Shown: positions 1 to 64,000, counted from the first letter of the stretch. The stretch: DNA of 64,000 bases from Pontiellaceae bacterium B12227 (GCA_029432775.1 JAROAZ010000005.1:62001-126000), one strand, 5' to 3'. A program made the numbers and translations. Notes: generated from the letters alone by a model not told the origin.

Positions 1-1
1 C

Positions 2-1171
2 GGCAGCACAACTTTTAGCGGCGCGATGACCATCGGTAGTGGCAGTTCCGCTACGGTGAGCGGAACCGGGGCACTGACTGCTGGAACGATTACCGCAAAT
101 GACGCACTGAATGTATCCGGGGGATCGGTCAACGCCTCAACTCTTAATGCCAACAGTATAGTAACCCTTTCAGGAGGATCGTTGATTGGAACCAATCTCA
201 ACGTGAGCGGTATCATGAACCAAACCGGTGGTACGCTGAATGCCCCGACGGTGACCACCGTTAGCAGTGGTGGCAACCTCACCCAATCAGCCGGTACCTC
301 AACTCATGCCGCACTCACCGTCGATAGCGGTGGTGCTGCCGGTGTGAGCGGAACCGCAACACTGAACGCAACAACACTTACTGCTAACGGAACCCTGAAT
401 GTATCGGCTGGCGCATTGAATGCTGCAACGCTCAATGTTAATGATTCGGTTAATCACTCTGGAAGCGGCTTGGCCACGGTTAATACTTTAAACGTAAACG
501 CATCCGGAAACTATAATCTGACCGGCGGTACCTTGAACACAGAAGGAACGACCATCACGGTTGCCGGGCTGATTGATGTGGATGGTGGAACGGTGTCCAT
601 TGACCAGGGGCCTGCCAATGTTGCAATCAACGGTGCCGGCCTGCTGACGTTGAAGTCCGGGACGCTGGAGGCAACCGGATCAGCTGCCACTGATTTGCTG
701 GACATTAATACGGACATTGAAATCAGTGGTGGATCGCTGAATCTGCTTGGTCAAACGCGTGTGAACGGAGAGTTCAAGGTGGTGGGTGATGCGGCTACAA
801 TTAACCTTGCCCGGTTGAGCGCGGCAGGTGGCGGAAGTATGAGTCTTGTTTTTGACGATACGGGGGTCAGTACAGTGAATGTCTCGGGCTGGATGACGCT
901 GTCTGATATGGATCTCGTGGTGGATGGAACGGCCTATACCGGTTCCGAAACCAGCTTTGTTCTGCTGGATGCGGTAAACAATACCGCAAGCCTGAATAGC
1001 TACACGGTAACCGGATTCGGCACCGAAGGTGTTGACTGGGAGCTGGTCCAGACTACGGGTGTAACCGGCAATGATGGAGTGGTGTTGAACGTTATTCCAG
1101 AACCGGCTGTGCTTAGTTTGGTTGTTATTTTCGGTGGTGGAATTTTGGTGCTCAAACGTCGGTTGAATTAA
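2..1171 (+). CDS. Beta-helix repeat protein with PEP-CTERM anchor, 5' end missing
   Basis: The reading frame is open to the left edge, so the N-terminus and signal peptide lie outside the window; the first in-frame ATG at 26 is probably internal. The visible 390 residues are rich in Gly, Ser, Thr, Asn and Val. They form imperfect repeats of 20-45 residues such as LNVSGGSVNASTLNANS and TLNVSAGALNAATLNVN, typical of secreted right-handed beta-helix or autotransporter-like passengers. The end is a PEP-CTERM sorting signal: IPEPAVLSLV, a hydrophobic stretch, then LKRRLN. In that family exosortase processes the tail at the inner membrane and the protein goes to the surface or matrix. A strong terminator follows. 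Exact function is unknown; a structural or adhesive surface role is inferred. Confidence 0.85.
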   Translation, partial: GSTTFSGAMTIGSGSSATVSGTGALTAGTITANDALNVSGGSVNASTLNANSIVTLSGGSLIGTNLNVSGIMNQTGGTLNAPTVTTVSSGGNLTQSAGTSTHAALTVDSGGAAGVSGTATLNATTLTANGTLNVSAGALNAATLNVNDSVNHSGSGLATVNTLNVNASGNYNLTGGTLNTEGTTITVAGLIDVDGGTVSIDQGPANVAINGAGLLTLKSGTLEATGSAATDLLDINTDIEISGGSLNLLGQTRVNGEFKVVGDAATINLARLSAAGGGSMSLVFDDTGVSTVNVSGWMTLSDMDLVVDGTAYTGSETSFVLLDAVNNTASLNSYTVTGFGTEGVDWELVQTTGVTGNDGVVLNVIPEPAVLSLVVIFGGGILVLKRRLN

Positions 1172-1193
1172 GTAAACGGATTTCTTCTACGGC

Positions 1194-1225
1194 AAGCCCC
1201 GGATCAACCATCCGGGGCTTTTTTG
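1194..1225 (+). terminator. Rho-independent terminator after the beta-helix gene
   Basis: AAGCCCCGGA (1194-1203) pairs perfectly over 10 bp with TCCGGGGCTT (1211-1220) around a 7-nt loop and runs into a T tract. It ends transcription of the PEP-CTERM gene and separates it from the next promoter. Confidence 0.9.
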
Positions 1226-1328
1226 TATTTGATTTCGACCGAATCGAAAACACAGGACAAACCTGCGACTATATCTAACTGAAGCCACACGGCTGCAGGA
1301 GCCTTGAATTCCATTAATCGTCCCGCAG

Positions 1329-1373
1329 TCCTGTATATGCAGGATATAGTTCATATGGAAGTTGGTTTACTCT
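1329..1373 (+). promoter_or_regulatory. TCC-N10-GGA operator with promoter, shifted spacing (site 1)
   Basis: TCCTGT-ATAT-GCAGGA at 1329-1344 is a 16-bp near-palindrome with 5 of 6 arm positions matching. TTTACT starts at +22 and TACTCT at +24 from the last base of the site, against +23 in the eight exact members of the set. The octamer TTTACTCT resembles TATACTCT and TCTACTCT at two other sites. The start of transcription would be near 1379, about 87 nt before the ATG at 1466. This is the weakest member of the set. Confidence 0.6.
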
Positions 1374-1465
1374 ATCTGAATTGGAAAAAGGCGGGGCTGA
1401 TCATGTCATATAATCTGACAGCTAGCTGCCAGCTCCGGGAAATTTTTAATCATAGTAGAGGGAAA

Positions 1466-2761
1466 ATGAAGAAACGCTTTTTTGCAAAACATGCCAAGTC
1501 CAGTGCGGCACTCGTCAGTTTAGGAATCCATGCGGTGTTGCTGCTGATTGCTCTTTCTTTTGTGGCGGTAACGGTGATCCAGAAGGAGGAAAAGAAATTC
1601 GAAGCCAAGCCGGTCAGTCGTTCGAAGATGAACCTTCGAAAGTTGCAGGTTCCGGTGAATATAAAAAAGAAAAAGGTTCAGAAACCCAAACTGCGCAAAC
1701 GTATCGTGGTGCAGCCTAAAATGAATCAGACGATGCCGGATATTAAGATGCCGGAAATTACCGGGGTGAAGGGCGGTCTGGGGAATGCGGCAGGCGATGG
1801 ATTAGGCGGAGCCGGAGCGTTAGGTTTTTCCATGCCGGAAATTGAATTGTTCGGTATCAAGGGCAGGGGCGAGAAAATTTTCATCATCCTCGATTCCACC
1901 CCCTGGATCATGTACGACGAGCTCGGCGGTATTCCGGCATATACCCTGATTAAGCAGGAGTTGGTTAAGATTCTAGGCGGGCTGAACTCCACCGTCGTTT
2001 TTAATGTGGCGGTGTATGGGCACCAGACCGGGTCTTATACAGTTTTTCCGGGGCTTGTCCCTGCCACCGCTTCGAATGTTGCAAAGGTGGAGCAGTGGCT
2101 CCATCCATTGAATGCAGTTAAGGCCGGTGGTTACGGCACAAAAACCCTGGGTCCGGGTGGCATAAAAATTGAAGGTGCTGACCTTGTTGTAAAACCGCTG
2201 AAGGGAGTGAACCATTGGAGTGAGCCTGCGATGTATGCCATGAAACAACGAGTGGATACCGTATTTCTACTGGCACATGGCTGGGGCCACTTGCTCTATG
2301 ACAAAGCTCCTCGTAAAGAATGGAGCGAAGCAAAAATGACAAGATTCAGAGAAATTGAAAAAAAGGCCCGGGCGAAACTGGCTGAGGAAAACCGGCAGCG
2401 CAAAGCAAACGGGCAGCCCGAACGTGTGCTTGTTGGTTGGTCCGTTGTAAAAGAATATTTTCCCGGTACGGAAACGCCTCCTTTACCCGAACGGCATTGG
2501 TACACGCCCAAAGAGATGGTTGAGGCATTTGTGAATCAGCGAAAAGCGAATGCGGATCAAACGCTGAAAACCAGTGGACTTGGAAACAGGAGTAAGAAAA
2601 AACAGGATAAGATTTCTCTTAATGTAGTGCAGTTTGTTCCAAATGAAGGGGCCGATGCAAAAGATGAAGCCCGTTTCAAGCAACTGACATCGCTCTTGTA
2701 TGGCGAATACCGCGCGCTGCCCGGTATGGAAGCGATTCAGTCCGCCATTTCGCCCGATTAA
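1466..2761 (+). CDS. Membrane-anchored protein: TonB-like stalk plus degenerate VWA-like domain
   Basis: 431 residues from the ATG at 1466, which follows AGAGGG; longer in-frame starts from 1304 would put the promoter inside the gene. A basic N-terminus is followed by one membrane segment (about 13-37) and VIQKEEKKF. A Lys/Pro-rich stretch and a Gly-rich linker with MPDIKMPE come next, as in TonB-like periplasmic stalks. From about residue 135, KIFIILDSTPW and the following helix-strand pattern resemble a von Willebrand A fold. The metal site appears degenerate, because DSTPW replaces DxSxS. The N-terminal 110 residues parallel those of the protein at 23424, so this is a family with a common anchor and variable periplasmic domains. 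No function is assigned. Its stop codon overlaps the convergent stop of the response regulator. Confidence 0.75.
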   Translation: MKKRFFAKHAKSSAALVSLGIHAVLLLIALSFVAVTVIQKEEKKFEAKPVSRSKMNLRKLQVPVNIKKKKVQKPKLRKRIVVQPKMNQTMPDIKMPEITGVKGGLGNAAGDGLGGAGALGFSMPEIELFGIKGRGEKIFIILDSTPWIMYDELGGIPAYTLIKQELVKILGGLNSTVVFNVAVYGHQTGSYTVFPGLVPATASNVAKVEQWLHPLNAVKAGGYGTKTLGPGGIKIEGADLVVKPLKGVNHWSEPAMYAMKQRVDTVFLLAHGWGHLLYDKAPRKEWSEAKMTRFREIEKKARAKLAEENRQRKANGQPERVLVGWSVVKEYFPGTETPPLPERHWYTPKEMVEAFVNQRKANADQTLKTSGLGNRSKKKQDKISLNVVQFVPNEGADAKDEARFKQLTSLLYGEYRALPGMEAIQSAISPD

Positions 2762-3420
2762 TCGGGATTGAGAATGCCGCTTTTATAGGCTTTGGAGATG
2801 GCGGCGGGAGCATTCTGGACGTTGAGCTTGATGTAGATGCGTTTTACAAATTCGGCGACGGTGGAGACGCCGATGCCCAACTGGTCGGCAATTTCCTTTT
2901 TCGCCAGGCCTTCTCCCAGTAGCGTGAGGATTTCCTTCTCGCGGGACGTCAGTTGAATGGCCGTTTCCTCGTTGCGCGGTCGCGTCTTTAAGGTTTCGAT
3001 GATGAATCGGGCGAGTCCCTGGTCGAGTATGGCTCCTCCTTGCATGACGGTTCGGATGCCCTGTGTGATTTCATCAAAGGAGGAGGATTTTAAGAGATAC
3101 CCTTCGGCTCCGGATTGAATGGCCTGGAGAATGTTGGCTTCCGTATCAGATTGGGTGAGGATAATGATTTTGGCGTCGGGTAGGGATTTCTTGAAAAAGG
3201 GGATCGCATCAAGTCCGGACATGCCGGCGAGATGGAGGTCGAGCAGAATGAGGTCGGCCTCTTTCCGCGTTTCCATGCTTTGTAAACTGCGCAGGGCGAC
3301 TTCGGCGGCCCCGAAGGCTCCGACCAGCTGCATGTCCTGTTCTTCCAGTAGGGAGAGTTCGATGACCTCTCGGTATTCGGGATGGTCTTCCACCACCATG
3401 ATGCGAATTTTACTTTTCAT
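2758..3420 (-). CDS. NarL/FixJ-family response regulator (system 1)
   Basis: 220 residues: receiver domain (1-125) with acidic pair E11-D12, phosphoacceptor D61 in LILLDLHLAG, T89 and K111, then a LuxR-type helix-turn-helix (156-215) containing SREKEILTLLGEGLAKKEIA. The start MKSKIRIMVV at 3420 is preceded by AGGA at good spacing. It lies 11 nt inside the end of the kinase gene, so the two are translationally coupled. Phosphorylation by the adjacent kinase should control dimerisation and DNA binding. It is a paralogue of the regulator at 28061-28720, but the recognition helix differs (STVAEFVKRIY against TTVATHVGNIY). Binding to the shared TCC-N10-GGA operators is proposed, not shown. Confidence 0.93.
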   Translation of the reverse strand: MKSKIRIMVVEDHPEYREVIELSLLEEQDMQLVGAFGAAEVALRSLQSMETRKEADLILLDLHLAGMSGLDAIPFFKKSLPDAKIIILTQSDTEANILQAIQSGAEGYLLKSSSFDEITQGIRTVMQGGAILDQGLARFIIETLKTRPRNEETAIQLTSREKEILTLLGEGLAKKEIADQLGIGVSTVAEFVKRIYIKLNVQNAPAAISKAYKSGILNPD

Positions 3421-5398
3421 AGGTCGTCCTGTTTTTGAGTCCGAATTTCCGAAGGTTGAGCTGCAGACGAATGCAGGTGCCGCCGGCCTCCGGGCTTTCA
3501 ACGGATAGCCTGGCGCCGAGCAGACGGGCGCGGCGTTTGAGTGAGGGCGGAACCCCTTGATCTATACGATCTGACATTCCGCTGCCGTTGTCCCGGATTT
3601 CCAACTGAATTTGTTTAGGAGTTGCACTCAGGCGGGTGCTGAGCCGGGTTGCTCCGGAATGGCGGCAGATGTTGATCAGGCATTCTTTGTAAAAGAGGAG
3701 CAGGTCAACCCGGGTCCGAGGTTGCAGGTGTTTGAGGACCTCTAAGCCATCGATGGATACTTCGTGCTCCAGGTCGCCAACGATTCGGTCAGCGGCCCGT
3801 TGCATGTCGACCTTCAGTCCCGTGTAGATTTCGTTGGCATCCTGCATGTTGGCAAAGTGGCGAACGGCGATGCCGGATTGTTTGGTCATGGCCCGGATAC
3901 GCTGTAGAAGGTTCGTGGTTCCTTCGGGGAGGTCGGTGGATTTTTTGATGACCAGGTCGCTCAACAAGCCGATCGTGTGGAGGTTGGCCCCCAGTTCGTC
4001 GTGCAGGTCGGCGGCGAATTGCTCCTTCATCCTATCGATCTGCTGCACCCTGATAAGTCGATCGATGAGGATGGTGAACCCGATTCCGACCGTGAGCAGG
4101 GCGGCCAGCCAGCCCATCAGGGTCAGGTTGGTTTTCTGGCGTGCATAGCGGTGGTTAAGTTCAAGCGCCACGACAGGCCGTTCGGTTTCCAGATCGTGTC
4201 GTCGAGCCAGTTGATTTAGCCATTCGCGGGTGGAGAGGATATGACCGTAAAAGTTGAGTCCATCCGTTAGCGTGGATAGGGGGCGATTCGGTGAATCAAT
4301 GATGAAATTAGCGGAGACCGGTTTGTTGAACGCGATATTTCGTCCATTGGCAAAGAGTTCGATTTCTGCGAACCCGATGCGTGTTCCGACGTGGAGCCCA
4401 TCATCAAAAATATAGGGTTCAATTGCGGTTAACCGGACAAAGCGGCACGCGGTTTCCGGGAGGTTCCATGTCATAATGGGAGCGATGTCGTAGATGTTTT
4501 GGCAATACGTATCGAGTAAAAGGACGGCATCGGAAAAATCGGGCTGTGTTGCACCTTCGACCTTCAGGTGTCGGGGAATCCCGAAATCACCGTAAAATGC
4601 CTGAGGTACCGTATCGCTTTGGTCGATTGCATGTAGATTAATCTGGGAAACGGGGTAGATGGCTCCCAAATCAAGAGTCAGGGTTGGGTGGTCGGCGACT
4701 CCGACCGAGTTCAAAAAGGCAATGCCTTTATCTCCTGAGGCTGCATCCATCAGATAGGGCACAGACCCGTCGGTTAGAAATCGCGCTCCCCATGCACTTA
4801 TGGGTTGCGCGTCGGGTACCGGCGTGGTGACAGGACGCCTCAAGGCACAGTTTTTTGATCCGCAGAAAATCAGCAATTCTGACCATTGCATGGTGAATTG
4901 CTCATCGATTCCTCTGGAGGAGAGCTGATCTGCTTCAATTCGCACCCAGGATGCAGTGGTTCCGCGGCAGGGTACAATCATTGGGGCAATACGGGGTAGC
5001 AACTTGTCCTGTTCGGTGAAGGAGGCAATTATGGAGCCGGGGTCATTTGTGCATCCGGCAATAATGCGGAACTCCAGCGGAAACCCTTCAGCCTGAAATC
5101 CTTTTTTTGTATCACGCAAGAGCGTTGGAACCAGCACGATCTCATCAATGGATATCTCCCGGCCGAGATCAACTTCAACCCACTCCGGGGAGTCGGGCGT
5201 CGCATGGGCCTCCGAACGGTAGCCATTGGCTCCGGCTCCGCTGCGTAGACTGTAACTTGCCAATTGCCCGAGTTCGGTGTCGATCTGCTCCAACCGCTGC
5301 TCCAACTGGGCTGTTGAATGTTTTTTTTGAGCAGTCGGCCGGGGGGTACAGGCCTGCGACAGAAGGAGCGCTATAGAAATGATGGTGGTTTTCTGCAT
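3410..5398 (-). CDS. Sensor histidine kinase with periplasmic discoidin-like domains (system 1)
   Basis: 662 residues from MQKTTIISIALL at 5398, preceded by AAAGGA; earlier in-frame ATGs lack a ribosome site. A signal peptide (1-18) is followed by a periplasmic region with a short coiled stretch (30-45) and two F5/8C-like jelly-roll regions (about 45-180 and 185-365; note EWVEVDLGREISIDEIVLVP). A membrane segment (426-448) leads to a HisKA_3 dimerisation helix with His466 in LHDELGA, then an ATPase domain with N576, DNGSG at 603-607 and a late Gly-rich box. Discoidin folds commonly bind carbohydrate, so it probably senses a sugar outside the inner membrane and phosphorylates the coupled regulator. 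It has a same-length paralogue at 28730-30730. Confidence 0.9.
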   Translation of the reverse strand: MQKTTIISIALLLSQACTPRPTAQKKHSTAQLEQRLEQIDTELGQLASYSLRSGAGANGYRSEAHATPDSPEWVEVDLGREISIDEIVLVPTLLRDTKKGFQAEGFPLEFRIIAGCTNDPGSIIASFTEQDKLLPRIAPMIVPCRGTTASWVRIEADQLSSRGIDEQFTMQWSELLIFCGSKNCALRRPVTTPVPDAQPISAWGARFLTDGSVPYLMDAASGDKGIAFLNSVGVADHPTLTLDLGAIYPVSQINLHAIDQSDTVPQAFYGDFGIPRHLKVEGATQPDFSDAVLLLDTYCQNIYDIAPIMTWNLPETACRFVRLTAIEPYIFDDGLHVGTRIGFAEIELFANGRNIAFNKPVSANFIIDSPNRPLSTLTDGLNFYGHILSTREWLNQLARRHDLETERPVVALELNHRYARQKTNLTLMGWLAALLTVGIGFTILIDRLIRVQQIDRMKEQFAADLHDELGANLHTIGLLSDLVIKKSTDLPEGTTNLLQRIRAMTKQSGIAVRHFANMQDANEIYTGLKVDMQRAADRIVGDLEHEVSIDGLEVLKHLQPRTRVDLLLFYKECLINICRHSGATRLSTRLSATPKQIQLEIRDNGSGMSDRIDQGVPPSLKRRARLLGARLSVESPEAGGTCIRLQLNLRKFGLKNRTTYEK

Positions 5399-5515
5399 GG
5401 TTCCTTTTACCATAATTAAGTCAAAAAACACGATGATTGGCTGTATGAAACGGTTCAAGGTTGCCATCTCTCTTATTCGTATCATTAAAATACGAAGAAA
5501 GAAACAGGACGACTG

Positions 5516-5559
5516 TCCCCCAAATGGGGGAATGACCGACAGTCAGGACCTGTTACCTT
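5516..5559 (+). promoter_or_regulatory. TCC-N10-GGA operator and -10 box (site 2)
   Basis: TCCCCC-AAAT-GGGGGA at 5516-5531 is a perfect 6+6 palindrome, nested in an outer inverted repeat GACTGTC (5511-5517) and GACAGTC (5538-5544). TACCTT begins at exactly +23 from the site end, giving a start near 5566 for the gene at 5627. On the minus strand TATTTT lies at +24, so the same site could also control the divergent kinase gene. Confidence 0.7.
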
Positions 5560-5626
5560 ATACGTGAAAAAAGAACCTGAAACCAGTCGGGGCATAGTGT
5601 GTCGCGATTCATAAAAGGAGATGAAG

Positions 5627-8137
5627 ATGAAAGCTAAGATCGTAAGTGCAATTGCGGTGCTTGCCATAACGATGATGAGCCATGGGGCAACCTATACGTG
5701 GAATGGCAGTGCTGCCGACGGGGATTGGACCAATGCGTCCAACTGGGATACCAACGGCATTCCGGCAAGCCTTACCGCCACGAGTACCGATGAGGACACC
5801 ATTATATTTGATGGCGCCAATATGCCCACAGCGAATCTGGCAACCTTCACCGACCTGAACTGGGGTTATGATAGTGCGACCCTGATCTTCAATAGTGGCG
5901 GAACCTTTGAACTGGATATGTCAACCAGTCGGAACGCTGCTCCGATTATGAGCGAAAACCGGACGTTTTTAACGGTTGGCGACGGCACGGGGCCTACGAA
6001 CGATGTGATCGTTAATATCAGCAACATGGCCATGTTATCGCGCCACAGCAATGTGACGGCAGACTATACCGTCAATTCAGATGGCGTATTGAATTTTGAC
6101 GGAAACCTTGAGACGTATCAGCAAGACACAAAAAAGGCCTCATTCACCATTCATGGAGGAACGGTTTCGGCGGCGGGATATGTTGGTACAGGAACGATGG
6201 CTCTTGAATCGATTGAGTTTGCCGCGTTGGATGCAGCGTTCACTGCTGAAATTGGAGGCGAGTTTTCCGACTTCGCAGCTGTACAGGCCGATGCGAACGG
6301 CTTGTTTATCAACAACTCGGGCGGCGTACTGGAATTCACCACCAATGGAACCCATTTCACCGTACGTGCGGTTTTTTCAGCGCTCACCCCCGTGATTAAT
6401 GTTTCCACGAATGCCGGGGTGCTTCCGCTGGAAGTGGTATTCGATGGATCGGGCAGCACGCCAAGCGAAGACATTGTCGCGTATAACTGGGATTTCGGCG
6501 ATGGCAACACAAACAGCGGCGGCGTGGTCACGAATACCTACACGACGGATGGTGAGTTTGTCGCTACGCTGACGGTACTGGATGCCTCAAGCAATAGTAT
6601 GAGCACAACCGTTTCGATTGATGTTATTGGGCCGGCAACGAACATAACGCTGGTTGCGGATTCCACAAGTTCCAGTACGGCCTTTTATGGCTCCAGTGTT
6701 GAAAAACTATTGACCGACACTTTTGAATACGATCCGATGGATCCGACCGCCACGCTGCCTTCCCTGGTTTTCTCAGACGGTTTCCACGGGAACGACGCCA
6801 GTGGGACCAATATTCTCAGTTTCACGCTCTCCAATGCCTACACCACAGTTTCTGCATACCCTGTGATTGGCGTTGATCTTTGGGGCCGCAATTCAAATTT
6901 TGACCGCGATGATAATTTCGACGTGATTCTCTATAACGGGGATTATTTTACTGAAGTTGGGCGGGTGGAAGGGATTGCGATCCCGGATAGTGCTGTGGAG
7001 CCGTATACCCGCGCCCTGATCGACACGTTGGCGGTGGGTACCACCTTTGACCGGATGCAGATCATCGGCCACCATGCCCAATTTACGCTGACGGAAGTGC
7101 GCTTGGCAGCAGTGTGGGGAGAACTTGCAGAAGTAATCGCAGATATCAGTGTTTCGGCTGCAGTTGGAAACCCTCCGCTGGAGGTAGTTTTTGATGGATC
7201 GGGAAGTATCGTCATTAACGGACCCGCGACCTATGACTGGGACTTTGGTGATGGAAACACCAACAGCGGCGTGGTGGTAACAAATACCTATGTTTCAGAC
7301 GGAGTTTACACGGCCACACTGACCGTCTCGGATGCTCTGGGGAACAGCAACAGTACGACCACGGTCATTGAGAGCTATTATATGCCGGAAAACGTGGTCT
7401 ATTCCTCCAGCAAACCTGCAACACCGCCAGCGGTAAGCTCAATGGATCTGGGGCAGACCGCATTCCTGAGTGTGACCAATACGGGGGTCTGGGACGATGC
7501 CCGGGCGTATCCGGACACGGCTTTGTTTGACGGGGCAGTCGGGACAACCGGAACCTGGTTCCACACGGATGCCTCGGTCACGATCGCCTTCGATACCTCC
7601 GCCTACACGCTGGGCTATGATATTTCCCGGATCGATACAGTCTTTGGCGGGAATGCCGGAGCGGGTGGCCGTGCCAATCAGGGTTACAGTGTGACGGTGA
7701 CCTATATGGATGACTCGACCGAAAAGATTCTGGGAAAGAAGACCTGGGAGCCGAACAGTCCGGCCTCGTTTTGGACGAAGGTATCCTTCTCAAACAGTGT
7801 CGGTGGCGTCATTGCCTCCGGTGTAAAAGCAGTCACATTCGCCGAGTTCGATGCCGCCGGTGCGGCCGGGTTCGGTGATTACACGATCGCTTGCGAGTTT
7901 GATATCTTTGGTGTCGGCACCGAACCGACGGATGGACCGACGCTCGGCATTACCGCTGGATCCCTGGTGTGGACCACCCCGACGGTTAAGGATTATGACG
8001 TCGAATACCGGGAATTGCTGGATCAGGGTGATTGGGGTATTTACACCAATGTAACCTCTACTCCGCCGGAAACGAGCGTTGAGCTTCCAATAGGGCGCTA
8101 TGATGCAGAGTTCTTCCGGGTCATTGAATCGGAATAA
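5627..8137 (+). CDS. Secreted protein with type-I module, two PKD domains and C-terminal FYR-type domain
   Basis: 836 residues. The ATG at 5627 is 6 nt after AAAAGGAG; the ATG at 5621 directly abuts it and is less likely. A signal peptide ends near SHGA (about residue 20). Residues 21-250 are the module beginning YTWNGSAADGDWTNASNWD that also opens the next two proteins. Two PKD domains follow (about 258-335 and 512-588), with FDGSGS and WDFGDGNTNSG. Between and after them are beta-sandwich regions resembling carbohydrate-binding domains (about 340-510 and 595-770). The C-terminal 60 residues carry YDVEYRELLDQGDWGIYTNV and end FFRVIESE, a tail type shared by several proteins here in place of PEP-CTERM. 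No catalytic motif is seen; substrate binding or surface display is inferred. Confidence 0.85.
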   Translation: MKAKIVSAIAVLAITMMSHGATYTWNGSAADGDWTNASNWDTNGIPASLTATSTDEDTIIFDGANMPTANLATFTDLNWGYDSATLIFNSGGTFELDMSTSRNAAPIMSENRTFLTVGDGTGPTNDVIVNISNMAMLSRHSNVTADYTVNSDGVLNFDGNLETYQQDTKKASFTIHGGTVSAAGYVGTGTMALESIEFAALDAAFTAEIGGEFSDFAAVQADANGLFINNSGGVLEFTTNGTHFTVRAVFSALTPVINVSTNAGVLPLEVVFDGSGSTPSEDIVAYNWDFGDGNTNSGGVVTNTYTTDGEFVATLTVLDASSNSMSTTVSIDVIGPATNITLVADSTSSSTAFYGSSVEKLLTDTFEYDPMDPTATLPSLVFSDGFHGNDASGTNILSFTLSNAYTTVSAYPVIGVDLWGRNSNFDRDDNFDVILYNGDYFTEVGRVEGIAIPDSAVEPYTRALIDTLAVGTTFDRMQIIGHHAQFTLTEVRLAAVWGELAEVIADISVSAAVGNPPLEVVFDGSGSIVINGPATYDWDFGDGNTNSGVVVTNTYVSDGVYTATLTVSDALGNSNSTTTVIESYYMPENVVYSSSKPATPPAVSSMDLGQTAFLSVTNTGVWDDARAYPDTALFDGAVGTTGTWFHTDASVTIAFDTSAYTLGYDISRIDTVFGGNAGAGGRANQGYSVTVTYMDDSTEKILGKKTWEPNSPASFWTKVSFSNSVGGVIASGVKAVTFAEFDAAGAAGFGDYTIACEFDIFGVGTEPTDGPTLGITAGSLVWTTPTVKDYDVEYRELLDQGDWGIYTNVTSTPPETSVELPIGRYDAEFFRVIESE

Positions 8138-8151
8138 ACCAGAAGGACCCT

Positions 8152-8190
8152 CTGGCCTCTTTGATGCCTCAGGGAGGCCAGTCTCTCTCT
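8152..8190 (+). terminator. Hairpin between 5627 and 8225 genes
   Basis: CTGGCCTC (8152-8159) pairs with GAGGCCAG (8174-8181) over 8 bp around a 14-nt loop, followed by a pyrimidine run. It is a plausible terminator or attenuator; the downstream T tract is interrupted by C. Confidence 0.55.
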
Positions 8191-8224
8191 TTTCAGAGGA
8201 AATAACTAAAAAAGGAAAGCATCG

Positions 8225-9058
8225 ATGAAACGAAAACTGGAAATAATATGTGTAGTCCTGCTCTCAGCAAGTGTTGCTCAGGCCGCTGTGTATACATGGA
8301 ACGGAAGCGCTAATGACGGCGATTGGACTACTCCAGCAAACTGGGACGGCGGATTGGTTCCTGCAAGTCTGACTGCTGCGGATGCTTCGGAGGATACGAT
8401 TATATTTAGCGGTGCGAATATGCCTACGTTGAATGTGGCTACATTCGCTGCGGCGGGTTATGGCGCGGATACCGCCACCATGATCTTTAACAGTGGTGGA
8501 ACATTTGCTCTGGATTTCTCAACCAGTCAGAACGCTGCTCCGATTATGAGCGAAAGTCGGACGTTGTTAACGGTTGGAGACGGTGTCGGAGGAGGAACGG
8601 AAGATGTGGTGGTGTATATTAGCGGGATGCTTGACCTGTTACGTCATACCAGCAGCACCGCTACGTATTTGGTTAAGTCAGATGGGACACTGAACTTTGC
8701 TGGAGATATCGGCCTCTATAATGACAATAATAAAGATGGCGTACTTCAGTTGGATGGCGGTGCCATTGTTGCAACCGGTACTATCGATGCTAGGTTCAAT
8801 AATATAGCGGAGAGTTATGTCGAATTCCTTTCGGAGGGAGGGGCTATAACAGCTGCTTATGGCGGGGCTTATGCTGACTTTACTGCGGTTCTTGCCGATG
8901 CAAGCGGTAATTTTATCGATACGAATGGAGGCGGACTCGAGTTCACGAATAATGGAACAACCTTCACGGTAACAGCCATTCCGGAGCCGGCTACGCTGGG
9001 ACTGGTCATGGCCTTCGGCGGCGGGATCCTGTTTGTTCGTCGTATTATTCAAATGTAA
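8225..9058 (+). CDS. PEP-CTERM protein consisting of one type-I module
   Basis: 277 residues; AAAGGA lies upstream of the ATG. After the signal peptide (to about residue 20, SVAQAA), the protein is almost only the YTWNGSANDGDWTTPANWD module (21-255). It ends in a PEP-CTERM signal with IPEPATLGLV, a hydrophobic segment and VRRIIQM. A stretch of about 45 bases near 8519 is almost identical to one near 5923 in the preceding gene (encoding NAAPIMSE), which points to recent duplication or gene conversion. Role unknown; the module may be a beta-helix or solenoid surface domain. It has no recognisable operator of its own, only the hairpin upstream, so it may be read through from 5627. Confidence 0.85.
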   Translation: MKRKLEIICVVLLSASVAQAAVYTWNGSANDGDWTTPANWDGGLVPASLTAADASEDTIIFSGANMPTLNVATFAAAGYGADTATMIFNSGGTFALDFSTSQNAAPIMSESRTLLTVGDGVGGGTEDVVVYISGMLDLLRHTSSTATYLVKSDGTLNFAGDIGLYNDNNKDGVLQLDGGAIVATGTIDARFNNIAESYVEFLSEGGAITAAYGGAYADFTAVLADASGNFIDTNGGGLEFTNNGTTFTVTAIPEPATLGLVMAFGGGILFVRRIIQM

Positions 9059-9065
9059 ATACCAT

Positions 9066-9094
9066 AGCTCGGAATCCTGTGCCCGGGCTTTTTT
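9066..9094 (+). terminator. Terminator after 8225 gene
   Basis: AGCTCGG (9066-9072) pairs with CCGGGCT (9083-9089), with one G-T wobble, and runs into six Ts. An overlapping 8-bp inverted repeat TCCTGTGC (9075-9082) and GCACAGGA (9104-9111) could form an alternative structure. Confidence 0.75.
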
Positions 9095-9167
9095 GTGTCT
9101 GGAGCACAGGACGCAAATCACATCAGGTTGACTTTTGGACTCAGGTTGAACTAAAGAGGCACATGGG

Positions 9168-12100
9168 ATGCAGCGCGGACCGTTCGGCATGAAAAAAACT
9201 TCCAGACCCAGGAAGTCCGTTTTGCAGTTTTTTCCAATCCTTGGAAGTTTGCTGGTCTGCTCAGCCGCGGTGGCCGCTGACTATATCTGGAATGGCAATG
9301 CCGGTGATGGGAACTGGACGAACACCGTAAATTGGGATGGCGGATCAGTACCGGTAAACCTTTCCTCAGCGACCACGACAGAAGATAACATTATCTTTGA
9401 TGGGGATCATATGCCCTCATCGAACATCGCTGAATTCCTGTCGGGGTATGGCAATGATTCGGCCACGATGATTTTCAAGCGGGGCGGGACGTTTAGTATG
9501 GATCTGTCTTCCAGTGCGCAATCCGGTCCGGTTGCAAGCGAAAGCCGGACGTTTCTAACGGTGGGCGACGGCATTGGTGGCGGGACCGGGGATGTCGTTG
9601 TTGAGGTGAACAATATGGCGACCCTGCTGCGCCATAGCAGTGTCTCGCTGGGCTATCGGGTAAATTCTGACGGAACCCTGCACTTCAACGGAAGCATGCG
9701 GTTGTATGCAGACAATAATAAACACGCCACGCTGATCCTGGACGGTGGTTCGGTTGTAGCCACGGGATATGTAGGCTCCCGTTTTAATATGCAGGCAGAC
9801 AGCTCCATTGAATTCCTTTCGGAAGGCAGTTCTTTTTCTGCGGCTTATGGTGGGGCATTTACTGCGATTGCAGACGTTCAAGCCGATGTTGCTGGTGTGT
9901 TCGTGAATTCGACCGCAGGCGATCTTCAATTCACGGATAATGGATCCACTTTCACCGTCACGGCGGTTCCTGGTGAAGACGTTGACTCGAATGAAGCAAT
10001 ATTCGGATTGTTTGACGGCTTGGGTGCTCCGGCGGCTTTAAGCAACGGAACGCTGACGCTAATTGCGTCGGACGATGCGTGGGTACCCAGCACAAATTTT
10101 CTGGTCGATTGGGACGAATCCATCGTCTTTGATGCAGAGTTGCAATGCCGTGAAAGCGGTCTGGATTGGGACATCCGGATCGGCAAGGGCGGGCAGCTCT
10201 ATTCCATTGTTTTCCCCGGGCTTGGAGAAGTGGTGCCTCCGTCCAGTCTGGATGTTTCTGCGTGGAATGATGAGGTTTGGCAGATGACCGTTGTGAATAA
10301 TGAACTGCTGGACAACAAGTATGATGATGAAATGCAGGGCTATGGCGATGCCAACACGCACGGCTCAGGAATGTATTATAAACCGTCGCTCGATCCGGAC
10401 ATTGAAAAACCGCTGTACTGCCCGCGGTTGGCGGAATGGGCTGATGCTTCGAACCGCACCTATTCCGTGCTCAACATTGGCTTGATTCCGAACCCGACCG
10501 TAAAACGCAGCGAACCCTTGATGTATACACAGTACCGCGATATGGGGAGCGGGGTGGTTGAAATCACCCACATCATTTATAACTTTGGCGACTACATGTA
10601 TACGCAGGCATCCTTTCCCTGGGGCGGGCTGCGCATGTCCAAGCTGCCCGGTCAGATTCGCGGCGTTGCAGGGGGCGGCTACGAAGCATGGGACTACGAT
10701 TTCAGTGATGGTGGAAATTACAGCATCAAGGATTCCGGCGGATGGTATGCCCGGGTACAGGACCGCTCAAACATCAAGAGTCTGGCGACCGCATATGTTC
10801 ACGGCATGGATCAACACTATACGGATCAAATGGCCATGAGCACATCCGACCCCGATCGGTTCCAGAGTTCGGGAACCGTTTTTGTTCCCGGCGACACCAA
10901 TCACGAAGGGCGCGATTTCGGTGTCCTGTCGCAGAGCACCCGGTTTTACCTGTATCCGGGAAAGGCTTTTTTCCGGCGGGTCTATTTAGTGATGGGGATG
11001 TTGGCCGAGGTGCAGGCAACGTCGGAACAGTTGGCAACCGAAACTGATTATGGCTGGATCGATGTCAGCGAAAACAATGCCCAACGTATGCCGCTCTATG
11101 AAACATCGATGGACGGACAGGCGATGCTGACGCATACCGCGCCAAGCTCGAATGCCGTGGCACTGGCGGAAAGCTATGCAACACCGGTGGAGGGTTCGCA
11201 GCCGTTGATTCTGATGAAGGATGCGGAATCAGGAACCTGTTTTATTACCACCGATCACTATGCGGCCAGCAGCCGGTTTAAATTTGAAAACATGTATGCA
11301 AAAACCAACGAACTGTATGAAACCTATCAGGATCGGGTGGTCTACCGCATGAATGACGGGCGGAGTGAATGGCTCGATCTGCTGGGGTTCGTGCTGCCCG
11401 TGGATGAAGCGAAACTGACCGGCGAGTGGAACCGGCTGTCCACCGTGCTCGGCAAAGATATTCTTTTTGTGCCCGGCGAAAAACCGGGCGCAGATGAGCT
11501 GATGATCTGGACCGGAAGTCCCGAACCGCCGGATGCCAACCATCCCCCCGAATTCACTGCGGACGTCTTTACCGGTGCAACGGAAGAGAACGTTGAGTTC
11601 AGCGGAACCCTTTTTGCAACGGATGCAGAGGGCGACACGCTGACCTTTGAAAGCGTGTTCGGCCCGGCCTGGTTGACTATCGATGCGAACGGCGCGATCC
11701 ATGGAACACCGGGCACATCGGATGTCGGTTACAACATGTGGCAGGTCCGGGTTTTGGATGGCAACGGCGGATCGGACAGCGCGATCCTTTATGTCAATAT
11801 CTCCCGTTCGCTGACCGAGGCGTTGATTGGACATTGGAAGTTTGATGACGGCTTCGGAACGGTGGCGGTTGACTCCTCTTTCAACGGTTGGAATGGAACG
11901 GTGGCCGGAGGGACCTGGGTGGATGGCTATGACGGCGGGGCGCTTGCGTTTGATGGCAGCAGTTCCATCGTGACCCTTCAGCCGGAAACATTCAGTAGCG
12001 TCAGCAATGAAATCACGATCGCGCTCTGGGTCTATGGAGACGAATCCCTGCCGGTGAATAATTCAATCATTTATGCGGAAGACGGCGGCGGTGATCGCGT

Positions 12101-12668
12101 AGTGAATGTTCATCTTCCATTCAGCAATGGAACCGTTTTCTGGGATGCCGGAAACAGCACGGGATATGATCGTCTCGGCAAAACGGCCAACGATGCATCG
12201 AACTATAAAGGGCAGTGGAACCAGTGGGTGTTCACAAAGAATGCCGCAACCGGAAATATGGATATCTATGTGAACGGCACGGTCTGGGCGAGCGTTTCCG
12301 GCAAAGAACGACCCATGATTGGTGTGGTTGAAGCCGCCATCGGCCAGCAGTATCCGGGGATCATTGATGATGTTCGAATCTATAACCTAGCACTGACTGG
12401 TGAAGAAGTCGCGAATCTCTATAGCGAGAGTCAGTGGGTGCATATTCCTGAATTCGTCGCAGGTATTTCTACCTCGCACAACCAGTTCAACGTGCAGTTT
12501 ATTGGAACTCCAGGGAAGCACTATCGCGTCGAATATAAAGACGATTTAATGTCATCGAATTCCTGGCAGGTGGTAACGGATATCGTTTCGTTGGCAACCT
12601 CGCCTGTGAACGTGTCGGCTCCCATGACGAACAGCGCAGGATTTTATCGTGTAATCTTCCTCCCGTAA
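9168..12668 (+). CDS. Large secreted protein: type-I module, unidentified central domain, He_PIG, LamG
   Basis: 1166 residues. The ATG at 9168 follows AAAGAGG at 8-nt spacing. A signal peptide (to about 37, AAVAAD) leads into the type-I module YIWNGNAGDGNWTNTVNWD (38-265). Residues 270-785 are a Trp/Tyr/Gly-rich beta domain that I do not recognise; it could be a lyase- or hydrolase-like beta-sandwich. Residues 790-880 match a He_PIG/cadherin-like Ig fold (PPEFT, TEENVEFSGTLFATDAEGDT). Residues 884-1085 are a LamG/concanavalin-like lectin domain starting LIGHWKFDDGFGTVAVDSS. The last 75 residues form the FYR-type tail (YRVEYKDDL, GFYRVIFLP). It is probably a surface or secreted polysaccharide-binding or -cleaving protein. 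No promoter of the shared type is seen upstream. Confidence 0.8.
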   Translation: MQRGPFGMKKTSRPRKSVLQFFPILGSLLVCSAAVAADYIWNGNAGDGNWTNTVNWDGGSVPVNLSSATTTEDNIIFDGDHMPSSNIAEFLSGYGNDSATMIFKRGGTFSMDLSSSAQSGPVASESRTFLTVGDGIGGGTGDVVVEVNNMATLLRHSSVSLGYRVNSDGTLHFNGSMRLYADNNKHATLILDGGSVVATGYVGSRFNMQADSSIEFLSEGSSFSAAYGGAFTAIADVQADVAGVFVNSTAGDLQFTDNGSTFTVTAVPGEDVDSNEAIFGLFDGLGAPAALSNGTLTLIASDDAWVPSTNFLVDWDESIVFDAELQCRESGLDWDIRIGKGGQLYSIVFPGLGEVVPPSSLDVSAWNDEVWQMTVVNNELLDNKYDDEMQGYGDANTHGSGMYYKPSLDPDIEKPLYCPRLAEWADASNRTYSVLNIGLIPNPTVKRSEPLMYTQYRDMGSGVVEITHIIYNFGDYMYTQASFPWGGLRMSKLPGQIRGVAGGGYEAWDYDFSDGGNYSIKDSGGWYARVQDRSNIKSLATAYVHGMDQHYTDQMAMSTSDPDRFQSSGTVFVPGDTNHEGRDFGVLSQSTRFYLYPGKAFFRRVYLVMGMLAEVQATSEQLATETDYGWIDVSENNAQRMPLYETSMDGQAMLTHTAPSSNAVALAESYATPVEGSQPLILMKDAESGTCFITTDHYAASSRFKFENMYAKTNELYETYQDRVVYRMNDGRSEWLDLLGFVLPVDEAKLTGEWNRLSTVLGKDILFVPGEKPGADELMIWTGSPEPPDANHPPEFTADVFTGATEENVEFSGTLFATDAEGDTLTFESVFGPAWLTIDANGAIHGTPGTSDVGYNMWQVRVLDGNGGSDSAILYVNISRSLTEALIGHWKFDDGFGTVAVDSSFNGWNGTVAGGTWVDGYDGGALAFDGSSSIVTLQPETFSSVSNEITIALWVYGDESLPVNNSIIYAEDGGGDRVVNVHLPFSNGTVFWDAGNSTGYDRLGKTANDASNYKGQWNQWVFTKNAATGNMDIYVNGTVWASVSGKERPMIGVVEAAIGQQYPGIIDDVRIYNLALTGEEVANLYSESQWVHIPEFVAGISTSHNQFNVQFIGTPGKHYRVEYKDDLMSSNSWQVVTDIVSLATSPVNVSAPMTNSAGFYRVIFLP

Positions 12669-12680
12669 TGATTTGGCGAG

Positions 12681-12724
12681 TCCTGCAAATAAGGGATGGA
12701 CCGGATATGCATTTGGTCTACTCT
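12681..12724 (+). promoter_or_regulatory. TCC-N10-GGA operator and -10 box (site 3)
   Basis: TCCTGC-AAAT-AAGGGA at 12681-12696 keeps the outer TCC/GGA but has weaker inner arms (3 of 6 match). TACTCT starts at exactly +23, inside TCTACTCT. The transcript would start near 12731, about 27 nt before the GH95-like gene, and should cover the operon to 21264. Confidence 0.7.
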
Positions 12725-12757
12725 TAGTGGATTGTAATAGAAGGGCACATTAATAAT

Positions 12758-15622
12758 ATGAATATAAATATGCGGATATTGAAGGTTGGGCTTGCGGTTA
12801 GTGCAATGGCCATGACGGTAGGTATAACTTCTGCTGCAGCCAAAACGCCGGCCATTGATTACGAATCATTTCTGGGGCAGCACGACATGCTCTGGGACCG
12901 CATTCCGAATCGTTGGGAAGTGGCGCCGTATACTGGTAACGGAAACGTGGGTTTTCTCTTTTATCAAGCCGCGGGCGAAGCAAAGAATGTGATTTCAATC
13001 TATGCCGGCCGTCACGATTATTACGATCATCGTGCACCGCATGACGGACATGAAAACCTGTGGATCTATCGCAGTCGGCTGCCGCTCGGTCATTTTAAGC
13101 TGGAGTCGAAGGGCGATATTGTTGAGGCCGATTTGCGGATGGATCTGTGGAATGCGGAAATGGTCGGGACTATTAAAACATCAAAAGGTGCTTATGCGGT
13201 GCGTGGCTTCTCGCACAGTCTGCACGATGTGATCTATTTCGAGACCGATGCCTCGGGCGGTGAATCGATCAAGGTCTCCTGGCATCCGGACATTCCCAAA
13301 GCACCCGTACGCACGACACTCGAAGCGGGCGGCGGGCCGAAAGGCGGAACGTGGGACCGTATGCGCAATGCGCCTTACGAACCTGCACCCGAATCGATTC
13401 AGAGTGAAGAGAACGGATTGCAGTATTGCTTCCAGCCGCTCTTAGACAATCGAGGAGAAACAACGACGGGGTGGGACGTTCGCGGAAAAGCCAACGGCAA
13501 GCAGGTTCTGCTGGCGAGTATCCATCACAGCTTTCCGGAACACGACAGTAAGGAAAAGGTAACGAAGAATCTGAAGCAGGCAGAGACGATGCTGGCGGAT
13601 CAAACCTTTTTTTCCAGTCATCGGAAGTGGTGGAATGAATATTATCCGCTGAGCTTCCTGACCATCAACGATCCGGAGAAGGAAGCGTTCTACTGGATTC
13701 AGATGTACAAGTTTGCGTCGGCCACGCGCGGCAACGGCCCGGTAATGGATCTGATGGGGCCGTGGTATCACAAAACGTTTTGGCCGATGGTCTGGGGCGA
13801 TCTGAATGTGGAACTGCAGTATTGGACGCATCTGACGGCCAATCGGCTGGATGCAGGATCCTCGCTGTGCAACTGGTTCGATAAAAAGGAGAAAAATTTA
13901 TATGGAAACGTGCCGTCTCATTGGGAAGACAGCATGGGGCTTTCAACCTGCTTTCCTCAGGATTTAGTAGGCGGGCAAGGCGGCAATGTTCCGGATATGC
14001 TGTGCTGGATTCTGCATAACTACTGGCTTCATTGTGAGTTCGCCGGGGATCGGGAGCGGATGCGCGATGGACTGTTTCCCAAATTAAAGGCCACCGTGAA
14101 CAGCTACCGGAATTATCTGAAAGACAATCCGGTGGTTTCCAAGGATGGGAAAATCCACATTAAACACAGCTGGTCGCCGGAATATCCTGGCGGACGCGGG
14201 CAGGATGTCAACTTTACCATCGGTCTGATGCGTTGGAGCCTGCAGACGCTGCTGGATATTAATGCCGAGCATCAGCTGAATGATCCGCTGGCTTCGGAAT
14301 GGCAGCACATACTGGATAATCTGGTGGAATTCCAGATTGATGAAGACGGCCTGCGTATCGGAAAAGACATCGCGTTTGAGAAACCGCATCGGCACTATTC
14401 CCACTTGCTACCGTTTTATCCGCTGGCCGTGCTTACGCCGGAAACCAAAGAAGACAAAGCGCTGATGCGTACGACGCTGGATCATTGGCTGGACGTGACG
14501 TTTAACCGCCAACAGAAAGATAAGGCGATGGCCGTGACCGGCTATACAGCCACCGGTGCGGCTTCGATGTATGCCTGGCTGGGCGATTCGGATCAGGCGT
14601 ATCATTATCTCGATTTTCTGATTCAGCATAAAAACGTGTCAACGACCACGATGTATGCAGAGGGTAATCCCGTGATTGAGAGCCCGCTCTCCTTCGCCAC
14701 CTGTATTCATGATATGCTGCTGCAGAGCTGGGGTGGTAAGATTCGCGTATTCCCGGCCGCGCCGAAACTATGGGGCGATGTTGCCTTTAAGGACTTCCGC
14801 ACGCAGGGGGCCTTTCTGGTTAGTGCAAAGAAGCATGATGGCGTGACTGAATTTGTAACCGTTGAGAGTTTGATCGGTTCTCCCTGCTTCGTGCAGACCG
14901 ATATTCCGAAACCAAAAATTTACGTCAATGGGAAAGCCGCCAAGAAGAAACAGATCCGTGTGTTGGCCGACGGTTTTTACCAGATTGCGCTCAGGAAAGG
15001 GGATACGGTCATCTTTACCCGTTTAGCGATGGAAGATACGGATTTTGAAATCGCTCCGATTCCCGTCCATGATGCGGAGCACAACCTTTTTGGTTTGAGC
15101 GAAAAAACGAAGCGGCTTCCCGGACATGCAAAATACTATCCCGAACCGGGCGGTTCGAAGAAATCGACCTCTCCGACTGCGGTACGAAAGACGGTGTCAA
15201 CGATTCCTGTTCCGACCGGGCTGTTGCCTGCAGGTCAGTATGTTCGGATCGAACTTCCTGGCAAAAACCGGGTGCTTTCGCTTGCCGAGGTTGAGGTGTT
15301 TGCGGGCGGAAAAAATATTGCAAGGAACAAACCTGCAACGCAATCGACCACAGCCTATGGCGGGGATCCGGAGCTGGCCGTCGATGGCAACACCGACGGA
15401 AACTATAACAACAAATCCGTGACCCATACCCGGCCGGATGAAACGAATCCCTGGTGGGAAGTGGATCTGGGACGAAGCGTTAAAATTGACTCCGTTCGCA
15501 TTCACAACCGAAAAGGCAACTCCGACCGGTTCGAGGGCTTTACCCTGCGCATTCTGGATGAAAACCGGAAGCCGGTTTATTCCAAAGAAAACTGTCCGGC
15601 CCGCCCGCTTTCGGACTTTTAG
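12758..15622 (+). CDS. GH95-like alpha-L-fucosidase/galactosidase with C-terminal discoidin (CBM32-like) domain
   Basis: 954 residues with a signal peptide (to about 28, SAAAK). The N-terminal beta domain (PYTGNGNVGFLFYQ) and the helical barrel follow GH95. Family-like motifs are WGDLNVELQYW at 346-356, SPE with E475 as candidate general acid, HRHYSHLLPFYPL near 545, and the C-terminal RVFPAAPKLWGD. In the usual NINxEMNYW motif both Asn residues help activate water; here the first is Asp348 and the second Asn350, so specificity or mechanism may differ. Residues 840-954 are a discoidin-type domain (NIARNKPATQST, WWEVDLGRSVKIDSVRIHNR). It is first in an operon; the next start is 7 nt beyond the stop. 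Family assignment is good, the sugar removed is not certain. Confidence 0.85.
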   Translation: MNINMRILKVGLAVSAMAMTVGITSAAAKTPAIDYESFLGQHDMLWDRIPNRWEVAPYTGNGNVGFLFYQAAGEAKNVISIYAGRHDYYDHRAPHDGHENLWIYRSRLPLGHFKLESKGDIVEADLRMDLWNAEMVGTIKTSKGAYAVRGFSHSLHDVIYFETDASGGESIKVSWHPDIPKAPVRTTLEAGGGPKGGTWDRMRNAPYEPAPESIQSEENGLQYCFQPLLDNRGETTTGWDVRGKANGKQVLLASIHHSFPEHDSKEKVTKNLKQAETMLADQTFFSSHRKWWNEYYPLSFLTINDPEKEAFYWIQMYKFASATRGNGPVMDLMGPWYHKTFWPMVWGDLNVELQYWTHLTANRLDAGSSLCNWFDKKEKNLYGNVPSHWEDSMGLSTCFPQDLVGGQGGNVPDMLCWILHNYWLHCEFAGDRERMRDGLFPKLKATVNSYRNYLKDNPVVSKDGKIHIKHSWSPEYPGGRGQDVNFTIGLMRWSLQTLLDINAEHQLNDPLASEWQHILDNLVEFQIDEDGLRIGKDIAFEKPHRHYSHLLPFYPLAVLTPETKEDKALMRTTLDHWLDVTFNRQQKDKAMAVTGYTATGAASMYAWLGDSDQAYHYLDFLIQHKNVSTTTMYAEGNPVIESPLSFATCIHDMLLQSWGGKIRVFPAAPKLWGDVAFKDFRTQGAFLVSAKKHDGVTEFVTVESLIGSPCFVQTDIPKPKIYVNGKAAKKKQIRVLADGFYQIALRKGDTVIFTRLAMEDTDFEIAPIPVHDAEHNLFGLSEKTKRLPGHAKYYPEPGGSKKSTSPTAVRKTVSTIPVPTGLLPAGQYVRIELPGKNRVLSLAEVEVFAGGKNIARNKPATQSTTAYGGDPELAVDGNTDGNYNNKSVTHTRPDETNPWWEVDLGRSVKIDSVRIHNRKGNSDRFEGFTLRILDENRKPVYSKENCPARPLSDF

Positions 15623-15629
15623 GAGAAGG

Positions 15630-18182
15630 ATGTTGAAAAGAATCGCATTGGCGGCGGTATGTGTCCTGTTCGGGGGTCAGGGTTTTGCGGGCACCGCAAC
15701 GCCGTATGAGGAGGTGTATGCCGCCCGGGTGATGCGTTTTGCCGATAAAAACAAGAGCGGCCGGTTGGAAAAAGATGAGAACCCGAACGAGTGGAAAAAG
15801 TATCAGGCTTTGGATGTCAACCGGGACGAGGTTCTAACGCTAGACGAGCTGCGTGAGGCGAAGATCCACTATTTGGAAACCGGCGGTGAGCGGAAGCTGA
15901 ATGTGTTGTATAAGCAGACCCCGGAAGAGGATCTCTATTTGGATATTTATTATCCAACCGCAAAGCGCGGCGAGCAATGCCCGGTGGTGTTCTACACCCA
16001 TGGCGGCGGCTGGGGGGCCGGGGATAAGCAGAGCGCGGCGAATCATTTGTATGGCCCTGTCTTCAAAAAGCTTCTCGACCAGGGCTTTTGTGTGGTCGCG
16101 TTGAACTACCGGCTTTGGAAAAGCGGCGGCGCGCCCCATGTGCCGGAGTGCGTGGCCGATTCCAAGGATGCCATGCGTTACATGGCAAAAAACAGCAAAG
16201 CGCTTCAGGTCGACCCGAACTGCTTTTTTGTCATTGGCGGTTCGGCCGGAGGTCATCTGGCGCAGATGCTGTTGCTCACACCGCCGGAAGCTCAGCCGGG
16301 CGATCCGGCGCTGGTCGATACGCCGTACACCATGGTGGCCGGGGTGTCGTGGTTCGGGTTCACCAATGTGGAGGTGGAGGATCTTTTTATTAAGAACGAA
16401 GAAAATCCCCGCCCGAAGCCCATGCACGGCACAACTGTTCGCATCCTCAAGCCCGGTTTAACCGAGTCGGAAAAAGCGGCGGTGTTACATGAGATGAGCC
16501 CGACGACCTGGCTCAGCAAGGACAGTCCGCCGATGCTGATTATGCACGGCGACCGCGACACGGCCGTAACGGTTAAACATGCGCACTATATTCAACAGCG
16601 GGCCGAAAAGCTGGGGGCCGCGACCGAGGTGGTTATTGTCAAAAAGGCGGGGCATAACTGGGGGCAGCGCGGTGTTGTGATTGAGCCGTCGATGGATGAG
16701 ATCATCGACAAGACGGTTCAGTTTTTTGTGGAGCACTTATCCGCACCTGCTTCAGACGGGTGGGTGATCGACACGTTGGCGGAGTGGGAACAAAGCGTGG
16801 AATCTAAAACCGGGATCGAAGTTGTGGACGGTATGATTTCGCCAACGGAAAAAAACGCGACCTTCCGGAGTGTCCTGAAGCGTTTCGATACAAAGCGGGA
16901 GGCCGAATCGCTTACGGTAAAACAGTCCGATGCGTGGAAAAATTGGAATCCCTGCCCGAACATCGGGCCGAAGCTGGGCGATTCGCCCGTGTTTATCTCG
17001 GTGGGCCCACAGGATTACTGGATGCTCGGGCGTTGCCATATGCGGCCGAAGAAGCCGTTGGAGGAGGTTCGGCTTCCTGGCTATGATGAGCCGCTGTTGA
17101 AGACCGCTAAGCCGAACGAGTTTGTTGCGCCGGGCGGACTGGAGCCGCATGCGGGCGGCTATCAGGCATGGCACAGTCGCGATATGAAAAACTGGGTCTA
17201 TTACGGGTCGGTGACTGAAAAATTCTCGGCCTGGGTGACCTCCGCAGAATATGCGGACGGAAAATTTTATATTTATTACGATTTTCCCAACGATCAGGAT
17301 CCACACCTTTACATCGACGACGATCTGACCGACGGAAAGCCCGGAAAAAATATGGGCATGGCTTTCAACGATCCGACGCATGGTTCGGACAGCGGCTTTA
17401 TCCGTGATCTGGACGGAAACTTTCATGTGATCTACGAGGACTGGAGTCCCATTCATGCCAACAGCCATTCATTCGATTCCCCGCTGGCCGGTCATGCGGT
17501 GAGCAAAGACGGCAAAGGTGATTTTGAGGTGCTGGCTCCGGCTGTCGATCTGCGCACCACACCGACCGGCGTTCTTAAGACCTACAGGCACCCGCACTGG
17601 GTCAAGGAGTGTCCGGAGCGCTTCACATCGGATATTGGTGAATATGAGGTTCATGAACCGGAGCAGGACTGCTTCGGCGATTGGTCGGCGCTTTGCATCG
17701 GTGGTCAGTACTATCTGTTCGGCGATTATGATCCGGCCGGCTCGCACGGCACCAAGGGCAGCAATATGAGTGTGGCCTGGTTTACCTCTTCCAGCCTGAG
17801 CGAGCCGTTTGAGCTTTGCGGGCATGTCGGGCAGGGGCATCCCGATCCGGACATCTGTTTTGCGGAAGGTCGTTTCTGGCTGGCGACGCAACCGGAAATC
17901 GACTTTGTGAGTCCCGGTCCGTGGGTCGAATCGGTTGAAGTGCGAGTGGGCATTGATCTTTCCAATGATGGGAAAATTGACCAATGGACTCAATGGTTTG
18001 AAGTCAAGGAGAGCTATGACCACACGCCCGGCTTTGCCAAGCACGTGCAACGTACGCCGGCACAGCTCGATTTGAGCGAACTACCTGCTGCTTATGGGTT
18101 CCAATACGAATTAAAACTGACCGATACCACAAAGAACCAATCCAAGCCTGTCATAGATGAAGTTTCCATGACGTTTTATTAA
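15630..18182 (+). CDS. Fusion of EF-hand segment, alpha/beta-hydrolase esterase and five-bladed beta-propeller glycosidase-like domain
   Basis: 850 residues. The start MLKRIALAAV at 15630 follows AGGAGAAGG; in-frame upstream codons overlapping the GH95 gene are a shadow frame. A signal peptide is followed by an EF-hand-like pair (28-75: DKNKSGRLEKDE and DVNRDEVLTLDEL), as in planctomycete esterases. Residues 85-365 are a BD-FAE/acetyl-esterase-like hydrolase with HGGGWGAGDK, nucleophile motif GGSAGG near 203, the Asp of HGDRDTAVTV and the His of GHNWGQ. Residues 376-765 resemble the GH43/GH117-type propeller (GGYQAWHSRDMKNWVYYG, WVTSAEYADGKFYIYY). The tail (766-850) is a beta domain of unknown role. 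The enzyme probably removes acyl groups and a sugar from the same oligosaccharide. The propeller family is not fixed. Confidence 0.82.
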   Translation: MLKRIALAAVCVLFGGQGFAGTATPYEEVYAARVMRFADKNKSGRLEKDENPNEWKKYQALDVNRDEVLTLDELREAKIHYLETGGERKLNVLYKQTPEEDLYLDIYYPTAKRGEQCPVVFYTHGGGWGAGDKQSAANHLYGPVFKKLLDQGFCVVALNYRLWKSGGAPHVPECVADSKDAMRYMAKNSKALQVDPNCFFVIGGSAGGHLAQMLLLTPPEAQPGDPALVDTPYTMVAGVSWFGFTNVEVEDLFIKNEENPRPKPMHGTTVRILKPGLTESEKAAVLHEMSPTTWLSKDSPPMLIMHGDRDTAVTVKHAHYIQQRAEKLGAATEVVIVKKAGHNWGQRGVVIEPSMDEIIDKTVQFFVEHLSAPASDGWVIDTLAEWEQSVESKTGIEVVDGMISPTEKNATFRSVLKRFDTKREAESLTVKQSDAWKNWNPCPNIGPKLGDSPVFISVGPQDYWMLGRCHMRPKKPLEEVRLPGYDEPLLKTAKPNEFVAPGGLEPHAGGYQAWHSRDMKNWVYYGSVTEKFSAWVTSAEYADGKFYIYYDFPNDQDPHLYIDDDLTDGKPGKNMGMAFNDPTHGSDSGFIRDLDGNFHVIYEDWSPIHANSHSFDSPLAGHAVSKDGKGDFEVLAPAVDLRTTPTGVLKTYRHPHWVKECPERFTSDIGEYEVHEPEQDCFGDWSALCIGGQYYLFGDYDPAGSHGTKGSNMSVAWFTSSSLSEPFELCGHVGQGHPDPDICFAEGRFWLATQPEIDFVSPGPWVESVEVRVGIDLSNDGKIDQWTQWFEVKESYDHTPGFAKHVQRTPAQLDLSELPAAYGFQYELKLTDTTKNQSKPVIDEVSMTFY

Positions 18183-18235
18183 TGAAGGCACTCACGACTG
18201 GCAGCACCCAATCTAATCAGTTACAAAGGAAAAAT

Positions 18236-19711
18236 ATGAAAGTCTCATTTAACTTATTCAGCATCGTCCTGTTGTGGATCGGGTATTCTGCCTGTGCAGC
18301 GGAACAGGAGAAACCAAATATCGTCTTTGTATTGTGCGACGATCTTGGTTATGGCGATGTGCAGTGCCTCAATCCGGAACGGGGAAAAATTCTTACGCCT
18401 AGCGTGGATAAGCTGGCTTCTGAAGGGATGATCTTAACCGATGCGCATTCCGGTTCCTCGGTTTGTTCGCCCACCCGCTATGGTTTGCTGACCGGTCGCT
18501 ACAGCTGGCGCACGCGGCTGCAATCGGGGGTGACTCAGGGGTATAACCCCAATCTGATTGCTCCGGATCGTCCGAGCGTTGCAAGCTTCCTGAAAAAGCA
18601 GGGTTACCACACGGCCATCATTGGAAAGTGGCATTTGGATTTTCAATATCAGAATCCGGACACCGACGAGCTGCTGAAAAAGCCTAAAAAGAAGGGCACG
18701 CTTCCGCCGGTGGGCACCAGGATTCCCGACGGCCCAACGACCCGGGGATTTGATTTTTACCACGGGTTTCATCACGCCGGCGATATGAAGGGGGTCATCG
18801 AAAATGATACCGTGATTGCGCATGATGACACCATCAACATGCTGCCGCGTTTAGCTCGAGAAACGGTTGAATATATTGATGAGCGGGCAAAGCATCCGGA
18901 GAAACCCTTCTTTCTCTATGTACCGTACGGTTCCCCGCATACCCCGATTGTGCCAACGAAGGAGTGGCAGGGCAAAAGCGGCATCAACGCCTATGCCGAT
19001 TTTGTGATGCAGACCGATGATGCATTCGGGCAGATTCTGGATGCGCTGGAGCGCAATGACCTTTCCGATAATACGCTGGTGATTTTCAGCAGCGACAACG
19101 GTTGTTCCAAAGCCGCGAATTTTAAGCAGCTGGAAAAGGCGGGGCATTATGCCAGCGCCCGCATGCGCGGTTCGAAAGCCGATATCTGGGATGGCGGCCA
19201 CCGCGTTCCGTTTCTGGTCCGCTGGCCGGGGCATGTTGAGGCCGGATCAACCAGCGACCAGCTGATTTGCTTAACCGATTTTATGGCGACTCTTGCTGAA
19301 CTGACCGGGCAGCCGCTGCCGGCCGGCAGTGCGGAAGACAGCATCAGCTTCCTGCCGGCGTTGTCCGGCAAGCCGATCGTGTCCACCCGCAAAGGCGTCA
19401 TTCACCATTCCATCAGTGGGCACTTTGCCTACCGTATGGGCAAGTGGAAACTGTGCCTTGCCCATGGTTCCGGTGGTTGGACTGCCCCGAAAGAAGCGGT
19501 GGCGAAGAAGGGGGGAGCACCCAAGGCCCAACTCTACGATATGGAAAAGGACCCGGCCGAAACAACCAACCTTTATGAAAGCCACCCGGAGGTGGTTGAA
19601 CGCCTGCTGAAACAGCTGGAAGCGGATGTGCAGGGTGGCCGCAGTACCAGGGGGCCGGTTTCGAAGAATGATGTAACAACAATTAAACTATGGAAGTCTG
19701 CGGGGAAGTAA
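18236..19711 (+). CDS. Secreted sulfatase (S1 type, CSPTR)
   Basis: 491 residues; the ATG at 18236 follows AAAGGA at 5-nt spacing. An in-frame ATG at 18182 overlaps the previous stop but lacks a signal peptide directly after it. The signal peptide ends near ACAAE. The sulfatase signature has Cys77 in CSPTRYGLLTG, the residue converted to formylglycine, and metal ligands in VLCDDLGYGD and SSDNGCSKAANF. It should hydrolyse sulfate esters on a carbohydrate outside the cytoplasm. The next gene is a tandem paralogue, and the last 200 residues of the two match closely (GSGGWTAP, ETTNLYESHPEV). The maturation enzyme is not in the window. S1 subfamily and position specificity cannot be told from motifs alone. 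Confidence 0.93.
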   Translation: MKVSFNLFSIVLLWIGYSACAAEQEKPNIVFVLCDDLGYGDVQCLNPERGKILTPSVDKLASEGMILTDAHSGSSVCSPTRYGLLTGRYSWRTRLQSGVTQGYNPNLIAPDRPSVASFLKKQGYHTAIIGKWHLDFQYQNPDTDELLKKPKKKGTLPPVGTRIPDGPTTRGFDFYHGFHHAGDMKGVIENDTVIAHDDTINMLPRLARETVEYIDERAKHPEKPFFLYVPYGSPHTPIVPTKEWQGKSGINAYADFVMQTDDAFGQILDALERNDLSDNTLVIFSSDNGCSKAANFKQLEKAGHYASARMRGSKADIWDGGHRVPFLVRWPGHVEAGSTSDQLICLTDFMATLAELTGQPLPAGSAEDSISFLPALSGKPIVSTRKGVIHHSISGHFAYRMGKWKLCLAHGSGGWTAPKEAVAKKGGAPKAQLYDMEKDPAETTNLYESHPEVVERLLKQLEADVQGGRSTRGPVSKNDVTTIKLWKSAGK

Positions 19712-19713
19712 AT

Positions 19714-21264
19714 ATGAAGAACGTAACTCGATGGATGGGAGTGGCAGCGCTGCTGCTGGGTGGCATTGCGATGGCGGAGCAGAAGCCGAATATTGTTATT
19801 ATTCTGGCCGATGATCTTGGATATGGTGATGTGCAGTGTCTGAATCCTGACCGCTGTAAAATCTCCACCACTCACATGGATCGCGTGGCGGCGGCAGGCA
19901 TGACTTTCACCGATGCGCACACGACTTCATCGGTCTGCACGCCGACTCGATACAGTATCATTACCGGGCGGTATAACTGGCGCACATGGAAGCAGGAACA
20001 TGTCCTCGATGGGTATGACTTGCCTCTGATTCCTACTGACCGGATAACTGTGCCGAGCTTCCTGAAAGCAAACGGCTATAACACGGCCATGATCGGTAAA
20101 TGGCATCTCGGCCTGGGGATTGCCACGACGGATGGAAAGCCGGCCAAGCCGGCCGGTGGGCTGAAGGCCAAAGTAAGAAAAGGGCCGTTTACTACTGCCG
20201 AACTCTCGAATATTGATTGGAAAGGAACCATCGAAGGCGGGCCGGTTGACCTCGGCTTTGACTCATGGTTTGGCATTACGGCTTCGCTGGATTTCCCTCC
20301 GTATGTCTGGATTCGCGACCGCAATTGGGTCGGTGAGGGTACCCACGCTAAAGCCTTTCGTCGTCCGGGACCTGCAAGTGAAGATTTTGAAGCCGTTGAT
20401 GTGCTGGACAAGCTGGCCGCGGAATCCGTTAAATTCATTACCGAGTATAAAGGCGGTAAACCTTTCTTCGCCTATATCCCGCTGCCTTCCCCGCACACAC
20501 CGATTGTTCCCTCTGAAAAGTGGAAGGGAAAGAGCGGTATCGGTTCTTATGGCGACTTTGTGATGCAAACGGATGACTTTGTCGGACAGGTTGTCAAGGC
20601 CCTCGAAGATCGGGGGATTTCAGACAATACCATTCTCATTGTGACCAGCGATAACGGATGCTCCAAGGCCGCAAATTTCAAGAACCTGGAAGGGCATGGC
20701 CATTTCGCCAGCGCCCATATGCGGGGTTCCAAGGCGGATCTGTGGGATGGCGGGCATCGCGTACCGTTTCTCGTGAAGTGGCCCAAGGTGATCAAAGCCG
20801 GCAGCATGTCTGACGAACTCGTCTGCCAGGTTGATCTGTTGGCAACCTGTGCTGAACTGGTTGGCAAAGAGCTGCCGGCAGGTGCGGGTGAAGACAGCGA
20901 AAGCATTCTGCCTGTTTTCTCGGGCGGGAAAACCGACTTCTCACGTAAGGGACTGATTCATCATAGTGTGAGCGGTCACTTTGCCTATCGTCAGGGAAAC
21001 TGGAAATTACTCCTGGCTCGTGGTTCCGGCGGATGGACGGCCCCTAACGAGAAAAGGGCGAAAGGCGAGGGAGCTCCCATCGCCCAGCTGTATGATCTGG
21101 AGAAGGATCCCGGAGAAACCACGAACCTCTATGAAAGCCATCCCGAGGTGGCCGAGCGGCTGTTGAAGCAGTTGGAGTTGGATGTTGCCCGTGGACGCAG
21201 CACCGATGGCGCAGCGGCAAAGAACGACATCGATAACATTGTCTTGTGGAAAAGCGGTGAGTAA
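19714..21264 (+). CDS. Secreted sulfatase (S1 type, CTPTR), tandem paralogue
   Basis: 516 residues; the ATG at 19714 lies 2 nt after the preceding stop with GGGGA inside the upstream gene as ribosome site, so the pair is co-translated. The signal peptide ends near IAMAE. Cys75 lies in CTPTRYSIITG, with metal-site motifs ILADDLGYGD and TSDNGCSKAANF. It has an insert of about 40 residues (110-210) relative to its neighbour, including GPVDLGFDSWFGITASLD, which probably shapes the substrate pocket. It is the last gene of the operon from 12758. The duplication suggests two differently placed sulfates on the same glycan. Confidence 0.93.
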   Translation: MKNVTRWMGVAALLLGGIAMAEQKPNIVIILADDLGYGDVQCLNPDRCKISTTHMDRVAAAGMTFTDAHTTSSVCTPTRYSIITGRYNWRTWKQEHVLDGYDLPLIPTDRITVPSFLKANGYNTAMIGKWHLGLGIATTDGKPAKPAGGLKAKVRKGPFTTAELSNIDWKGTIEGGPVDLGFDSWFGITASLDFPPYVWIRDRNWVGEGTHAKAFRRPGPASEDFEAVDVLDKLAAESVKFITEYKGGKPFFAYIPLPSPHTPIVPSEKWKGKSGIGSYGDFVMQTDDFVGQVVKALEDRGISDNTILIVTSDNGCSKAANFKNLEGHGHFASAHMRGSKADLWDGGHRVPFLVKWPKVIKAGSMSDELVCQVDLLATCAELVGKELPAGAGEDSESILPVFSGGKTDFSRKGLIHHSVSGHFAYRQGNWKLLLARGSGGWTAPNEKRAKGEGAPIAQLYDLEKDPGETTNLYESHPEVAERLLKQLELDVARGRSTDGAAAKNDIDNIVLWKSGE

Positions 21265-21411
21265 GAATCTTCTTATCGATAGGGCCAGTTAACCCCGGTG
21301 GTGCTAACGGCCTGGTACTCAGGCAGTCATTTTAGTCGGGATCTAACGCTCTGGGTTTTGGGCCGCAAAGACGAGGGGAACATAAAGGAATAGCCCGGTT
21401 CCAGTCATTGG

Positions 21412-21440
21412 AAAAACAGTTTTTCAGATTCTGTTTTTTT
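21412..21440 (+). terminator. Candidate terminator after the sulfatase pair
   Basis: AAAAACAG (21412-21419) pairs with CTGTTTTT (21431-21438) across an 11-nt loop, with T residues continuing. The stem is A/T-rich, so strength is uncertain; it could act in both directions. Confidence 0.5.
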
Positions 21441-21538
21441 GCTTTGCATCGTTGCGGTCATACACCCGTCATTGAATCAGCGACAATGTGCCTGGTTTTT
21501 CGTGGGGCTTCCTATGGGAATACCTCGCGAATTCCGTG

Positions 21539-21582
21539 TCCCTTAAATGGGGGATAGATACCTAGCCTGAAACCGGTAAATT
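21539..21582 (+). promoter_or_regulatory. TCC-N10-GGA operator and -10 box (site 4)
   Basis: TCCCTT-AAAT-GGGGGA at 21539-21554 (4 of 6 arm positions) is followed by TAAATT at exactly +23. The start of transcription would be near 21589, about 56 nt before the sulfatase ATG at 21645. Confidence 0.75.
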
Positions 21583-21644
21583 TGCGGGGATTCATTTTAT
21601 TCCTGAATCGTGTGCCGTAGGAAAAATGTGCAATAGGAGCGACG

Positions 21645-23183
21645 ATGAACTGTAGATTTTTAAAAAAGCGGATGATGTGTGCGTCCGTGTTGTGCTCGGT
21701 GGGACTGGTCTCTGTGATTTATGCCGGAGAGAAACCTAATGTAATTTTTATCAAGACCGATGATCAGCGGCGGGATTCGTTGAGTATGACGGGGCATCCG
21801 GTTACAAAGACGCCGAATATTGATCAACTGGCGAAGGAAGGGGTGTTTTTTGAAAACGCATTCATTACCAGCCCGATCTGCGGGCCGAGCCGGGCCAATT
21901 TTATGACGGGGCAGTGGGAGCGGAAAAACCGCCATGGTTTTACCTTCGTTTCAAATAATCCACTCACGTATGAGGTGTTTGATAACAGCTGGCTGATGCG
22001 GCTGAAGGCGGCGGGGTATTTTACGGGTTATATCGGCAAAAATCATATTTCGGTTGGTGCGACTAAGGAGCGCAACCGTTATATGCAGGAGCATATCGAC
22101 TTCTGCTACATGCGTTCAGGCCACCTCGGTTTCGATCTGATGAAGAAAAAGGAGTTTCAGAACCTGAAAAACAGCTCACAGGTGGAAGGACTGTTTGAGG
22201 CAACGGATGTGTTTCTGCGTCCGGGCAAAGATAAAGACTACTTTTTCGATAATGCCCACGCCTCCATGGCCGACTTTCTGGCGCATCGTGATGACGACAA
22301 GCCATTTGCGCTGTCGATCAACTTCAACCTGCCGCACGCAGCCAGCATCGGCGGCATGGGAGCAAAGCAGAGCGATCCCGAAATGTACCGCTCGCTCTAT
22401 AACGATGTGAAGGATCAGTTTGTAATGCCGGAAACCTATTCTTCAGAGAAAACCTCTCTGCCCGACGATGTGTTCCGTCAGGATGAGCTGATGAATTATT
22501 ACAGCATCAAAGAATCCTTTCTGCACAGTAAGATGATCAAAATGGCCCGCGCGGTGACGGCCATCGACCTTTTTGTGGGCCGGCTGCGCACACAGCTTGA
22601 AGAGATGGGGCTGGCAGGAAACACCATCCTGGTGTTGGCCTCGGATCACGGCCTGCTGCTCGGCGAACACGGGCTTGGCGGAAAGACCTTCCTTTATGAA
22701 GAGTCGATCCGGATTCCGATGATTTTCCACTCTCCCTATTTCCCGGGCTCGGTGCGCGGGACAACGGTCGATGAACTGGTGGTGGGGCAGGATCTGCCGG
22801 CAACGATTCTTGAATTGTGCAGTGTTCCAGTGCCTGGAATGTATCAGGGCCGCAGCCTGGTTCCGCTGATCGAGGGGAAAAAGGTGGACTGGCGCAAAGA
22901 AGTTTTCTGCGAAAACCTTTTTACCGATCAGGGTTATCCGCGCATGGAGGCCGTGAGAGGAACCGAGTGGAAATATATCCGCTATTTTTCGAAGGAGAAC
23001 GATCGGAAACAATATCTGCCCGATGCCTCGATTAATGGTGAACAGCCCATCTATGAAGAGCTGTTCAACATCAAGGACGATCCGAAGGAAAAACACAACC
23101 TTGCTGCTAATCCGGAATATAGATCGATACTGAATCAGTATCAGACCCGTTGCCGGGAACTGGTCACCGAGCTGGCAGAATAA
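21645..23183 (+). CDS. Secreted sulfatase (S1 type, CGPSR)
   Basis: 512 residues; the ATG follows TAGGAG at good spacing. The signal peptide ends near IYAGE. Cys79 of CGPSRANFMTG is the formylglycine site; IKTDDQRRDSL and LASDHGLLLGEHGLGGK hold metal ligands. DDQR near the N-terminus and DHG later differ from the tandem pair upstream (DDLGYGD, SDNG), so this belongs to another S1 branch, closer to N-acetylglucosamine-6-sulfatase or iduronate-sulfatase-like sequences. It appears to be a single-gene transcription unit with its own shared-type promoter. The substrate is unknown. Confidence 0.92.
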   Translation: MNCRFLKKRMMCASVLCSVGLVSVIYAGEKPNVIFIKTDDQRRDSLSMTGHPVTKTPNIDQLAKEGVFFENAFITSPICGPSRANFMTGQWERKNRHGFTFVSNNPLTYEVFDNSWLMRLKAAGYFTGYIGKNHISVGATKERNRYMQEHIDFCYMRSGHLGFDLMKKKEFQNLKNSSQVEGLFEATDVFLRPGKDKDYFFDNAHASMADFLAHRDDDKPFALSINFNLPHAASIGGMGAKQSDPEMYRSLYNDVKDQFVMPETYSSEKTSLPDDVFRQDELMNYYSIKESFLHSKMIKMARAVTAIDLFVGRLRTQLEEMGLAGNTILVLASDHGLLLGEHGLGGKTFLYEESIRIPMIFHSPYFPGSVRGTTVDELVVGQDLPATILELCSVPVPGMYQGRSLVPLIEGKKVDWRKEVFCENLFTDQGYPRMEAVRGTEWKYIRYFSKENDRKQYLPDASINGEQPIYEELFNIKDDPKEKHNLAANPEYRSILNQYQTRCRELVTELAE

Positions 23184-23423
23184 AACTGTTAACAGGGAAA
23201 CTACGAAATGGATCACAAGGTAAGCCCATTTGATATAATGTATCCTTTAAATGTGGAAAATATACCACCGCTTAGGCAGAACGACATTCTGTCATGAGCT
23301 ATAATAGATTGTGAAATTCGGGCGAATAGGAAGTCTGATAGTTGCTGCAACGGTATGTTTGAGAGAACGCCGGCAGAAGAGATGGATTAATTTTGGTAGT
23401 ACGGCCTATAAAGGAGAGATGAT

Positions 23424-25274
23424 ATGAAACGCAGAGCATCCAAGAGTAAAGGGGTGGTTAAAGGCGCGCCCAGCGGATTCGTGGTGAGTTTATTGATTCA
23501 TGCTGCCGCATTCATGCTGGCCGGTCTGCTGGTTGTATTTAATGTGGTTCAGAAAGAAGAGAAAAAATTTGTTCCTCCCAAACCGGTTGACCGCCCGAAA
23601 ATGAAGCTGAAAAAGCCTAAAGTAAAGGTGAAGAAATCTGCCAAGCCGAAGTCGACTCAGCGGATTGTGACCAAGGTCAGGCGCGCAAGTATGCCGGACA
23701 TCCAGTTGCCGGAAATGTCGGGCATCGGTGACGGGATCGGCGATGGGATCGGTGGGTTTGAAATCATGCCGGACATGAACGAGGTTACAATTTTTGGTGC
23801 AGGTCAGACTATTGGTAATGATTTCGAAGGTACCTTCTATGATTTCAAGCGGACCCGAAATGGACGCCCGATTACCATGTCTGATTCTCAGTTTGTGGAT
23901 GAAATGATAAAATTTACTTCCAGAGGTTGGAAACCTTCCGCAATCGCCAAATTCTACCGTTCACCTAAAAAACTCTATGCCACCAGTTTCATGTTGCCGC
24001 CGCTGCGGTCTTCTGTGGCACCTGCCGCTTTCGATGAGGCCGATACCGTGGGTTATGCCTGGATGGTTCATTACAAAGGGCAGTTGGTGTATCCCGAAGA
24101 TATCAAGTTCCGCTTCTGGGGGCATGGTGACGATGTGCTGGCAGTACGGGTTAAGGGGGAAACCGTGTTGAATGCATGTTGGGAAGACAATAATCGCGGC
24201 ACACGGCTCATTGGGGGTAACTGGGTGAGCAGTGCAACGAAGAACCGTCAGTTCTATATGGGTAACAATCTGGCGTGGGGAGGCGATTGGATCGAGCTTA
24301 AGGCCGGTGTCCCGGTGGATATGGAAGTCATCGTCGGCGAGGTTCCCGGCGGCACGTTCTGCTCCATGCTGACCGTCGAGGTCGAAGGGGAGGAATACGA
24401 AAACAATAAGCAGAACCGAAGCATATTCCCGATGTTCAAAACCACCGAGCCGAACCATGACCTGATTGATGCTATTTTCGAGCATCTGGTGCCCGGTGAA
24501 GCAGCGATTACCAATGGTCCCGTCTTTCGCGACTACAGGAGTTCCGGACGTACCTTTGCCGAAAAAGAAACGGAAGTGCTGCCGGAACCTCAGGAGGAGT
24601 CGCCCATGCGTGTTTGGAACTCCACCGATGGTAAAAGTCTGGAAGCCGAATATATCAGCACCATGGGGGATAAAATTGTGCTGCGCAGTCCAACAGGGAA
24701 GCAGCTGAAGATTCCGGTTTCTAAATTTACACCGGAAGATTTGCGCTATATCGATCTGGAAAATCCGCCCGATTATACCGTTTCATTTGTTCGGTCCAGT
24801 TCGCAGAAGCTGATCGAAACCACCCCGTATCTGAATGAGACTCCTCCACGTATTCTGGTGTATAACTTCGGAGCAAAAGTCAAGCAGACCAGTGCGCGGG
24901 ACTATAACCATGAATTGACAATGGAATACTATGCGGTCGGCCAGCAATATCTCGATGGCAACAAATATAAGCTGCTGGACCGGCAGTCTCAGTCATTTGC
25001 GCTTACCCGGGAAAACGGGCGTGCCTTCAAGTTTATGGGGGATCGAACCGTGCAGTTAACAGACTATGATCTCGACTCCCAGCGCCGCGGTATCCGTGTA
25101 GCCGAAAGTCTGGTGCTGCTCAGAGATGAACGAGGTAAAATTGTTGCTCACAGTGCTTCGGCAAAATGGCTGTTTGAGCATCTGGATAACCTGGATCGGC
25201 TGGCGGTTGGAAATTTCCTGGATAAAGAATGCAAGCGTGTTTATCCAACCGGTCCAAAGGCAACCCGATACTAA
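23424..25274 (+). CDS. Membrane-anchored protein: TonB-like stalk, PA14-like and SHD1 domains
   Basis: 616 residues; the ATG follows AAAGGAGA. A basic N-terminus, a membrane segment (17-42), VVQKEEKKF, a Lys/Pro-rich stalk and a MPDIQLPEMSG linker mirror the protein at 1466. Residues 195-345 resemble PA14 (IKFRFWGHGDDVLAVRVKG), a fold often used for sugar binding. Residues 392-440 are an SHD1 domain (RVWNSTDGKSLEAEY and KIPVSKFTPEDLRYI), common in PVC bacteria. A C-terminal region (450-616) is unassigned. It sits before GH115 and system 2, while its relative sits beside system 1. The role is unknown; a periplasmic sugar-linked structural or sensory part is possible. A TATAAT at 23300-23305 may be its -10 box, without a clear -35. 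Confidence 0.75.
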   Translation: MKRRASKSKGVVKGAPSGFVVSLLIHAAAFMLAGLLVVFNVVQKEEKKFVPPKPVDRPKMKLKKPKVKVKKSAKPKSTQRIVTKVRRASMPDIQLPEMSGIGDGIGDGIGGFEIMPDMNEVTIFGAGQTIGNDFEGTFYDFKRTRNGRPITMSDSQFVDEMIKFTSRGWKPSAIAKFYRSPKKLYATSFMLPPLRSSVAPAAFDEADTVGYAWMVHYKGQLVYPEDIKFRFWGHGDDVLAVRVKGETVLNACWEDNNRGTRLIGGNWVSSATKNRQFYMGNNLAWGGDWIELKAGVPVDMEVIVGEVPGGTFCSMLTVEVEGEEYENNKQNRSIFPMFKTTEPNHDLIDAIFEHLVPGEAAITNGPVFRDYRSSGRTFAEKETEVLPEPQEESPMRVWNSTDGKSLEAEYISTMGDKIVLRSPTGKQLKIPVSKFTPEDLRYIDLENPPDYTVSFVRSSSQKLIETTPYLNETPPRILVYNFGAKVKQTSARDYNHELTMEYYAVGQQYLDGNKYKLLDRQSQSFALTRENGRAFKFMGDRTVQLTDYDLDSQRRGIRVAESLVLLRDERGKIVAHSASAKWLFEHLDNLDRLAVGNFLDKECKRVYPTGPKATRY

Positions 25275-25310
25275 TCCAGTTAAGTTTCACAAGCGCGGTA
25301 TTTCTGATGC

Positions 25311-25354
25311 TCCTCTAAATAGAGGATATGAAGGAAATGCGATGGGGCTATACT
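25311..25354 (+). promoter_or_regulatory. TCC-N10-GGA operator and -10 box (site 5)
   Basis: TCCTCT-AAAT-AGAGGA at 25311-25326 is a perfect 6+6 palindrome. TATACT starts at exactly +23 and is the best -10 match of the set. The transcript would start near 25361, 26 nt upstream of the GH115 start. Confidence 0.82.
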
Positions 25355-25386
25355 CTTGTTTTGTATATTAAATTCAGGAGTAGACC

Positions 25387-28029
25387 ATGCGTATCTGTAG
25401 GACTTTGATCGTAGCCGTCACCATGTTTGCGATCGGCACATGTGCGACGTCGGCGGCCGTGAGAATCAACGGCGACACCCCGTGGGTCGTGATGGAGGCG
25501 GACTTTGAAAACCCCGCCATTCAGGAAGCCATCCGCGATGCAGAGCGCGATTGGTATAAAGTGTTCGGCTATCCGCCGGTGATTTTTAAGAACGATACCC
25601 GATCATCCTGGACGGGGCCCGTGGTGCTCTTCGGATCAGCAAACAACACGAAGAGGCTGATCGATAGCCAGTTGCCGGAAGGCGCGGAGCAGCACCGGCT
25701 CTTTTTCGGAAAGGTGAAGCAGAATAACGCCATTATCGCTACGGGATCGGACACCCGCGGAACCATATTTGCCATCTATACCTTTTGTGAACGGGTACTC
25801 GGCATTGATCCCATGTATGTTTTTACGGATCACGTTCCGAAAAAGCACCGGGAGATCACGTTGTCCCGCTCGATGGAGTTTGTTTCCAAAACACCCACCT
25901 TCGAAAACCGAGGCTGGTTTATCAACGATGAAGAGCTGCACGACGGAATGCACCGCGACCCGCTCGGTGGAAATGTGATATCGATGGAGTGGATGGACAG
26001 GATCATCGAAACGCTTCTGCGCTGTAAAGGGAATATGCTGATCCCCGAGTCGTCCCCTTTTCCGGACGCCACGGTATATGACCTATGCAAGCGGCGTGAT
26101 GTGATCATCACGTTCCACCATATCGATCCCTGCGGGATCAACATGATGCATTGGCCCGAGAATGTGCCGTTCTCCTACATTACGCATAAGGAGATTCTTG
26201 AAGATGCCTGGCGCAAGTCGGTGAAGGTGCTGGCCGATAAGAAAGTGGCTTGGATTGTCGGATTCCGAGGGGAGAGCGACGGAGCCTTCTGGAACAGCGA
26301 TCCGGCGGCGCCGAAGGATGATCAGGGCCGCGCAGATGTGATTTCCGAGGCGATGCACAAGCAGGTGGAAATTATCCGCGAGTTTGATCCGGATGCCACC
26401 ATTGTTGCCGCGCTCTGGAATGAGCTGGGCGCATTTTACAATAAAGGCATTTTGAAGGTTCCGGAAGGGATCTGCAAAATGTTTGCCGACGACGGTCGCG
26501 GTTATATGCGCGACAAGGGGGACGGATCGGATCTGGATGAGGGCGATGGGCTTTACTATCACGTCCAGATGATGATGAATACACAGAATCGCACCTCCGA
26601 AATGGTTCCGCCGGCGCGGATCTACAAAGAGCTGAGGCGCTATGTCGAACGGGGTGCCACGAAGTATGCCATCATCAACGTGAGCGGAATCCGCCCGGCG
26701 GTGATGTCTGTTGAAGCAATTATGGATTTCCTATGGGATGCCGAACCGACGTTGAGTCAGGAACCCGAGGCCGCCATGACGGACTATCTGAATGCATGGC
26801 ATGCGAAAACCTATGGACCGCAACTGGCGGAGCAACTGACTGAACTCCGTTTGCAGTATTACCAGATTCCCTATATGCGTGAATATATGCCGAATCCACA
26901 CCGTTGGAGCGGGGCCCGCGGTGAACATCTGATGCACTACCAGATTCAGGAATTGCTTAAGCGATACGGCAAGTCCATCAGGAAGGGGGAGGATATTGCT
27001 GCGATAGACCAGTTTGCCGAGCGCTTCAGGCAGGCCACGGCACCACTGGCCGAAACCGCTGAATATATTCCTGTGCTGTGGGAAGCCACCAAACAGTTGG
27101 AGAAGGAAATCCCGGTTGACCGCAGGTGTTTTTATCAAGCGCACTTCACCTATCAGGTGGCTGTGCATATGTATTCAAGTCGCGCTCTGGCCATTGTGAC
27201 CGATGCGGTTTCGCAATACCTAACCGATCGCGATCCGCAGGCGTTTGCCACGCGCATTGCACCGGCTGTCGATGAAATTGAAAAGGTGATTCACGAGGCG
27301 CACAAGGCCGAATACGGTATCTGGGATACCATGTTCATGCACGTTCGCCTGATGGATATATGGCGCACCCGGCTGATGCTTAAGCAGACCATTGCCGAAA
27401 TTGAAGGAAAGCCGTTCACCTCGTCCTATCGCGGATATATGAACGGAAGTTTCTGGGGTTCAGCCCAGGCTTATATGGATCATGGGGACGGAGTCTTTCC
27501 CTATTTCTATAAATCTTCAGGCCGTGGCCTGGAGGTGATTGAGAGTGGGGAAATTGAAGCCATAGAGAAGCAGAAGCTGGACGCAAAACGGCAGACACAA
27601 TCAAAAGCTGCTTTGGAGGCTGCTCCGATCACGGAGATCCGCTTTAACTCCGACCTGGAATACATTGTAGTTCCGAATGGGCTGAAGAAGGGGGCGCTGA
27701 TCTGGACAGACCGCAAGTATAGGGCTCAGTCGATTCCTCCGGAGCTGGAGGGAGCAACCTACATCCAAACCCCGATGGTGGATCGCAGCAATGAAAAGAA
27801 CGATCTCATCGCTTTTACGCTGAAAAAGGACGCAACGGTCTACATTGCGCTGAAGGAAGGCGAGGACCGCCCCAAATGGCTTGCGGATTGGGAGAAGACC
27901 GATGGTTTGCTGAATGCTTCTAATAAACTGATTTGCTACCGCAGGAATTTCAGCCGGGGAGGCTCTGTCGTGCTCGGCGGTAGCGGTGGAGCCTCCTGCA
28001 TGTATTCGGTTGCGATTAAAGAAAAATAG
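25387..28029 (+). CDS. GH115-family alpha-glucuronidase
   Basis: 880 residues; AGGAG precedes the ATG at good spacing. The signal peptide ends near TSAAV. GH115 marks are the N-terminal GYPPVIF and GPVVLFGSANNT region, the hallmark ENRGWFINDEE near 176, then FRGESDGAFWN and ALWNELGAFYN in the TIM barrel, and a helical segment followed by a C-terminal beta domain. Characterised members remove glucuronic or 4-O-methylglucuronic acid from xylan or arabinogalactan side chains. Here it would release uronic acid outside the cytoplasm. It has its own shared-type promoter and converges on system 2 (31 nt between stops). The match to the family is by motif and order; the exact glycan is not known. Confidence 0.88.
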   Translation: MRICRTLIVAVTMFAIGTCATSAAVRINGDTPWVVMEADFENPAIQEAIRDAERDWYKVFGYPPVIFKNDTRSSWTGPVVLFGSANNTKRLIDSQLPEGAEQHRLFFGKVKQNNAIIATGSDTRGTIFAIYTFCERVLGIDPMYVFTDHVPKKHREITLSRSMEFVSKTPTFENRGWFINDEELHDGMHRDPLGGNVISMEWMDRIIETLLRCKGNMLIPESSPFPDATVYDLCKRRDVIITFHHIDPCGINMMHWPENVPFSYITHKEILEDAWRKSVKVLADKKVAWIVGFRGESDGAFWNSDPAAPKDDQGRADVISEAMHKQVEIIREFDPDATIVAALWNELGAFYNKGILKVPEGICKMFADDGRGYMRDKGDGSDLDEGDGLYYHVQMMMNTQNRTSEMVPPARIYKELRRYVERGATKYAIINVSGIRPAVMSVEAIMDFLWDAEPTLSQEPEAAMTDYLNAWHAKTYGPQLAEQLTELRLQYYQIPYMREYMPNPHRWSGARGEHLMHYQIQELLKRYGKSIRKGEDIAAIDQFAERFRQATAPLAETAEYIPVLWEATKQLEKEIPVDRRCFYQAHFTYQVAVHMYSSRALAIVTDAVSQYLTDRDPQAFATRIAPAVDEIEKVIHEAHKAEYGIWDTMFMHVRLMDIWRTRLMLKQTIAEIEGKPFTSSYRGYMNGSFWGSAQAYMDHGDGVFPYFYKSSGRGLEVIESGEIEAIEKQKLDAKRQTQSKAALEAAPITEIRFNSDLEYIVVPNGLKKGALIWTDRKYRAQSIPPELEGATYIQTPMVDRSNEKNDLIAFTLKKDATVYIALKEGEDRPKWLADWEKTDGLLNASNKLICYRRNFSRGGSVVLGGSGGASCMYSVAIKEK

Positions 28030-28060
28030 CAGGGATCCAACGATCCACACAACGAACCGG

Positions 28061-28720
28061 TCAGTTCGTGAAAATACCCATACGGAAGGCCTTGGCCACT
28101 GCTGCGGGGGCGTTCTGGACCTGGAGTTTTTCATAGATATTGCCGACGTGGGTCGCGACGGTGGTGATGCTGATACCGAGCTGGTCGGCGATCTCTTTTT
28201 TCAGCAGACCCTCAGCCAGAAGCGAAAGGGTTTCGAGTTCCCGTTCCGTTAGCATATTTCCCACTTCGTTTTCTGGCAGTTTGGTCTGTAGCGTATTGAG
28301 GATGAATTTGGCGATATTTGCATCCAGCGAAGCTCCCCCGCCGTTCACGACACGAATTCCTTCGGTAATATTTCCGACCGTTGCAGACTTCAGCAGATAT
28401 CCGGCTGCGCCCTGCGAGATGGCCTGGAGGACATCGGATTCGTTATCGGATTGGGTCAGCACAATCACTTTTGAGTCGGGGATGGATTTTTTAAAATAGG
28501 GCAGAGCTTCCAGGCCGTTAATGCCTGGAAGATTCAGGTCCAGCAGGATCACATCGGGAACCAGTCGAAGGGAACGGTCCTGCAGGCTCCGAAGCGCTTC
28601 CTCGGCGGTGCCGAACTGATTGCCGAGTTCGATGTCTTTTTCTTTGCCGAGGGCGAAGGCTATGATTTCACGATAGTCCGGGTGGTCTTCCACCAGCATG
28701 ACACGGATACTTTTTTTCAT
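28061..28720 (-). CDS. NarL/FixJ-family response regulator (system 2)
   Basis: 219 residues: receiver with E11-D12, D61 in VILLDLNLPG, T89 and K111, and a LuxR-type helix-turn-helix (about 157-215, ERELETLSLLAEGLLKKEIA). AAAGGA lies before the ATG, 9 nt after the kinase stop. Length and spacing of key residues are identical to the regulator at 2758-3420, and both end in the same helix start, VQNAPAA. The difference in recognition helix suggests distinct or overlapping DNA targets. It is likely phosphorylated by the adjacent kinase. Confidence 0.93.
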   Translation of the reverse strand: MKKSIRVMLVEDHPDYREIIAFALGKEKDIELGNQFGTAEEALRSLQDRSLRLVPDVILLDLNLPGINGLEALPYFKKSIPDSKVIVLTQSDNESDVLQAISQGAAGYLLKSATVGNITEGIRVVNGGGASLDANIAKFILNTLQTKLPENEVGNMLTERELETLSLLAEGLLKKEIADQLGISITTVATHVGNIYEKLQVQNAPAAVAKAFRMGIFTN

Positions 28721-28729
28721 GGTAGTCCT

Positions 28730-30730
28730 TTATTTGCGGAGATTCCGTTTTTTGATCTGGAACCGGAGATTAACGCTTGTTCCGCCTGCAGGCGGGCTTT
28801 CAATCGTGAGTTTGGCATTAAGCAGCCGGGCTCGGCGTTTGAGCGATTTCGGTGGTTCTGTGACCCCGGTGCCGTTGTCGGTAATGAGCAGATGGATTGT
28901 TTTTGCATTGGCGGTGAGTCGGGTGGTGATTTTGGTGGCCTGTGCGTGGCGGCAGATGTTGACGAGGCACTCTTTATAGAAAAGGAATAAATCGATGCGG
29001 GTTCGGGGCTTCAGCCGGTCCAGGTAGGTTTCTCCTTCGATCGAGAAGTCGTGTTCAAAGTTGGTGATGATACGATTGGCGGCGCGCTGCATGTCGTGCA
29101 CGAGTCCTATGTAAAGATCATCGGCTTCGAGTATGTTGGTGCAGTGGCGGATGGCGGTGCCGGTGCGTTCGGTCAGTTCTCGGATGCGCCCGAGCAGCAT
29201 CTTCCATTCTGTCGGCGAGTCTTCGGCCCCTTGTACGCAATCGCTCAGCAACCCGATGGTGTGGATGTTGGCTCCCAGCTCATCGTGCAGGTCGGCGGCA
29301 AAGCGTTCTTTGATTTTTGCGATATCGCGCTCTCGTTTCATCCGGTCGAGCAGCACCGTGATGATAATACCAACAGCAAGCAGGGCCGCCAGCCATCCCA
29401 TCCGGCGCAGGTTTGTTTTCTGGCGGGTGTAGCGCTGTTGCAGTTCATTTGCAACAACAGGACGTTCGGTTTCAAGATCGTGCCGTCGTGCCAGCTCCAG
29501 CATCCAACTGCGGATGGGGAGGATCTGCCCGTAAAGGTTCTTACCATCGGTTAACGCAGCTAATGTCCGATCGGGAGTGCTGGCCTCGAAATTGGTAAGG
29601 ATGGATTTTCCTTGTGCAACATTCCGACCATTGGAAAAAAGTTCAATTTCTGCAAACCCGATCTGGGAACCGCTTCCACGCGGTTCGGTGCCGATATAGG
29701 GTTCAAGGGCAATCAGGCGGACATAGCGGCAAACGGTTTGGGGGAACCCGAGCATGATGATCGGACCTACCTCGAAGACGGAATCCTGCTGGAATTCGAG
29801 CAGTTGTTCGGCATCTGAAAAATCTGCTTGGTTGGCTCCTTCCAGAACCACCTTTTGCGGGATTCCGAAGGTGGCCGGAGTGGAGTGGGGGACGGTATCG
29901 CTGAGATCGGTAGCGTGCAGATGGATGCGGTTGATAGGATACGGCTCACCGAGGTCAATGTTCATGGTCGGGTTTTCCCCGATGCCCATCTTGCTGACAA
30001 AGGCGATGCTTTGTTCGCCCTGGAAGGCGTCCATCAGGTAGGGGACAAAACCATCCACCGCAAACCGGGCTTTCCGGGAGTTGCCTTCGCCTTTTCCTTT
30101 GGACGACGTATGCACGGGTTTGCGGAGTGCCACATTTTCCTGCCCGTTGAAAACCATGACTTCCGCCAGTTCCATATCATATTTTCCATCCCATGCACGT
30201 GGCGACAGGTCGGTGGCCTCTACCCGAAGCCAGGAGGCCGTGGCGTTGCAGGAGACCACTACAGGGGCAATGCGCGGCAACAGGTGGTCTGCCTTGGTGA
30301 AGGTGGCGATAACGGTGCCGTTCGTATCCGCCCCGAAGCCTGCAATGATTTTAAACCCGAGCGGGAATCCATCCGCCCGGAAGCCCGATTTGGTGTCGCG
30401 CCAGATGGAGGGAACCAGTACGATTTGGTCAATCGGGGTTGTTTCGCCGAATTCAATTTGAATCCACTCGGTTGCAGATGGGTTTGGGTGGCTCAACGAG
30501 CGGTAGCCGACCGGTCCCACTCCGCCGCGTAAGCTATAATGGGCCAACTGGCCGATCTCCGAATTGATGGCCGCCAGGCGGCCTTCCAACTGGGTCAGGG
30601 ATTGTTTTTGCACACCATACCGCAGTCCTGCCTCGGTATCGGCCTTATCCGTGGCCTGGACAATACCGGCAGTCAGTACAACGGCGGCTCCAATGCCGGC
30701 ACAGATGGCTGTGGTTCGTAACATATCCAT
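28730..30730 (-). CDS. Sensor histidine kinase with periplasmic discoidin-like domains (system 2)
   Basis: 666 residues. The N-terminal hydrophobic stretch (5-26, ending VQAT) is a signal peptide or anchor. Two F5/8C-like regions (about 60-195 and 198-380) carry EWIQIEFGETTPIDQIVLVP and ENVALRKPVH; the second membrane segment is 443-462. His482 lies in LHDELGAN, with N591, DNGTG at 618-622 and a degenerate last Gly box (ESPPAGGTS). The paralogue at 3410 aligns over the full length, including the linker before the membrane (RHDLETERPVVA). It probably senses carbohydrate in the periplasm. The start is 30730 or 30724; neither has a clear ribosome site. A terminator separates it from the gene upstream. 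Confidence 0.9.
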   Translation of the reverse strand: MDMLRTTAICAGIGAAVVLTAGIVQATDKADTEAGLRYGVQKQSLTQLEGRLAAINSEIGQLAHYSLRGGVGPVGYRSLSHPNPSATEWIQIEFGETTPIDQIVLVPSIWRDTKSGFRADGFPLGFKIIAGFGADTNGTVIATFTKADHLLPRIAPVVVSCNATASWLRVEATDLSPRAWDGKYDMELAEVMVFNGQENVALRKPVHTSSKGKGEGNSRKARFAVDGFVPYLMDAFQGEQSIAFVSKMGIGENPTMNIDLGEPYPINRIHLHATDLSDTVPHSTPATFGIPQKVVLEGANQADFSDAEQLLEFQQDSVFEVGPIIMLGFPQTVCRYVRLIALEPYIGTEPRGSGSQIGFAEIELFSNGRNVAQGKSILTNFEASTPDRTLAALTDGKNLYGQILPIRSWMLELARRHDLETERPVVANELQQRYTRQKTNLRRMGWLAALLAVGIIITVLLDRMKRERDIAKIKERFAADLHDELGANIHTIGLLSDCVQGAEDSPTEWKMLLGRIRELTERTGTAIRHCTNILEADDLYIGLVHDMQRAANRIITNFEHDFSIEGETYLDRLKPRTRIDLFLFYKECLVNICRHAQATKITTRLTANAKTIHLLITDNGTGVTEPPKSLKRRARLLNAKLTIESPPAGGTSVNLRFQIKKRNLRK

Positions 30731-30775
30731 TTTTATAACACGAAAGCTTGGTGAGTCGATATGGAGCTTGCGAAT

Positions 30776-30804
30776 AAAAAAGTCCCCGCCTTTAGCGGGG
30801 ACTT
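30776..30804 (-). terminator. Terminator of the 30830-33598 gene
   Basis: AAGTCCCCGC (30780-30789) and GCGGGGACTT (30795-30804) form a perfect 10-bp stem with a 5-nt loop. On the minus strand the stem runs into a T tract (A run at 30776-30781). It isolates the module protein from the kinase gene. Confidence 0.92.
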
Positions 30805-30829
30805 CCGGAAGCCTCAGAGAGACCGTTGG

Positions 30830-33598
30830 TTAGTTGCCGATGATCCGGTAGAACATCTTCGGATCGGTGGTGTCGTTGGTGACACTCATCGGGCCATCGA
30901 TTCCGGAGATGTCGACCACGTTCGTCCAGCCCGGTGCGTTGACGAGGTCTGCATCGGCCTGGAGCGTGTAGGTGGCCACGTTGGTGCCTTGCCATCCGAT
31001 GACTAGGTCACTGCCGGACATTCCATAGGTCACATCGCCGATCTCGGGAATTACGATCGCCGGCGATTGGACGGTCAGGGAGCCGGTGCTCGACGCGTGG
31101 ATCGCCGCTCCGTAGGTCGGGTCGGCCATGAGCTGCGCCGCGGTATAGGTGCCGTCGGCAAGTTCAACGCCCCAGATGGTGGCTTCGGCAACCGTCATGT
31201 TCTTGCTGAGCGCAAGCCGGATTGTTCCGCCGACGGCCGAGTTGGTCGGGTTGGCTTCGATGGTCAGGGTGCCGTTGGTGTTGTAGAAGTCTGTATCGAG
31301 ATACAGGAACCCTTCTTCGCCAATCACAAAGCTGCTCTGGCCAAGGCCGCCGCCGCGCAACATGCCCTGTTCAACATCCCAGGTGCCGGTGAAAGTGTTG
31401 CTGGTATTGTTGAAGATGAAGCCGGTGTTACCGATTGTGTTGGTGTCCCATTCCGATTTTACGGTCAGCACCATGGTGTCGATGCCTTCAGCGGCTGTCA
31501 CCAATGAATGAACCGTGAGCTTACGGTTTTCGCTGCCGGCAATCATGTTGATGGTTCCGGAACCCTTGAAGTCAATGTTGCCATCGATTCCGTGTGAGCC
31601 CACCAGCTTGAGGTTGGTGCCCGCGAACATGTTCAGGTTCGAAACCATGGCCGTGCCGCCATGTTTGGTAACAAAGTTTGCACCATCGGTAATGGTTAGT
31701 GATTTGCCCATGAAGACCGGGCTTGGCTCAACCGCATTCACAGGGGATCGGGTATCCCATCCAGATGTGTTATTGAGGTAATGATACGCCGGTGAGGGAA
31801 CCTCGCCATTCGACCAGCTGTTGGTGGTCAGCCAACCCGCTTGAAGGTCGGCCGATACGTGGCCTTCAATCTGAGTAATAGGTGCTGTGGCTGTTGAGCC
31901 TACAATCAGATAGGCGCCGTCGGATGAAGTGGGATCGAATGCCCCGCCGTAGATAGGGTGGGCCTTCAGGTCGACACCCCAATAGAGCCCGTCCGCAAGG
32001 GTTTCTTCCCAGATAGTGGCGGAGCCGACGATCACGTTCTGGTCGAGCAGGATCATGCCGCCCTGTGCGGAATTGGTCGGGTTAGCCTCGATGGTGAGGT
32101 CGGCACTGTTGTTCTCGTAGTCGGCATCGAAGTCCAGAGTCCCGAAGTCGGTGACGAGGAAGCCGCTGCCGCCGAGGTTGTTTCCTGCGAGCAGACCTGA
32201 TTCGATAGTCCATAGTCCATCGAAGTCATTGAGAACCCCGTTCATTGTGAAACCGGCGGTCGCGGCATGTGCCGTATTGGACGGCCAACTGCCTGCGCGC
32301 ACCGTGATATTGGTCACGGTTGAGTCGGCATAGATCAGTGAAGAAATCGTACATTTTCTATCCACATTTCCCGCTTCAAACAGAATCGATCCGGTTCCCT
32401 TCAGGCTTAATGCCCCGCTGAGTGACGAAGCCCAGCCGCCGGCAAGCCGGAGCTGGCTGCCTGCCCAAATACGGAGGTCGTCCACGGTCCACGGGCCGTT
32501 GTTTTTGATGGCCAGCTTGGCGCCGTTGGTGATGGTCAGCGAATTGCCGACGAAGGTGTCGCTGCCGGATGCCGGCGTGCGGCAGTCCCAGTTCGCTCCG
32601 GCATTGACATAGTCGTTGCTGAAGACCAGAGCCTGGCCGTTGTCCCAGTAATTTGTGTCGTTCCAGCCAAGCGATGCGGCTGCGCCCATGCTTGCTATCT
32701 GATAGATGGTGTCACCTACGATCGGCGGAGGGGTGTAGTTCACTGTGAGTATGCTGGTGTCGGAAGAGCCTGCAAAAGCGGTTCCATAAACCGCGTGGGC
32801 TTTCAGTTCTGCACCGGTGTATCCCCCGGGTTTATTGGTCAGGGCGATTCCCCAGACATCTACCGTGTAAACATCCACATCCTGGTCGAGGAGGAAAGAG
32901 CCGCCGGAAGAGATGGTGATGTCGGCGTTAGTGTTTACAAAATCGGCGTCAAAGTCCAATCCGCTGGTGCCGCTGATGATGAAGGCGGATGCCTGACCAA
33001 GCCCTGCGCCCTTGAGGGAGCCGCCGCTTGCAACATTCCATACGCCAGTGAAGGTGTTGGCTGAATTCGTAAACGTTGTGTTGTTTGCGTAGGTACCGAT
33101 GATTTCGAATTCGGAAAACGTATTGTCTGGTTTCAGCAGCGATCCGATGGTAATCGGTCGACTACTGTTTTTTGTGGTGTCGATGGTGATTTTTCCCGAC
33201 CCGGTGAGTGTGCCTTCCATCTTTCCAGTACTGCCGCCATTCAACATTTTGGAGCCGTCTTCCATGACCACGTTCGCGGACACGGAGGAGCCGCCGCCAT
33301 GTTTGAATTGGAGTACTCCTCCGGATTGGATCGTCAGTAGTTTGCCAAGGAAATCATCGCCGGAGCTTGGCGTTCTGGTGTTACCGCCGACGCTATTAAC
33401 ATAGGTGTTCCCGGCTGAGGGGATGACGGCCGTGGGGTTGGCGGCATTGGTCCAGAAAGCTTCGTTCCAGTGGCTTCCAACTCCCATTGAACTGGTTTGG
33501 AAGAATTCTTCTTCCGCTTGTGCCGTCAGACCGATGGCCAGGACGGTGCTCCATGCGCCGATGCGCAGGATGTGTTTCAGTGAGCGTGATTGCTTCAT
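30830..33598 (-). CDS. Secreted protein with three type-II beta modules and FYR-type tail
   Basis: 922 residues; AGGAG lies 7 nt before the ATG. A signal peptide (to about 28, LTAQAE) is followed by three copies of a module of roughly 260-280 residues (about 30-290, 295-575, 580-845). Each has a Trp-containing start (SHWNEAFWTN, WNDTNYWDNG, WLTTNSWSNG), a TRTP/CRTP/TRSP motif, KLLTIQSG- or SLTITNGA-like strands, an NTFTGxW or comparable motif, a GLG turn and an ATIWG-like strand. It ends with YTLQADADLVNAPGWTNV and MFYRIIGN. Single copies of this module occur in the proteins at 54191 and 57361 and at least two in 60803. It is probably a beta-solenoid surface or binding protein; no catalytic residue is apparent. 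Confidence 0.83.
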   Translation of the reverse strand: MKQSRSLKHILRIGAWSTVLAIGLTAQAEEEFFQTSSMGVGSHWNEAFWTNAANPTAVIPSAGNTYVNSVGGNTRTPSSGDDFLGKLLTIQSGGVLQFKHGGGSSVSANVVMEDGSKMLNGGSTGKMEGTLTGSGKITIDTTKNSSRPITIGSLLKPDNTFSEFEIIGTYANNTTFTNSANTFTGVWNVASGGSLKGAGLGQASAFIISGTSGLDFDADFVNTNADITISSGGSFLLDQDVDVYTVDVWGIALTNKPGGYTGAELKAHAVYGTAFAGSSDTSILTVNYTPPPIVGDTIYQIASMGAAASLGWNDTNYWDNGQALVFSNDYVNAGANWDCRTPASGSDTFVGNSLTITNGAKLAIKNNGPWTVDDLRIWAGSQLRLAGGWASSLSGALSLKGTGSILFEAGNVDRKCTISSLIYADSTVTNITVRAGSWPSNTAHAATAGFTMNGVLNDFDGLWTIESGLLAGNNLGGSGFLVTDFGTLDFDADYENNSADLTIEANPTNSAQGGMILLDQNVIVGSATIWEETLADGLYWGVDLKAHPIYGGAFDPTSSDGAYLIVGSTATAPITQIEGHVSADLQAGWLTTNSWSNGEVPSPAYHYLNNTSGWDTRSPVNAVEPSPVFMGKSLTITDGANFVTKHGGTAMVSNLNMFAGTNLKLVGSHGIDGNIDFKGSGTINMIAGSENRKLTVHSLVTAAEGIDTMVLTVKSEWDTNTIGNTGFIFNNTSNTFTGTWDVEQGMLRGGGLGQSSFVIGEEGFLYLDTDFYNTNGTLTIEANPTNSAVGGTIRLALSKNMTVAEATIWGVELADGTYTAAQLMADPTYGAAIHASSTGSLTVQSPAIVIPEIGDVTYGMSGSDLVIGWQGTNVATYTLQADADLVNAPGWTNVVDISGIDGPMSVTNDTTDPKMFYRIIGN

Positions 33599-33694
33599 TT
33601 GTATCTCCTCGTGCTATGTTATTCCCTGATATGACGTGCTCTCCGGGGCATCAGATGTCTCCGAAGCTTTGCGCTACCTTTTACAACGATCTCC

Positions 33695-33738
33695 AATGTA
33701 GCTGAAAATGAAAGTTTGCATATCCTACGTTTGTAGGA
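33695..33738 (-). promoter_or_regulatory. TCC-N10-GGA operator and -10 box, leftward (site 6)
   Basis: Read on the minus strand, TCCTAC-AAAC-GTAGGA (33738-33723) is a perfect 6+6 palindrome. TACATT (33700-33695) begins at exactly +23. The transcript would start near 33688, about 90 nt before the module-protein ATG at 33598. Confidence 0.78.
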
Positions 33739-33749
33739 GGGAGGGGGTT

Positions 33750-33893
33750 AGCCCGATTTCCGGTTTCCGATTTGTGATTTTTGAATTGTCGAACTCAGAC
33801 GGCGTTGGCCTCTATCATTTACGGGCGTCGCAGACCCGATAATCGGCATTCGGAAATCTAAAATCACAAATTCACAGCGAAGTAGCGTTGGCC
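33750..33893. repeat. Degenerate dispersed repeat with inverted arms
   Basis: GATTTGTGATTTT near 33769-33781 is inverted as AAAATCACAAATT near 33860-33872, each beside TTTCCG/CGGAAA-type sequence. An 11-bp direct repeat GCGTTGGCCTC occurs at 33802-33812 and 33885-33895, the second copy running into the rightward operator. This has the look of an intergenic repeat unit or insertion remnant. No coding sequence is seen. Confidence 0.5.
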
Positions 33894-33937
33894 TCCTCTA
33901 TTTGCAGGATTAAAAAATGATGAACCCATGCTAAATT
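33894..33937 (+). promoter_or_regulatory. TCC-N10-GGA operator and -10 box, rightward (site 7)
   Basis: TCCTCT-ATTT-GCAGGA at 33894-33909 (4 of 6 arm positions) with TAAATT at exactly +23, the same hexamer as site 4. The start would be near 33944, about 54 nt before the ATG at 33998. It should drive the six-gene operon to 47226. Confidence 0.78.
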
Positions 33938-33997
33938 GGTTGGTCAATAGAGTCCGAGGTTCCAGCCTTTGTGAGCGGAAAAGGGATATTTAGCGCG

Positions 33998-36373
33998 ATG
34001 ATAAAACATTTTTTATATGTACTTTTATGGGGCGGATGGGCGGCTTTGTCGTGTTATGGCGCTTCGGAGCTCACATTTGATGCTTCCGCCAAACCGGCCA
34101 CGCTGGTATTGGGCGATCATGATTTGTACGAATCCAACTCGTCGGCAGGCTTTCATCTTCGCCATTTTGACGGGGAGGACATTACGGATACCCTGCTCAG
34201 CGATATCTCCACCTCGGGGGACGAGATTACGGTGTCGCATTCCGACGGGTTGCCGAGCTTCACCTTCCGAATCGATTCCTTTGACAAGCACCTGGCGATC
34301 CATTTGGTCGATGTGCAGGGCATTGGGACGAATGACCGCAACTGGGGGATCAACCTGTACCTGCGGTCTAACGCAAATGTCGGCCATTTTTCGCTCAGCA
34401 ATATTGCCGACAGCACATCAGGCTGGAGTCCATACGGCATCGGCACAACGATTAAGATGGAATGGCGTTGGCTTTGGGGCACGTTGCATGACGGTAGGCG
34501 CGGCGGCTTCGTCTTATATGATGCGACGTTGGGCGGCGCCGAGCTGGATGCGGCTCTGGCGGAAGTCTGGTCTGAACAACATGCGGCCGGAACCATGGTG
34601 CGCCCGGCAGGGCAGGCGAGCTGGACCACGAACGATGTGCTGGCCTGGGTCGATGCCTATGCGGCGCAGAACAACAATATGAGCGAGGTGGAGCTGGAGG
34701 CCTATTCGCTGGCGGAGCTCTACAACCTGACCGACACCTATGTGTTTTCCAACAACATCCGGCGGGTCAAGTTGCATACCAAAACGTGGCGCGGCGAGTA
34801 TTGGCCAAAGTACCATTCGCGCGTGAATGTGAACACCAATGTATTTCCCGCTGGCAAGGCGGATCTGCTGGCCTATGCGAACCATCTCCGAGCCAACGGC
34901 GTGTTCCTGAGATTGCACAGTGTCAGTTGCGGGATTGGAAAGCACGATCCGGACTATATTGTCGGCGGGGTGGATGACCGCTTGGCATCCTGGGGAACCG
35001 GAACCCTCGAAGAGTCGATTGATGCGTCCACGAAGACCATACGGTTCCGTCCGGATCCGGGAGAGGTGGTTCCAGTGCTTGGAAGCAATATCGCCCACAC
35101 CTATCCCGTATTGCTCTACAACTATGTGAGAATCGGCGATGAAATCGTTAAGGTGGGTGCATTCAACCGCACGGATGATGACGTCTGGATGCTGGAAAAC
35201 TGCACACGCGGGTTCGAGGGTACCGATTCGGCGGCCCACAGTGCGACTGAGAATATGATTGGACTCTACTGTTCCTACGGCCAGAACTATGTTCCGGCTT
35301 ATGACCTCGCCCAGACAAACAGCCTGATGGATGAGCTGGCCTTGGAATACGCCACTTTCGTCAACGATCTGCAGCTGGGGCACCTGCATTTTGATGGGCC
35401 GGAAATACATGCGATCGATTTCTGGACGAGCCGGGAGCTGTTCAACCGCATTTACAGCTATGTGGACCATCCCACCACCTCCAGCCGGGTGGGGCAAAGC
35501 ATCTCCGCCCACTTCGAGCAGAAGTTCAGTCCGGTTCGGGATGATGGCTCCTACGCCTATTTCGCGCTCGAGGTCGGATTGCGATTGGAGTATCCGAATC
35601 GCCAGAAATTGACAACCAGCATTCTGGATACCCATTTTCACGCGGTCGAAGGTGTTCTGCTGGGAGGACGGCGGGTCTCTTTACGTTGTCCGCAGAGCGG
35701 TTATGGGGTGAGCGAGGAGCTGCTCGCCTCGCACGGCCTTAGCGACGACGTACTTCAGCTACTCCGGTACTGGCTGGAAGTCGCCCCCGTGCTGGATGAT
35801 GCCGATGTTGCCTATATCGACAGTATGATGACCAAGGTGGGCGGGCATTACCAAAGCGAAGATGTGCTGGTGCTCGGCAAAAACGGCAACGGCGACTACG
35901 TCTTCACGCCGCACCGCATCATGGGTCGCACCTCGGGAGAGGATCCATTCTATCACATCGAGCAGGAGTGGGGCTCGGTGCCGCGCTTCCAGGAGATCCC
36001 CGCCGGCACGACGATGCAGCTGCACAACCCATATGCCGCACAGGAGCCGCAGGTGGTCATCCGCGTCGTGGAAACCTCCGCCACGCTGGAAGATCCGCTG
36101 ATTACGATTAACGGCACAGGGACTCTGTCGATTAGCGGCGATATCCAACCGGGTGAATATATGAAGTATACGGGAGGCGGCACAGTCGGTGTCTACGACA
36201 ACAACTGGAATCTGGTTCGGACCCTGCCGGCTGCGGCTTCAAGTTTTACGGTCAATGGCGGCAGCAACAGCGTGACCACCGCGGCCGGAAGCGGCTCAGG
36301 TTCGCCGGATCTCATGGTGCAGTATATCGCCCTGGACGACGCTTATGTCCTCGAAGCCAACAACAATCTGTAA
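33998..36373 (+). CDS. Putative secreted TIM-barrel glycoside hydrolase (copy 1 of the paired cassette)
   Basis: 791 residues from the ATG at 33998, chosen because the signal peptide (MIKHFLYVLLWGGWAALSC) follows at once; an in-frame GTG at 33971 is an alternative. After an N-terminal beta domain (25-190), a barrel-like region has RRVKLHTKTWRGEYWPKYHS, GVFLRLHSVS, and LGHLHFDGPE with Asp466 at a strand end, a typical catalytic position. A C-terminal beta region (660-791) ends YVLEANNNL. The protein at 54191 aligns over this whole length. I cannot place it in a known family. Hydrolysis of a polysaccharide is inferred from the fold-like pattern, export and neighbours. It is first in a six-gene operon, 12 nt before its partner. 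Confidence 0.75.
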   Translation: MIKHFLYVLLWGGWAALSCYGASELTFDASAKPATLVLGDHDLYESNSSAGFHLRHFDGEDITDTLLSDISTSGDEITVSHSDGLPSFTFRIDSFDKHLAIHLVDVQGIGTNDRNWGINLYLRSNANVGHFSLSNIADSTSGWSPYGIGTTIKMEWRWLWGTLHDGRRGGFVLYDATLGGAELDAALAEVWSEQHAAGTMVRPAGQASWTTNDVLAWVDAYAAQNNNMSEVELEAYSLAELYNLTDTYVFSNNIRRVKLHTKTWRGEYWPKYHSRVNVNTNVFPAGKADLLAYANHLRANGVFLRLHSVSCGIGKHDPDYIVGGVDDRLASWGTGTLEESIDASTKTIRFRPDPGEVVPVLGSNIAHTYPVLLYNYVRIGDEIVKVGAFNRTDDDVWMLENCTRGFEGTDSAAHSATENMIGLYCSYGQNYVPAYDLAQTNSLMDELALEYATFVNDLQLGHLHFDGPEIHAIDFWTSRELFNRIYSYVDHPTTSSRVGQSISAHFEQKFSPVRDDGSYAYFALEVGLRLEYPNRQKLTTSILDTHFHAVEGVLLGGRRVSLRCPQSGYGVSEELLASHGLSDDVLQLLRYWLEVAPVLDDADVAYIDSMMTKVGGHYQSEDVLVLGKNGNGDYVFTPHRIMGRTSGEDPFYHIEQEWGSVPRFQEIPAGTTMQLHNPYAAQEPQVVIRVVETSATLEDPLITINGTGTLSISGDIQPGEYMKYTGGGTVGVYDNNWNLVRTLPAAASSFTVNGGSNSVTTAAGSGSGSPDLMVQYIALDDAYVLEANNNL

Positions 36374-36385
36374 GGAATGAATCAG

Positions 36386-39001
36386 ATGAAAATTATACAT
36401 GCATTACTGATTCTCCTAGCTGGTGTGACGATGGGGCATGCGGCAACGCTCTACTATCAGGATTTCAGCGGCAGCAGTCCGGTATCTGATCAGGCAGCGA
36501 ACAATCCGATCTCGGATAATACCCCGGTGTCTACGATGGCAGCCGGCGAAGTTATCAGCGGAGGCAGTTCCGGCGAGCAGTCCACGAACGGTGATTACAC
36601 CATCACGATCAATACGGTCTATTCTCAGACCGATTACTATATTTTTAACGAAACGGGTGATCCCGGATTTAAATACGACGATGCGCAGTATACCTTTGAG
36701 TCCGGCAGCATTTCGTTTGTGGACGGAGGCATCACCTATGCCGGTACGATCAAACTCCAGAGCAAGTGCAATGTCGGCGGTGAGTTTTTCAGCATTAACT
36801 CAGTAGAGCTGGTTCAGGATGACACGACCGGAGAGGTTTATGCTGATATTGATTTTAACTATTATGCTGATACGGAACCCGGACAAACGGACAGCCTTCT
36901 CCTGACGCTCAACTTCGGAATCAATGATACCTCCAACCTGCAAATCGAGGAACTGATCGGGATCGAGCTGGGCGCGAATACAACCGGCTCCGGCATCTAT
37001 CGGCACACATTGGTGGAATTGCTTGAGCCTTCCTCTATTGAGGCGGAAGCCATGACGCTGGACGGATTCAGCATTGAGCCGCAGGCAGTGGCGTCGAATG
37101 GGCAGGTGATCATGCTTGCTGGAGGCACCGGAACAGCCTCCGAGACGCTCGCGCTTTCCGGTTCCGGCTTCTACGACATCCAAACGGTGTACTTTGACGA
37201 GAATGACGGCGACGCGGTCTACAAACTTTTTCTCGACGGAGAGTTGATCGATGCCTGGTCAGCCAGTCGCAACATGGGAAGCGCCGATCCGGATGCCGGA
37301 ACGCTCGTGACGCATCAAACCCGGAAGGTTTTTCTCAGCTCCGGTCTGACCCTTGAGCTGCTGGCTTATTCCAACGGCGGGGAACCCTGCCGGGTGGACC
37401 GGTTTGCATTTAACCCTTCATCGAAGGATGCGGCCGTCCATTCGATGCGTTGGAATGCCGATGGAACCATCGCCGGCTTGCAGCTCAACGGTACGGAACA
37501 GCTGTCTTCCCAAACCGGTCTCGCCCAGTTGCGCATTTTCAATGGGGACGACATGAAGACCTTCGATATGATCAACGCAACCGAACAGAACGGGATTGTG
37601 ACCGTCATCGACGAGAGCCAGGAAAACGTGAAAATGCTTTTCCGCATGGAGGAGTACGCCCACCATCTGCTGTTTCGTCTGATCGGGGTGGAGCAGCTTC
37701 CGCTTTATGACAACTCCCTCAATATCCGGGTCACCATGCCGGTGCCAGGCACGGTGAATGTCGTGACGCTGGATGATGATGCAAAGATCACTGTGTCCGG
37801 TTCGTCGCTTCGGTTTGACTGGACAAAGCTGGGCGAACGGAATCGTTTTCCCGGGGGCGTCTTTGCGCTGTATGCAGATGGAACACCCGCAGAAAACGAT
37901 GCAGCCCTTGCAGCAATTGAAGCACTGCATGGCAACCTTCCGGTTGCTGTGGATAGCTTGGTTGCCCACTGGCCCATGGATGACGGGAGCGGCACGGTGG
38001 TCGCCGATGCCTCGGGCTATGGGTTTGATGGAACCTTGTCGGGAGGGGCATGGACCGCCGGCCGCAGCGGCGGCGCACTGGAATTCAACGGAAGTGCGGG
38101 GCCGGACACGGTAGACATTCCGGCCAGCGCATTCAGCTCCATCAATAACGAAATCACAATCTCCATGTGGGTCAATGGCGATGCTGAGGAGCAACCGCGG
38201 AATGATTCGCTTTTCTATGCCGAGGATTCCGTTGGGAATCGACTGTTAAATATCCACCTTCCCTGGAGCTCCTCGGTGGTTTATTGGGATGCGGGGGACA
38301 GCAGCGGCGATTATGACAGGATTCAAACGAATGCTTCCCCGTCAGTATTTGAGGGCAAGTGGAATCATTGGGCCTTCACCAAGGACGCTCAGGCCGGCAC
38401 GATGAAGATTTATTTGAACGGTTCGTTATGGCATTCCGGAACGGGCAAGACCCGGTCGCTGCCCACCGTTACGGAAGCCCGGTTTGGCAGCGGGATTGAT
38501 GGCAACTATTATGAGGGAGCGATGGATGATGTGCGCGTCTATAACTATGCACTCTCGGAACCCGAGGTGTCGGAGCTCTACTTCAGTTATGACGGCTATT
38601 CAGCATGGGCAGTTGCATACGGCCTGACCGGTGACGGCGCGTTGCGCACGGCCGATCCGGAGAACGGCGGCGCCGGCGACGGCTATGCCAACCTGGCTGA
38701 ATATGCCCTAGGAATGAATCCGACGAACTCGGATTCGGGGTCCGGTGTGACGGTTGGAACCGTGGTTGTGGGGGGAACCAACTGGTTCGAGCTGGTTCAT
38801 GCCCGCCGGGTGGATTATCTTGAGCAAGGGCTCGATTATCAGCTTATCGATTCTACAAACCTGATGGGTTCCGTTGTTTACACTAATGCGCAGAATCAAA
38901 TCCTTATTGGAACTGAAGTCGAAGGTTATGCGTTCGTAACCAACCGCTACGCAACGGACAGCTCAGAAAAATTCATCCAGCTCAAGATAAGGCAGGAGTG
39001 A
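36386..39001 (+). CDS. Secreted CBM6-like / beta-sandwich / LamG protein (partner copy 1)
   Basis: 871 residues; the ATG at 36386 is 9 nt after AAGGA, whereas 36377 directly abuts it. The signal peptide ends near MGHAA. Residues 20-210 are an unassigned beta domain. Residues 215-345 resemble a CBM6-type carbohydrate-binding domain (IEAEAMTLDGFSIE, YKLFLDGELIDAWSASR). Residues 350-515 are a second beta domain shared with 57361 (SMRWNADGTIAGLQLNGTE). A LamG domain lies at 526-735 (VAHWPMDDGSGTVVADASGY). The tail has NLAEYALGMNP and ends IQLKIRQE, a relative of the FYR-type tail. It probably binds the polysaccharide and helps the preceding enzyme. No catalytic motif is evident, though the 350-515 region is large enough to be enzymatic. 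Confidence 0.78.
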   Translation: MKIIHALLILLAGVTMGHAATLYYQDFSGSSPVSDQAANNPISDNTPVSTMAAGEVISGGSSGEQSTNGDYTITINTVYSQTDYYIFNETGDPGFKYDDAQYTFESGSISFVDGGITYAGTIKLQSKCNVGGEFFSINSVELVQDDTTGEVYADIDFNYYADTEPGQTDSLLLTLNFGINDTSNLQIEELIGIELGANTTGSGIYRHTLVELLEPSSIEAEAMTLDGFSIEPQAVASNGQVIMLAGGTGTASETLALSGSGFYDIQTVYFDENDGDAVYKLFLDGELIDAWSASRNMGSADPDAGTLVTHQTRKVFLSSGLTLELLAYSNGGEPCRVDRFAFNPSSKDAAVHSMRWNADGTIAGLQLNGTEQLSSQTGLAQLRIFNGDDMKTFDMINATEQNGIVTVIDESQENVKMLFRMEEYAHHLLFRLIGVEQLPLYDNSLNIRVTMPVPGTVNVVTLDDDAKITVSGSSLRFDWTKLGERNRFPGGVFALYADGTPAENDAALAAIEALHGNLPVAVDSLVAHWPMDDGSGTVVADASGYGFDGTLSGGAWTAGRSGGALEFNGSAGPDTVDIPASAFSSINNEITISMWVNGDAEEQPRNDSLFYAEDSVGNRLLNIHLPWSSSVVYWDAGDSSGDYDRIQTNASPSVFEGKWNHWAFTKDAQAGTMKIYLNGSLWHSGTGKTRSLPTVTEARFGSGIDGNYYEGAMDDVRVYNYALSEPEVSELYFSYDGYSAWAVAYGLTGDGALRTADPENGGAGDGYANLAEYALGMNPTNSDSGSGVTVGTVVVGGTNWFELVHARRVDYLEQGLDYQLIDSTNLMGSVVYTNAQNQILIGTEVEGYAFVTNRYATDSSEKFIQLKIRQE

Positions 39002-39071
39002 AAGGGTACTCGGTCAGTTTCTTTCATATTTAACCCAATGCATAGAAGAAAACCAACAGAAGGAAAGTATC

Positions 39072-40544
39072 ATGCGTGAATATTCTCAGCTTAAGAGGCA
39101 GCAGTTTCTCGTTTTAGCCGCTACGACCGTTGGCGGCACGTTGGCAGCGCGAGCCGGCGAAACTTCAGACCCGCGGATTGTTTCGCTGAAGGATGCGCAC
39201 AAGGGCACGCTGGAAATTGATCTGCGGATCATGAATCAATACAACGTGCAACCGCGGGAAATGCAGGATTTCTATACCGCCGGTCGGGTGGCTCTGACGG
39301 GGTCGAATCCGGAAGCGGCGCTTGCAGGGTGCTGCCGGTTGTTTAATCGCGCGATACTCGGCGGCCCGATGCTGGGCGATCTCACATCCAGCGGTGTTTC
39401 GGTTTGGCAGCACCTCCCGGAGCCGGTTTCGGTCGAAGTTAAAATGGCTCCGAAAACAGGCGGAGTGTTTACAACATTTACCTCGGAAGCGGCTCGGTTT
39501 CAGGTGGTGCGTTGCGAAGGGCTCCTGCCGGACACTGAATATTGCTACACCGTAACCGATTCAAAGGGCCGTGAGCTCGGCGGCGGCGATGTGATGACCG
39601 CTCCGGAAGCCCTTTCAGAAAAGCCATTGAAGATCGCCTTTGGAACCTGTTTCCATAAAGTCGGGCTGTACCGCCCGGAGCTGTTGAAGCTGGTGCGGGA
39701 GCGGGACAACCGCTCGATGCTGGTGCTTGGCGATTCCGCCGTGGATGGCCGCGGGAACAACTATGGTTTGGTCAATGCGGATTATCTGCTTCGCAACCTG
39801 TCCCGGCCGTGGCAGCAGCTGGCCGCGAATGTCCCGGTTTTTGCCATCTGGGATGACCACGACTATTGGGGCGACGATTCGGGAGGCACCACAACGAGAG
39901 GTCGCTCGATTGATCCCGTAGGGCTGCGTAAAAGTTGGAAAACTCAGTGGAACAACCCGGAACGGGATATGGAACGCAAGGGGATTTATTTCCAGACCCA
40001 GATCGGGCCGATTCATTACATTGCCCTTGATACGCGTTCCTGCCGAATCCAGGAGGCGCGGGGAGAACTGAATTCGTTCCTCGGCAAAGAGCAGATGGAC
40101 TGGGTGAAACATCAGCTCCGGGAATCCACTGCGCCGTACATTCTCCTAAGCGGCGGCACAATGTGGAGCGATTACATTTCCAACGGAAAAGACAGTTGGG
40201 GCACTTGGGACAAGGAAGGACGCGAAGAAATCTTCCAACTGATCGATGCCAAGAAAGATTCGCAGGTCATTCTGCTCTGCGGCGACCGCCACGGTGCGCG
40301 CGGTTTTGCCATTCCAAGGCCTGGAAATAAAAAGATCTACGAGTTCGAAGTGGCCACGCTGGGCGGTGTTCCGGGACCGGGTGCATTTGGGAAAGACAAG
40401 TCGGCTCAGTTGTTCGGCCTGCCCAGCCGGTCGTGGGCCTTTGGTGAATTTTCATTTTGTGAAGTCGATGGCGTTCCGAAGGCGACCTTCCGTCTGGTCA
40501 ATGAGCGTGGAGAAGAGGTGGAAACGGTTGTGCTGGAGGCCTAG
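39072..40544 (+). CDS. PhoD-like metallophosphoesterase, atypical
   Basis: 490 residues; AGAAGGA precedes the ATG. The N-terminus LKRQQFLVLAATTVGG resembles a twin-arginine export signal with KR for RR, as PhoD enzymes use. An N-terminal Fn3-like domain (to about 180) precedes the metallophosphatase core. Core motifs are IAFGTCFHK, VLGDSAVDGRG, IWDDHDYWGDD, LLSGGTMW and LLCGDRHGARGF. In PhoD the second motif is usually GDYIYE; here it is GDSAVD, so a metal ligand or the substrate may differ. It could remove phosphate or a sulfate-like group from an oligosaccharide. It is third in the operon, 70 nt after its neighbour. Confidence 0.85.
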   Translation: MREYSQLKRQQFLVLAATTVGGTLAARAGETSDPRIVSLKDAHKGTLEIDLRIMNQYNVQPREMQDFYTAGRVALTGSNPEAALAGCCRLFNRAILGGPMLGDLTSSGVSVWQHLPEPVSVEVKMAPKTGGVFTTFTSEAARFQVVRCEGLLPDTEYCYTVTDSKGRELGGGDVMTAPEALSEKPLKIAFGTCFHKVGLYRPELLKLVRERDNRSMLVLGDSAVDGRGNNYGLVNADYLLRNLSRPWQQLAANVPVFAIWDDHDYWGDDSGGTTTRGRSIDPVGLRKSWKTQWNNPERDMERKGIYFQTQIGPIHYIALDTRSCRIQEARGELNSFLGKEQMDWVKHQLRESTAPYILLSGGTMWSDYISNGKDSWGTWDKEGREEIFQLIDAKKDSQVILLCGDRHGARGFAIPRPGNKKIYEFEVATLGGVPGPGAFGKDKSAQLFGLPSRSWAFGEFSFCEVDGVPKATFRLVNERGEEVETVVLEA

Positions 40545-40580
40545 TCGCAGAGGTTGCGCCTTAATGAGGAACACGTGAAC

Positions 40581-43500
40581 ATGAAATACAGGATAAAACG
40601 ACTCGCGGCAGGCGGGTTGGCATTACTTTGCACCTGCACCATGCATCTGTACGCCGCTCCCGAGGCCGGGTCGCATGCCGAGACCAACCGGAAAACGGAT
40701 TGGACGTTTACGCCGGATGCTGCCTTGCCGAATGTGCTGATTCTGGGCGATTCCATTTCGATTGGCTACACGCGTCAGGTGCGCGAGCTGCTGAAAGGGA
40801 AGGCGAACGTGTACCGTCCGGTGAATGCAGACGGAACGCGTCCAAAGAACTGTAATGGAACCGTGGTCGGACTTAAAGTCGCTGAGCCCATGTTGAAAGC
40901 TCATGAATGGTCTGTGATTCATTTTAACTGGGGGTTGCACGATCTCAAGCATGTCAAAAAACCTTATACCAATATAAAGTCGAACGATCCGAATGATCCA
41001 CAGCAGTCCACCCCTCAGGAATATGAGGCGAATCTGAGGGAGATTGTTCAAGCTCTGCGCAAGACGGATGCCCGTTTGGTTTTTGCAACCACCACGCCCG
41101 TTGTGCCCGGAACGCTGAACCCGCTCCGCACACCGGAGGCTCCGGTTGAATACAATGCCATCGCCGTGAAAATCATGGAGGAAAATCAGATTCGTATGAA
41201 CGATCTGCATGCTTATTGCCTGCCGAATTTGGCGGAGTGGCAGCAACCAAAGAATGTGCACTTCACTCCGATGGGACAGCAGGCGCTTGCAGAACGGGTG
41301 GCCGCTGTCATCTCGGAAGAGTTAGCAGAGGAAAAGAAAGCGTCTGAACCGGCTATCGAAGATTCCATTGCCGGAGATCAGCCGATCATTCGTTTGTGGC
41401 CGATTGAACAGGTCGGTGGTGAAGCGAATCGGCTTCGATATGACGTCACGAATCGCGGCAAGATTCGGTACGAAAATGTGAGCGATCCGCATTTAGTCGT
41501 TTTCCCGGCACAGGCTGAGGGCCCGAGGCCCGCCGTGCTTTATTGCCCGGGCGGCGGGTATAAGCACTTGACCCCTAAGTCGGAGGTGATCGACTGGCTG
41601 AACGAGTGCGGGATCACGGTGTTTATGCTCCGCTACACCGTTCCGTTTGACCGTGAAGCCGCCTTCCGGGATGTGCAGCGCGCCATGCGCGTGGTGCGGC
41701 ATCGTTCCAAGGATTGGAACATTGACCCGGATCACGTGGGGGTGATGGGTACTTCAGCTGGCGGACATTTGGTGCTGCGGTTGAGCCAGAACTATAATGA
41801 GCCTGCCTATAAAACTATTGATGAGGCGGATCAATTGAGTTGTGAACCTGCGTTTGTGATTACGGGTTCGGCGGCTTATTTGTGCAAAAGTAAATCTGAT
41901 TTTTCGTTGGCTGAAGAGTTTCTCATGAACGCTAAAGTCGCTCCCACGTTTATGGTTTGCGCGGAGGATGATAAAACCCATTTCACGGGTAGTGTTGTGT
42001 ATGAAAAAGTGCTTCGCGCCGCAGGCGGTTCGACCCGGATGGTGATTTCGGAGACGGGCGGCCACGGGTTGAAAGGGGTGAACTGGTATCCGGAATGCCG
42101 GGACTGGCTGAAGGAACTTGGGGTGGGCCTGGACGAATCCGGGGCGCTTGCATCCGCGCCGCCATCGCCGAATATTCTGATCATCATGGTCGACGATATG
42201 GGGTATTCGGATATCGGATGCTACGGAGGAGAAATCAAAACGCCCAATCTCGATTCCCTTGCGGCGAACGGCGTACGGTTCCGGCGTTTCTTTAATAACG
42301 CAAAATGTGGCGCGAGCCGGGTCAGCCTGCTGATGGGGCGTTCCAATTACGCAGCCTCCCAGGGTACCTATAACAATCCGACGCTGGGGCATGTGTTGAA
42401 GAGCGCGGGCTATCACACCTATTGCTCGGGAAAAAACCATTCCACGGTCAACCTCTACGAGCGGGGTTTTGACCATTATTACGGGCTTCGGGACGGCATG
42501 TGCAATCACTGGAATCCCGGCCTGCAGCGGGAAGGCGAACCCATTCCCGGCAGCAAGAAAGGCAGGACTCGGTACTGGTGCGATGACGAGTTGACCTTTG
42601 ATACCCGGGATCCGGACTATCAGCATTATTTCCCGAAGGATTTTTACACAACCGACGCATTCACCGGCAAGGCGCTGGAATATTTAAGCGAGTGGGAAAA
42701 GGAAAAAACCGGCCGGCCGTTTTTTCTCTATCTGGCTTACACCGCTCCGCACGACCCGCTGCACGCCTGGCCGGAAGATCTTGCAAAGTATAAGGGCCGC
42801 TATGATGAGGGGTATGAGGCGATTCGTCAGGCGCGCTATAAAAAACAGCAGGAAATCGGATTGGTTGACCCGAAAACATCACCGCTCTCTCCGGCCACAC
42901 ATAAGGATTGGTCCGAGCTGAGTGAGAAGCAGCAGGCCGGGCAGGCGAGAATTATGGAAACCCATGCCGCGATGATCGACTGCATCGATCAGCGGATCGG
43001 TGAGGTGATCCAGCGTCTCAAGAAGCTGGGTGTCTATGAAAACACGCTGATTCTGTTCTGTTCGGATAACGGGGCGGAAAAAATCGGCTCAAATGCGGTG
43101 CCTGAAACAATCGGCACACTCGATACGTTCTCGGCAATCGGTAAGGACTGGAGCAATGTTGCCAACACGCCGCACCGCATGCATAAGCTCAGCGCCTACA
43201 ACGGCGGTTCGCGAACGCCGATGATTGTGCACTGGCCGAAGGCGATTAAAAACCCCGGGCGCTTTACCGATAAATTTGCCCACCTGTCGAATGTCATGCC
43301 GACCTTGCTGGAGGTTTCCGGCGCGGAATATCCGGAAGAGTTCAATGGCGTATCCGGTCGGAAACTACTCGGGGAAAGCTTTGTCGATGTCATTTTCGAT
43401 CAGCCGGTCAAGCAGGATACGGTCTATATGAATCGGGGCGGGCAGTCGTTCATCATCGATGACGGCTGGAAACTGGTGACGGAGGACGGAAAGAACTGGA

Positions 43501-43622
43501 GCCTGTATAACCTGAATAAAGAGGAAACGGAAATCACCGACCTGTCTAACAAAGAGCCGGAGCGATTCAATACCCTGCTGGCGAAATACAACGCATGGCG
43601 AGACTCCATCAAACTCCGTTAG
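40581..43622 (+). CDS. Three-enzyme fusion: SGNH esterase, alpha/beta-hydrolase esterase, sulfatase
   Basis: 1013 residues; ATG at 40581 after GAGGA. The signal peptide ends near HLYAA. Domain 1 (50-255) is SGNH/GDSL-like: LILGDSISIGY, HFNWGLHDLKH, and the Asp-His region of NVHFTPMGQQAL. Domain 2 (267-520) is an alpha/beta hydrolase: LYCPGGGYKHLT, GTSAGGH near 390, AEDDKTHF, and the His of GGHGLKG. Domain 3 (529-1013) is a sulfatase: LIIMVDDMGYSDIG, Cys576 in CGASRVSLLMG, FCSDNGAEKIG. Ala replaces the usual Pro of CxPxR; CxAxR is accepted by some formylglycine-forming systems. The frame is continuous with no stop or shift at the junctions. It would remove two kinds of acyl ester and a sulfate from one substrate. 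It is fourth in the operon. Confidence 0.88.
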   Translation: MKYRIKRLAAGGLALLCTCTMHLYAAPEAGSHAETNRKTDWTFTPDAALPNVLILGDSISIGYTRQVRELLKGKANVYRPVNADGTRPKNCNGTVVGLKVAEPMLKAHEWSVIHFNWGLHDLKHVKKPYTNIKSNDPNDPQQSTPQEYEANLREIVQALRKTDARLVFATTTPVVPGTLNPLRTPEAPVEYNAIAVKIMEENQIRMNDLHAYCLPNLAEWQQPKNVHFTPMGQQALAERVAAVISEELAEEKKASEPAIEDSIAGDQPIIRLWPIEQVGGEANRLRYDVTNRGKIRYENVSDPHLVVFPAQAEGPRPAVLYCPGGGYKHLTPKSEVIDWLNECGITVFMLRYTVPFDREAAFRDVQRAMRVVRHRSKDWNIDPDHVGVMGTSAGGHLVLRLSQNYNEPAYKTIDEADQLSCEPAFVITGSAAYLCKSKSDFSLAEEFLMNAKVAPTFMVCAEDDKTHFTGSVVYEKVLRAAGGSTRMVISETGGHGLKGVNWYPECRDWLKELGVGLDESGALASAPPSPNILIIMVDDMGYSDIGCYGGEIKTPNLDSLAANGVRFRRFFNNAKCGASRVSLLMGRSNYAASQGTYNNPTLGHVLKSAGYHTYCSGKNHSTVNLYERGFDHYYGLRDGMCNHWNPGLQREGEPIPGSKKGRTRYWCDDELTFDTRDPDYQHYFPKDFYTTDAFTGKALEYLSEWEKEKTGRPFFLYLAYTAPHDPLHAWPEDLAKYKGRYDEGYEAIRQARYKKQQEIGLVDPKTSPLSPATHKDWSELSEKQQAGQARIMETHAAMIDCIDQRIGEVIQRLKKLGVYENTLILFCSDNGAEKIGSNAVPETIGTLDTFSAIGKDWSNVANTPHRMHKLSAYNGGSRTPMIVHWPKAIKNPGRFTDKFAHLSNVMPTLLEVSGAEYPEEFNGVSGRKLLGESFVDVIFDQPVKQDTVYMNRGGQSFIIDDGWKLVTEDGKNWSLYNLNKEETEITDLSNKEPERFNTLLAKYNAWRDSIKLR

Positions 43623-43656
43623 AAGAGAAAACAGAACGAACGATTGAGTAGAGGAA

Positions 43657-44994
43657 ATGATAAAGAAATTGATATGCGCGTTCTGTGTGTTGGCTGCGAT
43701 GCACAGCCCTGCCGCCAAGCAGCCCAATATCGTGGTCATTATGGCCGACGATATTGCCTATGATAATAATTTCGGTGCGTATGGTGCCCGCGAATCCTGG
43801 ACGCTGCGGCTCGACCAAATGGCGGCTGAGGGGATGACGTTCGAGCAGGCTTATTCGACGCCCAAGTGCACCCCCAGCCGGGTGAAATTGATGACGGGGC
43901 GCAGCGGCATTCGGAACTACATCGGGTTCGGCTCACTGGCATCTTCTGAAACCACGTTTGCCCACATGCTCAAGGAGGCAGGATACAAAACGCATGTAGC
44001 CGGGAAATGGCAGCTTGATGACAAAGGGGGCACTCCAACCAGCGAGGCCGGTTTCGATTCATGGCTGCTCTGGAATACAGCGTCGGGGCGGGGGAGCCGC
44101 TATTGGGGGGCCAGCTTCGATGTGAACGGAACGTTTACCACCTACGGCAAGAATGACTTCGGCCCGGACCTTTGCGTTCAATCGATTTTGGAATTCATTG
44201 GGAAAAACCGGGAGGGGCCGTTTTTGGTCTACTACCCGATGCTCCTCGTCCACGGCCCGTTTGTGACGACACCGGATAGTGAAGTGCGCGACCGCAAAGA
44301 TCCGCAGGAAAACTTCAAAGACATGATCCAATATATGGATAAGTGCGTAGGGCGGATCATGGACGGGTTGAAGACTCTGGGGCTTGAGGAGAATACGGTG
44401 GTTCTTTTCTGCAGCGATAACGGAACGAATCGGGCGCTTACGTATGAATCGTTCGGGAAAATTGTAGATGGGAAGAAAGGCGTTCCGCACGATCGCGGCA
44501 CGCATTCCCCGATGATTGTGCATTGTCCAGGCACTATTCCGGCCGGAGCCCGCTGCGCCGACATCATCGATTTTTCTGATGTCCTGCCTACGTTGGCCGA
44601 CATTGGAAACGCGCAGTTGCCGGAGGTGAAACTCGATGGGTGCAGTTTCTGGTCGCAGTGCCAAGGTGAACCGGGGAATCCGCGAGAATGGATTTTTCAG
44701 TATTATTGGCCGAAGAGCTGGAGCTGGATTCCTGATGAGCTGGGCGAGCAGGAGCTCGTCTGGGTGCACAATCAAAAATATAAGCTTCACGGAAACGGGC
44801 TGTTTTACGACATCGTGAACGACCGCGAAGAACGCAACCCGATTCCGCGGGAACAATTTACTGACGAACAGAAAAAAGTGTACCGGCTGTTTACAGAAGC
44901 CATTGCTTCGATGCCGAAGACGAACGATGCCTATGTGAAGAAACGAACCAAAGAGGCGAAGGTGCGGGATCAATCTAAGGCGCTGGGCAAATAG
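43657..44994 (+). CDS. Secreted sulfatase (S1 type, CTPSR)
   Basis: 445 residues; GAGG precedes the ATG. The signal peptide is short (to about 19, HSPAA). Cys71 lies in CTPSRVKLMTG. Metal-site motifs are VIMADDIAYD and FCSDNGTNRAL. It is shorter than the other sulfatases here, with a compact C-terminus (to YVKKRTKEAKVRDQSK). The operon position right after the triple fusion suggests removal of a second sulfate from the same glycan. Subfamily unknown. Confidence 0.92.
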   Translation: MIKKLICAFCVLAAMHSPAAKQPNIVVIMADDIAYDNNFGAYGARESWTLRLDQMAAEGMTFEQAYSTPKCTPSRVKLMTGRSGIRNYIGFGSLASSETTFAHMLKEAGYKTHVAGKWQLDDKGGTPTSEAGFDSWLLWNTASGRGSRYWGASFDVNGTFTTYGKNDFGPDLCVQSILEFIGKNREGPFLVYYPMLLVHGPFVTTPDSEVRDRKDPQENFKDMIQYMDKCVGRIMDGLKTLGLEENTVVLFCSDNGTNRALTYESFGKIVDGKKGVPHDRGTHSPMIVHCPGTIPAGARCADIIDFSDVLPTLADIGNAQLPEVKLDGCSFWSQCQGEPGNPREWIFQYYWPKSWSWIPDELGEQELVWVHNQKYKLHGNGLFYDIVNDREERNPIPREQFTDEQKKVYRLFTEAIASMPKTNDAYVKKRTKEAKVRDQSKALGK

Positions 44995-45024
44995 ACGAGT
45001 GGAAGAAGCATGGAGATCAATAAA

Positions 45025-47226
45025 ATGAAAAATATATGTGTTGCCACCATCGTGGCTCTGGCATCGATATTGTCTGCCGATTCTGCGGAGCGTTCAATAG
45101 TTTCAAGTGCAGAAAAGGACTCGCTCCCTCCACTGAACGGGGGCTTGTCTCCGCAGACGGTTGCAGAGGCCTGGGCGGGCTATGATCCAAAGGCTGAACC
45201 CCTTGAAGTACAGGTTATCAAGGAGTGGGAAGAAGACGGCATGATCATTCGTGCGCTGCGGTACCGGATCGGGGTCTTTAAAGGCCGGAAGTCCTGGATG
45301 GCGGCCCTGTACAGTTTTCCCAAAGGCGCAAAAAAACTGCCAGGCATTGTTCAGGTGCATGGGGGTGGTGGTATGGCCTCCACGAAGGAGGGCATCAACA
45401 ACGGGAAACGGGGCTATGCAACGATCTATTTGAATTGGAGGGCAGATGATCGGTATTTGAAAATGCATGACCTTCCGCCAACGGCGCAAACAGATTGGGG
45501 AGCCGTGGAGGGTCGGCAGGTGAATGGAACCCGCGATGTGAAGTCGGAAAGCGAGAAGCACTATGATCCGGTGGATTCGGCGCGGAACAACGGATATTTT
45601 TTACGAACCCTTGCGGCGCGGCGTGCCCTAACCTTTTTAGAGCAGCAGCCGGAAGTCGATGGCAGCCGCCTGGGCGTAAACGGTTTTTCCATGGGCGGCG
45701 TCATCACCTTTATGACGGCGGCCATGGATTCGCGCGTGAAAGCGGCCGTGCCGTGGTGGGCACCGCCCCTGGTGCTGGATGGCAGTCTGCTGGGACGAAC
45801 CGCCAAATCGAACGCGTATGCAAAGCATATAAAGTGTCCATTGCTGATCATGGCACCTTCGAATGATTTTCATGGAAAGGCTGAAGATGTGGCGTGGATG
45901 ATCGATCATATTCCGAGCACAGACGTCCGCATTGCCCGCTCTGTGCATTACAACCACAAGAACGATGCCCGTTCCATGGTGGCGAGGGAGCTGTGGCTAG
46001 ATGCCAAGTTGAAAGGCGGATCGTCATTTCCGGCCCAGCCCGAAATCCGTGCGAATCTGAAAACGTCAGACCGGCGGCCGGAGATCACGGTGATCCCGGA
46101 TGGCTCGATGCCGATCTCGCATGTGGATGTGTTTTACACGCGCGACGGCAACGAACCCGAAATGAGAACGCGCCATTGGCAATATTCCAAGGTTCGGAAG
46201 CAGGGTGGAAGCTATTGCGCCAGCCTGGATCTTTTTGAGAGGGAAGAACCGGTGTGGGTATTCGCCAATGTCTATTATGCGTTGGCAGATTCCGGTAAAT
46301 CCCGGAATCTAACGGAGGCGTCCGATACCTTCACGGTTTCCACTCGGCTGCTGATGTGGTCCGCCGAAAAGTTGAAACAAGCCGGTATCAGGATGCAAAG
46401 TGAAACGACGCCGCTGATTGAATCCTTCGATGCGGATTGGGAGAAGGAGTGGATGGTTTTTGATCACAGGTGGGAATCGTGGAAACTGAACAACCCGCGT
46501 GTTCCGATGCCCCGGTACGGTAAGCTGGTGCTCGAAGTTCAGAGCGACCAAGCCAACCACCTGACGGTCGAAATCGGGGACTATCGCGGCACTTTTAAGA
46601 TGAAGGGCGGGGCCGATACCCAACGGATTGAAATCTATCCCTTCGACCTGAAGGAAAAAAAGACCAAGGCCCGGTTGCTAAACTGGCCCGCGCTGAAGAG
46701 GCCGATGATCAGATTGTCTACGAGCCGGAGCAAACCCGAACCTTCGTTCAAACGGTTGGCCTGGGAAACGATTTCTGAGGCAGCGTTTATGGCCAGACGT
46801 CCTTGCCAGCTGGGCGAGGTCGAGAAGAAAGACGGCGGCGTTCTGCTGACCTTCGCACTCGCTGATCAGGTGGATGGAAGATTTGATCCGGAGAACAAGT
46901 CAGTCAAAGTTGACGAGTCGATTGCCGGGGTAGACGTTGCAAACGGCCTGCAGGTGCATTCACACAGTGAGGTGATCTATTTCCTGAACGGAAAATTTTC
47001 GACGTTCTCGGCCTCGCTGATTCCGTGTTACCAGGCATCGGTTGTTTTTGAGGTCCATGCGGATGGGAAGAAGGTTTATGAGTCCGATTATTTTAAAGGG
47101 AAAACCCCGCCCGAAGAGATTCAAGTCGATGTTTCCGGCACGCAGATGCTCAAGCTGGTTGTGACCGAAGGCGGCAATGGCTGGGGCGGCGACTGGGTTA
47201 TGTGGGGAAATGCATCACTGCGATGA
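45025..47226 (+). CDS. Secreted alpha/beta-hydrolase esterase with C-terminal NPCBM
   Basis: 733 residues; the ATG at 45025 is 9 nt after GGAG, while the in-frame ATG at 45010 lacks a signal peptide directly after it. The signal peptide ends near SADSAE. The hydrolase domain (about 60-340) resembles acetyl-xylan esterase/dienelactone hydrolase enzymes: IVQVHGGGGMAS, nucleophile S222 in GFSMGG, and a candidate His in HYNHKNDA. A beta region (340-620) follows. Residues 634-733 match a novel putative carbohydrate-binding module (GLQVHSHSEVIYFL to GGDWVMWGNASL). It would deacylate a polysaccharide while held on it. It is the last gene of the operon from 33998. Confidence 0.82.
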   Translation: MKNICVATIVALASILSADSAERSIVSSAEKDSLPPLNGGLSPQTVAEAWAGYDPKAEPLEVQVIKEWEEDGMIIRALRYRIGVFKGRKSWMAALYSFPKGAKKLPGIVQVHGGGGMASTKEGINNGKRGYATIYLNWRADDRYLKMHDLPPTAQTDWGAVEGRQVNGTRDVKSESEKHYDPVDSARNNGYFLRTLAARRALTFLEQQPEVDGSRLGVNGFSMGGVITFMTAAMDSRVKAAVPWWAPPLVLDGSLLGRTAKSNAYAKHIKCPLLIMAPSNDFHGKAEDVAWMIDHIPSTDVRIARSVHYNHKNDARSMVARELWLDAKLKGGSSFPAQPEIRANLKTSDRRPEITVIPDGSMPISHVDVFYTRDGNEPEMRTRHWQYSKVRKQGGSYCASLDLFEREEPVWVFANVYYALADSGKSRNLTEASDTFTVSTRLLMWSAEKLKQAGIRMQSETTPLIESFDADWEKEWMVFDHRWESWKLNNPRVPMPRYGKLVLEVQSDQANHLTVEIGDYRGTFKMKGGADTQRIEIYPFDLKEKKTKARLLNWPALKRPMIRLSTSRSKPEPSFKRLAWETISEAAFMARRPCQLGEVEKKDGGVLLTFALADQVDGRFDPENKSVKVDESIAGVDVANGLQVHSHSEVIYFLNGKFSTFSASLIPCYQASVVFEVHADGKKVYESDYFKGKTPPEEIQVDVSGTQMLKLVVTEGGNGWGGDWVMWGNASLR

Positions 47227-47528
47227 GGCCAGTGCTGTTCCGGAGGCGACTATCCGATTAGAGAAAAATCTGGGAAGAGCTTCTTAATGTTCTGTCCAAG
47301 CCCCTATTGCTGAATTATCGACTTCCTTCGATCTCCGGCACTGATGTCGTGCCCGTGTCCGAAAACTGTCAGGGACTCCTTCGAATGTAGGATGGTCGGG
47401 ATTAGTTTTGTTTGTATCTTGTATAGATGGATTCCCCCGAAAGCCGTATCGACTCTCATCGTAAGTTGCGCTCTTGCCGCCCGTGGCGCTTTGAATATGT
47501 AGCACTGATAGCGATAAAGGAACTGACT
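47227..47528. other. Intergenic region before the GH116 operon
   Basis: About 300 bases holding the operator/promoter at 47377-47420 and a leader of about 100 nt before the ATG at 47529. The in-frame ATG at 47427 lies at the predicted transcription start and is not the start codon. I see no terminator for the preceding operon. Confidence 0.6.
47377..47420 (+). promoter_or_regulatory. TCC-N10-GGA operator and -10 box (site 8)
   Basis: TCCTTC-GAAT-GTAGGA at 47377-47392 (5 of 6 arm positions) with TATCTT at exactly +23. The start would be near 47427, giving a leader of about 102 nt. It should drive the four genes from 47529 to 59586. Confidence 0.78.
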
Positions 47529-50500
47529 ATGAAGTATATGAAAGCTCGTATGTTAGCGCTGTTGGCAACCGTAGTGATAGGCTTGGGTTCTTTGCAGGCC
47601 CGGGCAGATACTGTGCGGTTTGATTTTGAATCAGGCGATTTGCAGGGCTGGAAGATTTATAGCGGTGCGTTCGGTGAAAAACTGATCAGCGATAAGCCCG
47701 AGTTCTGGAACTCGGGAGGAGCTTATAACAAACAGGGCACGTATCATCTGTCTACTTTGGAGACCGACGGCAGCAAGCCCAAAGACAGCCTTGCCGGCGT
47801 CATCCTGTCTCCTGTATTTGAACTGCACGGCCCGAACATATCGTTTCTGATTGGCGGCGGCAGCCATGAAGATACGTATGTGGCGCTTTGCTCGGAAGAC
47901 GGGCAGATTCTCAAGGCCGTCGGCCAAAACAAGCAGACCATGCAGTCTGTTGTGTGGAATGCCCCGGAACTCGTGGGCAAAAAGGCCATTCTGGTGGTTG
48001 TTGATGAGAACAAAGGTGGATGGGGGCACATCACGCTGGATGATTTCCAGGCTGAGGGCCGGATTGTTCCGGCAGAGGACAGCAGTCGCATTTATAACGC
48101 CTATCAGCAAAAAGTGCAGGAGAGGTATGTCAGCCTTAAGGCCGAACGGAAAGCGGTGCGGGCTAAGCGTCTGGCCGGGCTGCCCGAGCAGGATTTCTTT
48201 CTGAAGGGGAATCCGGCTCTGCACGCCTATTGGCGCTTTGATGGGGACCTGTCCGATACGTTGGGAGGATATCCTGCCGACGGTCCGGCGGATCTGGAGT
48301 TTGTGAAAGGGGCTGTGGAAGGGCAGGCGCTGCGCCTGAAACCCGGCCAGCACGTTAAGGTTCCCAATGGGTTGCCGATCGGACATAACGCGGCATCGCT
48401 GGAGTTGTTTTTCAGGTTGAACGCGATGCCGGACGGAACAACCGATCCGGTCATTATTTCCCAGGCATCGGAAACATCGATGAACTTCGTGGTAGGGGTG
48501 AAGCGCGACCTTTCCGCGTTGACCTATACCCATAACGGGCGGGTGAAGACGGTAATCAACCTGCCTACCGGTAAGCCGGTGGAGATCGGTCGCTGGTATC
48601 ACCTTGTGGTGATGAGCGAACACCTGGACCTGCGGATCTATATGGATGGACACGAATGTGCCCTCTCCGGCGGTGCCTTTCACTTCCAGTATCACAAAGA
48701 TGCAAAAGGTCTGGCTCCACTGACTTTCGGTGCCATCGCGAAAAAAGATCATCGGGCGGCATCGCTCGATATCGACGAGATCGCCTATTATGAAGTCGGG
48801 TTGTCTATTGATGAGATCCGAAGCCATTTGATGGAGGCCGGCTGGGGCGCGCGACTTGAAGAAGTCGGCCGCGAGGCCGGGCAGTACATGGCGGGTTTGA
48901 ATCAAGCCCGTGACAAACGGCAGCAGGAACTGCTGAACGATCCGGCACTTACTGCGCGCGGCGAAACCAAGGTCTATGAGAATGAAACCCTCGAAGCCAT
49001 TTTGTTCACGGTGGGGGGCATCGGTGCCGGGGGCGTTCAGTTCAATGGCTCGGCAGAGCCCGAGATTTGGCAGATTGCCTGCCAGACCAGCGAGCGCCGC
49101 AACCCCGAAGCATTCATGGCTGTTCGGGTGCAACCCGAAGGCGGTCAGCCGGTTGTCCGTGCCCTGCAGACCAAGCCTGTGGGTCCGTTTGCTGCGATGT
49201 CTTCCCTGCGCTTTACCGGTGAATATCCCTTTGCCAGTTACCGGTTTAATGAGCCGGAGCTTCCCGTGAAAATGGAACTGGAAGTGTTCAATCCGTTTAC
49301 GCCGATGGATGCCAGAAGCTCGGCGATTCCCTGTGTTATCTATACCGTTAAAGCCACCAACCCGTCGTCAGTTTCGGTGCGGGTCGATATTCTGGCGGCA
49401 CAGAAAAACCTGGTTGGATACAACACGGGCATGCGCGGATCTCAAGAGACGTTCGGGCAGAATCAGAACAAGGTACTTCAGGATGGCGATGCAACCCTAC
49501 TGCACATGACCCAAGAAGGATCCGGACAGGATATGGTGCTGATGACGCAGGCACCCGGTGCGTCAGGGCAGGCTGCATGGACATCGCGGGAATCGCTGTA
49601 TGATGCATTTTCTTCTGGGGGCGAACTGGCGGGGGCCGCAACTTCAGCGCCGTCCCCGGTGAAGCAGACCCTGAGCGGGGCGCTTTCGGCTCCCCTTGAA
49701 CTGGCGCCGGGCGAATCGAAATCGGTCACCTATGTGCTGACGTGGTACATGCCGAAGGAAGTCCATGGAAATTCCGAGAGCTGGCAGCATCGTGGAAACA
49801 TGTATGAAAACTGGTGGTCTGATGCGACGGATGTGGCCGATTATCTACGCAAAAACCTAGATGATTTGACCGCAAGAAGCCGTCGCTATCATCGCGCGCT
49901 GTATGATTCCAACCTGCCGGTGTGGCTGTTGGATCGCCTGAGCTCGCAACTGGCGATTTTGAAGAGCCAGACCTGCTGGTGGGCGGCCGACGGCTACTTC
50001 GGCTGCTACGAAGGAGCCGGAAGCTGCGAAGGAAACTGCACCCACGTCTGGCATTATGCGCAGGCGCATGCACGCCTGTTTCCGGAGCTGGGACGCAAGA
50101 TGCGGGAGGAAGACTTTGCGCAAATGGCTCCGGACGGTCGCATTCTCATGCGGCATTCCCACCCGAACAGCAACGCGGCCGACGGGCACCTCGGTACGTT
50201 GCTGAATGCCTACCGCGAGCATCTTTGCAGTGTGGACAACACCTGGCTGAATGAGCAGTGGCCGCACATTGAAAAGGCCATCGATTTTGCGATGAACAAG
50301 TGGGATCCCAACAAAGACGGCTTTATGTCGGGCCGGCAGGACAATACGCTGGATGGCCATCTGTTTGGTTGTACGTCGTGGATGGGCAGTATGTATCTGA
50401 CCGCCCTCGAAGCTGTGGCCCGCATGGCGGAGATCCAGAATGATCCACCTCTGGCCGAAGCGCTCCGTGGGATTCGCGCGTCGGGTAAAAAACTTCAGAA

Positions 50501-51398
50501 CGAACGCCTGTGGAATGGTGAATACTATATTCAGACCCGCGGGAAGCAACGGTCCGGGGATTATCTGGACGGTTGTTCGATCGATCAGCTGCTCGGCGAG
50601 TGGTGGGGGGAGCAGCTTGGCATTGACCCGAACTATCCCCTGGATCGCAGGGCGCAGGCGATGGTGTCGCTGTTGAAATACAACTTCTGTGCAAACTTCC
50701 ACGGCATGTCGCTCACGCCGCGGCAGTTCGCGACCCTGGATGACGCCGGCCTGAAAATTCTGACGTGGCCCCAAGGTCCGCAGCCGGTTCCGAGTACGCG
50801 GTATGCCGATGAAGTAATGACCGGTTTTGAATACGGAGCCGGGGTTTCAATGATTCAAAACGGCATGCAGCGCGAGGGCCTGATGGTGATCAAGGCCATC
50901 TACGATCGCTATGACGGCCGGTTGCGCACCGAGGGAATCACGCTCGGCGGGGGGGCGCAAGGGTATACGGGCAATCCGTTCGCCGATGATGAGTGCGGAA
51001 AGTTCTACAGCCGTTCACTGAGTGTCTGGTCGGCGCTGCTGGCGCTGCAGGGATTCGACTATGACGGTCCGGCGGGCCGTATTGGGTTTGCCCCGCGCTG
51101 GCAGCCCGAAGATCATGCCAGCTTCTTTACCGTTGCCGAGGGCTATGGCCTGTTCACGCAAGAACTGAAGAACCAGCAGCTTAATGCATCGATTGATTTG
51201 CGGGAAGGGCAGCTGCGATTGACAGAGGTGGAATTGGCTCTGCCCGCAGGGATGAAACCCATAACTGTGAAGGTGAAGTCGGGAGGCCAAGCAGTAGGCT
51301 TGCGGTTTGAAGTGAAAGATGAAAAGTTGCTAATCCTCTTTAAGCATCCGCTGGTTCTGAAGGCGGGGCAGAAGCTTGATGTTCAGATGGCATACTAA
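47529..51398 (+). CDS. Secreted GH116-like beta-glycosidase with N-terminal binding domains
   Basis: 1289 residues; the ATG at 47529 follows AAAGGA at 7-nt spacing. The signal peptide ends near QARAD. Residues 27-180 form a beta-sandwich (VRFDFESGDLQGWKIYSG) like that found next to GH32 enzymes. Residues 230-470 are LamG-like (LHAYWRFDGDLSDTLGG). From 484 the protein follows GH116/DUF608: TVGGIGAGGVQFNG, E834 in SCEGNCTHVW as candidate nucleophile, D942 in NTLDGHLFG as candidate acid/base, and DEVMTGFEYGAG near 1093. GH116 enzymes hydrolyse beta-glucosides, beta-xylosides or GlcNAc. The next gene starts 16 nt later and is also GH116. Catalytic assignments are by analogy. Confidence 0.85.
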   Translation: MKYMKARMLALLATVVIGLGSLQARADTVRFDFESGDLQGWKIYSGAFGEKLISDKPEFWNSGGAYNKQGTYHLSTLETDGSKPKDSLAGVILSPVFELHGPNISFLIGGGSHEDTYVALCSEDGQILKAVGQNKQTMQSVVWNAPELVGKKAILVVVDENKGGWGHITLDDFQAEGRIVPAEDSSRIYNAYQQKVQERYVSLKAERKAVRAKRLAGLPEQDFFLKGNPALHAYWRFDGDLSDTLGGYPADGPADLEFVKGAVEGQALRLKPGQHVKVPNGLPIGHNAASLELFFRLNAMPDGTTDPVIISQASETSMNFVVGVKRDLSALTYTHNGRVKTVINLPTGKPVEIGRWYHLVVMSEHLDLRIYMDGHECALSGGAFHFQYHKDAKGLAPLTFGAIAKKDHRAASLDIDEIAYYEVGLSIDEIRSHLMEAGWGARLEEVGREAGQYMAGLNQARDKRQQELLNDPALTARGETKVYENETLEAILFTVGGIGAGGVQFNGSAEPEIWQIACQTSERRNPEAFMAVRVQPEGGQPVVRALQTKPVGPFAAMSSLRFTGEYPFASYRFNEPELPVKMELEVFNPFTPMDARSSAIPCVIYTVKATNPSSVSVRVDILAAQKNLVGYNTGMRGSQETFGQNQNKVLQDGDATLLHMTQEGSGQDMVLMTQAPGASGQAAWTSRESLYDAFSSGGELAGAATSAPSPVKQTLSGALSAPLELAPGESKSVTYVLTWYMPKEVHGNSESWQHRGNMYENWWSDATDVADYLRKNLDDLTARSRRYHRALYDSNLPVWLLDRLSSQLAILKSQTCWWAADGYFGCYEGAGSCEGNCTHVWHYAQAHARLFPELGRKMREEDFAQMAPDGRILMRHSHPNSNAADGHLGTLLNAYREHLCSVDNTWLNEQWPHIEKAIDFAMNKWDPNKDGFMSGRQDNTLDGHLFGCTSWMGSMYLTALEAVARMAEIQNDPPLAEALRGIRASGKKLQNERLWNGEYYIQTRGKQRSGDYLDGCSIDQLLGEWWGEQLGIDPNYPLDRRAQAMVSLLKYNFCANFHGMSLTPRQFATLDDAGLKILTWPQGPQPVPSTRYADEVMTGFEYGAGVSMIQNGMQREGLMVIKAIYDRYDGRLRTEGITLGGGAQGYTGNPFADDECGKFYSRSLSVWSALLALQGFDYDGPAGRIGFAPRWQPEDHASFFTVAEGYGLFTQELKNQQLNASIDLREGQLRLTEVELALPAGMKPITVKVKSGGQAVGLRFEVKDEKLLILFKHPLVLKAGQKLDVQMAY

Positions 51399-51414
51399 AT
51401 ATGGGAACGGATTC

Positions 51415-54147
51415 ATGCGAATAAGACGAACTAACATCTTGGTGTTATCACTGATTTTCTCTGTGGTTTGCATAGGGGCGGAACTGCTCATTCCGGAGGA
51501 TAAACAATTGGATCCAGCCTGGGTTCAATCATTGACCGAACGCGGTCATCCGCAGGATGCCGCGATCCGGGCTTCAACGAAAGGCGCCAGCCTTGACTAT
51601 ATCGGCATGCCGGTGGGGGGTATCGGCTGCGGTCAGTTGTATTTGTCGGGCGACGGGCAGCTCTGGCTCTGGGATATTTTCAAGAGCAATTATACCAGGG
51701 AGTCCGTTAAGGGCCTGAAGCTGTCGATCATGACGATGGGCGGGCACTATTCCGAGCCGGTACAATCCGAAGGCGGGGTGTACTCCGATCGCAATGGGGC
51801 TGAGGTTGATCAGGGCTTTGTACTTCAGGTTACTACGGCAGACGGCAAGGTAGATTCGCGTCCGCTCAACCGGCATGGCTTTTCCTCTATCGACTTCCGG
51901 GGCGAGTATCCTATTGGCCGGATCTCCTATGCGGACGCCGCGTCACCGGTAACGGTAGAGCTGGAAGCCTTCTCGCCTTTTATTCCGCTCAGCGCCAAAG
52001 ACTCGGCGCTTCCGGCCACGGTAATGGATTTCACGGTTGAAAACCGAGGCAAAGAGCCGCTGCAGCTTTCGCTGCAGGGCTATCTGCAAAATGCAGTCAA
52101 TCCCTACGATAATGATCCAATGCTTGGAAGCCGGAAGAATACGCTCATGCAGCAGAATGTAATCGCAACGCTGCTCAGCACATCAATTCCCGCCGACGCG
52201 GCCCCCGAGGGACAGACCGGCTTGGAACAGCGGCATGGCTGGGGCTCTATGGCCTTAAGTCTGCTCGGTGCATCGGACGGGCTGGGCGGTTCTGCGGATG
52301 CAGCAGTACCCGTTTTCCCCTTTAAGAACAGTTCTTCTGCAGTCATGGCGCTGGATAAGAAACTGATCGGGTCGCTTGGGCAGCAGTTTTCGCTGGAGCC
52401 CGGCGCACGTGAAACGGTGACTTTTATCGTCAGTTGGTATTTCCCGCTGCATCAGGAGCGCGGCGGATTCCTGAATACCATGGCCGAAGGCGACACAGTG
52501 AACCGACATTACAAACCCTGGTTTGCCGATGCGGCGGATGTTGCCCGATATGTGGGGCGCGACTTTGAGCGGCTGGCCGGCGGAACGCGCCGGTGGAATA
52601 AAACCTGGTATGATTCAACCCTGCCGGTCTGGTTGCTGGACCGGGCCGTCGTTCCGGTTGATACGTTGGCTACGCAGACATTTTATTGGTTTGATAATGG
52701 CCGCCCATGGGGCTGGGAGGGCGTTGATTCCTGTGAAGGCACCTGCACGCATGTCTGGAGCTATGCCCAGGCCATGTCGCGCCTGTTCCCTGAACTGGAG
52801 CGTCGGCTGCGCGAAATAACGGATTACGGCATCGCCTTTGACGAAACGACCGGCTTAATCGGGTATCGAGGCGATCATATAAAAAAGGTGGCCATCGACG
52901 GTCAGGCCGGAACCATTATCCGCACCTGGCGTGAACACACCATGACGCCGGACAATGAATTTCTTGAACGGGTCTGGCCGCAGACGAAAAAGGCCATCGA
53001 ATTTCTGATCACCCAGGATCCCGATCAGGACGGCGTACTCGAAGGCTCGCAGGCCCACACGCTGGATGCCAGCTGGTCGGGGCCGATGGGATGGCTCTCT
53101 TCAGTCTATTGCGGTGCCCTGAGGGCTGGCGAACAGATGGCGCTCGTGATGGGGGATGATGCCTTTGCCTATACCTGCGGGCGGATTGCCGACAGCGGGT
53201 ATGAAGCCATTGTGGAGAAGGTCTACAACGGCGAATATTTCATCCACCTTCCGCCAAACAAGAATCAGATTAACACAAGTGACGGCAGCCATATCGATCA
53301 GGTGCTGGGGCAGTCCTGGGCGGTGCAGACCGGGCTTCCGCGCGTTTTGCCGAAAGAAGAAACGGTTTCCGCGCTGAATGCCCTTTGGAAATACAACGTG
53401 TCGCCCGATGCCGAAGGGTATGCGGTGAAACACACGGCCATCAAAGGCCACCGCGTTTATGCGGCGAAAGGCGAGGCCGGGATGCTCATGACCACGTGGC
53501 CGACGGGCAATGGAGCCGAAACCGCCGTGCCCGGCATGGCGGAACGTGTTGAGGATTTCGAGACCTGGTTGGGCCCCGGCGGCTACTTTGATGAATGCAT
53601 GACCGGATTTGAATACCAGGCGGCGGCGCACATGGTCTATGAAGGCGAGCCCGGAAGCGAACTGGTCAAGTACGGCCTGGCGGTGGCGCGGAATATTCAC
53701 GATCGGTATGCACCCGAAAAACGGAATCCGTTTAATGAGATTGAGTGCGGCGACCACTATGCCCGAGCGATGGCCGGCTATGGCGTGTTCCTGGCCGCCT
53801 GCGGTTTCGAATATAACGGCCCGCAAGGTGAAATCGCATTTGCCCCGCGCATCTCCCCCGCAAACTTCCGCGCGCCGTTCACGGCCGCGGAGGGCTGGGG
53901 CACCTTCAGCCAGACGATCGATGAAAAAGGGCTGCAGGCCAAGCTCCATGTAAAATGGGGAGCGCTTGCTGTGCAGACCATTCGGTTGAATCCGGACGGG
54001 ATGGACGCAAAGAGCGTAACGGTTACCCTTAATGGAAAGCTTTTGGATGCGGCGGTGAAAATGAATCAGGGCACTGCTGTAATCCAGCTTAACGCGCCGG
54101 TTCGGATTCTTGAACACCAGGAACTGTGTGTGGTTCTGGCACCATAA
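51415..54147 (+). CDS. Secreted GH116-family beta-glycosidase
   Basis: 910 residues from MRIRRTNILVLSLIF; an in-frame ATG at 51376 would overlap the previous gene and lacks a signal peptide. The signal peptide ends near CIGAE. The N-terminal beta domain carries MPVGGIGCGQLYLSGDGQLW (64-83), the catalytic barrel has E441 in SCEGTCTHVW and D551 in HTLDASWSG, and the C-terminus has DECMTGFEYQAAAHMVYEG. It lacks the extra binding domains of its neighbour and so is a compact family member. Two GH116 enzymes in a row suggest two beta-linkages or chain positions in the target. Sugar specificity is not resolved. Confidence 0.88.
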   Translation: MRIRRTNILVLSLIFSVVCIGAELLIPEDKQLDPAWVQSLTERGHPQDAAIRASTKGASLDYIGMPVGGIGCGQLYLSGDGQLWLWDIFKSNYTRESVKGLKLSIMTMGGHYSEPVQSEGGVYSDRNGAEVDQGFVLQVTTADGKVDSRPLNRHGFSSIDFRGEYPIGRISYADAASPVTVELEAFSPFIPLSAKDSALPATVMDFTVENRGKEPLQLSLQGYLQNAVNPYDNDPMLGSRKNTLMQQNVIATLLSTSIPADAAPEGQTGLEQRHGWGSMALSLLGASDGLGGSADAAVPVFPFKNSSSAVMALDKKLIGSLGQQFSLEPGARETVTFIVSWYFPLHQERGGFLNTMAEGDTVNRHYKPWFADAADVARYVGRDFERLAGGTRRWNKTWYDSTLPVWLLDRAVVPVDTLATQTFYWFDNGRPWGWEGVDSCEGTCTHVWSYAQAMSRLFPELERRLREITDYGIAFDETTGLIGYRGDHIKKVAIDGQAGTIIRTWREHTMTPDNEFLERVWPQTKKAIEFLITQDPDQDGVLEGSQAHTLDASWSGPMGWLSSVYCGALRAGEQMALVMGDDAFAYTCGRIADSGYEAIVEKVYNGEYFIHLPPNKNQINTSDGSHIDQVLGQSWAVQTGLPRVLPKEETVSALNALWKYNVSPDAEGYAVKHTAIKGHRVYAAKGEAGMLMTTWPTGNGAETAVPGMAERVEDFETWLGPGGYFDECMTGFEYQAAAHMVYEGEPGSELVKYGLAVARNIHDRYAPEKRNPFNEIECGDHYARAMAGYGVFLAACGFEYNGPQGEIAFAPRISPANFRAPFTAAEGWGTFSQTIDEKGLQAKLHVKWGALAVQTIRLNPDGMDAKSVTVTLNGKLLDAAVKMNQGTAVIQLNAPVRILEHQELCVVLAP

Positions 54148-54190
54148 TCAACAAGCTCCGTTTATCCAATGGTTGGAAGGAATGCAGATA

Positions 54191-57100
54191 ATGAATAGTA
54201 GAGCTAAATGGAATGGCCTATTCACTTTAGTGGTGGGTTTGGGTCTTGCGGCAAATGGGGCTTTGGTTTATCAGGACGAGAATGTGGGGGCGGTGGACGC
54301 CGAGGGATGGCTGAAAGCCTCGTCCTGGTCTAATGATCAGGTTCCATCGGTCGGCAATGATTATATCAATAATGTGAGTGGTTGGGATACGCGGACCCCG
54401 CAGGGTTCGGTGGAAAGCGATCCGGTCTTTCCGGGTAATTCACTCACTATTGCCAACGGTGCGGTCTTGAAGTTCAAGCACTCTGGCGTATGCACCATCA
54501 GCAATCTGACTATCGAGGCAGGCTCCAATCTGCAAAACGGCGGATCAGCGGGCAGCCTGGCCGGGAACCTGGCCCTGACGGGGGCCGGCACGGTGACGTT
54601 CAATCCGTCCTACCAAAACCGCAAGACGACCGTTTCTTCGCTGATGACCGCCGCCCCGACGATCACCACGATTTCGGTGAACAACAGCGGAACCTTTACG
54701 GCGGCCACGGACTGCGGATTCACCTTCACCAATCTTGGCAACACCTTCGCGGGAACTTGGGATGTTCAAAACTGCTACCTGAAAGGAAGCGGATTTGGAA
54801 CGGCCAGTTTTGTGGTTGGCAGCCAGGGATATCTGGATTTCGACGACCCCTATAGCAACGTTGCCGGATCGCTCCATTGCGATGGGGTGATCAAGCTGGA
54901 TGAGGATCTGACCTTCCTGTCCGCCACGCTCCGGGGTGTTGCCCTGGCGCCGGGAACCTACAACGCGGCCAACATTATTACAGACCTTGGAATCGACGCG
55001 TCGGTATTGGCCGACGGGTTGTCGTCGGCTGGGTCGATAACGGTTTCATCGGAACCGCTCTCATCATTCACATTCAATGCCGATGCCACTCCGGCCACGC
55101 TGGTTTTGAATGGTGCGGATCGGATGGGATCGTCCACCAGCGATGGATTTTATCTGCGGACTTTCGACGGGCAGAATTATTCAGAAACGATGCTGGGCTA
55201 TGCCTCGTTCTCCAGCAATCTGATGACGGTCTCTGAGTCGGCTGGCAGCCTGCCGAGTTTTACGTTCCGGATCGACACTTATCCGCGGCATGTTTCCATT
55301 CATCTGGTGGACACGGAAGGCATCGGCCCGAACGAGCGGCGCTATGGCGTGCGGCTTAAGCTGGTCAGCAACGAGCTGGTTTGGATGAAGTCGCTCGACG
55401 ATGTCGTGTCGGCCTCAACGGATAAGGATGATGACGAGCAGGACATCTACTGGAAGTATCCCTGGGCTGCTGAGGTCAATGGCTCCAAAGGCGGGGTTGC
55501 CTTGTATGACGGTACGCTGGATGGCGCAGCACTGGATGCGTGTCTGGCTTCGATCTGGGCGCATGAGCCCATTCCGCATCCGGCCGGACAGGCGAGCTGG
55601 ACGGAGGAGGATGTGCTGGCCTGGGTGGCGCAATACCGGGCGAAGCTGGGCGACATGAGCCAGGTGCAGTTCGAGGCGGATTCGCTGGCGGATCTTTACA
55701 CGCTGGTTGATGATGTGGCGATTCCTGCAGGCGTCAAGCGTGTCTATCTGCATACGGCGACCTGGCGCGGTGAATATTGGCCGAACTATAATTCGATCAC
55801 CAATGTGAATACGGACGTGTTCCCCAACGGCAAGGCCGACCTGGTCGCCTTTACGGAATATCTTGCAGCCAGCAACATGATGATTCGCCTGCACAATGTG
55901 GGGATCCCTGTTGGAGAGAACGATGCGGAGTTTCTTGTTCCAACCGTTGACCGGCGGCTGGACTGCTGGGGCGGGGGCACGTTGGAAGTGCCGGTCGGCC
56001 CCTCCGAGACGCGTATCCGCCTGCGGGTGAATGATGGGGTCAATTTGCCGGTCTACGCCGGCTCCGCAATGCATTTCGACTTTGTGCGCATCGGCGAGGA
56101 AATCGTCCGCGTCGGTTCCTTTGAACGTACGGAGGAAGAGGTATGGGTGCTGGAAGGCTGCACCCGTGGCCTGGGTGCAACCGATGCGCTTTCCCATGCA
56201 GTCGGCGAGGACTGGGCGGGATTGCTCAGCCCCTGGACGAGCGGGGTGTACGGGCCGAACTATGATCTCGACCAGCCGGACAGCCTGATGGATGGGCTGG
56301 CATTCCGTTATGCAAGTTTCCTCAACGACTTGAATGCGGCGTCCGGCGGCGGGCATCTGCATATCGACGGCGGGAACAGCCATGACAATACGCCATGGAG
56401 CGGTCGCGACTATTATGATCGGGTCTACAGCTTCCTCGAATATCCGGTCACCTCCAGCCGGGTCGGCCGAAGCATTGCGGCCAACTTTGAGCAGAGCTTC
56501 AGCGGAGTGCGCGATGACATGACCTACAACTATTTCCCGCTGGCGGTGGATGCGCGGCTGGATGAGTTCGTCAATAAAGGATTTTTGTCGACGAGCAGGC
56601 TGGATATCCATTTTTCAGTCCAGGAGTCCATCAAGATGGGCGGGCGGCGGGTGAGCCTGTCGGTGCCCTATAGCGGCCACAGCTTCGGGGTGGAAGAGCT
56701 ATACGGGTTTGGTCTGATTGATGAAGTGATCGATCTATTCGGCTATTGGATCGAGCTGGTGCCGGTGCTGCATGAGGACGATGTGGATTATATAACCACC
56801 GGCCTGACCCGGCTTCCCGGAAGCAACCGCTACCAGGGCGAATACATCCATGTGCTCAGCAAGAACGCGGGCGGCCAGTATATCCTGACCCCGCACCACG
56901 TCATGGGGCGGACATCGGGGGAGGATGCCCAGTATTACCGGAACCAGGAAAAAGGGGCGGTGCCGCGCATGCAGGAGATCACCACCGGGCAATCCATCGA
57001 AGTGCAAAACCCCTATCCCGCGCAGGAGCTGAAGTTCACCATTCTGGTGAGCGATGATTCGGAGTCGCTGACCGACCCGGCCATTCACGTCGGCGCCGCT

Positions 57101-57352
57101 GGAACCTTGTCGTTGACCGGCACGGTCGCCCCCGGCGGATACCTGCACTTCGAGGGCGGCACAACCGCCAGGATCTGCGACAGCAACTGGAACACGCTGA
57201 GCGAAGTACCCGTCGTAAAATCCGGCTTCAACGTCGCTGCGGGGGTGAACGATATCTCCGTCTCCGATGGCGCCGGGGCAACGGTCGACATCAGAACGCA
57301 GTTCATTGCGACGAACTCGGTTTATGTTTTGAAAGCGAACGACAATCTTTAG
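54191..57352 (+). CDS. Type-II module fused to putative TIM-barrel glycoside hydrolase (copy 2 of cassette)
   Basis: 1053 residues; the ATG at 54191 lies 9 nt after AAGGA, with 54182 as an alternative. The signal peptide ends near AANGA. Residues 20-290 are one type-II module (SSWSNDQVPSVGNDYINN, WDTRTPQGSV, LKGSGFGTASFVVG). From 295 it is the paralogue of the protein at 33998: FTFNADATPATLVLNG, RVYLHTATWRGEYWPNYNS, HLHIDGGNSHD with D726 at the equivalent strand end, PHHVMGRTSGEDAQYY and the end YVLKANDNL. Copy 1 has no module, so the module was gained or lost as a unit. A hydrolase role is inferred only. Its partner follows after 8 nt. Confidence 0.77.
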   Translation: MNSRAKWNGLFTLVVGLGLAANGALVYQDENVGAVDAEGWLKASSWSNDQVPSVGNDYINNVSGWDTRTPQGSVESDPVFPGNSLTIANGAVLKFKHSGVCTISNLTIEAGSNLQNGGSAGSLAGNLALTGAGTVTFNPSYQNRKTTVSSLMTAAPTITTISVNNSGTFTAATDCGFTFTNLGNTFAGTWDVQNCYLKGSGFGTASFVVGSQGYLDFDDPYSNVAGSLHCDGVIKLDEDLTFLSATLRGVALAPGTYNAANIITDLGIDASVLADGLSSAGSITVSSEPLSSFTFNADATPATLVLNGADRMGSSTSDGFYLRTFDGQNYSETMLGYASFSSNLMTVSESAGSLPSFTFRIDTYPRHVSIHLVDTEGIGPNERRYGVRLKLVSNELVWMKSLDDVVSASTDKDDDEQDIYWKYPWAAEVNGSKGGVALYDGTLDGAALDACLASIWAHEPIPHPAGQASWTEEDVLAWVAQYRAKLGDMSQVQFEADSLADLYTLVDDVAIPAGVKRVYLHTATWRGEYWPNYNSITNVNTDVFPNGKADLVAFTEYLAASNMMIRLHNVGIPVGENDAEFLVPTVDRRLDCWGGGTLEVPVGPSETRIRLRVNDGVNLPVYAGSAMHFDFVRIGEEIVRVGSFERTEEEVWVLEGCTRGLGATDALSHAVGEDWAGLLSPWTSGVYGPNYDLDQPDSLMDGLAFRYASFLNDLNAASGGGHLHIDGGNSHDNTPWSGRDYYDRVYSFLEYPVTSSRVGRSIAANFEQSFSGVRDDMTYNYFPLAVDARLDEFVNKGFLSTSRLDIHFSVQESIKMGGRRVSLSVPYSGHSFGVEELYGFGLIDEVIDLFGYWIELVPVLHEDDVDYITTGLTRLPGSNRYQGEYIHVLSKNAGGQYILTPHHVMGRTSGEDAQYYRNQEKGAVPRMQEITTGQSIEVQNPYPAQELKFTILVSDDSESLTDPAIHVGAAGTLSLTGTVAPGGYLHFEGGTTARICDSNWNTLSEVPVVKSGFNVAAGVNDISVSDGAGATVDIRTQFIATNSVYVLKANDNL

Positions 57353-57360
57353 GAAGTCAG

Positions 57361-59586
57361 ATGAAAACATCCAATATCAAAACATTTCTGGAGCAGGCGG
57401 GACGCCTGCGATACAAAAGACGTACCGCAGGCGTCCCGCCTGCTTCCTCAGTTGCGGTGCTGCTGATGGCGCTTGCGCTCAGTGCCCCGGCGGCCGTGTT
57501 CTACCAGACGGGATCAATGCCGAACGACGGCTCCCACTGGAATAGCGCGTATTGGACGAATGCCACGCAAAGCACCGCCACGGTTCCAACCTCTGGAAAC
57601 ACCTATGTAAATTCCAGTGCCGGGAACGTGCGGACTCCGGCAGTGGGGGGAGCGTTCGATGGCGACCTGCTCTCGCTGAACGGTGCGGCCCAGCTGCTTC
57701 TGAAGAATGGCGGCGACCTGGCCACGGTCGATCTGGTTATGGAAGACGGTACGTCCATTTCGCAGGGTGGCGGAGGAACCGCTGAGCTGGGCGGGACGCT
57801 CACGGGGGCGGGGACGATAAATCTGAGCACCGCAGGCTTTGCTTCGCGAACCATCCAATTGGATGCCCTCCTGCTGCCCGGCAACACCATTTCCACGATC
57901 AACATTGTCGGATCGGGTGCAGTGGACATTCGTAACAGCGCAAACACCTTTTCCGGAGTTTGGAACGTGCAGGATGGAACGCTGAAAGGCGAGGGCTTCG
58001 GTGCGGGCGATTTCTATGTCGGAGCCGACGGCGTACTGGATTTCGACAGCAGCTATTTTAATCCGAATGCTTTGCTGTTTGTTGAGAATGGCGGAGCCCT
58101 GCTGCTGGATCAGCATGTCACGCTCTACGTGGCTGAACTCGAGGGAGCGGGGGGGCTTCTCCTGGGCACCCACACCGGTGCAGAGCTCAAAGCCGCTTAC
58201 GGCGACGCCATCCATCCCGACTCGCTGGACGACGCCACGCTGACGGTCACGCTTGCTATAATCACTACGCTCGACGATATCGAAGCGGAGGACATGGAGC
58301 TGTCCGGCTATGTGGTTGAAGACAACGCCGCCGCGAGCGGCGGGCAGCTCGTCCGGCTGACCGGGGATGAGGGTTCGGCCGTTGCGCAGGCCTTCGGCTT
58401 CCAGGCCGACTATTATGATCTGACGGTAGGCTATTTCGATGAAACAGATGGAAGCGCCTCGTATAAACTGTATCTGAATGATGTGCTGATTGACTCCTGG
58501 CTGACGGACCGCCGACTGGGCAGCTCGGAACCTTCATCCATAAACTATATGGAGCGCACGGTCCGCCGGGTTTACCTCACCCCGGGCGACCGCATCGAAG
58601 TGTTCGGGCAGGCCGACGGCGGGGAAGGGGGCTGTATTGATGCCATCCGCTTTGCTGATGCCTCGCCGGCCGTTGCAGACAATTTCATGAGTTGGGCCTC
58701 CGATGGCTCGATTGCCAGCTTGGTTCTGAATGGCGTAGAACACCTTGATTCATCGGAGGATTCCGGCGCCCTTCAGCGCTACTTCAACGGATGGTCGATT
58801 TCGTCATCAACCATGGGCATGAAGGAAATGCGGGATTCCATTGTCGATCTGGAACGCCCGTTTACCACTTGGAAGAAGCATATCCGCTGCATCTTCCGCA
58901 TGGATGCCCATGACCACCATGTGGCCTTGCGCCTGCTCGATGTGGTGGGCATTCCGCAAAACGATCCGTCGCAAAGCATGCGTGTAGAGATCCCGTTCCT
59001 ATCGTCGCTGGGCTATCAGGCGCTGGATACCAATCTGGCGGCTTCGGTCATCGGCGACGCGCTGGTTGTGGACTGGCCGCACCTCGGATCAAGAAACCTG
59101 ATGGCCGGCGGGCAGATCGCCCTCTATGCCGTCAACGACACCGCCGCCGCGCAGGCCGAGATCGCGCAGATGTATACCGATAACGGGAAGCTCGATCCCT
59201 ACTACGACTGGGTCGACAGTTTTCCAATCATTGGAACCGATGCCGACCTCTTCGCTGACCCCGACGGCGACGGGCTCAACAACCTGACTGAATATGCTCT
59301 CGGCGGAGTTCCAAACCTTGGAAATGATGGGGTTGACTCCACACATGGAATTGCAGGGGACGACTTTGAAATCCAGTACAACCGCCGCCGCGATGCCGCC
59401 GCACGCGGTCTGTCGTATGAGGTGGTGAAAACTGACGATCTGGTGAGTGCCAACTGGAGCTCCAATGGTGTAACAGAAAGTGGTTCCGAAATTCTCGATG
59501 CCGAATTCGAAAACGTGACCAACAGCGTCCCCACGATTGGCAAAACCAATGAATTCCTGAAGCTGGAAATTGGAATTGAAAAGTAG
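57361..59586 (+). CDS. Type-II module plus CBM6-like / beta-sandwich protein (partner copy 2)
   Basis: 741 residues; AGGA lies 7 nt before the ATG. The N-terminus is unusual: a palindromic repeat encodes about 17 residues (QAGRLRYKRRTAGVPPA) ahead of the hydrophobic SSVAVLLMALALSAPAA signal core. Residues 45-300 are a type-II module (SHWNSAYWTN). Residues 300-435 are CBM6-like (IEAEDMELSGYVVE, YKLYLNDVLIDSW). Residues 440-600 match the second beta domain of 36386 (FMSWASDGSIASLVLNGVE). DPDGDGLNNLTEYALGG (near 634) is a thrombospondin-type-3/EF-like calcium motif before the C-terminal domain. It lacks the LamG of copy 1. A binding partner for the preceding enzyme is inferred. Confidence 0.78.
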   Translation: MKTSNIKTFLEQAGRLRYKRRTAGVPPASSVAVLLMALALSAPAAVFYQTGSMPNDGSHWNSAYWTNATQSTATVPTSGNTYVNSSAGNVRTPAVGGAFDGDLLSLNGAAQLLLKNGGDLATVDLVMEDGTSISQGGGGTAELGGTLTGAGTINLSTAGFASRTIQLDALLLPGNTISTINIVGSGAVDIRNSANTFSGVWNVQDGTLKGEGFGAGDFYVGADGVLDFDSSYFNPNALLFVENGGALLLDQHVTLYVAELEGAGGLLLGTHTGAELKAAYGDAIHPDSLDDATLTVTLAIITTLDDIEAEDMELSGYVVEDNAAASGGQLVRLTGDEGSAVAQAFGFQADYYDLTVGYFDETDGSASYKLYLNDVLIDSWLTDRRLGSSEPSSINYMERTVRRVYLTPGDRIEVFGQADGGEGGCIDAIRFADASPAVADNFMSWASDGSIASLVLNGVEHLDSSEDSGALQRYFNGWSISSSTMGMKEMRDSIVDLERPFTTWKKHIRCIFRMDAHDHHVALRLLDVVGIPQNDPSQSMRVEIPFLSSLGYQALDTNLAASVIGDALVVDWPHLGSRNLMAGGQIALYAVNDTAAAQAEIAQMYTDNGKLDPYYDWVDSFPIIGTDADLFADPDGDGLNNLTEYALGGVPNLGNDGVDSTHGIAGDDFEIQYNRRRDAAARGLSYEVVKTDDLVSANWSSNGVTESGSEILDAEFENVTNSVPTIGKTNEFLKLEIGIEK
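57392..57444. repeat. Palindromic REP-like element inside the signal-peptide coding region
   Basis: A 19-bp arm (57392-57410) is the exact inverted complement of 57426-57444; the core is GGCGGGACGCCTGC. Inner bases extend the stem with one mismatch, leaving a short A-rich loop. Similar GC-rich palindromes are dispersed in PVC genomes. Here it sits in frame inside a gene. Confidence 0.85.
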
Positions 59587-59689
59587 GTATGCGCGAAGCA
59601 CCACAGCATTAGTATGTTGATCTGTGTGTTATGTTTCCTTTTGTCTTCCAAGTCGGTGTGGGATGAGATGCCCTGGTTCGGTCGGGCCT

Positions 59690-59757
59690 TAGTCCTCCAA
59701 GTGGAAAGTCTGTCTTTGAGATCTTTGTGCCCCTGGTGGTTAAAAAGTACCATTCAC
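59690..59757. repeat. Possible remnant of a dispersed intergenic repeat
   Basis: The string TTTGAGATCTTTGTGCCCCT followed by GGTGGTTAAAAAG resembles a short sequence scattered in many PVC and other genomes, whose reverse translates as NHQGHKDLKD. Recognition is from memory, and only one copy is in the window. Confidence 0.35.
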
Positions 59758-59763
59758 GAGGTC

Positions 59764-59807
59764 TCCTCTATATAGAGGATATGCGGCTTGCTGGATTCGT
59801 GTATAGT
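59764..59807 (+). promoter_or_regulatory. TCC-N10-GGA operator and -10 box (site 9)
   Basis: TCCTCT-ATAT-AGAGGA at 59764-59779 is a perfect palindrome with the same arms as site 5. TATAGT begins at exactly +23. The start would be near 59814, 60 nt upstream of the ATG at 59874. Confidence 0.82.
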
Positions 59808-59873
59808 CGATGTGGATTGGAAAAGGTCTCTGTTAATTCGTAGGCCTTAACCGCATAACAAAAGGGAAAAAGA

Positions 59874-60677
59874 ATGAAAATCAGGATAACCGCAACATTA
59901 ATAGGCGCATTCATCGCAACACTAGCCGCCCCCCTCATATCGTCTGCTGCGATTGTCACTTACACTCCAGAATTCAATCTTGATGATGCTGCTGTTCCGG
60001 CTTCCATCCCCATTGCCGCTAACACCGTAACTCCAGTTAATTCAGCGATAGTTGATGGAACGACTTCTACCAGCTATGCGTTCACTGATGCCGCTACAGG
60101 TTTATCTTTTAGCTATGACCTGAATTACAGTGGCACTGTTGATCAGCAGGATGGCAACCGACTTGAATTACGGCCTGCACCTGCTGTTGCGGTTTCCGAA
60201 TCGATCACTATTGCGTTTGGTGCCATCACGGTGGATACCAGTGGGTATATCTCTGGAAGCATTGGAGGGATTACGGGGCCAGTCAACGCGAGTGTCACTT
60301 CTGCTGGATTTAACTATTTTCTGGCTGAAAGCTTTTCAAATAGTGGAACCATCAACCCTTATAATATTCTTACCATCGATGACGGAACAGGCAGCTTAAC
60401 TTCCTACACGACAGATCCTTTAGCTGCTGGCTCTGCCCCAGCCGGGGCGACTGTTATTGACCTTACTCCGGGAAATCAAGTTATCACGCTTGCTGCCACG
60501 ACCATAAATGAAATCACTTTCACCGCGACACAGGACATTAATGGTGCAGTGCGTCCGAGTGATCTTGGCAGTACGATTGAACTTGAGGTGACAGCGATTC
60601 CCGAACCAGCGACGCTCGGCATGGTGGCCCTATTCGGTGGCGGAGTTCTGTTTATCCGCCGCAGATTCATGATGTAG
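59874..60677 (+). CDS. Small PEP-CTERM protein
   Basis: 267 residues; AAGGG lies upstream of the ATG. The signal peptide ends near ISSAA. The body (27-240) is a Ser/Thr/Ala-rich beta protein (VTYTPEFNLDDAAVPA, SGYISGSIGGITGPVNASV) without a recognisable family. It ends in a PEP-CTERM signal, IPEPATLGMVALFGGG then IRRRFMM. It has its own shared-type promoter and terminator, so it is a single-gene unit controlled with the polysaccharide genes. A surface or matrix component is likely. Base use is less GC-rich than that of its neighbours. Confidence 0.82.
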   Translation: MKIRITATLIGAFIATLAAPLISSAAIVTYTPEFNLDDAAVPASIPIAANTVTPVNSAIVDGTTSTSYAFTDAATGLSFSYDLNYSGTVDQQDGNRLELRPAPAVAVSESITIAFGAITVDTSGYISGSIGGITGPVNASVTSAGFNYFLAESFSNSGTINPYNILTIDDGTGSLTSYTTDPLAAGSAPAGATVIDLTPGNQVITLAATTINEITFTATQDINGAVRPSDLGSTIELEVTAIPEPATLGMVALFGGGVLFIRRRFMM

Positions 60678-60706
60678 ATCCTATTTTTTGTTCAGTTTCC
60701 ACAGAA

Positions 60707-60734
60707 GGTGCTGGGGTTGCCCGGCGCCTTTTTA
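60707..60734 (+). terminator. Terminator after the 59874 gene
   Basis: GGTGCTGGG (60707-60715) pairs with CCCGGCGCC (60720-60728), with two G-T wobbles and a 4-nt loop, followed by TTTTTATTTT. Confidence 0.82.
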
Positions 60735-60802
60735 TTTTCTTGGTTTATTCAGTTGGATCTGGTGCCGGTGAAGAAATGTTTGTGCTGTTTGAGAGGGGGT
60801 TG

Positions 60803-63800
60803 ATGATGAAGAAGATATTATGTGCATATGTGGTGAGTTTATTAGCGACTGCCGCTGCTCAGGCGGAAGTCGTCGCGGAATTTAACTTTGCCGGCAATGC
60901 TGCGGCTTCCAGCGACAGCTCGATCTACAGCACGGTTTCGGTATTTAATGTGGGTGTAGGTGCGATTAGCGGTGACTTGGTCAGCGCCTCGGGTGCCGAG
61001 ACCACGCAGAGTGGGGATGTCGATCCCGCCGGCGCAGGGGCTCAGTACCACTCGTTTACCGTCACGGTAACGAACCTGGATGCGGGCGAAACGCTGGATC
61101 TGACCTCTCTAACCTATACGTATACCGTCCTGCATCCGCTAAACTTTGCCGTGGGCCTCTATTCGAGTGTTGACGGTTTTGCCAGCACTGCCGCACAGCT
61201 GGACGGAGTGGATACCGGTACCGATTATACCAACCCGCAAACCTTCAACCAGACAGCCACTCTCTCTGGATCCGGTTTCCAAGGGTTGGAAAATAATGAT
61301 GTTGTTGAGTTCCGTTTTTATCTGGCCGACGGGTCGAGCTCTGCCTCTCGCACTCACCAACTGGATGATATCGTTCTGAATGGTTCCGTGCAGGGCGGAG
61401 TCGAGGAAGGGATTGATGTATACCTGATCGCCGGACAATCGAATGCAGACGGGCGGGCTGCAACGAATGATTTGACCGGCCGCCTCGCCGGCTGGGCTGG
61501 GGAGCAGACCAATGCACCGTCCTACTATGCCAATCCGATTAACGGCGATCCGATCAACCCGTCCTACCTGACTGGCTGGACGAACATGATGCCGGGCTTC
61601 AGCGTGGCTCCGGGCTACACCGGCGACTTGCCGTCACCGACCTTCGGGCCGGGTATTTCGTTCGGGAAAATGATGGTAGACAGTGACCCGAATCAGGATA
61701 TCGCGCTGATCAAGGTCACCAAGGGCGGCTCGAACCTGCACAGCAACTGGAGCCCGGCGGGTAATGGCTTCATGTGGCAAACCTTCACCAATCATGTGAC
61801 CGTGGCGATGCAGCAGTTGGCGGATGCCGGAGAAACGGCCACGATTCGCGGCCTGATTTGGCATCAGGGCGAATCGGACATCAGCCGCACAAGCGCGGAA
61901 TACACGGCGGATCTAACCAGTTTTCTCGCGGCGGTTCGCTCGTTTACGGGCGTCGCCAATCTGCCGATTGTGATGGGGGAATTGAGCGACACCTACAGTG
62001 CTCGCACGGTGGACATGAATGCGGTTGCTGAACTCGATCCCAATACCTCGATCGCTTCCTCCGACGGGCTGGTTACGCAGGACGGCACCCACTTCAACCC
62101 GGTGTCGCAGTTGCGACTGGGGCGGCGCTTCGCCGCCACGTTGCAGTCTCTGCCCGAAACCTCCGCGCTGGTGGATAATGACACGTTGGTCTTTTTCGGT
62201 GATTCGATCACCGCGGCAGGCACCGATCCCGATGGGTATATCACGCTCTTTGCCGCAGACGTTGCCGCGGCCTATCCCTCTGGCGGTATTCAGGTCATCG
62301 GTGCGGGGGTCGGCGGGAACAAGGTGGCTGACTTGATGGCTCGCCTGGATGCGGACGTACTGAGCCATAATCCGTCGATCGTGGTGATTTATATTGGCAT
62401 CAACGACGTCTGGCACTGGACCAAGCCGGACCCCGTTACGGGGCTGCCGCGCGAGGGAACCACCGCCGAAAACTATCACGCAGGGCTCCTCGATTTGGTT
62501 CAACGGGTGAAAGCAACGGGTGGCCGTGCCGTACTTTGCACACCGACCGTGATCAGTGAGGCGGCCAATCCAGATGACCCCAACTATGTCATGCTCGAAG
62601 AGTTTTCGGCAATCTGCCGCACCGTGGCTCAACAAACCGGCTCCCAACTGGTCGACCTCAGAAATATATTTACGGATTACAATCTGCTGAACAATACGGC
62701 GGATGCAACGTCGGGCATCCTGACCTCCGATACGGTTCATATGAATGCAACGGGCAATCAATTGATTGCGGACACGTTGGTGGACGCGTTCAGCGTCGCT
62801 GCCTCCACGAATCCGGGCATAACCATCACGCAAACCGGAGCGAACAGCGTTGGTGAAAGCTGGGAAACCGGTGCCGATTGGTCCGACGGCAATCCGGCTT
62901 CCGCGGGGAACGATTATGTCAACCAGACCAGTGGGTGGACTACTCGCACGCCCGGCGCGACCGGCCCGGTGTTCCCGGGCGTGTCTCTGACGATGACCAA
63001 CGGCGCCATCCTGCGCTGCAAACACAGCGGAACCGCATCAATTTCGGATCTGATCATCAGCGCCGGGAGCCAGCTGGATAACGGCGGGGCGAGTTGTGCC
63101 ATTGACGGCAACCTCGCGCTGGTCGGGTCGGGATCCGTCAACTTCGATTCTCAAATCGAAAGCCGGTTGACCACGATTGAATCGCTGGTAACGGCCGATT
63201 CGACCATCGACACGATTAACATTAATATGACTCAGACCCCATGGACGGCGCCGTCGGATACGGGCGGGTTCGTTCTCAACAATGCCAGCAATGTTTTTTC
63301 CGGAATCTGGAACGTATCGGTCGGTATGCTGAAGGGCGCGGGACTCGGCTCGGCCAGTTTCAACGTCGGGGCGCTGGGCTATCTCGATATTGACGGCACC
63401 TATCTCAATACCAACGCGAACCTGACGATTGAGAGCGGCGGGGTCATGCTGCTCGATGAATTTGTATCGGTGGGTTCCGCAACGATTTGGGGCGCAGCAC
63501 TCGCGCCGGGAATCTATTCTGGTGCTGACCTGAGGGCGCATGCCGGGTATGGCGGCGCGTTCGATTCGGCATCGCTGGATACGGCAACCCTGGCCGTCGG
63601 AGTGGATGCGCAACCTCCGCGTCCACTTGTGACGCAGACCGCCGGACATGGCGCGACCTCTGCGCTGGGTTGGGACACCGCGTCGAGCTGGTCGGACGGG
63701 CTGGCGCCGTCCGCCGACAAAGACTATGTGAATAACTCATCGGGCATGCAGACGCGCTCGCCGCAGTCGTCCAATCCGGTTTTTGCGGGGGCGTCGCTCA

Positions 63801-64000
63801 CCCTGACTAATTCAGCTGCGTTTATGGCCAAGCACAGTGGAACGGCGACGGTTGACGATTTCCGGGTCGCGGCCGGTTGTTCGATTGGCATGGTCAGCGG
63901 AACGGCGCTGGATGGTGGTTTGGCGCTGACCGGCAATGGCACAATCTTTTTCAACGCTACGGCGGCGAACCGTAAGCTCACCATTGATTCGTTGATGAAC
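60803..64000 (+). CDS. SASA plus SGNH double esterase followed by type-II modules, 3' end missing
   Basis: At least 1066 residues; the frame stays open to the right edge. The start is ATG 60803 or 60806 after GAGGGGG. The signal peptide ends near AAAQAE. Residues 23-205 are a beta domain. Residues 210-450 are a SASA (sialate O-acetylesterase-type) domain: VYLIAGQSNADGRA, IKVTKGGSNLHSNW, LIWHQGESDIS and QDGTHFNPVSQ. Residues 460-670 are an SGNH hydrolase: LVFFGDSITAAG, VVIYIGINDVWHW and the Asp-His of SDTVHMNATGN. From 680 type-II modules begin (WETGADWSDGNPASAGNDYV), one complete and a second cut by the edge. It should remove two kinds of acetyl or other acyl groups while the modules hold it at the surface or on substrate. 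Confidence 0.87.
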   Translation, partial: MMKKILCAYVVSLLATAAAQAEVVAEFNFAGNAAASSDSSIYSTVSVFNVGVGAISGDLVSASGAETTQSGDVDPAGAGAQYHSFTVTVTNLDAGETLDLTSLTYTYTVLHPLNFAVGLYSSVDGFASTAAQLDGVDTGTDYTNPQTFNQTATLSGSGFQGLENNDVVEFRFYLADGSSSASRTHQLDDIVLNGSVQGGVEEGIDVYLIAGQSNADGRAATNDLTGRLAGWAGEQTNAPSYYANPINGDPINPSYLTGWTNMMPGFSVAPGYTGDLPSPTFGPGISFGKMMVDSDPNQDIALIKVTKGGSNLHSNWSPAGNGFMWQTFTNHVTVAMQQLADAGETATIRGLIWHQGESDISRTSAEYTADLTSFLAAVRSFTGVANLPIVMGELSDTYSARTVDMNAVAELDPNTSIASSDGLVTQDGTHFNPVSQLRLGRRFAATLQSLPETSALVDNDTLVFFGDSITAAGTDPDGYITLFAADVAAAYPSGGIQVIGAGVGGNKVADLMARLDADVLSHNPSIVVIYIGINDVWHWTKPDPVTGLPREGTTAENYHAGLLDLVQRVKATGGRAVLCTPTVISEAANPDDPNYVMLEEFSAICRTVAQQTGSQLVDLRNIFTDYNLLNNTADATSGILTSDTVHMNATGNQLIADTLVDAFSVAASTNPGITITQTGANSVGESWETGADWSDGNPASAGNDYVNQTSGWTTRTPGATGPVFPGVSLTMTNGAILRCKHSGTASISDLIISAGSQLDNGGASCAIDGNLALVGSGSVNFDSQIESRLTTIESLVTADSTIDTININMTQTPWTAPSDTGGFVLNNASNVFSGIWNVSVGMLKGAGLGSASFNVGALGYLDIDGTYLNTNANLTIESGGVMLLDEFVSVGSATIWGAALAPGIYSGADLRAHAGYGGAFDSASLDTATLAVGVDAQPPRPLVTQTAGHGATSALGWDTASSWSDGLAPSADKDYVNNSSGMQTRSPQSSNPVFAGASLTLTNSAAFMAKHSGTATVDDFRVAAGCSIGMVSGTALDGGLALTGNGTIFFNATAANRKLTIDSLMN

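Follow-up and report, generated by a model that had tools for sequence, protein, structure and literature searches.

Tandem discoidin-fold sensor kinases, their NarL-type regulators and predicted palindromic operators in a polysaccharide gene cluster of Pontiellaceae

The DNA analyzed here (the window, 64,000 nucleotides of a Pontiellaceae genome, corresponding to C162:62.0-126.0 kb) contains two sensor histidine kinase genes, each adjoined by a gene for a NarL-type response regulator, all on the minus strand: RR1 (2758-3420, 220 aa, recognition helix VSTVAEFVKR) with HK1 (3410-5398), and RR2 (28061-28720, 219 aa, recognition helix ITTVATHVGN) with HK2 (28730-30730, 666 aa). Both pairs and their common gene order had been noticed in an earlier sequence-only reading and are confirmed at 2758-5398 and 28061-30730; the HK1 start at 5398 adopted there corresponds to M30 of a longer ORF that opens at 5485. 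In pairwise alignments, the kinases are identical at 335 of 633 positions (53%) and the regulators, which align without gaps, at 125 of 217 (58%). Orthologs of RR1 and HK1 (78% and 83% identical, respectively) adjoin each other in B12219, and those of RR2 and HK2 (86% and 88%) are found in B1224. The equal spacing of D61 and K111, previously listed among the likenesses of the pairs, is indeed present in both regulators; however, the two residues are invariant in all 18 aligned regulators, so the spacing is generic to receiver domains and was rejected as a sign of a special RR1-RR2 relationship.

The sensor regions of HK1 and HK2 yield only sub-threshold Pfam matches to F5/8 type C, of about 26 residues, and 52 of the 64 family members match F5_F8_type_C. 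An AlphaFold model of HK2, built from the 64-sequence alignment, has a mean pLDDT of 88.2 (89.8 for the periplasmic part alone, pTM 0.84), and a Foldseek search with the periplasmic model retrieved F-lectin, the tandem CBM32 of ZmpB and neuropilin b1b2 as the top matches. The model thus supports two tandem discoidin/CBM32 folds ahead of the membrane segment, predicted at residues 70-197 (30140-30523, minus strand) and 198-380 (29591-30139, minus strand); structure prediction had been suggested as a check on the discoidin-like regions, and the two beta domains obtained agree with that proposal. By alignment to HK2 and its model, the corresponding tandem region of HK1 would span residues ~83-393 (4307-5239, minus strand). 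A sequence search of the PDB with the sensor profile gave nothing significant (best E-value 0.32, a fucolectin-related protein), so the fold call rests on the prediction and the Foldseek matches. F-lectins and CBM32 modules have the same fold as both sensor domains but are lectins or enzyme modules rather than sensors, and at 10-15% sequence identity the likeness is one of fold. Sugar binding by the HK1 and HK2 domains is plausible but putative.

Each kinase has one strong membrane segment after the sensor (residues 444-462 in HK2, 29345-29401 on the minus strand, hydropathy 2.23; residues 456-474 in HK1). The core that follows combines a HisKA_3-type DHp region with a conserved histidine and HATPase_c: the Pfam matches in HK1 and HK2 (E-values 1e-3 to 2e-5) fall slightly under the cutoff, and both a profile match (E-value 2e-15) and a fold match relate the core to DesK. 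The predicted phosphoacceptor of HK2, H482 in LHDELGAN (29285-29287, minus strand), is invariant in the 64 members. In both RR1 and RR2, Response_reg and GerE score well over the Pfam cutoff, that is, a receiver is followed by a C-terminal GerE/LuxR helix-turn-helix, as in NarL-family partners of HisKA_3-type kinases; the view that a separate NarL/LuxR-type regulator stands beside each kinase is thus supported. The region around the HK2 phosphoacceptor, FAADLHDELGAN.HTIGLLSD (29240-29299, residues 478-497), is nearly invariant among 12 paralogous kinases of one genome. Because of this near-invariance, cross-talk between the paralogous pairs may occur, with phosphotransfer perhaps uninsulated.

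In the hybrid two-component systems (HTCS) found at polysaccharide utilisation loci of Bacteroides, sensor, kinase and regulator are fused and the sensors are propellers. HK1 and HK2 resemble these systems in being local, polysaccharide-linked periplasmic sensing kinases with many paralogs, one per locus, a situation that recalls the expansion of the HTCS family in Bacteroides (PMC3404733). They differ in the tandem discoidin sensor and the separate NarL-type regulator: kinase, receiver and AraC-type output are not joined in one protein but lie in separate genes, with GerE as the output domain, and Pfam finds no propeller (Reg_prop/Y_Y_Y) match in HK1 or HK2, in line with the earlier suggestion of a design unlike the propeller hybrid sensors. 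DesK/DesR and VraS/VraR, which pair HisKA_3 kinases with NarL-family regulators, share the type of kinase core and regulator but lack the discoidin sensor and have other signals and other operators.

The discoidin-sensor design recurs outside the window. Across all loci compared, 138 homologous kinases were found, a count that includes duplicate records of the same genomes, and 128 of them have an adjacent NarL-type regulator. The genome of the window itself contains 22 matches to HK2, among which 12, HK1 and HK2 included, are close members (46-55% identity to HK2), nearly all with an adjoining regulator. The relatives come from Pontiellaceae, other Verrucomicrobiota MAGs and Rhodopirellula-type planctomycetes. 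HK1/RR1 and HK2/RR2 are thus members of a large family in marine polysaccharide-eating bacteria and no special pair. A strong match is present in 10 of 289 sampled genomes of the phylum, so the family is patchy there; with four candidates scored per genome, copy numbers in this sample are lower bounds. In more distant relatives encoded in this genome, a kinase of the same type is joined to a PA14, Reg_prop/Y_Y_Y or F5/8C sensor, and one such Reg_prop/Y_Y_Y kinase also has a separate regulator. At L016:4944-10964, two discoidin kinases, one close and one remote (29% identity), lie back to back with their regulators.

Upstream of the operon that is divergent from the kinase, a 16-bp palindrome of the form N6-AAAY-N6', followed by a TAGGCA-like sequence, was recognized, first between genes of the window. 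Counted over the window and the first nine paralog loci, perfect (6/6) palindromes with TA after them and a loose -10 have a density of 0.281 per kb in intergenic DNA vs 0.005 per kb within genes. The stretch from kinase to divergent gene was then scanned in 79 distinct loci, with dinucleotide shuffles as controls: 53 confident sites were found (4.9 expected in shuffles), 36 passed the strict cut (0.35 expected) and 29 have TAnnnT 22-23 bp downstream (none in 20 shuffles); 26 of the 79 stretches scanned have no confident operator. TAnnnT lies downstream of 33 of the 36 strict sites at 22, 23 or 24 bp (14, 15 and 4 sites, respectively), with 0-2 sites at any other offset. If TAnnnT is the -10 element (bases -12 to -7), the palindrome is centred at -42.5 or -43.5, which bears out the earlier placement of an operator near -42.5; on this computed spacing from a predicted -10, the operator abuts the -35 position, the arrangement of a class II activator. 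A single operator consensus for all paralogs was considered and rejected, the TCCTnn form of the window being missing from most other paralog loci.

Within the window, several predicted operators have TAnnnT at 22-23 bp. Between HK1 and the gene at 5621 lies a predicted RR1-type site, TCCCCC-AAAT-GGGGGA (5516-5531; TAnnnT at 22 bp on the plus and 23 bp on the minus strand), which recurs in B12219 beside the HK1 ortholog. Sites of predicted RR2 type, on the plus strand with one exception, precede the 1304-2761 gene (TCCTGT-ATAT-GCAGGA, 1329-1344; TAnnnT at 23 bp) and, with TAnnnT at 22 bp in each case, the GH115 gene at 25387 (TCCTCT-AAAT-AGAGGA, 25311-25326), the 30830-33598 gene (TCCTAC-AAAC-GTAGGA, 33723-33738, minus strand), the gene at 33971 (TCCTCT-ATTT-GCAGGA, 33894-33909, weak, 4/6 pairs), the GH116 gene at 47427 (TCCTTC-GAAT-GTAGGA, 47377-47392) and the PEP-CTERM gene at 59874 (TCCTCT-ATAT-AGAGGA, 59764-59779), the last of which recurs unchanged over all 16 bp at the promoter of the B1224 ortholog. 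Another weak plus-strand operator (TCCTGC-AAAT-AAGGGA, 12681-12696; 3/6 pairs, TAnnnT at 22 bp) stands before the GH95 operon. The first of the RR2-type sites falls within the longest ORF reading of the 1304-2761 gene, so the true start of that gene is probably 1403 or 1466, not 1304. The site before the sulfatase at 21645 (TCCCTT-AAAT-GGGGGA, 21539-21554, plus strand), with TAnnnT spaced as at the strict sites, is RR1-like in sequence, although the gene belongs to the RR2 module by synteny, a counterpoint to the module split described below. Sites that combine a TCCCCC half with an RR2-like half lie at 68366 and 76318 on the window's numbering (C162:130366 and 138318); promoters with RR1-like and RR2-like halves could be under dual control or bind heterodimers. 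A sequence at 23243 (TCCTTTAAATGTGGAA) that looks operator-like by eye was rejected, with 2/6 pairs and no -10 at the correct distance.

The half-sites are common to orthologs and differ among paralogs, and each form goes with a particular recognition helix: TCCTGT with YTTVDTHVAH (five loci), TCGCTC with FTVATHIRH, TCAGGG with KTVETHIRH, TCTACC with GTV[KA]THIRH, CCCTCT with TTVADHVR and TCCCCC with STVAEFVKR of RR1. Over 51 loci, operator distance tracks helix distance (Mantel r 0.23, 0 of 10000 permutations). In RR2 numbering, the strongest associations link residue 190 to base 1, residue 189 to base 5 and residue 186 to bases 3-4; TC or CC at the first two bases was preferred in the search for sites, so base 2 is uninformative. 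The three peak associations persist at 0 of 400 when shuffling is confined to receiver-domain clades, a stratification that removes relatedness only in part. Residues 189, 190 and 193 align with K188, V189 and K192 of NarL, which contact bases in the NarL-DNA structure. Lacking a divergent neighbour, RR2 itself is outside the 51-locus set; we assign its operator from one orthologous promoter, that of the adjacent 922-aa gene, as it reads in four genomes, those of the window, B1224, B12219 and G005 (TCCT(AC/CT/AT/CC)-AAAC-GTAGGA), together with synteny, and the assignment should be read as a prediction. A NarL-type recognition code, in which residue 190 would set base 1, residue 189 base 5 and residue 186 bases 3-4, making the target predictable from sequence, with two-half-site promoters in nested modules perhaps bound by heterodimers, is a tentative proposal that falls somewhat short of even odds; it concerns a single family that has roughly a dozen paralogs in each genome.

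The sites are also local. A search of the 6.3 Mb genome with the strict RR2-type pattern gave nine matches, which fall at seven places; six of these lie within C162:63.3-145.0 kb, the seventh being a paralog's own operator, and the reversed pattern, searched as a control, has no genome match. The RR1-type pattern has three matches: those at 5516 and 21539, and a third that belongs to a further paralog locus of this contig. These data bear on the possibility that an unlinked regulator binds the palindromes and that their tie to the neighbouring NarL-type regulator reflects shared locus ancestry only. Flanking DNA is indeed also common to orthologous loci, and the association test leaves some relatedness in place; yet the associations peak at the DNA-facing positions of the NarL-type helix and persist in within-clade permutation, every family locus with a clear site has its regulator too, and the strict sites are confined largely to the cluster. 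Such a regulator is, accordingly, the least probable of the explanations considered.

The gene neighbourhood was resolved by tblastn of every gene in C162:60-146 kb against three contigs. Orthologs of HK1, RR1 and the genes at 5621, 8225 and 9168 lie together on contig C227 of B12219 (52-84% identity), where the HK1/RR1 ortholog occupies its own contig with only these three companions. Nearly all other genes, including those of the region past the window, have orthologs on contig C118 of B1224 around HK2/RR2, among them GH95, GH115, GH116, most sulfatases and esterases and the PEP-CTERM protein at 59874, and TCCT-type operators are present at several of the orthologous promoters. Given this split, 2758-12668 is a separate module inside the HK2/RR2 cluster, consisting of HK1, RR1 and three plus-strand surface-protein genes: a secreted PKD-repeat protein (5621-8137), a PEP-CTERM surface protein (8225-9058, TIGR02595 over the cutoff, 84% identical to its B12219 ortholog) and, as the last gene, a LamG/Ig-domain secreted protein (9168-12668). 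In the sequence-only reading, the two systems stand on either side of the enzyme operons and serve them together. The pairs are neighbours with related operators, the 21539 site (TCCCTT...GGGGGA) before an enzyme-cluster sulfatase resembles the RR1 site, and the mixed half-sites beyond the window also lean that way; against this, HK1/RR1 and the three surface-protein genes are unaccompanied by the enzymes in B12219, the enzymes travel with HK2/RR2 in B1224, where no HK1 ortholog was found, and most enzyme promoters have TCCT sites. Joint control is thus rejected by synteny as the main reading and appears unlikely.

The HK2 cluster encodes GH95 twice, GH29 twice, GH115, GH116 twice, sulfatases and esterases, a set that suggests a fucose- and glucuronate-containing sulfated polysaccharide as the substrate, its exact identity being deduced from the enzymes. 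Upstream of HK2, with a terminator-like hairpin between, lies the RR2-module gene for the 922-aa secreted protein (30830-33598, minus strand). Four large secreted proteins encoded in the cluster (9168-12668, 33971-36373, 54110-57352 and 57361-59586) have no catalytic match in Pfam, are kept in B1224 or B12219 and are candidate new enzymes or binding proteins.

Across the paralog loci, the first genes of the kinase-divergent operons encode secreted repeat proteins that belong to a single large family, and a PEP-CTERM surface protein is the second gene in 20 of 51 loci vs 9 of 443 other ORFs (examples are 8225-9058, 59874-60677 and the paralog loci L118-L159). The discoidin domains might accordingly sense a non-food target, such as surface proteins or an exopolymer made by the cell itself, and serve cell-surface coordination rather than feeding. 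The usual neighbour is a surface protein, the sensor domains are about as conserved among paralogs as the kinase core, which would be odd if the glycans differ, and Pontiella is reported to make sulfated glycosaminoglycan-like exopolymers (PMC7356697). Degradative GH115 and GH116 genes preceded by RR2-type sites and the sugar-binding modules among the closest folds argue the other way, so that surface sensing, the most serious of the alternatives, seems less probable than the sensing of polysaccharide fragments.

Fold, pairing, operator geometry, covariation, locality and synteny together favour, with a probability of roughly three in four, the reading that each pair is a local two-component switch with a discoidin sensor, its own palindrome and its own gene cluster. 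In the scheme that we infer for ligand, direction of signalling, phosphotransfer, dimer binding and activation, the inner-membrane kinase would expose its two tandem discoidin/CBM32-fold domains to the periplasm, where binding of a polysaccharide fragment would alter the activity of the DesK-type core. Phosphate would pass to the adjoining NarL-type regulator, as the protein families suggest, and the regulator, presumably as a dimer, would bind the 16-bp palindrome centred at -42.5/-43.5, abutting a poor -35 box, and act, judging from this geometry, as a class II activator. The recognition helices and palindromes appear to have diverged together among the paralogs, so each pair would act mainly on its own cluster: RR2 (TCCTnn-AAAY) would govern the ~80 kb cluster for a sulfated fucose/glucuronate-type polysaccharide, and RR1 (TCCCCC-AAAW) the separate three-gene surface-protein module inside it.

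That Pontiella has histidine kinase and regulator genes close to GH and sulfatase genes has already been noted (PMC10880615); the openly licensed papers searched yielded no account of the discoidin sensor or of the operators and regulons. PrsK/PrsR, which with RpoN controls PEP-CTERM proteins in floc-forming bacteria (PMC9850573), likewise links two-component regulation to PEP-CTERM surface proteins; the promoters described here, in contrast, show a -10 of sigma-70-like type, and their presumed regulator belongs to the NarL type. How Kiritimatiellota and Verrucomicrobiota, with their very large sets of sulfatases and GHs, choose among polysaccharide genes seems largely undescribed in the open papers searched. 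If the present reading is true, a tandem-discoidin kinase would flag a locus, the palindrome would flag the promoters of the local regulon and the regulator helix would predict the palindrome. Regulons open to direct testing would then be available in anaerobes that are difficult to handle genetically, as would a naturally occurring set of matched regulators and operators in which to follow the divergence of DNA specificity among paralogs.
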